Below, piece by piece: positions 1-64,000 of a stretch of DNA of 64,000 nt. The DNA is taken from contig NC_090287.1 of NCBI RefSeq assembly GCF_037392515.1, positions 14,311,001 through 14,375,000 on the forward strand, read 5' to 3'. This DNA is from Haliotis asinina (lineage: Eukaryota; Mollusca; Gastropoda; Lepetellida; Haliotidae). Position 1 is the first letter of the stretch. Each line of letters opens with the position of its first letter. The position numbers and the translations under genes are program-made. Under the pieces are notes generated by a model that did not search any database, was not told where the DNA came from, and worked only from the letters and a program-made list of their open reading frames with translations.

Positions 1-289
1 ACGTGGAGCGTGTCCCGAGGTCTATCGACCGGCTTGTGGGCAGGTGTACATTGGTCATAGTTATCGCTCATAATAGAGCTATTTACAAAGGACGTTAATT
101 GAAAAGCTGAATAGACACCCAAATGACTAGGAAACATCAATTTCGAACATAATTTGATTACTAAGACATTTCAAGATTTCCAAAGAGCTGAAAAGAGGCG
201 ACTTCCACGAAATGGCGTGGATGAGGCGAGAGGAATCTCTCATGCAATAGTCCATTATTCGTAGACGGCGAGCTTCCCGAGGAGGGCTG

Positions 290-720
290 TGTCTGTTCAC
301 AGATCACGCTACGTCCTCTGACCCAAGGAGCGAACTAACCCACCCTTCTGACCGGGGCAGTCTCGCGTGGAGTAGCGGCAACTCCACAATAATGCAAATC
401 AATACCGAGGACTTTAACCAAGTTGTCTGAAACTGCTAGCTTGTGGAATCAATGGACCCCCCTCTGACATCCCAAGCCTGAATCATAGCCGCTCCAAGTC
501 GTATTAGCAACACTTCTGCTGCTGTTTGTGGTGTTTGGAGCACGGCGTTAGCCCTTTGGACTTCTGACCAGAAGCGTGAATTGTTTGCCGTCAGAGTGTA
601 GCCGCCCCAAGATACTTGCCGCTGGTCAAAACACGTGGTCTGTTCATCAGCATCGCCACGATGGGTGTGTGAGGAGCATTCTAAATTCCCCCAAACGAAA
701 TACATTTTTCTTGATTGCTG
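290..720. promoter_or_regulatory. GC-richer block with POU octamer, possible intronic enhancer
   Basis: This roughly 430-bp block is visibly richer in G+C and CpG than the surrounding AT-rich DNA. It contains a perfect octamer ATGCAAAT at about 393-400, the classical POU-factor site. It lies inside the presumed intron of a developmental homeobox gene, a usual place for enhancers. A minus-strand open frame (705 to 436) covers part of it, but I recognise no protein family there. Regulatory function is inference only. Confidence 0.2.
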
Positions 721-1097
721 TGTCCATTAACAGATCATAGATTTGATGTTGTTGGTGTTTAATATAAAAGGCGATTCATCTTACGGCTGCTCATATTGAT
801 TTTGTCTTTACATCCACTAGACATCAAAACACGACAGTCACACTTTTTGCAACAGCCATATTCGCAGAGCTTTGAAGGCTCAGTGATGTTTTCCTGCGAA
901 ATATAGACATAATTATTATGACACGTGAAATATTCAGAGGATGTCACTTGAAATTATATCAACTACACTGCGATGCATATGGTCATTTCAACACCATTAG
1001 TGTTCTCATTTGCTTTCTTGGAGTTTGTCTTGTACTGTCAGTTGTTTGGGACTGTCATTGCTGCTAGATCCCAGCAATGTGTCTGCATGAAAAACAA

Positions 1098-1236
1098 TCT
1101 GGACTGGACCATCCATTGATTGCAATCATGCGTACCGATCAGGGTACGCGCATATGATACAATGACATGTATTAACCAGGTCAGTGAGCCTGATCACCCG
1201 ATCCCGTTACTCACCTCTTACCACAGGCATGGTTTG
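1098..1236 (-). repeat. Degenerate SINE, family 1 (antisense)
   Basis: An eroded copy of the 260-bp family-1 SINE. The GGACTGGACC, GACATGT and CCTGATCACCCGATCCCGTTA segments are recognisable against the intact copy at 11037-11301. Divergence and lost blocks suggest an old insertion. Confidence 0.6.
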
Positions 1237-1330
1237 CAGACTGGTATCTAAAGTCAAAGGTTAAGAGTTTGTGTGCTCTAATTCATTCACCAACGTGTCT
1301 CTTTGCGACGATAGACGCGTAAAGGTTCGA

Positions 1331-1580
1331 GTAGAATAGGCCTTCAGCAGCCCATAAAAGGCGACTATGCGTGTCATTACAAGCGATTAACGGGATCGGT
1401 TGGTCAGGCTTGCTGACTTGCTTGTCACATGTCATCGGTTCCCGCTTACGCAGATCGATACTCATGCTGTTGATCACTGTATTGTCTGGTCCAGACTCGA
1501 TTCACTATTATTTACAGACCGCCGCTATACAGCGGGAATTGCCGAGTGCGGCTTAAACCTAAACTCACTCACTCTTAGAC
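1331..1580 (+). repeat. SINE family 1 (sense)
   Basis: Near full-length copy in sense orientation. It starts with GTAGAATAGGCCTTCAGCA and ends with the AAACTCACTCACTC tail. It is the reverse complement of the copies at 11037 and 42794. No clear target-site duplication was found. Confidence 0.8.
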
Positions 1581-1984
1581 CTTGCGACGATATAGGCCCT
1601 AATACCACCAACAACAGTTATCAGGCTCCGAAGTTAGCCATTATTCACTTTCATCAGTTTAGATCTTAGTCGTGAATTACGGTCAGGTTTCGTTGTTGGA
1701 GTAACGCACACACCCATATTTTGTGTCTTTGGTTGTCTTCTTTCATTTGCTGCTTCGCATCGAGAGCATGTCCTCCAAAATTAAGACTTCTATTTATATG
1801 ACCAATGACACAATATGGGAGTGATGGGAAATATTCTTGTGACTTTATTGAGGTACATTAAATATCACATTGCTATGAATCATCCACTTTGAGTTTACTT
1901 TCAACGGGATATTGGTTTAAATGGTGTACAGCAGATGTGCTGGACCTGTCAATGTTCTCCATTAAAACGCTACTTGCTTTTCAG

Positions 1985-2952
1985 GTGTGGTTCCAGAACC
2001 GGCGTGCTAAATACCGCAAACAGGAAAAACAGCTAGCCAAGTCACTGTCTCCAGTCATACCCACATGCAACGGCATGATGCGGAACATCTACCCCACCAA
2101 CAGCCGGCCCTACGCCTATCCCAGCCCCGCCAATGTGAACATGAACACCATGACTCGCTACCCTCAGATGAACTCCGGCTACTCGCCAGCAATGGCGCAG
2201 TTCTCCTCGATGGGATCTATGCCAAGTTCCAACATGGCATCCATGACTATGCCACGACAGGTGCAGCAGTTCCCCATGGCCTCGGACTACAACCTCGTCA
2301 GCCAGATGGTAAGCACCAAAGACTTCATCGACTACCCGTGTACAGATTCTCCCATTCAAATGGACCAGTGGTTTTCAAGTATTTCATGTACGATGCGTCC
2401 CTCTGAGAAACACCTCCTCGCGGTTGATCCTTGATGATCGGAGTGCACGTGTGTGTGTGTGTGTGCGTGCGAGTGTGTGCGCATGTGTGTCTGTGTGTGT
2501 GTGTGTGTGTGTGTGTACTTTTGCCACAGCTCTATGTAAAGAATTCAGATTAATGTTACATATTGAAAAAAAACCCTCTTCATATCGATGTATACAGTTG
2601 CTTTCTTTGTTGCTGAATTAATGTTGTGAATTAATTTTAGGAAAAATACTCAAAACAAGTTAAAGAACACTTGACGTTTCCATGTGGCTGTAGTTCTCCT
2701 TGATAGTGTTGTCTTCCGTTGTATATAATGGTGTGTGAATAGAAACTCAATATTGGTCATGAAGAGAAGAATATATTTGGTACGGGTACAATAACATCGT
2801 ATGTGAAGATGTATGTTCATGACGTCCACTTCTTGTTTCAGGAAAACCCAGAAGAGGATTGGTACAACAAAAGTCTGACAGCTCTGCGCATGAACAACAC
2901 ACATCCGGGTGCCCTGTCTAACTCTGTGCTACAGTACCAAGCCCAAGTCTAG
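1985..2952 (+). CDS. Paired-like homeodomain transcription factor, PROP1/UNC-42 type (3' exons)
   Basis: Two exons, 1985-2308 (108 codons, phase 0) and 2842-2952 (36 codons plus TAG), encode the C-terminus of a DNA-binding nuclear transcription factor. The first follows TTTTCAG and begins VWFQNRRAKYRKQEKQ, which is the end of homeodomain helix 3. The break between homeodomain residues 46 and 47 is the intron typical of paired-class genes. A Tyr/Met/Ser/Pro-rich region follows, then donor GTAAGC. The short last exon follows TTGTTTCAG and contains EEDWYNKSLTALRMNN. The EKQL-x-K stretch after the homeodomain and the D/E-W-Y...LRMN motif resemble the PROP1/UNC-42 group as I remember it; a Prrx-type gene is the main alternative. 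In the PROP family such factors specify neuron or endocrine cell identity. The N-terminus and most of the homeodomain are outside the window. Confidence 0.8.
2309..2841 (+). other. Last intron of the homeobox gene
   Basis: Intron with donor GTAAGC and acceptor TTGTTTCAG, phase 0. It holds a GT microsatellite at 2448-2516 and nothing else recognisable. Confidence 0.75.
2448..2516 (+). repeat. (GT)n microsatellite
   Basis: Interrupted GT dinucleotide tract. The longest uninterrupted run is near the 3' end, about 2492-2516. Likely length-polymorphic. Confidence 0.9.
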
Positions 2953-5080
2953 TTAGCGGCCATCTTGAATTCCCACAGACAATCATAACTAACGTTGGTG
3001 TTTGTGTACCACGTGCCAAATACAGTCCAGTCTTGGATAGTGCTGTTTGGGTATACCCTTGTCCCACAACAACCGATACAATCTTCCAGACATAATCATT
3101 CAGAATGTAATGCACACCATGACGCTTTCGTTTGGGAGAGGATTTCGTAAAAAGTATCAATATATTCATCCTCGATACAACAGGGTATCAGTACCTTGTT
3201 CTGTTCTGATCAATACCCCTGGAACCATACGTCAACGAAGCTTCGGCTCAGATATAGCGTCACCATCCCAATCTATTGTACCACGGACGTAGCAATTTCT
3301 GCCGTTCAATCTAACATAATTGGACGGCTGTTTCTAACGTCAAGGCATTTGAGTAGGGTAAATATGTGATAACAGCGAATGGGTCCAGGGAATGTTTTTA
3401 CGAAGAAATAGAGACACAATATGTCGGGTTCTCGAACAAGTATTATACTATGTTGTTCCATGTGTAAAAGTCAAACCGTGACCTTTATATTGACCGTGTT
3501 CCGATACCAATGCAAGACCCTTCTACTGTATCCGCCAGTTGTTAATAGTGCAGCGTTGTGAATGAGCGCATGATAACACTATACCTAGTCCTAAAATGTT
3601 CTCCATCTCTCTCTGTCCAGCGACTTAAGCGATGATGACATATTCCATATTCTTACTTCCTCCATACTTCAAACAATTATGCGATTCATAAGGTCCAAAG
3701 AAAGCAAGTAAAATGTTATATCTGAACACTCACAACTGGCATACCTCGTCTCCATTTCATCAAGCTGTCAAATTTCAAAATGTAAATATATTTTTTTCAA
3801 TCCAAAAAGTAAATTCAGTGGTGCAACCTGCCATGCAAAAGGCCCGAGTTCGATTCCCAACACTGTTGCAATATTTGGACCCCATTCTGTCAGTCAGTTA
3901 AATTATTCAGGGGGCAGAACTTCAAGTGCTCGATAGCATTAAACGTCCAATACCACTTATTAGCGTTCGAATCCCAAACTCATAGAAGTGATCTTTGGCA
4001 TGTCTTCACCACCTCTTTGCTGGTTGGTAACACCAAGATCGAGGAACGTTCCCGATTTTGGACCTGTTGGCCCCTCTCTCTCAATATGTAGCTGAAATGT
4101 TAATGAAAGTCTTGACAACTCACTTTGAACTGACCCATTACACGTTATTGTGGGATGAGCCATTAGTTTTGTATATTGAAGATGTATCTGTAATTCAGTC
4201 ACTGACATTTCATGTCAAATATACCACTCAGTATTTACAGAAATACGTACATGTTGAAATGCTACATATCTCCTCTTCAAACCGGAGTGCTATTCACCAA
4301 CCATATGTACACATGGATATTGCTAAATTATAAGTATACTATTTATTTGTTATTTATATTTATCTGTTTGCATTGTGATTAAATAGTTTATTTCGTAATA
4401 TATGAACGACATATTGATGATTGTACATAGAAATGTTCTGAACACCCTTTTACGGATAAAGATCCAAACGCATCTTTTTGCGTAACTATCCCTTTTTAGT
4501 ACCTCTGACACTTATACTACGATTAAAATATTTCACCTGCATGAACAAGATATTACATATTGAAGTCCATTTCCTTTTCAGAAAACAAATGACCAGAATA
4601 CACAATTATACGAGAAAACCACTTTATTTGAATACATGTATATTCAACTTAATATATTACAATATACCTATTCTGCTTAAAAATAACCGCCAGCGTGGCG
4701 CTTGTTCTTCACACTAAAGCCTCTATGACAGATAGGGCTGATGTTTCCATGTATATACCCACAAGATGTTCTCCATGCTAGTCGGTGTTCCTGTCTCCGT
4801 AAATACATGTCGTGCATCCCGTCTCATTATGTTATATGTTCAAGTCTTTCAATGTTCACATAGTTTCTACATTGTAGACGACCAGTACGGTTCTAGTTTT
4901 CAAATGACCACTTTCTCAATAAAATGAGGAAACCTACTACTGATTTCCTTTTTCCTTTCGTTGTGATTCTCTCGTGAAAGTAATATATCAGAACGTTGGT
5001 GCCATCTGAGAGTCCACATCACAAAATGTTGCCGGAAATTTGAATCCATCTTGCAACGAAGATGTGGGACTGAGGGTGTA

Positions 5081-5340
5081 GTGAGTGCATGTAGTTTTGC
5101 ACCGCACTCAGCAATATTCAAGCTATATGACGGCGGTTTGTAAATAATCGAGGCTGGATCAGATAATCCAGTGATCAATGGCATGAGTATCGATCAGCGC
5201 TACTGGGAACCGATGACATGTGTCAAGCAAGTCAGCGAGCCTGACCATCCGATCCCAATAGTCGCCTCTTACAACAAGCGTAGTCGTCATTTGTGGCAAG
5301 CATGGGTTGCTGAAGATCTATTCTACCCCAGATCTTCACA
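5081..5340 (-). repeat. SINE family 1 (antisense), moderately diverged
   Basis: A 260-bp copy running from GTGAGTGCATGTAGTTTTGC to ATTCTACCCCAGATCTTCAC. It has scattered substitutions relative to the copies at 11037 and 42794, so it is an older insertion. No target-site duplication is evident. Confidence 0.8.
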
Positions 5341-5696
5341 GGCAACTGAGGATGCAATAGAGACATGCAAGCGAAATCTGAGTTTACAACAGTAACTAAA
5401 AGACGTAAAGATGACCTTTACAATCCTTATTAACAGCTATATTTCATTTAAAATTCCGATACCGAGCACTATATCATCCAAGTGCCCCGTGAAAGGTGAG
5501 GTTTAGCGGCAAGTACAAGATCACTGAACTTGCCTAGCGCTGTGTTCGTGCGGGCGGGCGTTGATGGTGCTGGGGAGGATCGGTTGCGTGGAATGTGTGT
5601 GTGCGTATGTGCACTCTGGTCAAAAGCGCTATGCACTTGACCACGGAAGGGGTCTTCGTCTTACTACTGGGCATTTAGGAGATAAACATAAGAAAT

Positions 5697-5851
5697 CAGA
5701 GGTATATAACGAAATTATAATAGCTTTAAATACAAAATTTAGAGCTATTATAATTTTATCTCCATTCTACCATTACCGTGTTATTCAGATTTTAAACAAA
5801 TACTTAACGTGTTGGAAAATCAGAGGCATATAACGTGATTATATACCTCTG
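5697..5851. repeat. Short inverted-repeat (MITE-like) element
   Basis: CAGAGGTATATAACG at 5697 recurs, with small changes, as CAGAGGCATATAACG at 5821. That second copy is itself followed by an inverted copy, giving the 31-bp near-palindrome 5821-5851. Between them is a hairpin with perfect 14-bp arms, 5712-5725 and 5743-5756. This layout suggests a small non-autonomous DNA element; the family is unknown. Confidence 0.4.
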
Positions 5852-6430
5852 GATGACTTTGATTAACCAATCACAATCCAGTATTTATTGAAGTCATGGT
5901 AGAATAGGTAGTTATTGTTTGTGACCTTTGCACGGAAAGCTCCAGGTACATGAATATATTGTTAAAGGTTACGTAGACAATCCATTCATTGTTTCCTCAC
6001 ATAATTGTACCGGTAACACAATGAAAACGTAACTTACATGCAAATGGCACACAGTTGACTGAATGCAGCTGTACTGCAGACGGCGTGCAGGCTGAAAGTC
6101 AATTTTGAAAACAAACTGATTGATTCATTCTTACCCTGCATACAGGAGGTCTTTGAAAAGACACGGTCTCAATGTCGCCGTGATTGCAAAGCAACAATTT
6201 CGCTATATGCAGCATTTAACATACTTTTACATTTTTTATGTAATTTACTGTACTTTGGCGGCAACGTGTTCACGTTCTTAATGTTACCAGACAGGTGCAG
6301 CCTAATCAGTATTACTCTGTGCATCTGTAAACCATGAAGATGGCACTGGTTAATTCTCAATGCCATAGCGTGTATTGCGGTTCTCTCTATATATGTTATC
6401 GATCATTAACAAAAACAATGCTAATGCATG

Positions 6431-6504
6431 TTATTGTGAATAACACGACGTTTCTGGTGAAGGAGCAAGCATACATCCCGAAACGTCGTGCAATTCACAA
6501 CAAT
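6431..6504. repeat. Imperfect hairpin
   Basis: Arms 6431-6457 and 6478-6504 match in inverted orientation at about 23 of 27 positions around a 20-nt loop. The core is CACGACGTTTC. It may be a MITE relic or a structured RNA; nothing decides between them. Confidence 0.4.
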
Positions 6505-7239
6505 GTACTTGACATCCATTAATCTTGATTGTTTATGCATTCTACTTAATGTCCTTGGGAGATTTGTTATCTATCATGGTTTGTAAGTATCACAAATGTT
6601 CACAAAATACAATCATAAAATATCTTTATTTTCTCTGACAATGCATGAGCAATAAATTGCACCCATGGAATGTTCACTCGTTACAATGAAAACCCATAGG
6701 CCAATAACACATATGCATATGTAAAAAATGCCAGTGGCATTTATAGTGAATATATGTATATTAACATCATGATACTCAAACACTGCCCACTTTCATACAT
6801 TGAATCCTAAACAATTATACACTACACAAAAACGTATCATTACAGGATCGCCAGTACCATACATATTCAAGACAACATATGATACTCATTTCCCGAATCT
6901 ATATCCACTGTTAAATACCAAACCACAAGTTACTAAAATGGCACAGTAACGAGAGTGTCGAGTAGTGCTGGGATGACACTTATTTTCTGTCACATAACTG
7001 CCTCTACTTTATTTTCCGCACATTGGAATATCTTTCGGCGAACAATCGAAATTGGCTTATTATAACACTTTTATTTAAGTCTGGAACTTTTCATCCGTGG
7101 CAAGACAAATGGTCAAAAAATGAGAATACATGCGGGTATAATTCGGCAGTATCAAGTGAAGACAAGGAACCGTATTGGTGTTATATCTCGGCATGTGCTC
7201 TGAAAACTATAACTGAAAACAAACACTGTTAACGTTTCG

Positions 7240-7322
7240 CACTTTGGTCTAGCAGACACATCCTGTGATCGGTGAGCGGAAGGTTGGGGGTTCGATTCTC
7301 AGCTGCGTGGCTTGTTTTACGA
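7240..7322 (+). repeat. Fragment of tRNA-derived SINE head (family 2)
   Basis: TTTGGTCTAGCAGAC followed 30-40 nt later by GGGGGTTCGATTCTC resembles tRNA A and B boxes at the spacing seen in the family-2 SINEs. The body and tail are missing. It does not fold as a complete tRNA. Confidence 0.4.
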
Positions 7323-8637
7323 TATTACTTGTTTGGCCGCCAGCAATCGACATTAAGGAGATACAAGAAAGATCATGTTTCGAAACAAATATAACCTGAG
7401 ACAGACATGTGTCGTAGGTTTAGTGCAATAATCTGAAACTCACAGATAAATCAATTTTACCCTCGCCTCACCTTTTAGATAAAACATGTGAGTACGACTG
7501 CTGTACACAATACACTAAACCACAACAGTGGATGGAGTTCCATGTAACCTTTACACCACGGTCATACCAGAATACCCATACAAGAATCATCCATATCATC
7601 CATAGAGACCTCGCACAATAAAGCGGTTTATGACACGCGTGAACATTTCAACAATGTTACATTTAGAAAAATGTTTTAAAGATTTCTCACATATGTTCCG
7701 GAAAGAAAACGGGTCAGTCAGCTATATAATTTGATCGAGTCTCCGTTGACACTAACACCAAACGAAAGAGAAGAACTTCACTTCACATCTTTGGCAACGT
7801 TTCCATGAGTTCTATCTGCAAGTGGTAAAGCTGCACATTGGAAACAAAGTGCGCTAAACATTCCTGTATGACAACCTGTTCTCAGCTGAAAGAAAAACAA
7901 GCTTCAATAATTCTTGCTTCAGTTAAACACTCATGTCGTTTTCTAGTTTTAAAGTAAAACCTTGAATAGCAATTCCTACTTGACAACCGTTCAAGAGTAT
8001 GTATTAAACCGTGTAACTCACATAACAAAATAATTTGTTGTCCATAAAGTTTGTTCATATTCGCAAGTCCACATGGCACTTTCAGTATGTAAAACCCTGA
8101 ATACTTCAATCAAAGAACAAGCACAAATGCAAAATAGAAGATGATAACAATGAAACAAGAATCAACATAAAACAATTTTTTTCACAAAAAGCAAAAGACG
8201 TACTAAAGGTACAATTTCGACCTCTTCAAATAATATGCAGCATCAATTTGATTACAGTCGTCCTGTGTCACTGGCATGAATGTATTCATGAGTTGTAAGT
8301 TTTGGATTAGCACTTTTTTCTTAGACAAAGACCAAATGTAACAAACACACATGTATATATCGTACACATTAATAATGTATTGGATAAGTCATTGATGAAA
8401 AAAATGCTATTTCTTAGTAGACACCGTGGATTCTGGTCATCATGTCTATCAAAAGTCACTATTCTTCTTTGAATTGCCCCCAACTGCTGGCAATGATGGA
8501 AATTAAATGAAGAAAGGCATACAAAATGAACATCTTTGGCATACTTACAACTACACTATATTTTACATACATCTGGATATAGAATAATGCACCACTAACT
8601 TATGTTTCCATACCATATGTTTCTCAGATGAATTGTA

Positions 8638-8822
8638 AGCAGCACTCAACAATATTCCAGCTCTGTGATGGTGGTCTATAAACATTTACGTTTGGGCCAC
8701 ACAATCCAGTGAGCGACAGCAAGAGCATCAATCAATGCAATTGGCATATGATGGCATGTGTTTATCAAGTCAGCAAGACAGACCTGATCCTCTTAATCGC
8801 CTTTTACGACAAGCATGCCCTT
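8638..8822 (-). repeat. Degenerate SINE family 1 (antisense)
   Basis: CAATATTCCAGCTCTGTGATGG, an ACAATCCAGTG block, GACCTGATCC and GCCTTTTACGACAAGCATG follow the order of the family-1 consensus. There are many substitutions and the far (5') end is missing. Confidence 0.65.
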
Positions 8823-11021
8823 TGGAGGAACATACAATATTCTTATTCTACATATTCATCAGACATAGATCAAAATGAGATCAATGTCACTTGAGATATT
8901 ATGAAAATATACACTGACGTTTTGGCAACACAAGAGGGGGTGATGCTTAACCAATTCTCAAATTTACACAGACACATCATCAGTCATGAATTTTGTTCAT
9001 TTGCTTAATAAGAAAACCTACTACTACTACTGGTCAATTGCACTTTATATTGCTCTACAGCAGAAACACTGAATACAGTTGTATGTATTAAATTACAATA
9101 CTAGCATTTATTATTATTTTATGAACAACACTATATAAAAAGGAATGAATACTAGCACAGGACCAATGTGAAATACAGCAGATCAGAATATGATCCAACA
9201 TTTGTGTTCTCGTGTAAAATATACAAATCTAAAAGAGTAAAATTCATGACATTGCGTGTTTTGATGTGACTAGTTCATATAATCATGAGCATTATGACAT
9301 TTTTTAGGCACAAACATTTGTTTGATTGGCATTCTAGAAGTCAAATGCTTCATTTTTGAAGCAGAAACATTAGCAATGAATATATTTTCTATTTTAAGAC
9401 AGAAATAATATGAGTTTGATACTGACATTATTGACATAACACACATGACAAGGACATTGCAAGTGGCATGATGTAATTGTCAATGGACAACTGGACAGAC
9501 ATATAATGAAAGACACTGTACAGTATTCACAATACCAAACATACAATGTCAGTAACTACATATGTATTGCCTTTAATTTGACAAAAGTTACTTTGCCATC
9601 GGTGATGGCTGCTGCTGCATACAATGTAAATATTGCATTAAAAAGTAAGACAACCTTGACGATTCCCATTCCTCTATCCTGCTAAAGATGGCGACACATC
9701 TTTAACACATCATTATAATAACAATAAAGCTTGATTATTCCATAGTCCTGGTTTATGAAATTAAAAAAAACATTTGACTATAACAATGATTCATTTTGAT
9801 TGAAAATGTTAATTTTTTATTTCAATCATGTTGGATATATGTTCAAAATCTGATAAACAGAAATTCACACCAAGTATTAACACAAAGACATGGTGTTCTC
9901 AGCGAATGTATTTCTATATTTTACTGTAGTTGCCATTTTAGTGGATTTGATCATTTTCATTACCAAGCGGGGTGTCATCATTATGGGGAATTTGTCAAGG
10001 TTTCTTTTTCTTTTTCCATGTTTTGGACCTGGAAAGTACCATAAATTCATCAGATAACCATTACCTCTATAGTAAGGTAATGGCACGGCGATATAAGTTT
10101 TTTTATACGTTTATACTTTCGCTACCTCTTACCTGAATTGCTAGTGATCAGTGAATGTTTTCTCCATCTGTACTAGAAAAGCATTACAACAGGACTACGT
10201 ATATGCACACCCGTAATAATACTGCATTCTACCCATGAGACTATAACTTGCCATCAACACATGTCAGCTTGTTCTTTAAAGCAAACATTACACTGTGTCC
10301 ATCAGTACAGCAACACTGTATGAACTGTATTAAATGAACTGTATTAAATGTATATTATTATGCTATGAACATGTAACCATATACAATACTTGGCTTTATA
10401 TGCTACTGTGCTGGAATTTGTTTGTGAAGTTCAGTGGTCCAAATGTTTCAAAGTGTAAGGTCACAGCGGTTAACCTCCATAGGATGACTCACTACAGATA
10501 AGGAAGAAACAGGACCTGACAAGATGATCTTGACAAGGGTGGACTCAGCTTTTTGAGAAAGGAAGGGTGCACAGCTAATTTTCACAGGCGTTTGAATGAT
10601 CATTTAATAAACTTTCAGGACTGTAGTGGGACTGCACACCCCTGTTCAGCCCTGCAAAATCCACCTATGGTGACTTTCAGTCAGAGTAGCTGAAATAACA
10701 AGGACTGAACAATAACACTGCCAAATACATGAAGTTGCATTGATCTGATGTATTGATGCACATGTGTTGGATACGTTTGATTATTCCACTGCATTGTTCA
10801 CAAATTCCAAGTTCACTGATTCTGTCACTCAGTTACCAGTTGATCATGATTACGATACAAGAATCTGTATTGAAACATCGCTTCACCTGAATAAAGATTT
10901 GTTCATCCATTAAGTTTGTCATTATGTATCAATGATATTTGGTGGCTACACCAGCCAGACTAACACTGATTCCTTCAGTGGATCACAGTGTATACTGTTA
11001 CTGGTTATCATTATTTAGTAT

Positions 11022-11316
11022 GTCTCTTTATTACAGTGAGTGAGTGAGTTTAGTTTTACGCCGCACTCAGCAATATTCCAGCTATATGGCGGCGGTCTGT
11101 AAATAATCGAGTCTGGACCAGACAATCCAGTGATCAACAACATGAGCATCGATCTGCGCAATTGGGAACCGATGACATGCGTCAACCAAGTCAGCGAGCC
11201 TGACCACCCGATCCCGTTAGTCGCCTCTTACGACAAGCTGAGTCGTCTTTTATGGCAAGCATGGGTTGCTGAAGGCCTATTCTACCCCGGGACCTTCACG
11301 GGTCTCTTTATTACAG
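11022..11316 (-). mobile_element. Intact SINE family 1 with 15-bp target-site duplication
   Basis: The element body spans 11037-11301 (265 bp) and is flanked by identical 15-bp direct repeats GTCTCTTTATTACAG at 11022-11036 and 11302-11316. Such duplications are the hallmark of LINE-driven target-primed insertion. In sense orientation (minus strand) it runs from CGTGAAGGTCCCGGGGTAGA to a tail of ACTC repeats. The unbroken duplication marks it as young. It is a good reference copy for the family in this window. It sits in intergenic DNA. Confidence 0.9.
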
Positions 11317-11816
11317 CATCATTAAGATGACATGCTTTATGGATCTTGCAATACAGTGATTGAAACATAGTCAATCAAATTATGAAATGTCAAGGTCAAC
11401 CATAGCTTTTTGACAAAAACGTATATATGTATAATTGAGTATTGAGTGTTTGGACGGTTATGAAAGAAACATATAATAAGTCTAAACTTCCTGAAAAAGC
11501 ATAAAAAATAATGAACTTTCAAAAACACATCATGGAAAACAGCATATAAATAGTAAATATTATGCATACTTTCTGTATAGGAATCATGTTATGAAGTTCC
11601 CCTCATTTGAACACCTCAGTTTCCATTATATAAAATGATAGTATTTACACCAAAATTAACATTTTCAAAGTGACTTGTAAAAATTAAAGCAAATATGTTC
11701 TTCATGAAAGGAATGACATAAGGCTTACACGGGATGTGTGCATCAGGAATACTTGGGGCTAATCTAAACGTATATATTCCCTCAATAACAAGATTAAAGG
11801 TGTGTACGAGGGTTGG

Positions 11817-12722
11817 TCAAAAAGTAGCCAGTCTGACTATATTCTCTATGGCTAATGTTTGAAAAGCTTCCATATCATTTTCAAGAAATGATTTGCAAAG
11901 TAATACACAAAATTTCACAAATGGGTAATGTGGCTAATGAGATAATAGTCATCACAACACATTGGGGTGGAATATTTCTAAGAAATATTGCAGAAAATTA
12001 TAAATGATCTCTTGTGTGGTACCTTTTGCAGAATGGTATGCACTCAGATATCATATAAATTGTGTTCACTATAGTATTGGATGATTTCCCGCCATAATCA
12101 ACAGTCAGGCATGTGGATTGCTTGATTTAGATTTACACAGGGTTTATTGGATTTTTTAAGAACACCCCCATTTAAATCTTTCAAAAACGTTGTGTCCAGA
12201 TATTCAAGCTGGCACAGTTTATGATATATGGAGAGGTGACATTTGTGTGGCCATTCAGTATTCAGTTTGAACCCCTGGCATCATGCATGAATAAGTGAAA
12301 AAAGTTATGTATTTATTTAAGATTACATCAGCTGAAAGGGGTGGGTGGGCTGTGTCTCCAAAACAAGCTCTTTCAACAAACATGAACAGGGGAGTCACTT
12401 AAACAAGCAGTATTTTCATTCCAAACTGAATTTTTTATGCACTTAAAAATATCAAAGTTTGATTATAGCAATTATCTCAAACATAAAAAATGCTTCTTGC
12501 ATATTTTGTCTCCTGAAGTCTATGATGCATTAAATTAGATTTTGTATTTTGGAGGGGTACAAACTGGGGATCATGAGTCAAACAAACTGGGGATCATGAG
12601 TCAAACAAACTGGGGATCATGAGACTGGAACAATACCAAATCAATTTGCTTGAGGTTGACAGATAATATGTATTTGTATCATTTTCTAGGTGAGGCCGAC
12701 TACTCCTTAGTCAACCCTTGTA
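11817..12722. mobile_element. Possible mariner-type remnant
   Basis: ACGAGGGTTGGTCAAAAAGTA at about 11817 resembles mariner terminal inverted repeats. A weakly similar sequence occurs inverted near 12695-12722 (ACAAGGGTTGACTAAGGAGTA on the minus strand). The roughly 900 bp between show no transposase frame, so this would be an eroded or internally deleted copy. The pairing of ends is uncertain. Confidence 0.25.
12561..12625 (+). repeat. 23-bp tandem repeat, about 2.8 copies
   Basis: The unit AAACTGGGGATCATGAGTCA plus AAC starts at 12561, 12584 and 12607. The copies are essentially identical, so the expansion is recent. It lies just downstream of the EF-hand gene's distal exon, possibly in its 3' UTR. 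Confidence 0.85.
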
Positions 12723-12766
12723 ACTGATGGGTTATCCAACGAGTCAAAAGTAATATTTGTGACAGT

Positions 12767-13488
12767 CTAAGGAGCTTGATTTTGAGTTGGTATATTTTCA
12801 CCCCTGTGAGTTTGCACTGGTTGCACACGGACTTGTTCTAAAGGAATTTGCTGCTGTTGATGCTGCTGATCCAATGAAACATATTCTTGCTGCTGCTGTT
12901 GATGTTGCTGTTGTTGTTGCTGTTGATCCACTGAACCTTGTTGCTGCTGCTGTTGCCCAGCTGTACCTGCTTGCTGCTGTTGTTGTTCAAGTGAACCTGG
13001 TTGTTGCTGCTGCTGTTGCTGCTCCCTAGAACCAAGCTGCTGCTGCTGTTGTTCAAGCAAAGCTTGTTGTTGCTGCTGCTGTTGCTGCTGCTGTTGTTCA
13101 AGCAAAGCTTGTTGTTGCTGCTGCTGTTGCTGCTGCTCCACTGACCCTTCTTGTTGCTGTGCGTGTTGTGGCTGTGACAGATGCTGATCTTGAGTCAGCT
13201 GTGCCTGAAACTGCTGCTCATTCTGCAGATGCTGTTGCTGTTGCTGTTGCTGTTGGTCAACAACTTCCTGCTTGGATTGGTCCTGTGGCACATGGACTTG
13301 CTGCTGTACATTTCCAGATGGAGCATTTAGTTCAGCTTCATGCTTGGCTCTCCTCTGGACAGTAACAAACTCCACATACTCTACATAACCATCCTTGTCC
13401 AAGTCATCATCATCCAAGACAGAATCCACAATCCTTGCAATTTCATCATCAGTAATTTTCCGTTTACCGACAGTCTCCGTTTCATCCT
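12767..13488 (-). CDS. Terminal exon C: EF-hand 2 plus long polyglutamine tail
   Basis: The exon follows TATTTTTCAG and starts with two nucleotides (AG), fitting the phase-1 donor of exon 2. It encodes KRKITDDEIARIVDSVL, then the complete loop DLDKDGYVEYVE, then about 190 residues dominated by Gln tracts broken by LEQ, SLEQ, SVDQ and His. It ends IPTQNQAP-stop at 12769-12767. The tract is a CAG/CAA mixture on the coding strand, so it is a bona fide amino-acid-level repeat as well as a DNA repeat. AATAAA motifs on the coding strand at 12317-12312 and 12148-12143 could end its transcript. Confidence 0.85.
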
Positions 13489-16400
13489 CTGAAAAATACG
13501 TAAGAAATACAGTAAAGTTACTTTCCATGACATTTCTTTAGAACTAGTGAGAAATTGGTTCATCACTGATACAATGGATGACAGATAGTACACAAGCGAA
13601 AACTAAACACTGAACAAATGCCATCCAACATTTAGAACAGACCATTGAAAACAAGAGGCTGGATATCTTTCAGGGAAATTTGCCTTGGGTATGTATTAAA
13701 ATCCAGCTAAGATATTCCTTCATGGTTGCTGTAGTGAAATGTTAAGGGAAGTGAAAGGATAAACACTGTTTAGAAGGATATTCTCAGTATTATATAGGAC
13801 TTCCTGGAATTGACACAAAAATCATTTTGAAACTGCCAGGCAAGACTATACAGCTATTGAAAATGAAGACACTTGTTTTCTCCCATTTCAACTATCATCT
13901 GTAGTCCGACATGATCTCTAACAGTTGTATATTTTTGGTTTTCATCAATATTGACGAGTGAATTAATCCTTATCTCAGCTAATCACAGAGGAAAACTACA
14001 GCAAATATAACACAGCTATTTTTCAGCGTTACATCCCTTGAGTAAGTATAAGTATTGTCCACAAGGCCTCTGAACTACAAGAGTGGTTCCATCAATATGG
14101 CAAAGATATCATTGCATAGCAATAGCAATATACTGCAAAAAAGACAGTAACACATGAACACATCAATAATTAACAGATGATGTAATAAAGAATTGATTTT
14201 TCACTACCTTTATATTTTAGTCAAAATGCACAAACCAAAAAATGGTTATGCCAAACAAAATTTGTTGATGGCTTGTAGTTTGTTGTAACTGTAGTTTATT
14301 GCATCAGCAGTAGAAACCTGCCTATGAAGATGTATTCATTATGCAAATTATGGCAATGCACAGCCCTATAAAAGACACAACAAAACCTTTGGTAAAAATG
14401 TGTCATCATAATCATGGGAACTTGTTTTAGAAATGTTGGGTAAAATGTCACATAACACTCACAGTGTTCACAGTAAGATTTGTAAGTGAGTGCAGAAACA
14501 AAATTATAAATATGTAGTCCAGATCTTTTTGATGTGAAATTTTTATTACTATCCTGAATCATTTCAAAATTACTTGGGTGTTTTTCATGTGTTTCTGTCT
14601 TAAGGTGCTTTTTAAAATTACGTAGATGAGAATCTATCCGTCCAAAACATGCATGCAAAATATTTATACTTTGTGTGTTTTCATCATTATGGCATGAAAA
14701 ATGCTGGTTTCTGCATTAACGAGAACACTCGACCAAGAATGGGTACATAACCACCTCACTGCATCAATTCTGAAGTGTTTTAGGCTAAACAACAAATTTA
14801 TCATAATTCACACTTTGTTGGATGGTAAGGCTAGTGAATATGGTTTTATGTTACTTTTAGAAATATTCCAGCAATGTCACTATGGAATACACCAGAATGT
14901 GCTTCAGACATTGTGCCCAGGCAGAGAATCAAACCCTGGTCTTCAGAATGACAGGTGGAAGCTTAACCAGTCAGGCTACCACACCGATGATGAGGATGGA
15001 TAACAAAGCTGAAAAATGCACCGGGGAATCTCCTGAATACATTTCTTCCTCACTGTACAATATTCAGAGTTTGTGGCATAAAGGTTCATGATGATTTAAA
15101 ATACCCAGTACCCCTACCCCATAGCATCATGTCCATGAGTTCACAAATGAGCTTCCATTTCATTCCAAGGCGGTTAAAAATAACATTTTGATAATGATAA
15201 CATGACTAGATGTTGAGTCAACATTTTAATCACCAAATATGACAATTGTAACTTTTAAAAATAGATTTCTAAAAGTCTGAGATGCAAAGCATGTTATAGT
15301 GAAACCCAATCTCAAAGACAAACAATCCTCGTACTAACTGATGATGAAAATGCATATAAAGTAACTTAATCATGTCAAAAAACTTTAACCTTATATGTAT
15401 AGTATCTTCAGTTGTGTTTACAAAAGACACCAGCTGGGGTAAAATACCTCCACGTACATAATAATAGTACCTATTCTTACAAGAACAAATAAAACAACAT
15501 AAAACAAATGACATGACTAAAGCCTTCCCATGAGAGCCTCACTGGTAGCAAGAATTAAATATAGATATATATGATTATTTACAATCATTGACAATATTAA
15601 GTATTCAAAAATGGAATGTTATTAGGTCCACTGACATGTACATTTTGACTGATATCAGTAGACTGACTTTGGCACCAAACTGACTGTTGACTTGACTTTG
15701 AATGAGACATAACATTCATAATACATGTATCTGTAAAAAAACAAAGTTAGGATATTTTCAGTGATACTTTCCGTTGCAAAGGACCCTAGTATTGTGATCT
15801 ACTGTCAGGAGTTGTGATCTATAGCCTGTGTTTATATTGTATGGTATTGATAAGTGATATAATCCAAAAATTAAAGGTTAGTTTCAAATTTGTTTGTCAT
15901 ATCCCAGTGGATTTACTGTAATTTGTTGACATGTTTTATTATCTTAAAGTATGTATCATATATGCTTGAAGTATATATTCTGAAAATGGCCGAAATATTG
16001 CTGACATGACAAGTAAATTTCAATTCACTGTTGTAAAGACTGAGCATGCAATTTCACAACAATATGCCCCCAAATATACATGATTCTTAACCCTTTAACA
16101 TCCAAGAACAGTTCCCAGCATATATACCATGAAACATGTAAGTTGTGTCTGTACAAGCAGTAAAACAATGAATTTGCTGTTTGTTGTTTTTTAATTCAGA
16201 AAACCCAAAATGTACAGTAGAAAATCTACTTTGGAGTAAAACTTGAAAAATACATTTCACTTTTGCACCAAATTATTCTTTTCAAAATAATAAGACCATA
16301 ACCCCATAAACTCAAATAATGGGTACCTTACTAAATGATTACAAAAAAATAATGTTTTGGAATATCAGATACGTATGATAAAATATTCATAATGAAGATT

Positions 16401-19400
16401 ACATAAATATATGGATGTCTCTGTTTGACATGTGCAGAATACGGAACAACATAGTACACACCATATGAACTGGCTGTATCATTCTAAAAGTGAATATAGG
16501 CTCAATAAAGGAAGACATTCATTGCCAGTAAACAACCAGCCTCATTTCACGTGAAAACGAATATTCCTTTGGCCATTAACACAAACCAGCAGTGACAATC
16601 ATGTACAAATGAGTCTGGATTCCAAATACTTCATTTCTAAATTTGTGGCAATGATATCGATCATGTGAAGCTTCATTACATGTATTCAAAACAAAGCAAT
16701 GATATACTACTGCTATTTATGTGTGCATGTTTGTAGAGTTTGGGGCAGACAAGGTCTCTTGGTCTTTATGGTAGGATTGTAACTTTGTGCTAAAAAGAAA
16801 CTATCAAAATCACAATCAGGTTATCCAAACTGCATGCAAATGTCATACTTCTGTCATATATAAACCCATCAACGACTTAACGTGGGCACAGACTTTTAAG
16901 CTGATAATACCTTAATACTCTAGACATATCAAAACATGGAGACACCAGAAATGGACTCCGATCTACCGATGCCACGAATCAAACCTGCATCTTCAGCATG
17001 TGGAACCTATACTGAAACCATTGGACTACTTCACAGCTACCCCAAACTCTCCTTACTTCAAACAGCTTTGGTTCTGGATTGTTTGATTTACATTCTTTCA
17101 CAATAAACAAAAGAACAAAATATTGCCTGACCGCCTTTTCCTGGGATACTGTAAGTTCAAAATGGGTCCGAGAAATTTGATGCCTGCTTCTATGGTATAT
17201 CAAAGTATGACAAAGCAACAAATATATATATGACCTAACCTGGATGCTGCTACTACTGGACATTACACTACAACTACCAGATCTGTACACTTTTGATTAC
17301 ATTTTTGATTGTTGCCCTCCTGTCTATGTAAGTTCAATGTGCACAGAATCCACTACAGAGGCATCTAACATATACTGCACTACATGTTACTCATTCATAC
17401 CATAGTTATTACCATGATGCAGTAGGGACATCTGTCATGGAAAGATCATTCATGTATCATAAATAATACAAGCAGCAAAACCTTTTCCCTATTCATATGA
17501 ATTAGCTGCTATAAGGTAATAAATAACTATATGCTTCCATAACTGTATTGTTAGTATCTGTGTTGGTAAATAATGCATATGAGCTTATTACAAACAATTT
17601 ATCTGTGTCACTGTGTTGGGGACAATGGAAAGGTTTGAAACTTAGTAAAGTACGGAGGGGCTTCATGAATCAAATCAATATATTGTTTTTACTTCATTTT
17701 CTTTTTCAACAACCTTAAAACCACACATTGACCATGTTTCCTGTTACAACTAATGTTACCACACTTCTGACCTTTGAATACCTGACCCACATTAAGGTTT
17801 TATTGCTACTCAACAATGCTATTGGCATTGCTAAATTAATTCCCTTCAATAGTATAAATAGTTTACTAACACTTACAATAGGATTAACTCTTCACAGTGA
17901 AACATTTATGAAATGTCCTCTTTGATGGACAAGAGTTGAGATCTTCCACAAATGCTACCATGAAGGAAGTAAAAGCATCTAAAACAGCTGTGTAAAGACA
18001 CACATAAACATAACAAGAGAGCAGTATCAGAATCTAACAACAACTGTGACGATATCAACAGTGAAAGGCACATACAATCAACATTTCAAAGTCTGGCACT
18101 CATGCACACTGTCTCCACATTTGCGAAAAATTACATCACAAAACTTCCAACACCTGGCCCACACAACAAACCATTCCAAACAGTGTTCATTCAGCAAATC
18201 AATGTGAATCATGAATTATCCATTCACTACAGGTAAACTGTCACAATGCATTCATGAATTATCCATTTATTACAGGTGAACTGTCAATTGCATGTCAAAC
18301 ATAGAACTAAAGTGCAGTGATCTTAATGTTCTTCTTATGTCATACTCATTGCATGCTATCTTCCTGTATAAAATCATAATGATATCACATAAATATATCA
18401 GATACATTTAACTGTTTCACAACATCTTGATATAAGATAAAATGCAATTTCAGCCGAGAATGTTTCCATTTTCACAAATCTGTTTCATTTCAAATATCCA
18501 TATGACAGATATCATAACATAGCAAATAAACTTGATAATGAGAATCAGGATAACAACGTGAGGGTCATCTCTGAATGTATTGTGTTTGGTGTTTCATTCT
18601 GCTGTCTGCAACAACCCAGTTGTCATGACAGCAGACTTGCAATCCACTGACATTCTCTTAGATCTACATCATCAGTTAAGATGACATAACATCAAATGAG
18701 TCGTGCTGTCTGACCACTAGATCCATTTAGCAACCTTTTTTCACTTATTCTCTGCCAGAACCTACAGTTTATGCCCTAGGAAGACCAGTTTTCTTATGAG
18801 GTGCAACTACATGACAACAAGCCCACTACCCACAAAACCATGGAGATCTGTAGCACCTTCTTGACAGTGCGCATCCTGGTGGAATCACCAGAAGTATACA
18901 GAGAACACAAACAAAGGAAGAATGACAATCAGATACACAGGGTGTCCCACACTTAAGGAGTTAGTGTCTTGAATTTAGTTCTATTTTAAACAGAATGAGC
19001 ACACAAAAACCCTGTTAATCGAGCATGTGACTTCTTAATGAGACAGTGTCTTGGATTTAATGATATTTTAAAAGGTATCACTACAATGGCACACTGCTAA
19101 TCCAGTATGTGACTTCTTTATGATATAGTGTCTTCGGTTTAATTCTATTTTAAAAAATATCAACTTGAACTTTGCAATTCCCAACTGTGACTTATTTATG
19201 AATACCAACCTAATAAGCACAGCAGACTCAGTCCCTTACACTACACAGGCCTTCAAGAAGACTTTGAATGCATAACCAACAGGTCCTTGAAGAGCATCCA
19301 ACCAAGCATAGCATTTAGCTGTGCTTAGCATCACTGAGCCATATGTGACCCTGGGTTAAAGAAGGTGCACACACAAATATTTCTGTTACAGTGGAGAAAA

Positions 19401-22400
19401 GTGGACTTGACATGATGAACATGAAGGAAACAAGAACTTCCGACTAAAAGATCAAAGCTTAACACATAAAAATGTTTGATTCAAATATATAAAGATCCAT
19501 GACACAATTTACCATCAGTATGAGAATATTGGCAAACTATGACATGACCTTGAAATTTGAACATGAGAAATATGAATTTAATACTGAAGCTTATAATCAA
19601 TTCATCCCTGACACTGTCTGGAAATGTGTATGTTTCTGAAGAATGCTGTACAACACTACAGGCTTTCTCGATTTATTCATCCTTCCTTTGTTGGTTATTC
19701 TCTATCATTTACAAAGGATCAATCTCAGTCATTCAAATTCATCAACAAATCTCAAAAGCTCATTTACTCAAGGACTCAAACTTCAGAAAATAATATGCAT
19801 GCAAAACATTTAAACCTTCTGATAAACAACACACTAACCCAAATTAACACATGCATAAATTTGTATGCCCAAACATTAATAAACAACAATGGAAAGTATC
19901 TAAGTGTCCTGGTAGACAATATGCACAAATCTTTCATCAAGGTCATACAAAAAACACACAGTACCTGACCTTGTTAGAAAACCTTGACCTTGGACAACTT
20001 AAAGAGTGTCATCTGTATTTTATTAGAAAAGTAATCTCAAGTATCATATTCACATCTTTGAAAAAAAAAAGTTCGCGAGTTGGGTTTACTGTCACTTTGA
20101 ACAGTATTCAGGCTCATGGCATGCCAGTCTAATACAGGAGAAAAGCCTGTACTGATGATGTTCATAGACATTAACCAATGTGCTGAAACCTAGAACCATA
20201 ACTGGGCTAACCTGGATGCAAACCCAGAATTAGGGGTTTCTGGTATGCCCCATATATGCAACTCCACATTGCTGCACCTTAAATGACTGGACCTCTCATA
20301 CATACTGATGATTTAGGAAGCATTTCAACTACTTAAGACAAGTTAACTTTGGAAGATACCATGGATGCAATCCAAATGACAGCATTGGAATTATCAGGAT
20401 TTTCTTGATCAAACATTGAAATGGTGAATAACAAATATGGCAACAATTCCATGAATGGCTGATACCACAGTGATAGTACATACAAAGACTCAATACCAGA
20501 GAACAACAATCCATTACAATTAAATGCCAAAACTGATTCCACTAGGATTCCACTATGCACAATAGTGGCGAAAGTTTTCATGAGAGGATAATATACAATC
20601 GGTGATGACACCAGGTGTTCATTTACAATAATCACCATCAGACACAATTTATTATAAAAAGACAATTTTGAAAGTAATACTTATTCAAATATTAAAGTAA
20701 TCAAGACCATTACTACATAAAATATGAACAGGGCACAAAATAGAGCATATTACACGCAACATTTTTTTCCCACATGTAGAGAATTTCCCAAAACCACAGG
20801 AGAAAATATGTCAGATACTTCCTTACTGAAAGAATTCCACAACTTCTTAAAAACAACCATACCTCAAGAATGACTAATGTATTTCAAGTAATACATGCTT
20901 GATGAAAATAAGGAACTACTGTGTCCTAACTTGATTCATTTATCAAAAATATTTTACTGATTTTTACATGTCATCAGTTCCAGGGAATTTCTCTTTGCCA
21001 GCATTATTCCAGGATGACTTTCCTTACCAATCGAACAATCTTTCAAAGTCAATATTCATTAGTTTGGCATTAGGTGTCATACACAGAGAATACTAAACTA
21101 TGTCCCGTGTAATACCAGTGAATAGTTTGGTATCTAAGAAGTGAAAGCGAGTTCGATACCGAAACCATTCACGAGTTTCATAGATATGGTGTTACAAGGG
21201 ACATAGTTTCGTATTTTATTTATTACTCCCCCAACATTAGCAAAATAATATTGAGCAAATTACTTATTTCCTTAGAATTCAATGAGTGTGGTGACACTCA
21301 GCTTTCCACGAGTCAAGCAAGGTCTAATACTATTGTGACAGAGGTTTTAGAATTGTGACGTCATAACTGTGACACATTTTGACGTCATAAGCGTCACAAT
21401 GTGCAATAACTTTGTAAAATTATTGAACAGTGATATCTTCAACAGGTGAGTAATAAATAATCTCTAGCAAATATAATCTCCACAATCTGCCAAATCTCCC
21501 AACAATCAAGTACAACACACAAACAATACACAAAAATATCCATACAAGTCTGGTCTGTTGAAATCCTTCCACATAAATCAAAACTACTTTCAGATGCTGT
21601 TACAGCTTTTGAATTGAAATAACCAAATAACATTGTATAAATTATATTTGAAGAATCTTTCCAAGAAACTGTGTCGAACTCAAACAGTATTTGTAACAAA
21701 GATGATTGTCCAACTGTTGATTATTGCTGTGGAGGTTGTGTGGGTGGGGCCTTCTGCTTTTCCTTATCCTGGGCACGTTTAAATTCAGCATACTCAATGT
21801 ACCCATCCCCATTCATATCATTTTCTTTCAGAACAACATCAACGATATTGGAAATTTCATCATCAGAGAAGATTTTCACTTCTGGTGGAGGTGCTGAGCT
21901 GTCCTTGCTGCTTTGTTCTGAAAGAAACCAATAAAATGCTGTCAGGTGGAGCTTCACTGGCCACAACTCCTCGTTCAAACTTTAAACGAGAGTCATCTAC
22001 TCTTCATCTTTAATCTCAATCCGATAACTTAAAATTGGAATCAGAATCGGAGCTTTCAACAATTCCATTACTATTTTCAAGGAAGCCTTTGTCAAATAGA
22101 CAAAAGACCTTAAATATCTATCCATGGATATTACAATAAAATCTATAAACATTTTAAAAACATGAATGTCCGATCTATCATTATCATGATCTGACTTCAT
22201 TTTGATTGACCAATATTTTACCACATTCTTTCTCTATCCTTCAGAAAAGAGCCATTATGATGAAGTATTTTCAGTCAGATCAAGATAGCATATGAGTTTC
22301 TTCCTATGTGGTGTTACTGTATCCTCTCATGTATTTTCATTACCAAGGTCCAGCCATCTGATGCCCTGGGATTTCAGTAAAAATAATGTGTTCACTAAAT

Positions 22401-25400
22401 TACTTAAAGAGTAATTTTTGCCTTGGGTTTTAACCCCCGATAAAATTATCAGCGTGATATCCTGAAGAAATATGGTGAAGAAGAGAAAAAGAACTGTTTA
22501 GCTGCTTTCAAAGAAGAGAATTATCTATCCTGAAGTCAAAAAAGTTTAGAAAACAAATATTCATAGCTAGCAAAAATGGCAACTTCTCACAGAATATCAA
22601 ATAGTTGGACCTGTGTTTCCAGATTTGAGTGTCTTTCTAGAAGTTGTTGGTATAAAGATGACAAAGCTTTATGGATGATCAACTTTTTATATTCACAAGA
22701 GCAACATTTTGGATGGCTTCTGACACTGTTTTCAAGCACATAGATCATCCATAAAGTTTTGTCATCACTATTTGATATGATCTAACATGGTCTACCTAAC
22801 AACATACATGGAACTGGACGATCCATCAGCACTTAACAGTGACACATACAACAACTGGTAACACACAAAACAATGGGTGGATACAGTAACCACAGTTAGG
22901 GTTGATCCCAAAAGCATTCTTTGATGCACAGATGGCATAGCACGAAGCTTCCAAACAGAAAGGACTAAGAAAGTAAAACCACTTGGCAGCTGCCAGCATG
23001 CACATGCTTACTGCATCTAGAATCCTCATGAAACTTATCAGTCAAAATGCTGAAACAAGAATTGTTGCCAGTGTAGTTGCAAACGTGGAGGATCCCACTC
23101 AGGGAAAAGAGATGGACATTCCATTTCTTTATAGACTTGATGACATTTTGTCATTGTCTGTCATGCTCGGATGTTAATAACAATTTGGGTTACAAGTGGA
23201 CAAAAAGGAAATCCCTCTCTTTTCAAATCCTGGATCCACCTCCGTTGCTCATACAAAATGCCAACATTATAAGTATATAGCTAAAATAAACATACTATGT
23301 ACTTTGAAAGTATGATTAGCACAATAGTGCTAGAACAAAATACATAATGACAATACTAAAACTACAAAGATCAATTTGAGATAGGATTAGGAATGAAAGC
23401 TTATGATTTAGGATTGAATCTGGTCAAAACAGAGTATCTATCTAATATTTATTTCACCACCACCAGAAACCAGCTGATATTACCCACTTGCACTAACCTC
23501 ACAACTTGCAGGACGTGTTAACGGGTCATGTAATCCACATGCACCATACATTAAACATATAATGTCAGTTTCTATTAACAATAACAATTTTAAAAAAGTG
23601 AGTGAGTTCAGTTTTATGCCACTTTTAGCAATATTCCAGCAATATCATGCCAGCGGACATGAGCAATGAGCTTCCTACACTGAACCAATGTGGAGACTAG
23701 AATCCAGGTCTTGGACATGACAAGTAAACCACTCAGCTACCCAATCTCCTTTTGTAAATAGTAACAGCACAGAAATTTGACATGGTGCTATAACATGCTT
23801 TAAGGGGAAGTAAACAGAAAGAAACACAAAGACATTGGTATCTACATTGACCTGGAGTTAAGTGTTTGTGATATCCATAGTATTGCATCTCACAAAGTTA
23901 CACCATTTGAACCTGAATTGTGGTGAAATTTTAAAGGCAACAACCAGTTTGGTCACCAAAATAATTAATGTATGCTATTCAGCCACACTAAGACACATCG
24001 TTAATATGAACTCTGTGTTACTGAAGCTGTAAAATGCCTGTGACATTCTGTAAGAACGCCAAGTACAACTTTGTGGTGTTTCTTTGTCAATTACAATAGT
24101 TACAAACCGAATGATATGAAAACAATACTAGTATTTGTAAATATATGTTTATTAGCAGAAACTCACAAATATCATCTAACACATAAGAAACACCCATTCA
24201 TCCGTAACAACCATACCTTCCATATATTATACCATAAATTGTCACACTGGTCATAATTAACACAATTAAATATACTACTGCATCCTAAACATGTACCACT
24301 AATACGCTTTACCCATTATAATAGCATGTTTAATTTCAAAGAATTCTATGTAACCATCATCATTAAGATCTGGTTGTAAACCATGGTCAATAACAGCGGC
24401 TAACTCTTCATCAGATAAAACCTTGATTGGGCCAGACTTAGCATTATGTTCTGAAAGTTGAGAAAGAAGGCTTCTTATCAGAAATGAGAAATATGAAACT
24501 CTGTTGAAAGTGATTCAAAGAGAAAGAAACTGAAAAATAGAATGATATGACATACAGAACATACAGTGGAGTCTTCAAGACTGTCACTGAAGTTTGAGAC
24601 ATAGGACATCACACAAGACAAGACTTGACACATGCAAAGTTGCACAAAGACACAATCCTCCACACAAAACATAGGCATACACTGTTACCAAGGTAAAGAA
24701 CGACAATGCAACACTCCCACTTGGCGACAATGCGACAACCTATAATTAAACGACCAGATATTCTGTTCATCTTGATTTTATATATCAAAAGATAAAAAAT
24801 TCAGAAAAATATAATCAATATTTAAAGTGTTTGAAATGCTGATTTGGTCATAAAATATACATTTACTGGTTGTTGCTGTGGTTTAGAAATACCTCACTCA
24901 GTGCAAAACACAAAGTATTTGATATTCTTTATGAGGCATACCATTTTGTAAGGAGACCTGATATTTTTTCAGATACATGTAAATATTTCTTGTACAAAAA
25001 TCACCTTGCAACAATTTACTTTTTAAGGCAAAATATCTTTTTCACCAATTTTCATCAATTATAACTTAGCCATGACAGGCTTTCTTTGCAAATACAAGCG
25101 ACAAAACTCTTTCCATATTCACTAGGAAACGTCGTCCAAAGCAGTGCTATATGTTGCATAACCACATATTTTCCTATAATTCAGTTTCCTGGCCCTTTCT
25201 GATCCCAAGGTACTGTCATCTACTACTATTGTGTACATGCAAAGTCCTTGTGTACCTGGTGATCAAATTATGCATCAACAATCCTCCCAAACACTTCCAA
25301 CATGTCCCTAGCACCTACTTACAACTGAACATGTGTATCACAAGGTTGCTTATCTGAACATAGTTTATCCAAGCAGTAAAGCTGTTAACATATAGTAGAA

Positions 25401-28400
25401 ACTACTTGTGTAGTAATAGTAGTAAATTCTCTGTCTACTCTCACGTCTACATCAAATCATTTCAACAACTGCCCCTTACATATCATTCATATACATCTGA
25501 TTGAGAACTCCAGTTCTACCAACACATCATAAACCCTACTAACATCATATCTACATGACATCAGTCATTCTTGGGGATTTGTCTCCCATTTGTGGTTGAG
25601 ACCCTCAGCCCCTAAACCAGCTCCCAGAGCCTGATATAACATGCGCCCTGGGCGAAGAGTTTGTGGCCATGCATCCCTCCCTCCTCCGAGCTCTCTTCCA
25701 TTTGGCGCAATAATTCAATTACCTTTTCTGTCACTCGGCTGGGCTAAGGGACTGGAAAGCCAGGGGCTTTTACACCCAGCCGTACTCAGGCGCTCAGAGA
25801 GCCTCAAAAGGATGCTCTTGTGTCCATACACCTTCAACACTCCGACATGCTTTAATCGCCTCACAAAAAGACGCTCAGGCTATTTCCGAGCCCATTTCCG
25901 CGCTGTTGTTAAAACTTGGACACTGCCTGCTTAACAAGGCTTCAAAATCTGTAAAACTCATGTCTTTCAAAGTTCAATAAAGGTTCTTGAGATAAAAAGC
26001 ATTTATGTATGGAGACATCTGCGTTCTACTGATTGTGTTGCCATCTATGTCTGATACTGCAGTGGTCGATATTTCAAAAAGTTAGTTTAAAAGGTCAAAA
26101 CTAATTATGCTGATAGTAGGTGACTCACCAAACATCAGAGTAGAATAGGTTCAAAATTCTAACAGTATGAAAGTGGACATGAAGTATGAAAAGTTCAAGA
26201 TGAGATCGTCTTGTTCACAAGAAACCTACATGTCTTAACAAATCTCTCAGAATTGTTTGCTTTATTCATGGTTGCAAAACTTTGAAAACTTAAACCTAAT
26301 CATATAAACTTCAGGACATTTAGAGTAAATGAAAAGAAAGCAGTCAAGAAAACAGACTGAGTACTTAGTACTACTTGCAGGTGCCCATGCATCAGGAGGC
26401 TATTACCAGGTCCTGAAATGCTGGTATTTCCTGAGCAAGGACGAGGGATATGCTGACATTTAGGCACGAATGTGGTAAAAATAAAGACTGGTTACCTATT
26501 GTTGCTGCAGGTAGAACACAATGTCACAGAAGAAATGTGACGTCATAGCATTGCTCATGATGTCACATCACCATGACAAATGATATTTTGCTCTAGGGCA
26601 TCATATGAAAAATATGAACCCCTCATAGGTAATATAAGATGTTATTTCATGAAGTATACAAGCCCTACATGTAGTATGACAATCCAACCAGACGTTTTCA
26701 AGTCAGTCCCGTTTCAATATCTTGGCCTCAAAAACTCATGTACTCATGAAAAGAGCATCACCCAAAATATATTACATGGAAGGAAAATAGATGCCAGGCA
26801 ATGCCAAATCCCATGGTCATGTAAATTGTCCTTAACCTTTCACTAAGGCAATGCAGTTTTAACTCTCTGAGGCATTGTGAGTGAGCTACACCAATATTCC
26901 AGCAAAATCATGGCAAGGGACACCAGAAATGGGCTTAACACAGTGTATCCATGTGGGGATTTGAACCTTGGTCTTTAGCGCAATGATCGAAAACTGTAAC
27001 CACTAGGCCACTTGAAGTATTTTTTCAGCTATAAAAATATATGTTTAATGAGGAAGTAAAATCAGACGTGAGATGTGATTTAACCCCTCAGATTTATGTG
27101 ACCCAAGAATAATAATCAGGGTAAAGCTTGGATTTGAACAAGGATCCAGGGACAAAATCAACTAAGTCAATCCCCACACCGTATGTACATATTCAGCATC
27201 TTGTTTTGTCAGGCTTTGAAAAGGTGTTGTTTCTCTGATACAAGCACCAACATAAAGGAAGCATTCTTTATATATAACTGTTACACTATTGGATAGAATG
27301 TAAATTAAACACCTTTTCTTCATATCCTAACTTGCACCAACATAATGTGTATTACCAGATTCCCCTGCCATGTGCCCTGATTCGAATCCTTAAAAATCTT
27401 TGATATATACGTCTAACCACGATAACAGTACCTCTGTTCAACAAATACATAGATGTTGATTTGTTAAATGAAAATGCAATATATTGTTTTTCATACCATT
27501 TTCATCAATGTGACATTACCAGCCAATAATGACAATCTACAGTCTACCATCACGTCAAACACTAAACAGAAATCAATCAAATCAATCATGAAAGTACTTC
27601 ACAAATTTCAGATTATTTTGATAAATTGAAAGTTAACATTTGCATCAAATAATCCTCTTCACTTCCACATATGACTTTGTGGAGCGGAACAAGTGCACGA
27701 CTCTCAGCTCATGGGACATTATGCTCCACTGGCAACAAAACCAGATTTCACAGCGACAGTAATTAAAATTTAGTAACCTGGTTGTCTAACTAGTGGGGCG
27801 TGGCCAATGGTCCCTGAGGAGCACGGGCTCCAGGAGAGGCTATTATCACTGTCAGAGACGGGATCAAGAGGAAGGAAATTAACGGATCATTTCAATTAGA
27901 GCTAAACAAACATCCCTGACACAGGATTTGGTTGGGGATAAGTGCTGAACAAAAACATCATGTAATATTCCTATTACATCTTACACACTTGATGTTTCTT
28001 TTGTTTTGATTGCTGGTACTTGATTATGTTGTCAATTGGGAAAAAAGGGGGAAGAATACATTTTCATATTTATTTTTCTCTTAAATTTTACTTGGCAATA
28101 TTATTTACTCCATTTCATGGTGATATGTAAGTACATTCTATGACCATAGCTGCTAGCACAAAGCCAGAGCCTACTAACTTTACTTTAGATCAAGTATATT
28201 TGACTCATTTTAAGTCCATATTCTAATACGTTAGCAAGTGTATGATGTACTGAAATCAACTGCAGGATCTCATCCAATAGATTAGAAACTTTACCACCAG
28301 TCAAGTAAGTTTGGCTAACTTACTTCCATATTTTCAGAGAATAATTTACAGTAAACATGGTAAGAAATTACAGGATAGAGTCAAACAGATTACATACTAT

Positions 28401-31400
28401 CAGGCACAGGCTGTAGACAACAATGGTTCAGTGCAGGAGATATGAGACCCACATCTTCACAGGACATGCACAAAGCTCTGAACCTACTCCACCATGGCAT
28501 ACAACACAGCCAAGTCAGAATGTTTCTTTTGGTGATAAACAAACTGCAGACAATGCTGGCAATAACAATGTGAGCTGAATCTCTGTGAGCACACAATGTA
28601 AAGGATTATTGTAATGCTACACGTATTTAATCTGAGCTACTGAATGAACAATGCTATGACACATGCTTGCACGTCTTCCTTGAGATCAGCAGTAGGACTG
28701 GTTTTACTTATTGCTAACTGTATAAGATTTATTAATGCAATCTAGCCCTAACTATCATGATTATACTTAATAGCAATACACAAAACTGTTACTTTCAAAC
28801 TTAACATTATTTTCAACAAATCAAACAATTAATAAGTCTCATGGTTTAGAAAAAATGTTCCAATATTATATTTTCTAAACATGAAGAACAAATAACAGAA
28901 ATATTTATGAATTCTAAGTTCACGTTGTGTAAGTAATAAAATAGCAAGATGATTACAATAGTTTGATAAAACATATTTCCATGAACTTGAAATCTAGGTG
29001 GCGCTATCACCTCATGCCAAGATACAAACTGACATTCCTTTTGAAAATCAGTCACAAACAACAGTGCCTGTCAAATATTATCTGACGTTGAGACAAACTG
29101 CAGACACACATTTATATAGTTAAGCCTTGAATATCTGAAAATACCTACAGGTATTAAAACCTCAATATCACAGTGTCTGTAGCCTTCAAACAGTTCCCTA
29201 AATTGAAAGTGACACTGTCATTAGTTACAGCTAGTATGCTTAAGATCCGTATGGCCCTAGGCTACTGACTAGATATTGACGACCTATTGACAACCTCTGT
29301 TGCTTTCATTTTCAACAGCGTCACAGTGATGGTACTACCGGCCAAGACACTGAGTCTATCTTTCTGTTTAAACTGTTAGCTTCCTTAAAATAAATAAAAA
29401 CATCTTACACAGCGTACACTGACAAATAATTAGCACAGTAGGTAGGTTATGAAGTTAGGTTTGTTATAATTAATGATACATGTCATGTTTTCCTTTAATG
29501 ATATTAAATGCTCAAGGTGAATTTAGAATGGCTTGAATTGTTACTTGATATTTTGATGTCCACAGTATGAATATAATTTCAATAAAGCATACTTTCCACT
29601 GTAATTAACTAAAAAATATTCAGAAAATTATCACTGCCATATAGCTCTTATACATATATTGATTAGCATTAAGCAATCGATTAATACATATAAAAAATTA
29701 ATCTGTCATGAAAGTATGTCAAATAAGTCATGCTAAATCACTGTATCTCATCTGTACATCATTGTACATGAAGCCTTAATCTTCAGACAATCACAGGTAA
29801 CAGTCCTCTTTTTCTGCCAAAATACTGTGGACAACCACAGAAATATAAAACAGGGAATGAAAAAGTGTTAGCTACTTCAAACTGCAGTTCTGTATCAATT
29901 ACACATAGAACCACTGTATATTGTAAGCATTTTGTCCAATGCAAAACAGTTTTTCATTTTTTTTCACGTCCCATCTCTCGAGCTCAAACTTGTAATAAGA
30001 TCTTTTCTTCAGGATCTGTGTGATTTATTTTCAAACTTCTAATTTTGATGACTCATTTGTTCCAGATGTTCATGGTTAGTTCAGAAACTAACTTTTCAAC
30101 ATATTTTATGATGCTTGAAAAAAGATGTCTCACTGATTAAAGTCAAATATATTCTTATGAATGGTCTCTCTATGTTTCATAAACTCATTTTGATGACTCA
30201 TTTGTTCCAGATGTTCATGGTTAGTTCAGAAACTAACTTTTCAACATATTTTATGATGCTTGAAAAAAGATGTCTCACTGATTAAAGTCAAATATATTCT
30301 TATAAATGGTATCTCTATGTTTGATAAAAAGTATTGATACCTTGAAATGACATTAATATGATTTCATTAGGTCAATACTATTTGTTCTTAAAATTATATT
30401 TCTATTTGGAGGTGCTGTATGACATTGAGCATGATCATTCAATATATCCCAGTCAGTTAGTGAGGTAATAATGTTTTATTGCAGTGTATGAAATAAGACT
30501 CGTCCGAACGCCTGAGATGGGCTAGATTTCTGATGGACAGATGATCTTGTAAAATTTTGGTTTAATAAATTTTGAAGTTACAAGCCCTGATGTCCAACTG
30601 GTTTTTTGGTGTATTTCCTACACTGTTTAAAACCAACCCAGCTACTTCTGGTGAGAGAGGTCATATTTGGAGTTATACCATCTCAGTTAAGTAAAGATTC
30701 TAGTGCTTTTGCAGGTCGAGTCACATTCAGGATTCGTGACAAGCTGTCAGAAAAGGGCTAATAATCAGCATGCAAAGCCAATGATCTAACTCAATCTGGC
30801 ACAGAATCTTCCTCAAAAAGGAGGTTTAACAATAGTGCTAGACTCTGTACCTTACAAAAGAAGCACAGTCCCTAATATATGAAATCTTGACTTGTGATCA
30901 CTTCTTTTTGTGTGAGGCTGCTTGTAGAAGTCCAGATTTATGCTGGCTTTATAGCACTAGCTCACCAATATACCCTGCCTCTACCTCAGAGTTCTGACAA
31001 CATGCCAAACTATCCTTGTTTTTAATCCATCAATGCAGAGATCCAGCAGGGATATACCATCTTGTAATGTCTATCATTATCCATAAACCTACAACTCTCT
31101 GGGCAGACACTACAGCCACTACACAACAGTGTTAGTTCCAGATATTGTAGCCACCCTTGTATCATCCAATGATTCTCATGGCAAGTACTAGGTACTGGGG
31201 TACTTTTCTTCTGAGAATACCCCCATTGAAAGAGGGGATCAGGATTTAAATTATCAGCCAAGCCTCACTCATGATTGTGATGATATCAAACTTCAACTTT
31301 AATAAGACTTTGCTCTAAATCTTAAAGCACAAAAACAATAACATTCACAATCATTAAGGTCCTGTATCTCTAATGTGAGCGAGTTTTACTTTTATCCTGC

Positions 31401-34400
31401 TTTTACCAATATTCCAGCAATATCACGATGGGGACACTAGAAATGGGCTTAACCACTTGACTACCCCATCACCCTGTATTACTAAAGGAATCACATAGAA
31501 ATATTCCCAAATCTTCTGTCACATGGGCCTCACATTGAAGAGTGATGATGCACCAAGGGAGGTTACTGATACAAAGCAACATGGAGACACCTCACAGTGA
31601 ATCAGTCAATGATTCACTATCATTCAGAGGTTGGTGAATGTTTCATAACAAACAATACCAATGACATTTTCTACTGATGATTTTTTCACAGAAAAGATGC
31701 AGATAAAATTGCATCTATTTTTAGATAATGTTAGTTTGTGTGTAGTATTACAAATGGACCAGTTTATTTCAAAACAATGAAACAATATGTACTGGAATTA
31801 TGTTTTAACCTGTGTATATTATTACCCTATTTTCCAGCAATATTTTGAAAATTGTCACAAATAAAAGTAAGCTCAAAAGAAATACAAAAAATGTTTGAAA
31901 TTTGCCTGAAATAGGTTCTTGTTATGACCTGCATTTGCACTTTACCATTGTTTACCTACTTAGGTTCTGAACATGAGGTTGAAATTTCACCAAAATTGTC
32001 TGATACAGTTATGCCAATGCAGTGAATAGGACCTTGTACAGTCCAATTAATTGACTTTACTTCTCATGTGCAGTTTGATGAAACAAAAAAATATACAAAA
32101 ACTGAAAGTTATAATCCATTCAGAATAAAAACGATTTCTTCTTAAAATGGTTATTTCAATGACAAAATTTATCCTTGTCTTTTAGCATGTTTAGTACAGA
32201 CAGATCCTCTTGTATCTTTAGCATGCCACAAATACACAATTTGTATTATAAAGACAATATTGTAGCTGATACAAGCCAACTGATGAAGGGAGCTAACATG
32301 CACGTTCATTCAGAAAAAAAGGATATATGTACATGTGATGCAAAAGTTTGTACAATACAGAAATCCTGAACATGCTGATAGCGATCCAAATTTTAGAAGT
32401 AAGTCTTCATCACAATCAGACCAGATATTTGCATACTCTGCCAACTACCTTCATTGATTGATTGTTTCCCAAAATAAGATGAACCTCTCTTTTGTTTCTG
32501 ATCTGAAATGGAGCACAGGACTTCTGACAAACCCTGATTAAACATAAGTCAGAAGATCCATCCCTCCTGTTTGCTGTTTCATGGTGCACTCCAACTAAAT
32601 CCTGGACCCACATCTGGACCTGAGAATCCACTAATAGACACTATGAGCAACAATGCCCCATGTTGGGGCATCATGACATGCTATCAAGTCACCAATCCTG
32701 ACCATGTGATCAATGCGTCTAGCATAAATCGCTTACAACCCAAACTAGAATCCCCTGGAACAAATTGTTTGCTCCATCATGATGTGGAGACAATCTCCTG
32801 TTAGATATTATCATTTGTGTATTTCATCTTGCTAATGTCTGGTGGTCTAATGTTGCATGCAGCATATATTCCATACATAAACCTGTCCTCGAAATAACTA
32901 GGATCCGACAATCCAGTGACTGATATCATGAATAAAGTTCCATGCTGTCTGGGTTTAACTGCACCCATTCCATGAAGTCACTGACCACTCAAACCACTGA
33001 TTTGCATTTCAAAAGTAAGGTTGCGGTCGGCATATTCTAACCTGGAGTCCCTCACAAAGTGATAGATGTGATGAGCAGACACTCTCAACTCTGAATGAAT
33101 TTCTACAACAACCGTTAAATGTAATAAACAAAACTACCAAACATTACAAAATAGCAGAAAACACATTTCAGAAAAATAATCTCTTAACTGATATATGAAT
33201 AACTTGCTGGTAATATCCGAGCTTTCTGGAGATTTTACAACAACTTCAATCACTTAAGAGGAAGTCTTTCTTCTTCCGTATTGAATATAAGCATAATGAG
33301 TTTACACACGTCACCTGAAGTCAAAGTACTTAAAGTTTGAATGAGTTTAGACATAATAGTCTTAGATTTCTAGCGATATCACACATGTGGATACTTACAT
33401 AAGGTTTCATACATATGACCAACAACTTAATTCAAACCCAGCTGTTCTGATGTGTAGGCAAATGCACAAATCACTTGGCTACTGTATCTAAGCTAGGATG
33501 AAATCTTTGGGTTTTTTATTTTTCACTTTCATATATGGCCATGAATTTAACAATCAATGTCATTGTTTTATCTTATCGCAAGTTCAATAAAATTGAAAAT
33601 TATTTGAAAGTTTCTAATACACTGTACAATACACCATCACAACACAACAGATTCAGTAAGAACACTCCCATCACCATGTTCAACAGGCAATATATACATG
33701 AACCATTTACCACATTGGGATTGTAAGTTATTTGCCTCTAACAAGTTTGCCACAAATAAACACACACTTCTAACAAACATGCAGTCTGATGAAGATACAG
33801 TAACAACATGTGTTAAAGACACTAGCTAGTAAAACAAATCAATGAAATACAGCCCATGCACACATATATACATGTAAATAGAAGCACTGACACAATCTTC
33901 ACAGCTGTTTGTTTACATTAAAATGTATTTTTAAACAGTACAAGGGAGACAACTCTGAAAAGATTCTATCAGTTCTCACCAACATACATTATTAATGTAT
34001 GGCTACATACTACACTTAAAATGCATAGTGAATGTTTATTTAGCAAAGAGGATAATACTTTGGATGTGCCATAGAAGCTCCAACAGCCAAACATTCACTT
34101 GGTGTCTAACTATGATATTACCCAAGGACTCTTGTCAACTGTGTATATTCTTGCTTTCACACTAAGAAAGTGGCACTTTGAAGCTTAGGTTAGTAAAGAC
34201 AGGGTGAACTTGAATATTTCAGCTTCACTGTAACTTCCATGCAAGCAAAAATATACAAGCACAAACATATTTCCATGACACAGTTCTCATTTTATTAACT
34301 GATGATAGCTGGTATTCAAGCCACAATGGTTCCACCAAAGGCTCTCCAGGAAGGTTATAAATCGTCCTACTGCATGAAAGCTTTTGTTCAAACAAAAGCA

Positions 34401-37400
34401 GAGTTCATGGGAAAGCAAAGCCTATCTGAGCAATAATGTTGCAATTAAAGATGTTGACATCAAGAATGTCAACATAGCCTTTTGTGAATCTGAAATTCAC
34501 ATCCTTCCCAGAATATCAATACTGTCCACATATTAACACATACTGTAAATTTGTCTGGAGTTTAACTTCTTGTCAACATGTCTCAGTACTAAATAAACTA
34601 TCTTGCTGATGGAGCTTCCTGAACACAAACCAATATGTAAGACCTAAATCTATATGTAAAACATACCTGCATGGTAGTGTGTAAGGGCCTTGCCGATCTC
34701 TACTCCATCCAACTTGTTATTGTTATCGTAGTCATGCATCTTAAAGTAATGGAACTCAAGTTCTTCTTCTGTCATCTGTTCTTTGGGTTTGGCTTCAATA
34801 ACATTCTCAAGATGTTCCATGACATGCCTGCAAAGAAGGACCAATCACTAATAGAAATAATGGTTGTTTAACGTAACTGAGAAAATGTGCTGCTATTAGA
34901 AATCAGTCTGTAAATGAGTATGGATTAGACCAATCAATTACTGGCATAAGTCTAACTGAATGGGATTAAATTACATACAACCGAAAAAGTCAACTCCTAC
35001 ATTAAGCATGGGTTTGGCAATAAACTATTCTAACCTGCAGTTTAACAAGGCCGATGAAACTGATGAAAAACACCAGTAGTGCATTTGTTTTATGATAGAA
35101 TATATACTGACACAACCACATTGTGAAGTGTTGGTCTTCTCATTTGTGAAATACACATCCTTTAAGCTAAAATATGAATGATAAGATTTAAGGGGCTGTT
35201 CATAATCTATGGTTAGGGTGTGATGATGATTTTAAAAGAGGTAGGTGTGTCACTCATTTACTCATTTTGTTCTGGAGAGGTAGGGAGCAGAATTCAGTTT
35301 AGTACACATGTATGGAGGGGAGAAGAGAGCAGGGGGAGGAGGGATGGAGGGAGGAGAAAGGCGGTGCAAAAGGGGGTGCAGAAGGGGGGAGGGGGTGAAA
35401 AGAGGGATCATGATTTTTTGTACATAAAAAATATTTAAAGATTATGCTTAAAAATCATTGGAGGGTGAGGGCGGTGGGCGGTGATTTAGTACACAACATG
35501 CAGGGTTGTTACTTACTTCGTACATATATTTTAGCCCTGCATCATTCACAATGTACATGCGTCTCCATAAAAGTCATCGTCATTCCCATTGCCAAGAATT
35601 ATGAATGGCCTCTAACCCGTTAACAACCCTGGTTGGGAATATTATCAGAAACCTTTTGGTTGCTGACTTGGGGCCAAGTAGTAGCCTGTGAGCATGTCAT
35701 GGACTTCATCAGTTTGATTAGGAAAAGTGTTATTTTTTTTAATTTGTATTCATTTTAAGTTGACACTTTCCTTAATCAAGAAGTAGTTTTACTCTTGTAT
35801 AATACAATACAAAATTGGAAAAATAAACAAAAGAACATCTTCTTTTTTAACAGTTATAAGTGAAATACTGTTTCAGTAACCTGTCTCAAGAAAATAATCC
35901 CATTTCAGTCCAACTATTATATCATTAACATGATCAACATAACATTTGTGATTGTGCAAGGGTATGCGTAACCTTGCCAACTATGTCATCATGCCCTTAC
36001 GGTGTGGCTCACTGAGTATACAGCTGACAACTGGAAAGCTGGCCCAGAATCAATTATCATTATGTTGGAATATGCCCATCTGGGATGCCAAGGAAAACTG
36101 AAACCATTCATTCACCTCATATTTCCAAAAATGGACAACTTGTCAACCTATACATGAAATAATCTTACGCCAGTGCCATGCATCAAATACAAGACTTAAT
36201 ATACCTATGCTGAGGTGGAGAAAGTGATCAATAACCCAACAATGTTCACAGAAAGGTCAGAAAAGTCTGATGTTTTAACCATTTGTTAACCAACTAGTGT
36301 TCAGCTGCTCTCACACCTGTGATAGGTTACTGGGGTCATTTTTCCCATTTAATTCCCAAAAGACATGGCAAAGAAATGTCACAAAAATTGGTTGACAAAA
36401 TATTTCACAAAACTCTAGGTTTTACTCCTTGTTTCCAAAGTCTCTATGTTACAGTCAGTTTGTGAAATCAGTCATTTCATGAAATGATAAAAAATTTCAG
36501 TCATTTGATAAAATCACTTACACGGTCAGCCATTTAGCACCATTTTGTGTAAAAACAATAAATATGATTCAGTCGTTTCATGAAATATCACTTCATAACT
36601 GAATCTACAAAAGTGGATCACAGTTTCAACATCTATAATTGTCACTAACAGTTAAACATATTGTGGCAGCAACTGTTGCACTTCAGCTTGGCTTTGAAGC
36701 ATTTATACCTGTTGGCACTTGATGTGGCCAGAGCAGCCACGATTCACAAACCCTTGTACACCACATATTGATGATATGAAATCTTATGAAATGTCTGAAT
36801 TATATCGATTGTTGATACACAAAATGATGCCAAATGGCTGACCCTGTTAGTCATTTCATAAAAAATGATTGACTTCACAAACTGAATGTAACATATACAT
36901 AACAGTTGGTTTTGTTGTTGTCTCTTAAATTGTAGACAAAAACAAATCTACTACTTAACTAGAACAAAGGCAGCAAGGGCAAATCCTCTCTACTGAGAAA
37001 CAGCATCAGAACACAGCAATATCTTTATCACATACTGAAAATATATGTGTGAGTAAGTGAGGCTTTACACTGCTTGAAGCAATATTCCAGCAATATCATG
37101 ACACCAGAAATAGGCCTCTCACACAGTTGAAAATATCCAGTGTAGTAACATCAGGTGTGATCAACAGAAACACTGCTGTTTATGTTGAAGAGGTCACTCT
37201 TACTTGCATCAAAATACTTCAGACCTTAAGCATTATTTTGAATTTCCTGCTACTAAAGTAAAATCACACAAACATTCTTCTCATGAAAACCCTACAGCAT
37301 AACAACACAATACATACTTGCAAAGAGTAGTCTGTTGGACTAATGCTTAGTCTCTGAAAATATATGATTTTGATGGAAACGAACAATTTATTTTAAATAA

Positions 37401-39854
37401 AAAAAAAGAGACCCTGAGAGAAGGTAGACTGAACCTGATGAGATCTAGACTTATTTCATTTAAATAGCTAAGACTGCACAGAAAGCTATGCACAAGAATA
37501 AAAATTGTGATTCAGAGACTGCGAGACAGATTGATTCAGTTTGTGCGCCCATGCCTCCTCATACAGACTTTCATTCAAACATCAAACATAGGAGATTTGA
37601 ACCCCAACCTTTGAAACTCCCTGGATCTGCCTATGTTTCAGTAACACAACCTATCTGGCAGTAAGATGAAAATTAAAAGCAACAAAGCAAATAAAACACA
37701 TCTAAATAGAGATTTATGAGTATTGCCAATACCTAACAATATCAGCAAATCCAAATGAGCAGATGTGACCAGATGACAAGATTGCAACATGTTAGTCTCC
37801 AATCAGTAAATATCCAGATGTTGCCATGGACACATAACTCTGAACAACAGAACAGCCATAAACTATGTTCAACCCATTTTCCTTCATAATGGATATTATT
37901 AATGACAAGCATGCATGAGCCAGATTAAAATATCTCTACAGTGATAAATGATCTGTCATCCAGTGATGTTGGTATGACATTCTGTAGTTTCAAATAATAG
38001 TGTTTGCTCTTTTCTTTTGTTAAATGTGAAAAAAGTTCAATCAGGCCCTCCTAAGTAATTGAAGGAATTACAGCAAATTTGAAGGAATTGCATCTCAAAT
38101 GTAAACAAACGCAGCCCACTCGCGAAACAATTTCAGCCATATCGGCAATTTAGCGGTAATAACTGAAACACATCGGCCATATCGGAAACAATATCGGTAA
38201 TACTTGAAACACACTCGGCCGTCTTCGGACATTTTTTGGCTCACATCCGTGATTTGTCGGTCACGAGCAGAAACTCGCGCAGCAAAACATGGCGTCGTTA
38301 GAAGAAGCACTCGTCTCGGTGAGTTTTGTTTTTAGTTCCTACTATTACATTTTTATACTTATCCATCTTTGACCACCTTTGTTGCATGTGTTTAGGTATG
38401 AGGTGTTGTTGGGGCTTTAGCTTATTTTTTTAGGAAAAGACTCACTGCAGAAGAGTGTCACAAGTCATGCCCCTGGAGGTTCAGATGTAAACACTCTTCT
38501 GCAGTGACAGATTGTTTCGCGAGTGGGCTGCGTTTGTTTACATTTGAGATGCAATTCCTTCAAATTTGCAGTAATTCCTTCAATTACTTAGGGGGGCCTG
38601 TCAATGTGAAAAAAAAATTATACGATGAATCCAATCTTCTTTTATATTTTGCGAAAAAAACAATTAACAGTATCACAGGAAATGTTCCATCACTTTTATC
38701 CTTAAAGGCACAATGCCCACATATTTTCCACAACATTTTGGCCTCTACTATATTATTGGGGCATATGCATTAACTTTAGTTTCCTGTTCATCCAATAAAG
38801 ACATACCAGTCCTTACTACTTTGCTGAAATCAATAACTGAAACTTCAAGGCAAAAAGCTTCAAAATACAGAACACTTGCGATACAATTGCTCCATACATT
38901 AAAGACTGTCAGACTCAGTGTTGTTGGTGTTTGCCAAACTGGTTTCACTCACGAGTTGTGCATAGGATAGTCATAAAGACCTCTAAAAAGGGGCATAACT
39001 CTATGGGGTTCCCTTGAAATAATGTTCAGCCGAGAGAGGGTGTGAGAGTAGATTTAATGTAACATTGCATTAATTCATTCCAACTTTTTAACTAAATACT
39101 GAAATCTAGAAGCGTAATTCTTTTATGTAATATATTATATGGCTTCCCTGAGGGTTGGTAGTTAGCATCATTGAGAGAGATGAATTATTTAGTTTCGAAA
39201 AAGTGTGGTGTGATATAGTGCCTTTAACATAAACGCAATAAGAGAAAGTATGCATGTTTTACTTGTTACCATTTAATGGTCACCCAGTATGTACATACCA
39301 CAAATCAAGGTTAATTGTACTGCCTGTGAAATTAATCATTTTGACCATTTATTTAAAGAAATATACTGTTTACCTGTTTTTGTGTAATTTCACCTCATGT
39401 ACTTACTGTAAACAAAGTAAGAAAATATGGCTTACTCAGCATTATGGATGTCTGAGCTGAACTTCATTGTGTCCCCATGGCCATGACCATGTCCACCATG
39501 GACAGGCTGTGCACCTTCCTGTGGAGGGGGCACCTGTTGCTGATTCATCTGATTAACTTGCTGCTGTTGCTGCTGTGGTGGCTGCTGCTGATATTGTTGT
39601 TGCTGTGGTGGCTGCTGCTGATATTGTTGTTGCTGTGGTGGCTGCTGCTGTTGATACTGTTGTTGTGGTGGCTGTTGATACTGCTGTTGCTGTTGCTGGG
39701 GAGGTTGCTGCTGATACTGTTGCTGTTGCTGGGGAGGTTGCTGTTGATGGTATTGCTGCTGTGGTGGGGGCACGCCTGGCGCAAACCTTTGCTCATTCAT
39801 GTGCGCATTTGCTGTTGCAGCAAGAAATGCCAAAGCAAGGAAAAGAATCTTCAT
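12767..39854 (-). CDS. Secreted Q-rich EF-hand protein, MCFD2/CGREF1-like, three alternative last exons
   Basis: Shared exons 39854-39436 and 34827-34667 join to one of three terminal exons: A (24450-24299), B (21917-21721) or C (13488-12767). Predicted proteins are 243, 258 and 433 residues. All junctions are AG/GT with matching phases (2, then 1). The protein has a signal peptide, a Gln/Pro/Tyr-rich segment, an HGHGHG stretch, then an MCFD2-like core: EHVMEHLENVIEAKP, FHYFKMHDYDNNNKLDG (EF-hand 1) and a second EF-hand supplied by the last exon. Human MCFD2 is an ER-Golgi calcium-binding partner of LMAN1; CGREF1 is a secreted relative. A cargo-receptor or extracellular (possibly shell-matrix) role is inference. 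Family assignment is firm; the exact orthologue is not. Confidence 0.88.
12840..13265 (-). repeat. CAG/CAA trinucleotide-rich tract (polyglutamine coding)
   Basis: Dense CAG/CAA repeats on the minus strand (CTG/TTG on plus), with higher-order units near 13040-13135 where a block encoding ALLEQ followed by Gln runs is duplicated. Length variation between alleles is likely. The long open frames on the opposite strand and in the other frames here are by-products of this composition. Confidence 0.85.
14834..14990 (-). repeat. tRNA-derived SINE family 2
   Basis: The shared tail motif AAATATTCCAGCAATGTCAC is followed by an ATCAAACCCTGGTCTTCAGA block (B-box region) and CTTAACCAGTCAGGCTACC (A-box region) in reversed order, so the element reads on the minus strand. 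Confidence 0.7.
16945..17050 (-). repeat. SINE family 2 fragment
   Basis: GACACCAGAAATGGACT, a GAATCAAACCTGCATCTTC block and CCATTGGACTACTTCACAGC follow the order of the tRNA-derived head of family 2 on the minus strand. The tail is lost. Confidence 0.5.
18209..18286 (+). repeat. Short direct duplication
   Basis: A 35-bp segment starting TCATGAATTATCCATT occurs at 18209 and again at 18252 with three or four differences. A local tandem duplication with a 43-bp period. Confidence 0.8.
18952..19197 (+). repeat. 82-bp tandem repeat, three diverged copies
   Basis: The landmark GTGTCTT...TTTAATTCTATTTTAAA recurs with the G of GTGTCTT at 18964, 19046 and 19128, an exact 82-bp period. The copies are diverged, so the triplication is old. 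Function unknown. Confidence 0.75.
21090..21214. repeat. MITE-like nested inverted repeat
   Basis: Outer arms 21090-21117 and 21187-21214 match inverted at 25 of 28 positions. Inner arms 21118-21134 and 21155-21172 also pair, with one small bulge. The whole 125 bp would fold into a long hairpin, typical of a small foldback DNA element. It lies about 500 bp beyond terminal exon B, near its possible polyadenylation site. Confidence 0.6.
21215..21220 (-). terminator. Candidate poly(A) signal for terminal exon B
   Basis: TTTATT on plus, which is AATAAA on the coding strand, about 500 nt after the stop. An overlapping second copy occurs at 21219-21224. Position is plausible but untested. Confidence 0.35.
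21721..21917 (-). CDS. Terminal exon B: EF-hand 2 with proline/glutamine tail
   Basis: The exon follows TTTCTTTCAG and starts with two nucleotides (AA), matching the phase-1 donor of exon 2. It encodes EQSSKDSSAPPPEVK, then FSDDEISNIVDVVL and the complete loop DMNGDGYIEYAE, and ends KQKAPPTQPPQQ-stop. It is the closest of the three to human MCFD2 around the loop (GYIxYAEF). The stop is at 21723-21721. Confidence 0.87.
23597..23745 (-). repeat. tRNA-derived SINE family 2
   Basis: GTGAGTGAGTTCAGTTTTATG and AGCAATATTCCAGCAATATC mark the tail. AGAATCCAGGTCTTGGACAT and AAACCACTCAGCTACCC mark the B and A boxes in reverse order. It reads on the minus strand. Confidence 0.75.
24148..24153 (-). terminator. 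Candidate poly(A) signal for terminal exon A
   Basis: AATAAA on the coding strand about 146 nt after the exon A stop codon, a normal distance for a short 3' UTR. If used, it makes exon A a true terminal exon. Confidence 0.45.
24299..24450 (-). CDS. Terminal exon A: EF-hand 2 with short C-terminus
   Basis: The exon follows CAACTTTCAG and starts with two nucleotides (AA), matching exon 2. It encodes EHNAKSGPIKVLSDEELAAV, then a complete loop DLNDDGYIEFFE, and ends KHAIIMGKAY-stop (24301-24299). Its length after the loop is like that of human MCFD2. An in-exon GTAAAG following ATGG lies in phase 1, so the exon could also be spliced onward in frame to B or C, giving a three-EF-hand protein. The start phase and length agree with the other two alternatives. 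Confidence 0.87.
25590..25935. promoter_or_regulatory. GC-richer intronic block, candidate conserved non-coding element
   Basis: A sharply bounded 350-bp block of balanced base composition inside AT-rich intron. It includes a homeodomain-type core (CAATAATTCAATTACC) and several near-palindromic GC motifs. A plus-strand 97-codon frame spans 25641-25934 but matches no family I know and is antisense to the host gene. It could be an enhancer or an unrecognised exon. Confidence 0.25.
26876..27012 (-). repeat. tRNA-derived SINE family 2
   Basis: GTGAGTGAGC, CAATATTCCAGCAAAATCATG, AGAAATGGGCTTAACACAG, GATTTGAACCTTGGTC and AACCACTAGGCCAC follow the reversed family-2 order. It reads on the minus strand. 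Confidence 0.75.
27660..27930. promoter_or_regulatory. GC-richer intronic block with GC-box, CCAAT and homeodomain-type sites
   Basis: The block contains GGGGCGTGGCCAATGG at about 27796, combining a KLF/SP-type box with CCAAT. AGTAATTAAAATTTAG and TTTCAATTAGAGC (TAATT cores) lie on either side. Composition differs from the flanks. No coding frame of note. Consistent with an enhancer or alternative promoter, by inference only. Confidence 0.25.
30047..30336 (+). repeat. 145-bp tandem duplication
   Basis: Units 30047-30191 and 30192-30336 are almost identical, with only a few substitutions near the 3' end. A recent head-to-tail duplication within intron 2. Confidence 0.9.
31376..31470 (-). repeat. 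SINE family 2, partial
   Basis: GTGAGCGAGTTTTACTTTTATC, CAATATTCCAGCAATATCACG and AGAAATGGGCTTAACCACTTG show the tail and part of the head in reverse order; the middle is deleted. Confidence 0.65.
32620..32760 (-). repeat. Very degenerate SINE family 1
   Basis: AATCCACTAATAGACACTATGAGC, CATGACATGCTATCAAGTCACC and CCTGACCATGTGATC follow family-1 order with heavy divergence. Called only from motif order. Confidence 0.35.
34667..34827 (-). CDS. EF-hand gene exon 2 (shared; EF-hand 1)
   Basis: Acceptor CTTCTTTGCAG and donor GTATGT; starts phase 2, ends phase 1. It encodes EHVMEHLENVIEAKPKEQMT, EEELEFHYFKMHDYDNNNKL and DGVEIGKALTHYHA, nearly collinear with human MCFD2 (EHIMEHLE... HYFKMHDYDGNN). 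The calcium loop is DYDNNNKLDGVE with acidic residues at positions 1, 3 and 12, so it should bind calcium. Confidence 0.92.
35313..35408 (+). repeat. G-rich purine tract
   Basis: Almost uninterrupted purine run with many GGG and GGGGG blocks and only a few pyrimidines. It has the sequence requirements for G-quadruplex or triplex (H-DNA) formation and lies in intron 1 of the EF-hand gene. Confidence 0.7.
36448..36892. mobile_element. MITE with long inverted repeats and TA duplication
   Basis: The left arm (from TGTTACAGTCAGTTTGTGAA) and the right arm (ending TTCACAAACTGAATGTAACA) are imperfect inverted repeats extending about 120-140 bp inward. Shared blocks include GGTCAGCCATTT and CATTTTGTGTA. 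Both ends are flanked by TA, the target duplication of Tc1/mariner-type elements. Length about 445 bp with no coding capacity. Divergence between the arms suggests moderate age. Confidence 0.65.
37048..37115 (-). repeat. SINE family 2 fragment
   Basis: GTGAGTAAGTGAGGCTTTACAC followed by CAATATTCCAGCAATATCATG and ACACCAGAAATAGGCCT: tail and middle of family 2 on the minus strand, head missing. Confidence 0.6.
38037..38605. mobile_element. Foldback element with 90-bp TIRs and a captured first-exon-like piece
   Basis: Terminal inverted repeats 38042-38131 and 38511-38600 pair at 88 of 90 positions by hand comparison. They are flanked by the direct repeat TCAAT (38037-38041 and 38601-38605). The interior contains ATGGCGTCGTTAGAAGAAGC at 38289 opening a 10-codon frame (MASLEEALVS) that ends at a consensus donor TCG|GTGAGT at 38318. 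Upstream is a duplicated roughly 41-bp motif rich in CGG. A second perfect 17-bp inverted repeat is at 38442-38458 and 38491-38507. It has no transposase. Near-identical arms imply a recent insertion or ongoing arm conversion. Superfamily unknown; a 5-bp duplication is unlike hAT or Tc1. Confidence 0.75.
39436..39854 (-). CDS. EF-hand gene exon 1 (shared; signal peptide and Q-rich region)
   Basis: The chosen start at 39854 gives MKILFLALAFLAATANA, a textbook signal peptide with likely cleavage after ANA. An in-frame ATG 27 nt upstream is less likely because a TTTCCAG acceptor lies between the two. Residues about 20-115 are Gln/Pro/Tyr repeats (QQQYQQQPPQ type), then VHGGHGHGHGDTMKFSSD. The exon ends at GCTGA|GTAAGC in phase 2, joining exon 2 to recreate the MCFD2-like HNAEHVMEHLE. 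The Q-rich insert between signal peptide and EF-hands is not present in human MCFD2. Confidence 0.88.
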
Positions 39855-41474
39855 GTTGAAAAATTCCTGGAAATCAAACAATACAGAATAAATTCTACTG
39901 TAGGATATTAATGGTTACTTTGATGTGAAAGCAGCAACCACGGAATTCAGTTCAGTTATGCCTCTACATTTCCGTTAGTTAAACTTTTCATGTTTGTGTC
40001 AGAAATTATAGTGACAATTTGTTGTGACAAATGAATAACTTTCAAGCCATTTATGACAATTTGTTGTTTTCACATGTACATTTATTTGCCATTTCATTCA
40101 TTGATTTTCCAGCAAACAGACATTAAATTGAGTTCTTCAGCTCTTTATTGTCCACGTGATATTTCCAGTGTAAGAGCTCATCGTAGTGTCTTTGCATTGT
40201 GAAGAAAACATAAAAACTCATTATGTCAAGTATAACCTATGAGCACATGTTCATTTAGGTGGAAAAAAAAGGGTACCCATGGTGTTCCACTCCAAACAAT
40301 ATGATACGTACGGTACCATATGGCAAAGTGGAAACAAAACTTTAAGTCGTCAGCAGTGCTTTGTAACTTACTGAATCGTGCCTTTAAATCTATAGCTGTA
40401 TAATCATGATAATGTTCAAAACATTACTGATAAATATTCTTCTGAACCAGTGAATGGAATGAAATAGGTTGTACATGTTGGATACATGTGATATATACTA
40501 TTCTTATCTTGATATATTGATAATACAGTTATTCATATTTGCTGGAGGATGTTTTCAAATTCTAAAATTTGCTGAACATATGATTTTTTCAATGATTGTA
40601 GTGTGGTAAGTTGAAAATGCTTTGGGGTTGCTGATTCTAATTGGTATCTTTGTGGGAATGTAAAGCGACATTGTTGAGAGGTATGTGAGTAATTTTTAAA
40701 TAATTAAAAAAAAAAAATGAACAAATCATAAGAAACGAAATTATCTCCGTTTCTCCTGCTATTTCAAAATTCATGCTCAAATCAAAGGATTTGAAATGGT
40801 CAACAAAAAGCCATGTTGCATATATGTCAGCAAATATCGAACAGTAAAACAGTAGATAAGAGTTGATTAATTTTGGAATTGCCTTGTCCTATTTAAAAGT
40901 TCTGAAACACCATAAGAGTAAGACTGATTCGATGCCGGTGATCCATATGGCAGTGACTTGTTGACTTCTCTGCGCCTTCGGTGTTATTCATGATTACTTC
41001 CTCAGTCGTATCTGATCACTTCTGTATGAGTAATAAATCATCAGGTTGTCTGAGTTAATTAAGCAATAAAACATATACTTACTGAAAATAAGGATGCCAA
41101 TATACCCCCGAGTGTTTCTAAACGATGAGGTGTCACTCGTACGAACAAAACGATCTTGTGTGGCTGGAGACACGATATGTATAGTACTGGTAGAAACAAA
41201 ACTAATCGCATAAGTTAGCATTAGAATTACAATCTAATGCATATGTGCGCAAAGAAATCGATTTGTCCTATATCGGAAACCATTAAATATATAAGCAGTA
41301 AACAAGTAAGTATTTTCTGTCCAATATAAGACTGTTGGTTGAGTGGTTTTTAAATGAAATTTCTAATTATTGTGCACCATAATATATGTTGTTAGTATAG
41401 TAGTACATTTCTTCCACGTGGAGGAAGTGCTGTCTGCTTGCATTTAACTGTTTACCCAGCGTTTAGGTGGCGTC
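39855..41474. other. Head-to-head intergenic/5' intron between EF-hand gene and TAF1A
   Basis: A splice acceptor (TTTCCAG) just upstream of the EF-hand gene's start codon implies at least one non-coding 5' exon. A strong minus-strand donor, TTTTCA|GTAAGTAT at 41083, marks a good candidate. That would leave only a few hundred bases between the transcription starts of the two divergent genes. Nothing else recognised. Confidence 0.5.
41083..41250 (-). other. Candidate non-coding 5' exon of the EF-hand gene
   Basis: On the minus strand the segment ends at 41083 with donor GTAAGTAT, an almost perfect U1 match. It is the only strong donor I saw upstream of the exon 1 acceptor near 39865. The 5' boundary is arbitrary. 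It contains several CG dinucleotides, fitting a promoter-proximal exon. Confidence 0.3.
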
Positions 41475-44400
41475 ATGGATGATGATGACGACGACGACAT
41501 GTCAGATTCATTGTTACGTTTGGTACGTCTGTACTAGTCACGAATGTACAAAATAGTTTTGTCGTTCGCGGGACCAACGTTTGACAATGTGAATTAATCA
41601 GAAGCACAAGTTCATTTCGTTGAATTTATTTACATTCGTTTAGCAAGTATACTGGCTGTAATGAATGTCGAAAAAATACAAGAAGTGAGCCTCTGAGAAT
41701 CAGAAACATTACATTACATTTTACTCTCTGGCGATGCTACAGATCATGTAATACTTATAATGTGTTTTCTGGTAATACACACCAACGCGCTCATAAAATA
41801 AGAAATTGTCTCCCCTTTAGATTGCTGTATTACTTCTTCAGTATCAGTCACATCTGCTCATTGATCTGTGTTAAAATCATCACCAAACAGTTTTAGTGAG
41901 AATACAGATGAGGAGAGAATTTGTGTTGTTTAGCAGTACGGGTGTCACATTCTGTTATGAAGGGGATCAGAGGCAGAAACCATATGAAGTAGACTTCACC
42001 AAATGTCAATAACGTGCAATTCTCTGATCATTATTCCATAATATTAACTTTAGTGTGTAGTTTCACAGTACTTACTGAACAATCCAAAGTGAAGGAATCA
42101 TGAATATAAAGTACCAGTCAAAAAGTTAGAAGAATTTCTCCATTAACGAGAGGAAACCCGCTACATAACTGAAGCAAATGAAATTTGTGAATACATTTTA
42201 TGCATCAAATTGCTGAAAGGCATATGCAGATATCGTGCATGGGAACAGCTGCATATTGGTGTAAATTTTGTCAAGAATTCACCAATTTTCACTGAGTTTC
42301 ATCATTTATGGTACTCATGACAATAATCTTTTCAGTGTTATGAGTTTGTTTTAAATACATCAGTTCATGTGTAAACAGTTCCTTTAAACAGTAAGGAATA
42401 TTTTGCAAAGTCTAGTTCAGAACAGTTGACCGAGGTAAGTGGCTACATTTATGCTAGTGAGTTTAAACTTTTGATAGGTGATATATCTTGGAATATTTTT
42501 ATCAAATGGTGAACTCGGTCTTCACTGCAAAAAGTGTCCTGTCAAACACAATATTATTTTGTCTAACTTCTTTTCTCTGTGTATATCTTGAGTATGTCAT
42601 ACACAGGAGGAACTGTTGGTGCTGATAACAAAGAGCACTCATAATCGCTACATAGCACTGGATGAAGAAGTAAATGAAGAGTCTGTCAAGCAATGGTTTT
42701 TTCAGTTGAGTGAAGATTTCAAGATGACAAGTGAGAATAATCATGGAGTATTTTTAGAAACAGATTTCATCTTCACAAAGCAAAAGACAAGAGTGAGTGA
42801 GTGAGTTCAGTTTTACGCCGCACTCAGCAATATTCCAGCTATATGGCGGCGGTCTGTAAATAATCGAGTCTGGACCAGACAATCCAGTGATCAACAACAT
42901 GAGCATCAATCTGCGCAACTGGGAACCGATGACATGTGTCAACCAAGTCAGCAAGCCTGACCACCCGATCCCGTTAGTCACCTCTTACGACAAGCTGAGT
43001 CGCCTTTTATGGCAAGCATGGGTTGCTGAAGGCCTATTCTACCCCGGGAGCAAAAGACAAGAGAACCTGAGCAGGAATCAGTACTTCTGACTCCGTTTCA
43101 AAGACTGACAGCTTAGTAAAGACAACACTATTAATATATAATGCATATGGTGATCTGTACCTCTACTGTCACAGAATAAGTAATCAGTCGAATTGATTCT
43201 TTCTTTGATACAGTTACTTTATAGCAATTTTCTCAACTCTCATTATTCTTGCAATTAACATTTTCTGCAACCGTCACATTGATGTTTTTTTTTTTCAGGA
43301 GCACTTGTATACCTTGTTCCTGTATGTTGTAGCATCTGGATTAGACTACCAAGCTAAAGCCAAAGGACACACGTATATTGTCCCTCAATTCTTCAAACTG
43401 CTGCATGAGTGTTTCCTGACCCATAACTGGCTTGGAGCTGTGAAAATACTGCAAGCCCTGGCTTATGAACCTAAAGGAACTTCCCAGACCATTTGGAAGG
43501 TGCATGCTTGTCCCAGGTGTCTTCTACAACCTTTTAAAAATTTGAATATGTTTTAGGATAAATGTGTACATAACTTTCATCCCAATGAGTTTATGGGTTC
43601 TGCTTCTTGGAACTTTCTTCATATCAAGGAGAGAGGAGGAAGAATTGTTAGAATCCAAGTGTATGAGCTGTAGCTGTGTATTTCACAAAGTTCCACACTC
43701 ACCTTTGCTGTATGTGATGTTTTTATTCACATATTCACCCCCACCGCACATTATACAGATACATTACATGATAACAACAGTTTGACACGAGCGTTGAGTA
43801 CAAACATTACTAAATTATACCCTTGTTTGTGGGATCCATGCCAGTGGTAATATTGTGTTTGACTTTGTGTTGTACCAGATTTCTTTCAGTGTTGTTGGCA
43901 CTTTACATACACATACATACAGTCAAATCTTCTTGTGGTGAACCCTTTGACACCAAGGAAATGAAAAAATCTGCTTATCTGAGTGTTTGACACATCTGTC
44001 ACCATAGAAATAACAATAAATATATGAAAATTAGAAGGGACAGAGAGGTGAGTTCAACACAACTAAGAATTTGTCTCAACCGAGAATTTGTTCAACTGTA
44101 TAATATCTCTCACTTTCATTTCCCTTCGTTATGATCCTCATAGGTGTCATTTGTACCGTAATGTTCAGCAACAGGTAAATATGTAAAAGACTGATGGGGA
44201 TTCTTCTGGATTAGAACCTGTTCCTCAGAGCCTATGCAGGTCATAAGCAGTGTATGAAATGGGTCTGTCCAACCACCTGACACAGGCTAGACTTCTGACA
44301 TACAGTCTCAATTTAAAGACAGCCAGCCCAGTGGTCTGGTCAAAATTTTAGAAAACATATTCCAGAAATATTCTTTGGATTGTCTGGTCTGGTTAAATAC

Positions 44401-47400
44401 ACTTTGGGTTGGTAACATTTTGAAGCTAACAGCCCTGATGCCTGCCTGGGTTTTTGGCTTTTTTCATACACTGTCATAAGGTGGCAGAGTCAAAGTCATG
44501 GTTCTCAGGCTTGTTGACTTTGTTGATGTTATTTCAAAGTTTATTTGTAACTAAAGAATGGGGGTTAGTGGGGTAGCCTAATGGTTAAAGTGTCCTCTCA
44601 TCAAGCTGAAAACCCAGGTTCATTTCCCCACATGGGTACAATGTGTGAAGCCCATTTCTGGTATCTAAAAATGATATGGCTGGAATATTGCTGGAATATT
44701 GCTAGAGGCAGTGTAAAACCATACTCACTTACTCACCAGATAATGTGGATCTTTGCTTATACAGGTCAGAGGATTATCTGGTTAATACTTAATCATTTAC
44801 ATGCTACAATCATACAGCTATAGCTGTACGTGATGCTCCTGAGAGCAATCTCACACAAGCCTTTCTCAACACATTCAGTCAGAGAGATTTTCTTTTGTTC
44901 CAGGCAGGAATGGAAGTTATGTACAGCAACTCTAAAGAAAATGATGTTTTCATAGCACAGTTGTTCAGGTTCGAATAGAGCTGACCATATTTCAAATTTC
45001 TTCTCATGGTGGATTTTGAGATAGGGACCAATGAGAAAAAAACATCTTATTTTTAAATGTTACTAAGGCAGTTAAAATATTGTCACTTCAATTCAGGCAC
45101 CGGATATGTAAATGAATATCCCATAAATTGTGTATGTGTTCCACCTTTCATTAATATTTTAAGCATACCATTGCATAGGCTATGCAGATTTTACAGAATA
45201 TGCATAATAAATATTTATACATATTTATAGTGCTGTATTCAGTAAAAGTTGATATGTTTATCCCTACTAACAATTTCAATGACATCCTTGATAATAGATG
45301 TACAATATTTGTTTCAGGCAGTTGAAACATTTTAAGGACTTGCATGCCGAGGATTTGATACTTGAGTATGTGATGTACCTGTTACAGCAAGGGAGAATAT
45401 CAGATGCTTCAACTACCTCCAGACTCAAGGTTTCTAGTCTACATTCTTATCATGATGGCCTGTGATTTAACATGATTAAGTTATCATGTCATTAATCTTG
45501 TGCTCCCACAGGAAACTCTTTATTATCCTTACTGGATTCTGAAATTAACAAATCAGGGCAAGCATTAACTTGTCGCCATAACCCTATTGCTTGCCAAAAG
45601 TGATAACTAACTTGGAATCCTGTGATTAAAAGTCAAGAGGTGACATTGCGGATCTTGACTCATGATGTCAATCATCGGATTTTTCTGTCAAGAAACACAC
45701 AGGGAATATGAAACACTCTGAAATTAAGAAGTCAGGTGTTCCTTTTGGTCTAGATTAAAGAGTTCCATGGATTTTCAAACTGTAGCAAAATGTGCAAGGA
45801 TCATTAATCCATCTCAGTTTTGGGCTCACTGCAGATGGTTTCTTTTTATGGTTTTTGAACTAATTCATTTTTAGGCAGTAATGCATCTATTTGTACAAAA
45901 TGTAGTACTAAATGGTTTGGTACATTTGTGGGCATGCAAGGTAAGTTCTACAAAAGATGATCCAGAAATGGAATCTACTACATGTACTTATCATACTCCT
46001 ACCATTGATTCTACCTATGGTATGTATCCTACATGTCTTTGTTTAGGTTAAAAGACGTGGCTTTGAAAAAACAGTGAACCTTTCATCTCACCCTCCCTTT
46101 GTCTACAAGGCCTACAAGGGGCTGGTATATTACATTGAGTGGCTGAAACTCAAACATGACATTCAAGGGAAAGATACAGAAGGTGGTTACAATTATCATC
46201 TATGTCGAGATATTTCTAGATATCAAAGATAAGTAACATATAATTTTTCCTTATCTTGACTCATGCTTATTGCTTTTCTCCTCTTCCCTGGCGATGGCAG
46301 TGGAACACCTGAAATCCCATGGAGCTCCCTTCTAAAAGAAGCAGACGTAAATTACACTTACCCACATATAGCCTCCCCTTTCCGGCGCAACCGGTCATGA
46401 GACCTGTCATGCTCTTCACTCTCTCCTTATCGCCCGACCAGGGCAGCTTGAGTTACCTGGAGTCTCCACTACGGCGATAAGTTTTTCAATTATTTCGGTC
46501 CTTTAACTATATTTATGTCATATGCAGTTTTTGGTTTATGTATATGTATCACAATTTGTTTATTCGTAATTATTGTGTGTTGACTTTGTCTCAGTTGATG
46601 AAATCGTGTTTACAGTGTAAATTACCACTGTCAGCGGTTGACCCGCTTTTAGTTTCTCCAGCGTGTAAGAACTTATGTTCTTCCACTATTTGCTGTGAAT
46701 TTTACAGAAATGTATCTGTTTCAGAATCTGTTGCATAAATTTGTTCTTTTCACAGGCATGCGAGGGACAGGCAATGTCGACTTCCATTAGTCATGTCTAA
46801 TTGGGTGATTTAGCTTTTGGTAACCGTTTTTTTTTCATTAACTGCTGAATTTTGTTCCAGTTATCAGTCAGGCTTGTCCCCAGGGTTATACCTTGCATCC
46901 AGCGAGTCGTCCCCTAGACCACAGAAGAGTACTTCACCTGGAACAGGCCCATCACAGCCTAAGAAGTCCAGATCACCATTGTTGTCGGAGACGAAGTCAT
47001 CTGCACAGAATCAACATTCTTCAACGAAGAAGTCCTGTGGTGACGAGATCTTCTCTCTACAGGAACAACATATCTATGATGAGCCACCATTGATGCAACA
47101 TGAGCTTGGAAGGTCAAGTTGAAGAAGAACGAAGACTACAATCTTCAACTACGTCGACTGCTGCTCCTAGATCGACTATGACTGCATTGTCCGAGTCGTC
47201 CGACAATGCAGACTTCAGCAGCAGCCTCAGTCGTCACAGCAGACACCTCTACGAGTCAGCCGTGACTGCACTCAACGCAGTCATTCAACGCAGACGCCTT
47301 CATGCAACATGAGTGTGGAAGTCATGTTGAAGAAGAACAAAGACTACAATCTTCAACTGCATCAACTGCTGCGCCGTGTAAGCACTCAATTAGATCTTCA

Positions 47401-50400
47401 CTCACTCCAGAGGATGAAGAGGAGGTGTATGCATGCACATGCTCAGGAGGATCGTCACCATCGTCCTTATCATTCCGTCGCAGCCCACACGGTCACATGG
47501 GTGAGTGTGCTCACAGGTCTACTCATCAGTGAAGAAGATCTTCATCAGTCTCTCCAGCTCGTCGAAGGCGCCATCAGCAGTCATCGTCCCCTTCAGACCT
47601 GGACTCACATAAGAAGGATCATCGGCATCCATCGAATGTGTTGCACTCATGGAAGGATGAAGACAGATACTACCGATCATCATCTCTGGAAGAAACCCTC
47701 TTTTCGGACTCAGAAGTCATATCGTGGATCATGAATGGTCGGGACATAGTCTCACCATCCAACTAACCCAACACTTATAGAATGAAGAAGGAAGACATGC
47801 GTTAACGTTTCCGGCGATAGTTCCAATATCTACAATTTCTACGATATCTACCTTTCAACACTCGTCACTTCCCTCTTCACCATGTGGAGCCCTCCATCAG
47901 AGCACCAGATGTAGACAGGGCATACAAGATCGTCAGCAGTCCCTGCAACGATCTTACAAGATAGATGACATTCGGTCGGGCTCGATTTAGACTCTCATCT
48001 CAAGTTCAGCAATCCTGTCAACAAGGAAGAGGGAATGTTCCTGTCAACTTTTCTCACTCAAAAGAAGGATCAGCAGTTACTTCCGAACACCTCATCTCAA
48101 CTACTGCGGGGCTGAATGTACTACCTCGACAAGATTGAAGAGGTAGCAAGGATGATTGCCCAAGACTTTAGAGAAGTTATGATGATCATGTCCATCGACA
48201 CCTTGACAACGGTGCTCAAGCAGACAAGTCAGCGTTCACTAACAAGACCAAGTTCTCCAGAGTCCACAGAATGAGAAATAAGAAGTTTAATACTGGAGAG
48301 TCCAGGAGGTAAACATTGAAGATCAGGGTCGAAACGACTGGAGTTTTCCACCCTCAGCCGTTCCCGTACAACCGTCTCCAGTGGGTGAATGTCTTCAATT
48401 CGACTGGAAGAAGTGGGAATTCTCAATGACGAATATGTCACGAAGATTATTCGAGATGACTGCAACATACCACGGCAAACTACACCTCCGATCACAAGAG
48501 ATGATGGACACATCTACCTGGCAGACATCAGCTTCAAGCGGCGGAAGTTTTTTCACGCACTTTACTCATCTAGACTCGTGCTCACCAAACAGCATGGTTG
48601 CGGACAAGCCTTAATGCTAGCAAGGGTATCACCATTTGAACAAGATTTCATGATGATCAGTTATCTGCTACACCGGTGACATCACTCTACAATCTGATTG
48701 GTCCCCGAGAGACAACGCCTTGTAAAGAAAGCCAGTGACATTACATCTACAATCTGATTGTAAAGAAAGCCAGTGACATTACATCTACAATCTGATTGGT
48801 CCTCGAGAGACAACGCCCTGCGCAGAATGTGATGTTATTTTTCCAGTGTTAGGAAGTCATCTACATTTGACCTACAGTCATTTAATGATGGAAAGATGTC
48901 GTTTACACAATAGATTAGCAGTCTACAGCATCATTTGATTGTTCAGACGGCATAGAGATCTTCTACAGCAGACTCAACATTGCCTATCAGGAGGCTTGCA
49001 GCAATGAATGGCAGTTTCAGATTGGACAGCCAGCCAGCTATAAATAGACTTCCTTGACATGTCAACTTGTTCTTCATTGATGATCTGAAGATGAAGAATG
49101 ACGCATCTTCATGGTGTACAAGCTCATCATGGGAGCAGTCAACTCAGTCTACAGTTGAACTTCACTATCAGGCTGCTAACTCAGCTCGAATGTCTTGAAA
49201 ATCTAACTCCTCGGAATTTGATTCATCACTACGTTAAGATACATCGCTGTCCCAGGATCGGTGGGTTGAAGTTCAAGCCAGTGATTAGAACAAGTTCTAC
49301 TGTCAGTGTTATCACAATGTCAGTGATAATGTCTACTCGGTCTGCTCACGTCACCTCAGGATAGGACCAGACGAAGATGCCTACTACTACGTCTATGACA
49401 GCGGTTCCTGAGTCATGGTTTCATGTCCTGACTGACGCTGTTTACGATGCTGGACATCTTGAGATCATACCTGCTATAGTAAACTCGGCAGTCAATGTTT
49501 GCGCAGGAATTTACATATTAGAGCCTGCATTCTACAACCCTCTTTAGGCAGACACATCTCTTTGACGTGGCCGACAGTCTGAATTTCCAAATAAAAGTAG
49601 CTCGCATACCAGGAGCCTGCAACATCCTGCATATGGCAGACGCCTTATCTCGCCCTCTTTGTCGATCACCAACAGAGTATATGCTGAATCAAGACACGTT
49701 TTAACTAATCAGCTGGAGGTCCAGATCACTGCAAATGGACTTATTTGCAACAAGGTTCAATTAACAGTCAGCAACCTTTTTGTCACCAGTTCCAGATCCG
49801 TTAACTTGGGCATTAGACTCTCTCGGCATCTCGTGGGTAGGACAAAACGCATTCGCATTTCCCCCTCCAGCGCTTCCACAAAGAGTCATTGAGAAAATCA
49901 GACAGCTGTCAGGTCAACCGGACACATAGTTCCACATACCAGCCTTGTCTTCAATACTTGGACCTCATGACTACTGAGACAGCTGAAGGTAATGTATCTG
50001 CAGATAGCAGAATATTTATGTCACTTACGACTTTCCAGAGGTCTGAAAGGCTCTACATTATCTACACTTAACAGCACTCAGTTCAGTTGTCACCATGGAA
50101 ACGGAAACAAGCTGACTGAAGTACCTGAGCTATTTGCCTTCCTACAGTCCTTCAAGTTTGAAGATCAACAGCATGGGATCTAAACATTGTACTTCAACAT
50201 CTCACAAGTGATGCGTAAGAATCGCTTAATCGGATCTCATTGGAACTGCTAATTCAGAAGACGCTGTTTTTAGCTTACCTTAGCAACAGCTGCACGCATG
50301 TCACAAATTCATGCTCTAGACTCCAACCGAATGATCTTTGATGCAAATCATCTGCAGACAGCTCATCGGGGTCTACGAAGGGATTTTATTGCGGAAAATC

Positions 50401-53400
50401 AACTGCCAGGTCAACTGGATAGACAATTCCACATACCGCGAAAGAATCCCGCGACACTATCTCAGTGTAGATCATAGCTGTTATATTGAGAGCCAATAAA
50501 GCAGCATGATTGGATCCTCCGTGAGCCTCCAACCCACATTATGTCAGAGCCTTTGCCTCTACACTAGCACTACATGGGAATTGCTCGCTATCAACTATAA
50601 TGGAGGGCTGCTTTTGGAAGTCAAACATGGTGTTTGGCAACCATTATCTACGAGACATAGCCACAGAGGATGTCTCTGGCATTCATCAGTTTGGGTCTCT
50701 TGTCGTTGCTCAGCAACTAACAGTTCCTCGAAGGCACTGAGTTCACTCACCCGGTTTATCAAGTGACTTATGAAAGCCAGACACTCTGCGGAGTATAATT
50801 GTGGAAAGCCCATGCGCACGTCTTAAACAGACTAGCATGAGTGATTAGGATCCTGTACTCATAATGAAGATACTTGTACATGAAGAGGGGTCATAACTAG
50901 TCTTGATTACAATATCTTGACATTTAGTTGCATCAGAAACTAGCAGGATGCTAGTTACTTTCGATATCACCACATTCCAGTCAACGAAGCCTTTGGTTGA
51001 ATATAAGTAATTTTGACAGCCAGCAGAATCCAGCTTGAGCAGACCCACCGCCGTTTCCATTGGATTCTGTAAGCAATAAGCATGAGTCAGGATAAGGTAA
51101 AATATGTAATTTTCTGAATAAAATTGATATTTTATACTTATCCTGACTCGTGACAATAGTCCTCCCAGTCGCGCCGCACAGGCACGCTGAATTACTTTAT
51201 TCTCGTGTCGGGCAATGTACAACGAGAGAGTAAAGAGCATGGCAGGTCACATGACCAGTAGTGTGGGCAAGGGGAGGCTATACGTGGGTGAGTGTATTTT
51301 ACGTCCGCTTCTTTTAGAAGGTAACTTCAAGGGATTTCAGGTGTTCCACTGCCTTCGCCGGGGAAGAGGAGATAAGCAACATGAGTCAGGGTAAGTATGA
51401 AATATAAAGAAAATTACATTCTTGAAACATGAAATTGTACACACATTTTCAAGAAAGTTTTAAAAAGTCATAAAACTTTATTATAGATATTATGTTGAAG
51501 ATACAAGTTTTAAATTGAAAATATGATCATGGCCCATGTTTCATGAGAGATCTAGTGCATCTCAAAGTAAGCAGTTGTCTCCCTCAGATTTTCCAGCTGC
51601 CGGGTCAATTACAGACACATCACAATGTGAGAGACTATTAAAGCAACTTTTTGTAACAACTAGCTTCAAGCAGAGACCATATAATATATGGTCTCTGCTT
51701 CAAGCAACTGCTCCAGACGTTGTCATGTGTATGGGTGTGCCTTCCCCTGCCATGTGCCATGAACTTAGCAGGAACAAACTTGGAGCATCAAGATATGGCC
51801 AAGTGGATACAAAGTATTAGTACTGCTAAGGACATTTTTATCTATTTTCATGGCAGCAAAAATTAGATACCTCGAGTTTGGAAAGATGTACTTGGATGAC
51901 AGAAAGTGTATACTCTAATCTCCAAAACTGTCTTATCAACGGGTATATCCAAGTAGGTTGTACATGTTAAATTGCAGCATATTATCCTTGTGGGCAAGCA
52001 CTAGATGTACATTGATAGACTAATACCAGCATATCATATAGCCCTATCATTCTTGTAGACATGCACACAGCTTTTTTAAACAGCATCAAGTAACTCTTAA
52101 CTTAATGTGCAGTTACGTGGCAGTCATCATCCCAAGCTAACTATGATGAGATGAGGATAGTCCACCATGCCAACAAGGCCATCAAGCTGATGGATGATTT
52201 GTGTGACCAGCCAGGTGTTTGGGATACGTTCATCGTCAAACTTGTACAGGTATCAGCAGAACATGTCTTAAATGGAATGTAAGCAGATTTTATAAAATGA
52301 AGGTATCAGGTTCCTTGGCACTGAAATATTTAATGGAATGAATCATTGAAATGCAAGACATTTCAAAGCCTTCTTATTTAAAGCAGCCACCTCCAAATGT
52401 TTCAGCTGGCCTTGGGGTTGGGGTAACCCAGTTTTTAAAGTAATTGCCCATCACACAGAGGAACCAGGTGTTGGGGTATAAAGCGATCTTAGCGCTGAGG
52501 TGACTGTAACTCCCAATCCTTAAGTAGGCTTAAGGTAGTCTTAGCACAAAGGATGTTTTGTACAATGGCACCCTGATTCCCCATATGGGCACAACATGTG
52601 AAGCCTATTCCTAATGTCCCCTGCCATTATATTGTTAGAATAAACTCAAGTACATACCAGTATATGACTAGTGTTTGTGTTGCTGTACCTTACAGATGAA
52701 GGAGGAGGTTGAGGGGAAAGATGCAGCCCTGAAGGTACTGACCAGATATCGGGACCAGAAACCAGACAACCCCAACTCTCACCGATACATCTATGACTTC
52801 TATGTCCAACATGGTGCTCCAGATGAAGACAAGATAAAGTGCCTTAAGGTAAGGGGAGAACCAGTGTTGTGGATTGAGATAAAGTGCCTTAAGGTAAGGG
52901 GAGAACCAGTGTTGTGGATTGAGATAAAGTGCCTTAAGGTAAGGGGAGAACCAGTGTTGTGGATTGAGATAAAGTGCCTTAAGGTAAGGGTAGAACCAGT
53001 GTTGTGGATTGAGATAAAGTGCCTTATGGTAAGGGGAGAACCAGTGTTGTGGACTGAGATAAAGTGCCTTAAGGTAATGGGAGAACCAGTGTTGTGGATT
53101 GAGCATCTGCCAGGTGAGAGGAACAGTTTGATCCTCTGCTCATGTTGTGCCAAATTAACATCACAAGATGATATTTGTACTCTGCCTGGCACTCAGCATT
53201 CCGAGGATGGAGTAATGATCAGCTCAGTGTCAGTATGGTAGAAGGATGTAGTTGGATGTACTCAAACACATGCAAGCATGTATACACACATGTCACAATA
53301 TAAGAGTAATAATTTTAGAAATAATATTATGTCCAATTGCACATATATCAAGTAAGGTGACAGAGTCTTGAGTGTAAGGCTAAAGCTATGATTCCTTTTG

Positions 53401-55873
53401 TTCCATATACAATTATTTTCATCCCAATTTATGTTTATTCATAATCATTAAAATGTGAAGTTAATTCAGTATATAGAGTTTCTCAAAATGTGATGGTGTA
53501 GTGTATAAATATAAAAATCCTTATAGAGTTATGTGAGAGTTGCTTATCTCTCATTGAAGATTGCACCTATCATTGTTCCATTGACACTTCATTGTTCAAT
53601 CTTTTTTGTTTCAGGGGCTTGCTAAGAGGGACCCATCAAATCCTCTCATCTTGAAGTTGTGTTACCTTTTAAATGGTATGTCTTACATATTTGTATGCAG
53701 AATATGTAAAACTAGTAAATATAGTGAAAGAAAACTAATAAAGTGATTGTGATTGCATGATGAAAACACCTGGAAAATGGTTCCTGTTGATACTAATGTT
53801 ATAGTAAAATGTCATCCTGCCTTTTGTTGTCAGTGAGCAAACTTTCTGAGGGTTTCTTTAAATTGATCCTTGGAGTTTATTCCTTTTTCCACCTGTATTA
53901 CTCCATTGTTTAATGAGACAATGCACCTCAGTTGTTTTAGTAACGACATACTACAATATATTCCATTTATGTGAGTATCTGAGTAGCTTCATCAATGTTG
54001 AGCTGAATGCTAGTGAGAAAATTGTTTGTGTTAGGGTTTAGACCAATCTTTTCCAGGACGACTGTCACTCATAGTTTCAAACGAAACAAAGATCAATAAA
54101 TGTACATGCAATCCCTCAGATTGTCACTCAGTTGGGTTGCTGCTGTTCAACCTGCTGGACTACTGTAACTGGCAACACAATTTGACGTCATGGAAGAAAT
54201 TTAGGAAATACTTGCAACATATATATTCAAGGTAACAACTTTTTAAATTTAAAATAGTTTGTTGTAATATGTGCTGCTGTATCATGCATTTTAGTTTACA
54301 GTTCATGCGGTACATTATTAATTTGTGTGTTACTATGTATTCCTGTGTTTAAGTGAGACAAATACTGTAGTTTGTGTGTAAATATAAAACATGTACCTGG
54401 TTACTTTTGATATTTATCTCCCATATGCCCAGGTGCTCTCAGCATATGTAAATGATTGCTGGAAGCATTTCCTTTGTTATAAGAAAACAAAGTCCCCAAT
54501 AAGAGTTGCATCCCTTTATCATTTTAGAACATGATTATTAGTTGGAGTGTGAGATTTGTTCTGATTGATTGTTGAAAATTAGACAAAAGTCATTCTTATA
54601 AGTTCTAATGCTTACCAATGAACAGATATGTGATAGGTTAGTTCAGGTCAATCTGTGTTAAAAAATTAGAGATTATTGCAGCCCATGTTTGGTAAGCAAC
54701 TTATGGATCTTCATATGGTTGGTGGATGACCTAAGTGGTTAAAGTGTTCGCTCTTCACACCGAAGAGCCAGGTTTGATTCCCCACATAGGTACAATGTGT
54801 GAAGCCCATTTCATGTGTCCACCATCGTGATATTCCTGGAATGTTGCTAAAAGTGGTGTAGAACTAAACTCACTCTTTCACTGAATTTCATGTCTTCCAG
54901 CAAGCTAGCATTAAACATCTCTGTGGTGCAAGACTGCTGGCAGGAGCGCAAGTCATGGTGGCCTGCCTACCATTTCATTCTGAAGAGTGGTTGGAACTCA
55001 GACCAGGCACAAACAGCGGTGTTTTGTGAGAAAGCTGTCTGTGCTGAATTCTTAATGGGGAAAGGTAAACATGTTATTTTACATGTTTTCATTGTTGACC
55101 AGTATGTCAGTCAGCAGTCCATGTACAAGTATGTCTAAGTTGACATATTGTCATAGCATGCAGATAAACTAATAACATGTAAGTCAGTATGAAGTGCTGC
55201 TGCAGAGATTCATCTCTTACTTGGTTAGGTCTTAATCTCTGATTATGAGTTGTAGCTTGTCAGCACAGTACTTGTTCTCACAGGTTTCACGAACATAGTA
55301 AGCTTTCAAGACCTGCAACCTTGCTCTCTGTATTTAGCTGACAGGACTTAATTTAAAAAATGCACTGTTCCAAAGCAGCCTTCGTTCAAACTCATTGTTT
55401 ATCATGCTTTGATTTTCAGGTTTGCTATTCTCGAACGTTCCTAGCCCTATGAACTTCTTAGGCCTATTCGCAACAATGGGTACAATCGAAGTTATGAATT
55501 CATGGTGCTACGAACATTTCAAGAATAAGGGCCCTGAATATGCTTTGGCATTTTCAGCCTGCTGCGAAAATAAATGTTTAATTTGTTGATGTAGCTGTTA
55601 GGACTTGTGAAATGTGGAGATTTTTGTTCTTTAAAGCACAAGTTGGCCTTCTTGATTAGCAATGTGTTTTTTTCTCTTTATCTATTGATAGACGTTTCTC
55701 TCACTGTAGAGGATTACATTTTGAATGACTTTACCTTTAATAGTATTGTGGATTGATTTCATTTCATTGATACCATTTCAGATAATACGTTTAGCATGGA
55801 GGTAATGAAAGGCTTAGATGAAGTAAATCAGAAGAAACTTTTTGATATGTTGAAAACACTGGATGATTCCTGA
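41475..55873 (+). CDS. TAF1A: TATA box-binding protein-associated factor, RNA polymerase I subunit A
   Basis: Twelve coding exons: 41475-41522, 42607-42792, 43299-43499, 44904-44968, 45318-45429, 46047-46182, 52113-52249, 52696-52848, 53615-53675, 54120-54231, 54901-55064, 55782-55873. They total 1467 nt, 488 residues; human TAF1A has 450. Every junction is GT/AG with compatible phase. Diagnostic blocks shared with human TAF1A are AYKGL, GVWD (PGVWDTFIVKLVQM), NPNSHRYIYDF, the LLDY...SWKKFRKYL block, the ERKSWWPAYHF block, CEKAV and LMGKD. TAF1A is a helical-repeat subunit of the SL1/TIF-IB complex that loads RNA polymerase I on rDNA promoters in the nucleolus. Oddities: a SINE cuts exon 2, a 45-bp repeat follows exon 8, and a DIRS fossil sits in intron 6. 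The acidic N-terminus (MDDDDDDD) supports the start. Confidence 0.93.
41523..42606 (+). other. TAF1A intron 1
   Basis: Donor GTACGT, acceptor TCATACACAG, phase 0. AT-rich; no repeat or gene recognised. Confidence 0.7.
42779..43063 (-). mobile_element. Young SINE family 1 inserted in TAF1A exon 2
   Basis: The body is 42794-43048, flanked by 15-bp direct repeats AGCAAAAGACAAGAG at 42779-42793 and 43049-43063. It is antisense to TAF1A and very similar to the 11037 copy. The left duplication is TAF1A coding sequence (KQKTR). The element's reversed tail begins TGAGTGAGTGAG right after it, creating AGA|GTGAGT at 42792/42793. That is a consensus donor in the phase needed to join exon 3. The right duplication continues the old open frame for about 13 codons beyond 43063 before a stop. 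Confidence 0.92.
43500..44903 (+). other. TAF1A intron 3
   Basis: Donor GTGCAT, acceptor TTTGTTCCAG, phase 0. It contains a full family-2 SINE (44563-44737). A 73-codon open frame (43564-43785) has no recognisable similarity. Confidence 0.65.
44563..44737 (+). mobile_element. tRNA-derived SINE family 2 (sense)
   Basis: Best-preserved family-2 copy. A-box-like GTGGGGTAGCCTAATGG, B-box-like CCAGGTTCATTTCCCC, a conserved middle (GTGTGAAGCCCATTTCTGG) and a tail GGAATATTGCT...AAAACCATACTCACTTACTC. The 3' part matches the 3' part of family 1, so both probably use the same LINE machinery. Confidence 0.8.
46248..46430 (+). repeat. DIRS left inverted terminal repeat
   Basis: Starts TTCCTTATCTTGACTCATGC and includes GGAACACCTGAAATCCC and AAAGAAGCAGACGTAAA. 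All are found inverted near 51300-51395. Homology stops at about ACTCTCTC. Confidence 0.8.
51070..51160 (+). repeat. DIRS internal complementary region
   Basis: CAATAAGCATGAGTCAGGATA (complement of the left end) and ACTTATCCTGACTCGTGAC (like the complement of the right end) lie side by side around an AT-rich centre. This joined-ends arrangement is diagnostic for DIRS replication through a circular intermediate. Confidence 0.75.
51215..51395 (-). repeat. DIRS right inverted terminal repeat
   Basis: Inverted partner of 46248-46430, ending CATGAGTCAGGGTAAGTATG. About one position in eight differs from the left repeat by hand comparison. Confidence 0.8.
52833..53102 (+). repeat. 45-bp tandem repeat, six copies, duplicating the TAF1A exon 8 donor
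   Basis: Units begin at 52833, 52878, 52923, 52968, 53013 and 53058, exactly 45 bp apart. Each contains GATAAAGTGCCTTAAG|GTAAGG, the last codons of exon 8 plus its splice donor. Four units keep CTTAAG|GTAAGG; unit 5 reads CTTATG|GTAAGG and unit 6 CTTAAG|GTAATG. The 45 bp equals 15 codons and is fully open in the TAF1A frame (IKCLKVRGEPVLWIE), so use of any of the six donors would leave the protein in frame with 0 to 5 extra units. Units 1-3 are identical or nearly so; the later ones carry single changes. Confidence 0.95.
53676..54119 (+). other. TAF1A intron 9
   Basis: Donor GTATGT after AATG, acceptor CAATCCCTCAG; phase 1. No repeat recognised. Confidence 0.65.
54232..54900 (+). other. TAF1A intron 10 with a SINE abutting the acceptor
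   Basis: Phase-2 intron with donor GTAACA and acceptor CATGTCTTCCAG. A family-2 SINE (54716-54881) ends only about 19 bases before the exon. The pyrimidine-rich SINE tail therefore occupies the usual branch-point/polypyrimidine area. Confidence 0.7.
54716..54881 (+). mobile_element. tRNA-derived SINE family 2 (sense)
   Basis: A-box region GATGACCTAAGTGGTTAAAG, B-box region CCAGGTTTGATTCCCC, then GTGTGAAGCCCATTTC and the tail GGAATGTTGCTAAAAGTGG...AAACTCACTC. Lies directly upstream of TAF1A exon 11. Confidence 0.75.
55065..55781 (+). other. TAF1A intron 11
   Basis: Phase-1 intron, donor GTAAAC, acceptor ATACCATTTCAG. No repeat or gene recognised in its 717 bp. Confidence 0.65.
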
Positions 55874-56165
55874 TGCTATCAAGAGTCAGATGGAGGATGT
55901 TCACCACTAAAGGCAGCAGTCACTCCAGAAGGGATTGAAAGCTGATCTCATTCTCCTGCAGAATGGATAAATTGTTACTTCAACTGCAAAGTAGCAACTT
56001 GCTACTGAGGAACCATGCAGTATACAGTGATGTCAGGATTTAACTTAGGTTGATGGACGTGTAACTCAGGAACTATAAACAGCAAGATTTGACTGACAAA
56101 TGTTTCATACATTATATTACTTGCTGCAAGTAAAAAGTGTATGCAGAAGTAACATGTGCAGGAAT

Positions 56166-56171
56166 AATAAA
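56166..56171 (+). terminator. Candidate poly(A) signal of TAF1A
   Basis: AATAAA 293 nt after the TGA at 55871-55873; the first such hexamer I saw downstream of the stop. Confidence 0.5.
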
Positions 56172-56829
56172 TGCAGAAGGCAGCTATAATTGCTACAGAT
56201 GGTGGGTGATAAACAAGATTTTTATTAGATTGTTTTGTCTTCTAATGTTTTTCCATTGATTCAAGTTCAGCAGAACTCTTCCTTTTGGGAAAAATGCCAT
56301 GACAGGTCCCCAGTGTATAGTGTGTATTGTGACCATTGACAAGAGAATCAGATCTGCTGTGTTTTATATGTGATGTTAAAAGATCTTTACTTACATGTTA
56401 TCTGTTTGCTCAAAGCATTAATGAAGACTTTGTTGAAATGGGTGTTTGTGATTTGTTGTGACAAACATGTCAGTGCTGCTTGAATTATAGATGCTTCAGT
56501 CACAGGTTTGCTGGCCTCAAGAAAAGAGAGGAAAGTGCTGTTTGCTCAGGGTCTTTCCGATATATATGCTCTCCTGAGAAGTCTTTCCAATATAACTGCT
56601 CTCCTTAAAACTCATGGTTATGTCTATGCTCTAAGAGCTATGGAGGACAATACAGAGATGAATATCAAACATCTTGAACAAATGTGGGTATTGTATAACT
56701 ACACACACAGGATGCAAATAAGCTTAATAGTTAAACACCTGAAACCTTCAAATGAGGTGATGAAATGGCAGCTTCAAACTGTGAATTCATTCAATGGATA
56801 AATGAAATTTTTAAACTACCTTCAAGTAT

Positions 56830-56835
56830 TTTATT
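56830..56835 (-). terminator. Candidate poly(A) signal of EIF3K
   Basis: AATAAA on the coding strand about 65 nt after the EIF3K stop codon (56901-56899), implying a short 3' UTR as is common for translation-factor genes. Confidence 0.55.
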
Positions 56836-56898
56836 ATGTTTGGTAAATACAGAATGTGTACAGGTATAAATGAGATGGCAGAATCAGCTGAAGATGCA

Positions 56899-59800
56899 TC
56901 ATAAAGCACTGGCCATGATGGCAGCAACACCTGCAACAAGAAGTAAAAGGAGCTAATCATGTTTTGGTCAATTCAACCAAATGCAGTCTGGACCAGACAA
57001 GCAAACGAGTTTAGTTTCATACCGCACTCAGCATCATTCCAACTCTATTGGGGCTGTCTGTTAATAATCCAGTTTGGACCAGGCAATCTAATGATCAACA
57101 GTATCAGCATCAATCAACACAACTGGGGTACAGCGATATATGTCAGCGAGTTTGACGAGTTTGACCACCCAATCCCCTTAGTCGCCTCTAACGACAAGCA
57201 TGGGTCCCAGAAGATCATTTCAAACATGGTCTTCTAAGGACAATATTTATTAAGTGTTCCAAAATCAAAGTATCTCCTATACATGCTTACTGTCAAAGGT
57301 GATTTTCTCTGTGATGTTCTTGGTCTTGATGCTGTCATCTTGATTCATGATAAATATAACATTCCCATCCTGTGGCACCCAGCCGTACTTGGTGATCCAC
57401 TGATTCACTTCAAATTCTGGAATGAAAAATGAAATGAAAAAATACCGTGAATTTGTCACAAATATAAGAACATTAAAAAATCTCAGATGTGTAGGCCATT
57501 ATTCATTAAAATGCAGGCCCCAGGTTGATTTGTTGCAGACCAAATTAACTGCCAATTACATAGATCACCAAGTATGCTGCTCAAAAGATTTTAGAGAACT
57601 GATTCTTTCACATTTATTATGTTAGCATGTCATGTCATTGATTATCAGTAATAAAATGAAAGAAACTTATTTTGAGTAGTACATGTCTTGTCAGAAACGT
57701 CTCTTTTGATGTTATGTAAAACATGACTTCCCTTATAAGCAACATCTGCCATAATTAGTCACCTTGTTAACTTGTAGAAATATTCTGACTTCAAGAGAAA
57801 TAAGGGGACTTAAGAAAATAGGTAAAAAGAATTGGGTTAACTACTCCATCTAAGACTGCATATTAGCATGATATTTGAAGTGAGTGAGCCTTAGTTTTAC
57901 GCCACACTCAGCAATATTCCAGCTATATGGCGGCGGTCTGTAAATAATCGGGTCTGGACCAGACAATCCAGTGATCAACAACATAAGCATCGATCTGCGT
58001 AATTGGGAACCGATGACGTGTCAACCAAGTCAGCGAGCCTGACCACCCGATCCCGTTAGTCACCTCTTACGACAAGCATAGTCGCCTTTTATGGTAAGCA
58101 TGGGTTGCTGAAGGCCTATTCTACCCGGGACCTTCACGGATCGATATTTGAAGAAACAAGGTGAAACATTTCAGTTACTAATGTGGTTAAACCCACAAAA
58201 ACAAGCACACAAAAACAAGCACAAGTCTTGGTGTTGACAAACCATCAGAGAGTAAATACTATTGTAAACCAAAAGTTACTGTGTTCTGTAATCTGATTGG
58301 TTGAAAAACATGATTAAATGGTATTAGATTCCCGGAAACTGAAAGACTATTCACCGCGTATTGACACGTAAACAATTGTTTTGTTGTGTCATCAACAGTG
58401 GTGACGTCATTCAAATCATATTGTGACGTAAAGTTAGAATGACGTCACAAATGAGCAACTCCAGATGCTACCATGGGAACCAGCTGAAACGGCCAGCTGA
58501 TGACACTTCACTGCTGTATCCGTATTCGATGTAAACGAGTGCAGACACTAAAAGCCTTTGGTTTACTTTTGTGTTTACAATGTCGATAAACATCATGTGT
58601 TGGCCAATTTCCGGGTGTTATTGAGTATTTGAAGCACGGGAATATTTCATTATATTTCAAATGAAATATTCCCGTGCTTCAAATACTCAATAACACCCGG
58701 AAATTGGCCAACACATGATGTTTATCTCCTAAATGGATCCATGATCATCAAACCTATCTATCAAAGACATCTTTGACCGCACATTGTGGCACCAATGAAA
58801 ACATGGTCACCAGCTGCCACCTCGAGTGAGCACGGTTTTATGGCATTTATAACAATATTCCAGGGATATCACAGCAGGGGAACACCAGAAATAGGCTTAA
58901 CACATTATATCCAGGAGAGGAATGAAACCCAGGTCTTTGGTGTGGTGGGCAGATGCTTTAACTATTTGGCTACCCAAGTGGACACTTTAACCATTAGGCT
59001 GCACAATCACCTTCTGCCACTGGGAGAGGTAGATATAAGATACACAAATTATAAGAAAGAGACCCAATGTCACATGACTGTGGGTGATTTACAGACAACA
59101 TTGTCATATTAGATACCCGGTTTGACACATGTTATGAGCTTATGATACTGACCTGAGATTCCTCCTAGCAGCTCCTGAAGCAGTGAGTGGGGGATGGTCT
59201 GGTACGTGGCACTCAACACATGGCACACATCTGAAATATACACTGATTCATCAACAAGGGTTGAGGACAACCATCACACTCAAGGGAACAGTACAGGATC
59301 TCATCACCTGGAAAACTGAGCATGTATGGTCACATGCTACATTTACCAATATCGTAGCAATACTACAGCAAAAGACACCAGATACACCTTCTGAAAAAAA
59401 TTAAAAATACCACTGCTTGCACTATACATTACCTCTCATACAGAGGCAGATCCAGAGGAGGGGTTTACACCTACCCTTTTGTCCTGAAAGTTCAGTTCAT
59501 TCAGAAAGAATGTTTCATTACATGTGCAAGATTGCCTGTGTTATGATTGATGCAGCATACCAAGAGAACAGATGGAGAGACCTATATTTTGTGTGACAAA
59601 AACTTACGTATGACAATGATTCACTTACATTTTCTAATACAGTCTCCAAACCCCACAATACCAGCAATGATATCTGGATCTGTTCTCAGATTCTCCTACA
59701 ATCAGAAAAAGAAAATATTGTTTATCTAGGCCATGACAAGAATTTAGTCACAATCACTTATACCAGTACCATCTTCATTTCCATGTGAAAGACAGACATG

Positions 59801-62800
59801 GTTAATCACATTGTGAAACAATTCGTTGATGGTACATATGAGCACGAAAATCTACCTGAACTGTATACAGCATGGAGAAATCTGATTCCACATATATCAT
59901 TTTACTAAACGTAATCTCTCTGAATTAAGGTGTATTAGCCGATCACATGTTCATAAAGACAAATTTCTAGCCTTGATTTCTTAATTTCAGTAACCGTATT
60001 TCATGGCAGGAATACAACAAAATCTTGATCCTTTACTCTTACCCAGAAATCTCTGAATTGACAAGTCTCCAACAAGAATGCAAGCTGAACAATTCTGCTG
60101 ATTGGTTCTTCTTCGAGCTGACAGTGCTAAGGAAATATTAACCATAATAGTGCATCACTGCCAGCATCGCTGAAAAGTGTGTGTATGATCGTGCTGTCTG
60201 CTGCTGATAGCTGTGGACCAGTTATAGGATCAGATAGATATAATAGGACTTAATCATTGGTGAAAATTTCATATATCACAAAAGTTCATACGCCACATCG
60301 AAGGTGACCAGTATTACATATTGTCATATTCACTGTTCCCCAAAGCCATGACCATAGTAACTGTAACTAATTCAATGTTGTTGGACATTTTGACAACTGA
60401 TGTATTTTACTATCTCATAAAATTTAGATCTTTGTGATCACTACTATCAGGCACCATAAAACATCAGAACAACCTTTAACTAAAGTGTTTAATTTACAAC
60501 TGATCGCTGTTCACTGAAATGAACATATATTTCTAATGGAGGAAACTTTGCATAGCCTATTAGAAGTACTGCCAAAAAATCTTAGCTATCTCTTAGACAT
60601 TCAAGAATGTTCTATTGATTTTTCAAACAATATTCCAGCTTACATAGGTGGCAACATGTAAACAATTGAATCTGCACCAGACAATCCAGTGATCTACAGG
60701 ATGAGCATCAATCTACACAACTGGGATACAATAACATGTGTCAACTAAGTCAGTGACTCTGCCCACCCAATCCTGTTCATCATCTCTTACAACAAGCATG
60801 GGTTACTCAAGATCAGTTCTAACCCGTATCTTCAAGGGAGTTTGTTGGAAGCAAAGGATACTCTGGCTGTATCAATGAGACACTTGCACAACATGAAGTC
60901 TGTGTGGGGGAGGTTGGTGAGAGCTTTCAGGAGGATCAAAGCTGTCATCTCAGTCTGGTAGTAGCCTGGGTTAAACTGGTACCTGCAAACAAGGACAGCA
61001 ATCCAGAAAACAAGATAAAGATGCATTTTGGGGTGAGGTATGCTAACAAAAATGGCACAATTACAGAATACCAGATACCTTGTGTCAAATCACCCTAACT
61101 CTAAAAGCAAACCCTAAATCGTATCCTAACCCTTACCCTAACCAAACTTAAACTTTCATATGATGACAGATAGTGTCCAGTAACAAAGTCTGTAATTTTG
61201 CCACAAAACCACAATTTCCAATTCACTACGACTTGTTTGCACAAAAACAAAAATATACATAGGCTACACACTACCGTTTGCCCCAGAGAAAGTATGACAT
61301 TATATCCAGGGTGGCATTATAACCATGAGAAACAATTAGAGGCCCTATGGAAGTAACAAGGTGGTTGACCAGTTGTCTAATGTAAATAACCCTTGAATGA
61401 CTGGATAATTCAACATCTAGGGGCTGCAGGTGACTATTGTCACATGTGTCATCCCTAGTTCATATGAATAAACTCGTATTCCAGCCAAGGCCTACATCGA
61501 GTTTATACGGCGAGTGCATTTTCTTTGACGCACATTTCCGCAAGAAATTTGAGCGGAACGGTTTAAGGCTAAATCAAAACTGAAAACTCAACCTATCAAC
61601 TGATCTTTTGCAGGTTTTGCTAAAACAAACATTTGTCGTAAAAGCGGGATACTTACCTCCAACAAAATACACTCATTTTATTTCTGACAAGTCTTGAAAC
61701 ATATATAACCCCCTTGACTGCCGGCCATTGTGGATATGTAAATGAGAGGTTGCTTAAAAAACGGAATCCATGAAAACGGACTATGACGCTCTGCAGTAGG
61801 CGGGAGGGGAAACGAACCGCTAGTGGTGTGTATCATTGTTTGTGGACGGTACATTTCAGGTTCCGAGATGTCATGAGACCTACAATGTCATTTCTAGATG
61901 TTTTTGGTGTTGGATAGGTGTGCATAGTGTTCTTATTATCCAAATGGGAAAGGTATTTTTTTCAGACACGACATTGCCATGGCGTCACATGTCTCATGCT
62001 ACTACCTTGATAAAGACTGAAGTTCCTATAATGTTTGAAGCCAAGGGATTAAGTCGGTGGTGAAAATCGGGGTTCGAATCCCAATTTGTGAAGTCCATTT
62101 CTGGTGTCGCCCGTCTCGATAGTCCTGGAATATCGCTGAACACCGTGGAGTAAAACTGAACTCTATCACTCATTCACCCATTTCTAATACGTAAGGTACA
62201 CATGCGTGTTATTGGTGACTGTACACACGCGTGTTATTGGTAACGTATTACAATGTGTGCCATTTACACGTTTGACACATATTTTCGGAAAGTTATTCGA
62301 CAACTGCCAAGCTTTCTAATATGCGACATTTTAGGAAGACTTCTGTCTGTTGTATGGGGAAGAGCCGTATTATTTCAGTCGACTTTATTTGGTGGACGTA
62401 TTGCCCTAACGTCTATAATGTCCCTCCCCTCTGGCGATAAGCTAGGCCCAAGTTAAGTGTAAATATATGACCCTTCCTCCATCAAACAGTGATGCGTATA
62501 ATTAGTTATTATGTTTATATAGTTATATGTATGGATATGAATCTAAGAATGTTATGCGTAATTAGTACTCAAATAATTCTCGGTACTTGATGTTATGTTT
62601 ATAGAGCTATATGTGTGGATGTGAACGTATGATGTTTACGTCGTTTCGTGAAACTGTAGGTGTGGTCTTTAGGAGACATCTTCCATGTACCATGTCCCCG
62701 CTTAACCACCTCCGACTTGTATTTACTGAAGCGTAATTATAAACGTTTTATGTTGTGTTAGTTTAGTTAAGTCAATTGTTGGGCCTCCCCTGTTAACTTC

Positions 62801-63862
62801 TGGGAGAGGGATTTGAAGTGAATGTGACCGCATATGAAACACTATCAAATTATTCTTGACGAAATACAATCCCAAGAGCGTGTGTCATACAGTTTTTCTT
62901 ATCTTGGAAATACATTCACCGATTTGTTGAATATGCCTTCTTTCGGCGTCATGTAACTTGCGTAATGGCGCCACTTTATTACTGAAGGATAGGATATTGT
63001 ATGGTGTAGACATGTAGAATGTAGAGGAAATGAAACATTTGAATGAATCAGTGAAGAAATCCTAATTTGGAAATATGTCAACTTTACAAAGTGCATGAAA
63101 GTGAAAACTGTCATCTCATAAAACCCATTATGTATACTACATGCACACTGCATAATAATGGTGTAGAATTATAATTACTTACAGTGATTCATTTCGTTTT
63201 AGAGTAATCAATGTAATTTTAAGAGTTCAGTGAATGGTGCGATGATATATGGGATCCAGAAATGTCTACAAAACAATGAAAAATTGCCTTAAGTTCGTTT
63301 CCCCGCAACCATAGTCAATTTATTGCTAACCGTTTTAGTGCGATTCCACTTTTTGGTTAACCAATCAAAATGTCTGTAAAGTGGTGTAAAATAGGGGTGG
63401 TTATGTATCAGGGCTGATATAAAATAAAGTGAATGGATGATAGTGGAGGTAAGTATGCCGTTTTGAAAATGAGTGTTTGTTTTAGCAATCCGTGCACCTG
63501 TTCTAGTCGATAGGCTGGATTTTTGCCTTAAACCGCTGTACATATCTGTACAGCGCACAGTGTGTCAAAGAAAATTCACTCGCCGGCTAGACGTCGAGCA
63601 CACCTTTTTATAGTGCGAAGTCGTCTAGTTATATGCTGGACTAGTGTCATCCCATTAGGATACTTATGAAAAAGGCAAAATATCCATTTTGCCATCATAT
63701 AACCATGGTATTACACAGGCAGGAAATGTGTTCTGGCAAAAACATGGCATTTATCAAACTTACAGTTTTAGCACAGCCAGATTGGCCTCCACGTCATATG
63801 TGTTTTCTCTTGCCTGCATATCCACATATCTCTCTAGTGTTGCAAGATTTTCAGGGTTATAC
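56899..63862 (-). CDS. EIF3K: Eukaryotic translation initiation factor 3 subunit K (lacks first exon)
   Basis: Seven exons on the minus strand: 63862-63764, 60982-60862, 60117-60043, 59695-59629, 59230-59153, 57416-57291 and 56930-56899. All phases agree; stop TGA. Translations match human EIF3[14 protein letters not shown] and [57 protein letters not shown]; then a PCI-domain segment; [16 protein letters not shown]; and [22 protein letters not shown]3K is a small HAM/PCI-fold subunit of the octameric eIF3 core that scaffolds 40S recruitment in the cytoplasm. The N-terminal exon (about 20 residues including the start Met) should lie just beyond 64000. Tail-to-tail with TAF1A. The gene looks intact; introns hold SINEs and two inverted-repeat structures. 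Confidence 0.95.
56931..57290 (-). other. EIF3K last intron
   Basis: Donor GTAAGC after GACA, acceptor TTGTTGCAG, phase 1. Nearly filled by an old family-1 SINE (57006-57215). Confidence 0.75.
57006..57215 (-). repeat. Diverged SINE family 1 (antisense to plus)
   Basis: CGAGTTTAGTTTCATACCGC, CAATCTAATGATCAACAGTA, CCACCCAATCCCCTTAGTCG and CGACAAGCATGGG follow family-1 order with many substitutions. Sense to EIF3K. Confidence 0.75.
57870..58153 (-). mobile_element. SINE family 1 with 11-bp target-site duplication
   Basis: Body 57881-58142, flanked by GATATTTGAAG at 57870-57880 and 58143-58153. High similarity to the 11037 and 42794 copies, so young. It is in sense orientation relative to EIF3K and so does not present its donor-like tail to that transcript. 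Confidence 0.88.
58261..58581. mobile_element. Possible MITE with ATTGTAAAC ends
   Basis: The left end ATTGTAAACCAAAAGT and the right end ACTTTTGTGTTTACAAT are inverted repeats with a one-base offset. The 321-bp interior contains three TGACGTCA-like motifs (58402, 58440 region) but no frame. A clear target duplication was not found. Confidence 0.35.
58585..58726. repeat. Perfect 66-bp inverted repeat, 10-nt loop
   Basis: Arms 58585-58650 and 58661-58726 are exact reverse complements at all 66 positions by direct comparison. The loop is TATATTTCAA. As RNA it would make a 66-bp perfect hairpin; as DNA, a cruciform. It lies in an EIF3K intron. Confidence 0.95.
58826..58985 (-). repeat. tRNA-derived SINE family 2
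   Basis: GTGAGCACGGTTTTATGGC, CAATATTCCAGGGATATCAC, CACCAGAAATAGGCTTAACAC, GAAACCCAGGTCTTTGG and TTTGGCTACCCAAGTGG follow the reversed family-2 order. Confidence 0.7.
59231..59628 (-). other. EIF3K intron
   Basis: Donor GTAAGT after AAAT, acceptor GTATATTTCAG, phase 1. Nothing else recognised. Confidence 0.7.
59696..60042 (-). other. EIF3K intron
   Basis: Donor GTAAGA following TTCTGG, acceptor CTGATTGTAG, phase 0. No repeat recognised. Confidence 0.7.
60118..60861 (-). other. EIF3K intron
   Basis: Phase 0; donor GTATCC is weaker than the others. Contains a degenerate family-1 SINE (60628-60838) ending close to that donor. Confidence 0.65.
60628..60838 (-). repeat. Degenerate SINE family 1
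   Basis: CAATATTCCAGCTTACATAGG, ACCAGACAATCCAGTGATC, TGAGCATCAATCTACACAAC and TTACAACAAGCATGGGTTAC in family-1 order; many substitutions. Confidence 0.7.
61509..63585. mobile_element. Candidate non-autonomous element with long diverged TIRs
   Basis: 61509-61684 and the reverse complement of 63421-63585 share blocks in order: CGGCGAGTG, ATTTTCTTTGAC, CGGTTTAAGGC, TTGCTAAAACAAACA and ATACTTACCTCCA. Overall similarity is moderate. The 1.7 kb between has no recognised transposase. Each repeat carries a strong splice-donor sequence (GGAGGTAAGTAT), one on each strand. It may be a DNA transposon derivative or an inverted duplication. Confidence 0.45.
62035..62185 (+). repeat. tRNA-derived SINE family 2 (sense)
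   Basis: B-box-like GGGGTTCGAATCCCAATTTG, then GTGAAGTCCATTTCTGGTG and the tail GGAATATCGCTGAAC...CTCTATCACTCATTC. The head is diverged from the 44563 copy. Confidence 0.65.
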
Positions 63863-64000
63863 CTGAAAAGGAAATAGGTGGTGTAGATATTATACATGAT
63901 ATCGCTGTCACCGCTTTTTGATCTGCAAATGAAAAAAGTATAAGTAGTACTATGGGACTCATGAATGTCGTGATCATCAAGACCTTATGGTTATGTCGAG
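63863..64000 (-). other. Start of the EIF3K intron 1 region
   Basis: Intron upstream of the acceptor TTCCTTTTCAG at 63863. The preceding exon, encoding the N-terminal approximately 20 residues, is beyond the window. Confidence 0.7.

What the first reader, a model, noticed from the sequence alone, without database searches (positions are those of the whole stretch)
12767..39854. One EF-hand gene with three alternative terminal exons, each encoding its own second EF-hand
Exon 2 ends in phase 1. Three downstream exons (24450-24299, 21917-21721, 13488-12767) each have a good acceptor, begin with the two bases needed to complete the split codon, encode a complete canonical EF loop (DLNDDGYIEFFE, DMNGDGYIEYAE, DLDKDGYVEYVE) and end in their own stop. 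Joined coding lengths are 732, 777 and 1302 nt, all divisible by three. The choice would change both the calcium site and the C-terminus (short, Pro/Gln, or about 190 residues of polyglutamine). I know of no such arrangement in vertebrate MCFD2.
Basis: partly seen in the sequence, partly recalled or inferred. Interest (0 to 1): 0.8.

Follow-up and report, generated by a model that had tools for sequence, protein, structure and literature searches.

The report
MCFD2-like gene with three final exons
A snail-type gene for MCFD2, a small calcium-binding helper of protein export, carries three different possible final exons, each encoding its own second calcium-binding site and a different tail; it looks like a known type of alternative splicing in a gene for which we found no report of it, but no RNA was available to show that all three are used.

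Summary
On the minus strand, exon 1 (39854-39436), exon 2 (34827-34667, ending in phase 1) and three candidate last exons A, B, C (24450-24299, 21917-21721, 13488-12767) join in frame to 732, 777 and 1302 nt. Each last exon encodes a homologous canonical second EF-hand: profiles built without the tested exon find A, B, C at E 1.6e-7, 7.3e-16, 2.8e-11, next unrelated hits E 2.1 or worse. The gene is MCFD2-like (best solved match human MCFD2, E 2.6e-29). Beyond exon 2, the only other EF1-coding exons found by MCFD2 queries belong to a separate MCFD2-like gene about 71 kb downstream. Silent sites between the three exons are near saturation while frames, loops and acceptors stay intact, so they look old and constrained. 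Best explanation: tandemly duplicated alternative last exons that swap EF-hand 2 and the tail while keeping the signal peptide, the zinc-lid histidines and EF-hand 1. That all three are used is not shown. The kind is known (alpha-actinin EF-hand exons, tropomyosin's three 3' exons). Exon A is the weakest member.

The parts
39436..39854 (-). Coding exon 1: signal peptide-like start, Pro/Gln-rich stretch, His-rich stretch; ends in phase 2 (GA|GTAAGC)
34667..34827 (-). Coding exon 2: MCFD2 N-terminal helix, EF-hand 1 and the four histidines aligned to the human zinc site; ends in phase 1 (CAG|GTATGT)
   Evidence: zinc histidines from PMC10944485
24299..24450 (-). Terminal exon A: EF-hand 2 (DLNDDGYIEFFE), short C-terminus; one residue shorter than B and C just before the loop
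24148..24153 (-). AATAAA 146 nt after the stop of A (candidate polyadenylation signal)
24313..24313 (-). Last exon base of a possible weak internal donor in A (ATGG|GTAAAG), which would make A a symmetric 138-nt phase 1-1 exon
   Evidence: score 4.07, top 10% of GTs; exon 1's donor scores 4.15
21721..21917 (-). Terminal exon B: EF-hand 2 (DMNGDGYIEYAE), short Lys then Pro/Gln tail; closest to human EF-hand 2
21219..21224 (-). AATAAA 497 nt after the stop of B (candidate polyadenylation signal)
12767..13488 (-). Terminal exon C: EF-hand 2 (DLDKDGYVEYVE) and about 190 residues of Gln-rich tail
12312..12317 (-). AATAAA 450 nt after the stop of C (candidate polyadenylation signal)

Best explanation
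An MCFD2 gene with three tandemly duplicated alternative last exons. The strong donor of exon 2 is joined to one of three phase-1 acceptors, and the transcript is cleaved and polyadenylated after the chosen exon. Each product keeps the signal peptide, the Pro/Gln-rich N-terminus, the histidine cluster that binds zinc in human MCFD2, and EF-hand 1; the choice sets EF-hand 2 (its loop and both helices) and the tail (short in A, Pro/Gln in B, about 190 Gln-rich residues in C). As the two EF-hands together form the unit that docks on the cargo receptor ERGIC-53/LMAN1 in humans, the variants would give one receptor several soluble partners differing in docking, cargo contact or tail. Shown: exon anatomy, homology, phase match, near-saturated silent divergence with intact frames, presence of an LMAN1-like gene. 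Inferred: transcription, use of all three exons, docking and cargo differences.
For: In-frame joins to all three exons. Leave-one-out homology of A, B, C. MCFD2 queries against the genome found this exon 2, A, B, C and fragments of one paralogue 71 kb downstream (5 matches at E up to 1, four in this gene; 5 matches at E up to 10, three in this gene); an EF1 profile over 204 kb finds exon 2 and two exons of that paralogue, next hit E 0.46. A lone EF-hand 2 exon needs an EF-hand 1 partner, and exon 2 is the one upstream. Purifying pattern: dS 1.86 (A-B), 3.03 (B-C), saturated (A-C) against dN 0.43, 0.40, 0.71 over 36-37 codons. A neutral copy at 0.93 substitutions per site kept open frame, EF loop and acceptor AG together in 0.005% of 20000 simulations (simple model without indels). 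Positions equivalent to human D122, D129, Y135 are unchanged in all three exons; I136 is I, I, V; D129E is a patient mutation that fails to rescue (PMC9022998, passages), the other patient sites are recalled. Four zinc-site histidines, all in exon 2, conserved. An LMAN1-like exon on C13 keeps 11 of 13 residues of the MCFD2-binding peptide quoted in PMC7069976.
Against: No transcript evidence. Exon A is most diverged, has a one-residue gap with Pro just before the loop, and scores only E 0.0031 with a human-plus-paralogue profile, so it could be less constrained or out of use. Polyadenylation signals near chance expectation; acceptors of A-C weaker than exon 2's. The splice matrix is recalled and rough. 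Only 36-37 codons for selection estimates, with saturated silent sites. No other mollusc genome could be compared.
Confidence: 0.76

Rival explanations
1. B (and perhaps C) is the working last exon; A is an old duplicate that is unused or decaying.
For: B is closest to human EF-hand 2 (18 of 35 residues) and A the farthest (13 of 34); A has a one-residue gap and a Pro before the loop.
Against: A is open, keeps all loop ligands, the acceptor and the phase despite near-saturated silent sites; neutral retention is unlikely in simulation; it has the best-scoring acceptor of the three and the nearest AATAAA.
Confidence: 0.12
2. Exon A is also, or mainly, an internal exon: a donor at 24313 makes it a 138-nt phase 1-1 exon that can be spliced onward to B or C, giving an MCFD2 with three EF-hands.
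For: A phase-1 donor ATGG|GTAAAG lies before A's stop, scoring 4.07, like exon 1's donor at 4.15; frame is kept.
Against: The donor lacks G at +5, about a tenth of all GTs score as well, and the paralogue's two donors score 7.0 and 11.1. A has its own stop and AATAAA.
Confidence: 0.07
3. A, B and C belong to two or three separate genes, each with its own first exons.
For: A separate MCFD2-like gene with its own exons does exist 71 kb downstream, so gene duplication happens here; intervals A-B (2.4 kb) and B-C (8.2 kb) could in principle hold diverged first exons.
Against: No further EF-hand 1 exon in the window or 204 kb by tblastn and profile; all three acceptors are phase 1 and fit exon 2.
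Confidence: 0.05

Closest known systems
[quoted passage not shown] human, PDB 2vrg, 3a4u, 8jp4 series)
   Same: Signal peptide-like start, zinc-site histidines, two EF-hands; exon 2 aligns at about 62% to the human EF-hand 1 part.
   Different: Long Pro/Gln-rich N-terminus, three candidate EF-hand 2 exons, tails beyond the human C-terminus. Human MCFD2 has one EF-hand 2 exon (recalled).
Tandem duplicated exon substitution events, e.g. the three tandem duplicated 3' exons of tropomyosin TPM1/Tm1/lev-11 (PMC9741552, passages seen)
   Same: Homologous 3' exons in tandem giving alternative homologous C-termini; 77 of 236 human events are C-terminal.
   Different: Here the unit is a calcium-binding EF-hand plus a variable low-complexity tail, in a secretory-pathway protein.
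ACTN1/ACTN4 alternative EF-hand exons (PMC9741552 section 10, read)
   Same: Duplicated exons swap an EF-hand part.
   Different: There only one of two versions binds calcium; here all three loops keep their ligand positions, and the exons are terminal.
MCFD2-like paralogue 71 kb downstream (C8:14252361-14250333), resembling CGREF1 (resemblance recalled)
   Same: Last intron also phase 1, last exon encodes EF-hand 2 plus Pro/Gln-rich tail.
   Different: EF-hand 1 part is split over two exons; one terminal exon found.

Membership tests
MCFD2 | Closest sequence relative is MCFD2 across both EF-hands | tested here: met
   Exon 2 + B: MCFD2 chains are the first 4 of 23 PDB sequences, E 2.6e-29 to 1.2e-24; next calmodulin 3.7e-6
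MCFD2 | EF-hand pair domain | tested here: met
   PF13499 30.9, 36.8, 39.1 bits for A, B, C forms, cut-off 30 (full A form, B form without exon 1, C form without exon 1 and with tail cut)
MCFD2 | Four zinc-site histidines (His51, 55, 99, 101) | tested here: met
MCFD2 | N-terminal signal peptide | tested here: inconclusive
   MKILFLALAFLAATANA by eye; no predictor run
MCFD2 | Binds ERGIC-53/LMAN1 | not testable with these tools
   LMAN1-like gene present, MCFD2-binding peptide 11 of 13 conserved
Tandem duplicated alternative last exons | Neighbouring homologous exons, same phase, same strand | tested here: met
Tandem duplicated alternative last exons | Each used as the terminal exon of transcripts from the same gene | not testable with these tools
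   No RNA data held

The most novel reading that the evidence does not exclude
One ER-export cofactor gene acts as a three-way splice switch: the constant half keeps the zinc lid, EF-hand 1 and receptor docking, and the terminal exon sets calcium response and cargo choice, with form C's Gln-rich tail giving a distinct secreted or scaffold role.
Probability: 0.2. Interest if true: 0.68.

Novelty: new member of a known kind. Interest (0 to 1): 0.42.

Why it matters
How MCFD2 chooses cargo is described as unclear (PMC9022998, passage). A natural gene that keeps EF-hand 1 and the zinc site constant and offers three versions of EF-hand 2 would separate these parts' roles without designed mutants. 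It also bears on a disagreement in print: one review says no clear MCFD2 orthologues exist in lower eukaryotes (PMC10317151), another paper cites putative invertebrate ones (PMC7069976); this gene supports the latter.

Tried and rejected
A further hidden EF-hand 1 exon that would split A, B, C into separate genes: tblastn and profile scans of 204 kb found only exon 2 and the downstream paralogue. A recent duplication: 1.5-kb flanks of A, B, C share no homology except the A-B stretch that is the same DNA counted twice and one 37-nt match at 89%. Dating the duplication: B-human 18 of 35, B-C 17 of 36, A-B 16 of 35 identical, so the exons differ from each other about as much as B from human; age cannot be fixed. 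The loop hit at C8:14300786 was taken as chance. No sister species could be searched: the other genome collections held are of prokaryotes, viruses and plasmids.

Literature: no report of alternative MCFD2 last exons appeared in the listings (24 papers, 23 listed; 4; 11; 16, 12 listed; 4; 1; 0; 17, 10 listed; 0), 47 (9); only open-licence papers are held, and gene-annotation databases were not searchable, so automated annotation may already list such isoforms.

Full report
What is there. The window is C8:14311001-14375000 of a 1.14-Gb genome. Egg-lysin family matches on C14 (6 matches, best E 2.9e-12) fit an abalone or close relative; that link is recalled. On the minus strand, exon 1 (39854-39436) encodes a signal peptide-like start, a Pro/Gln-rich stretch and a His-rich stretch; exon 2 (34827-34667) encodes EHVMEHLE... 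through EF-hand 1 and ends in phase 1. Exons A (24450-24299), B (21917-21721) and C (13488-12767) each start after CAG in the matching phase, encode a second EF-hand and end in a stop, giving 243, 258 and 433 residues.

More than chance. Leave-one-out profiles recover A, B and C at E 1.6e-7, 7.3e-16 and 2.8e-11, the next unrelated segments at 2.1 to 3.7; the reversed control gave one hit at E 8. A profile from human MCFD2 and the paralogue alone gives B 4.3e-13, C 1.3e-8, A 0.0031: A is the weak member. Acceptors rank in the top 1.7, 2.4 and 4.2% of AGs by a recalled matrix; AATAAA signals follow at 146, 497 and 450 nt, which chance could give.

One gene. Whole-genome searches with this protein and with human MCFD2 each gave five matches: in this gene four and three respectively, the rest being fragments of the downstream paralogue. 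These searches score only best candidates, so very diverged copies could be missed. In 204 kb around the gene, EF1 and EF2 profiles find exon 2, A, B, C and the paralogue's exons at E 1e-10 or better, and nothing else better than E 0.46. The paralogue (C8:14252361-14250333, same strand) has its own exons, a phase-1 last intron and a Pro/Gln-rich tail in its last exon, so 'EF-hand 2 plus tail after a phase-1 intron' looks like the ancestral terminal exon that was copied.

Age and selection. Between A, B and C, silent sites are near or at saturation (dS 1.86, 3.03, saturated) and dN is 0.43, 0.40, 0.71 over 36-37 codons. The flanks are unalignable apart from one 37-nt match. Under a simple neutral model at half the A-B dS, frame, loop and acceptor survive together in 0.005% of 20000 trials. 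Few codons and saturated sites make these estimates rough.

How it would work. In human MCFD2 the EF-hand domain docks on ERGIC-53; all patient missense changes lie in the EF-hands and abolish docking (PMC10317151, passages); a zinc site of His51, 55, 99, 101 latches an N-terminal lid over the cargo site (PMC10944485, section 13 read); FVIII peptide perturbs helices 2 and 3 (PMC7069976, passages). All four histidines align to exon 2, and helices 2-3 fall there by my reading, while EF-hand 2 falls in the alternative exons. D122, D129 and Y135 equivalents are kept in A, B and C, I136 is I, I, V. The genome has an LMAN1-like gene whose start keeps 11 of 13 residues of the MCFD2-binding peptide. 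So all three forms plausibly fold and dock, and differ in EF-hand 2 surface and tail. Secretion of some forms is also possible: MCFD2 is secreted without LMAN1, and MCFD2 was reported in a cone snail's venom proteome (PMC8472973, one passage).

Novelty. Homologous tandem 3' exons are known (77 of 236 human events are C-terminal; tropomyosins have three; PMC9741552), and EF-hand exons are swapped in ACTN1/ACTN4. A three-way EF-hand 2 swap in MCFD2 is a new member of that kind so far as the searches named in Tried and rejected show.

Noticed in passing
L013/L015/L016, C8:14252361-14250333 minus strand: Separate MCFD2-like gene about 71 kb downstream, EF-hand 1 split over two exons, last exon with PQGYQQPP-type tail.
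   Followed up: partly
window 38042-38600: Inverted repeat in intron 1: two 90-nt arms, 98% complementary, 379 nt apart; looks like a small inverted-repeat transposon.
   Followed up: partly
window 52672-53241 +: ORF start resembles TAF1_subA (PF14929, 24.7 bits, below cut-off 31.8) and runs into a 45-bp tandem repeat at 52832-53103, six copies.
   Followed up: partly
window 1862-2434 +: ORF with WFQNRRAKYRKQEKQL, by eye the end of a paired-like homeodomain; Pfam gave no family for the ORF.
   Followed up: partly
window 30042-30328: Two tandem copies of a 145-bp unit, 97% matches, in the exon 2 to A intron.
   Followed up: no
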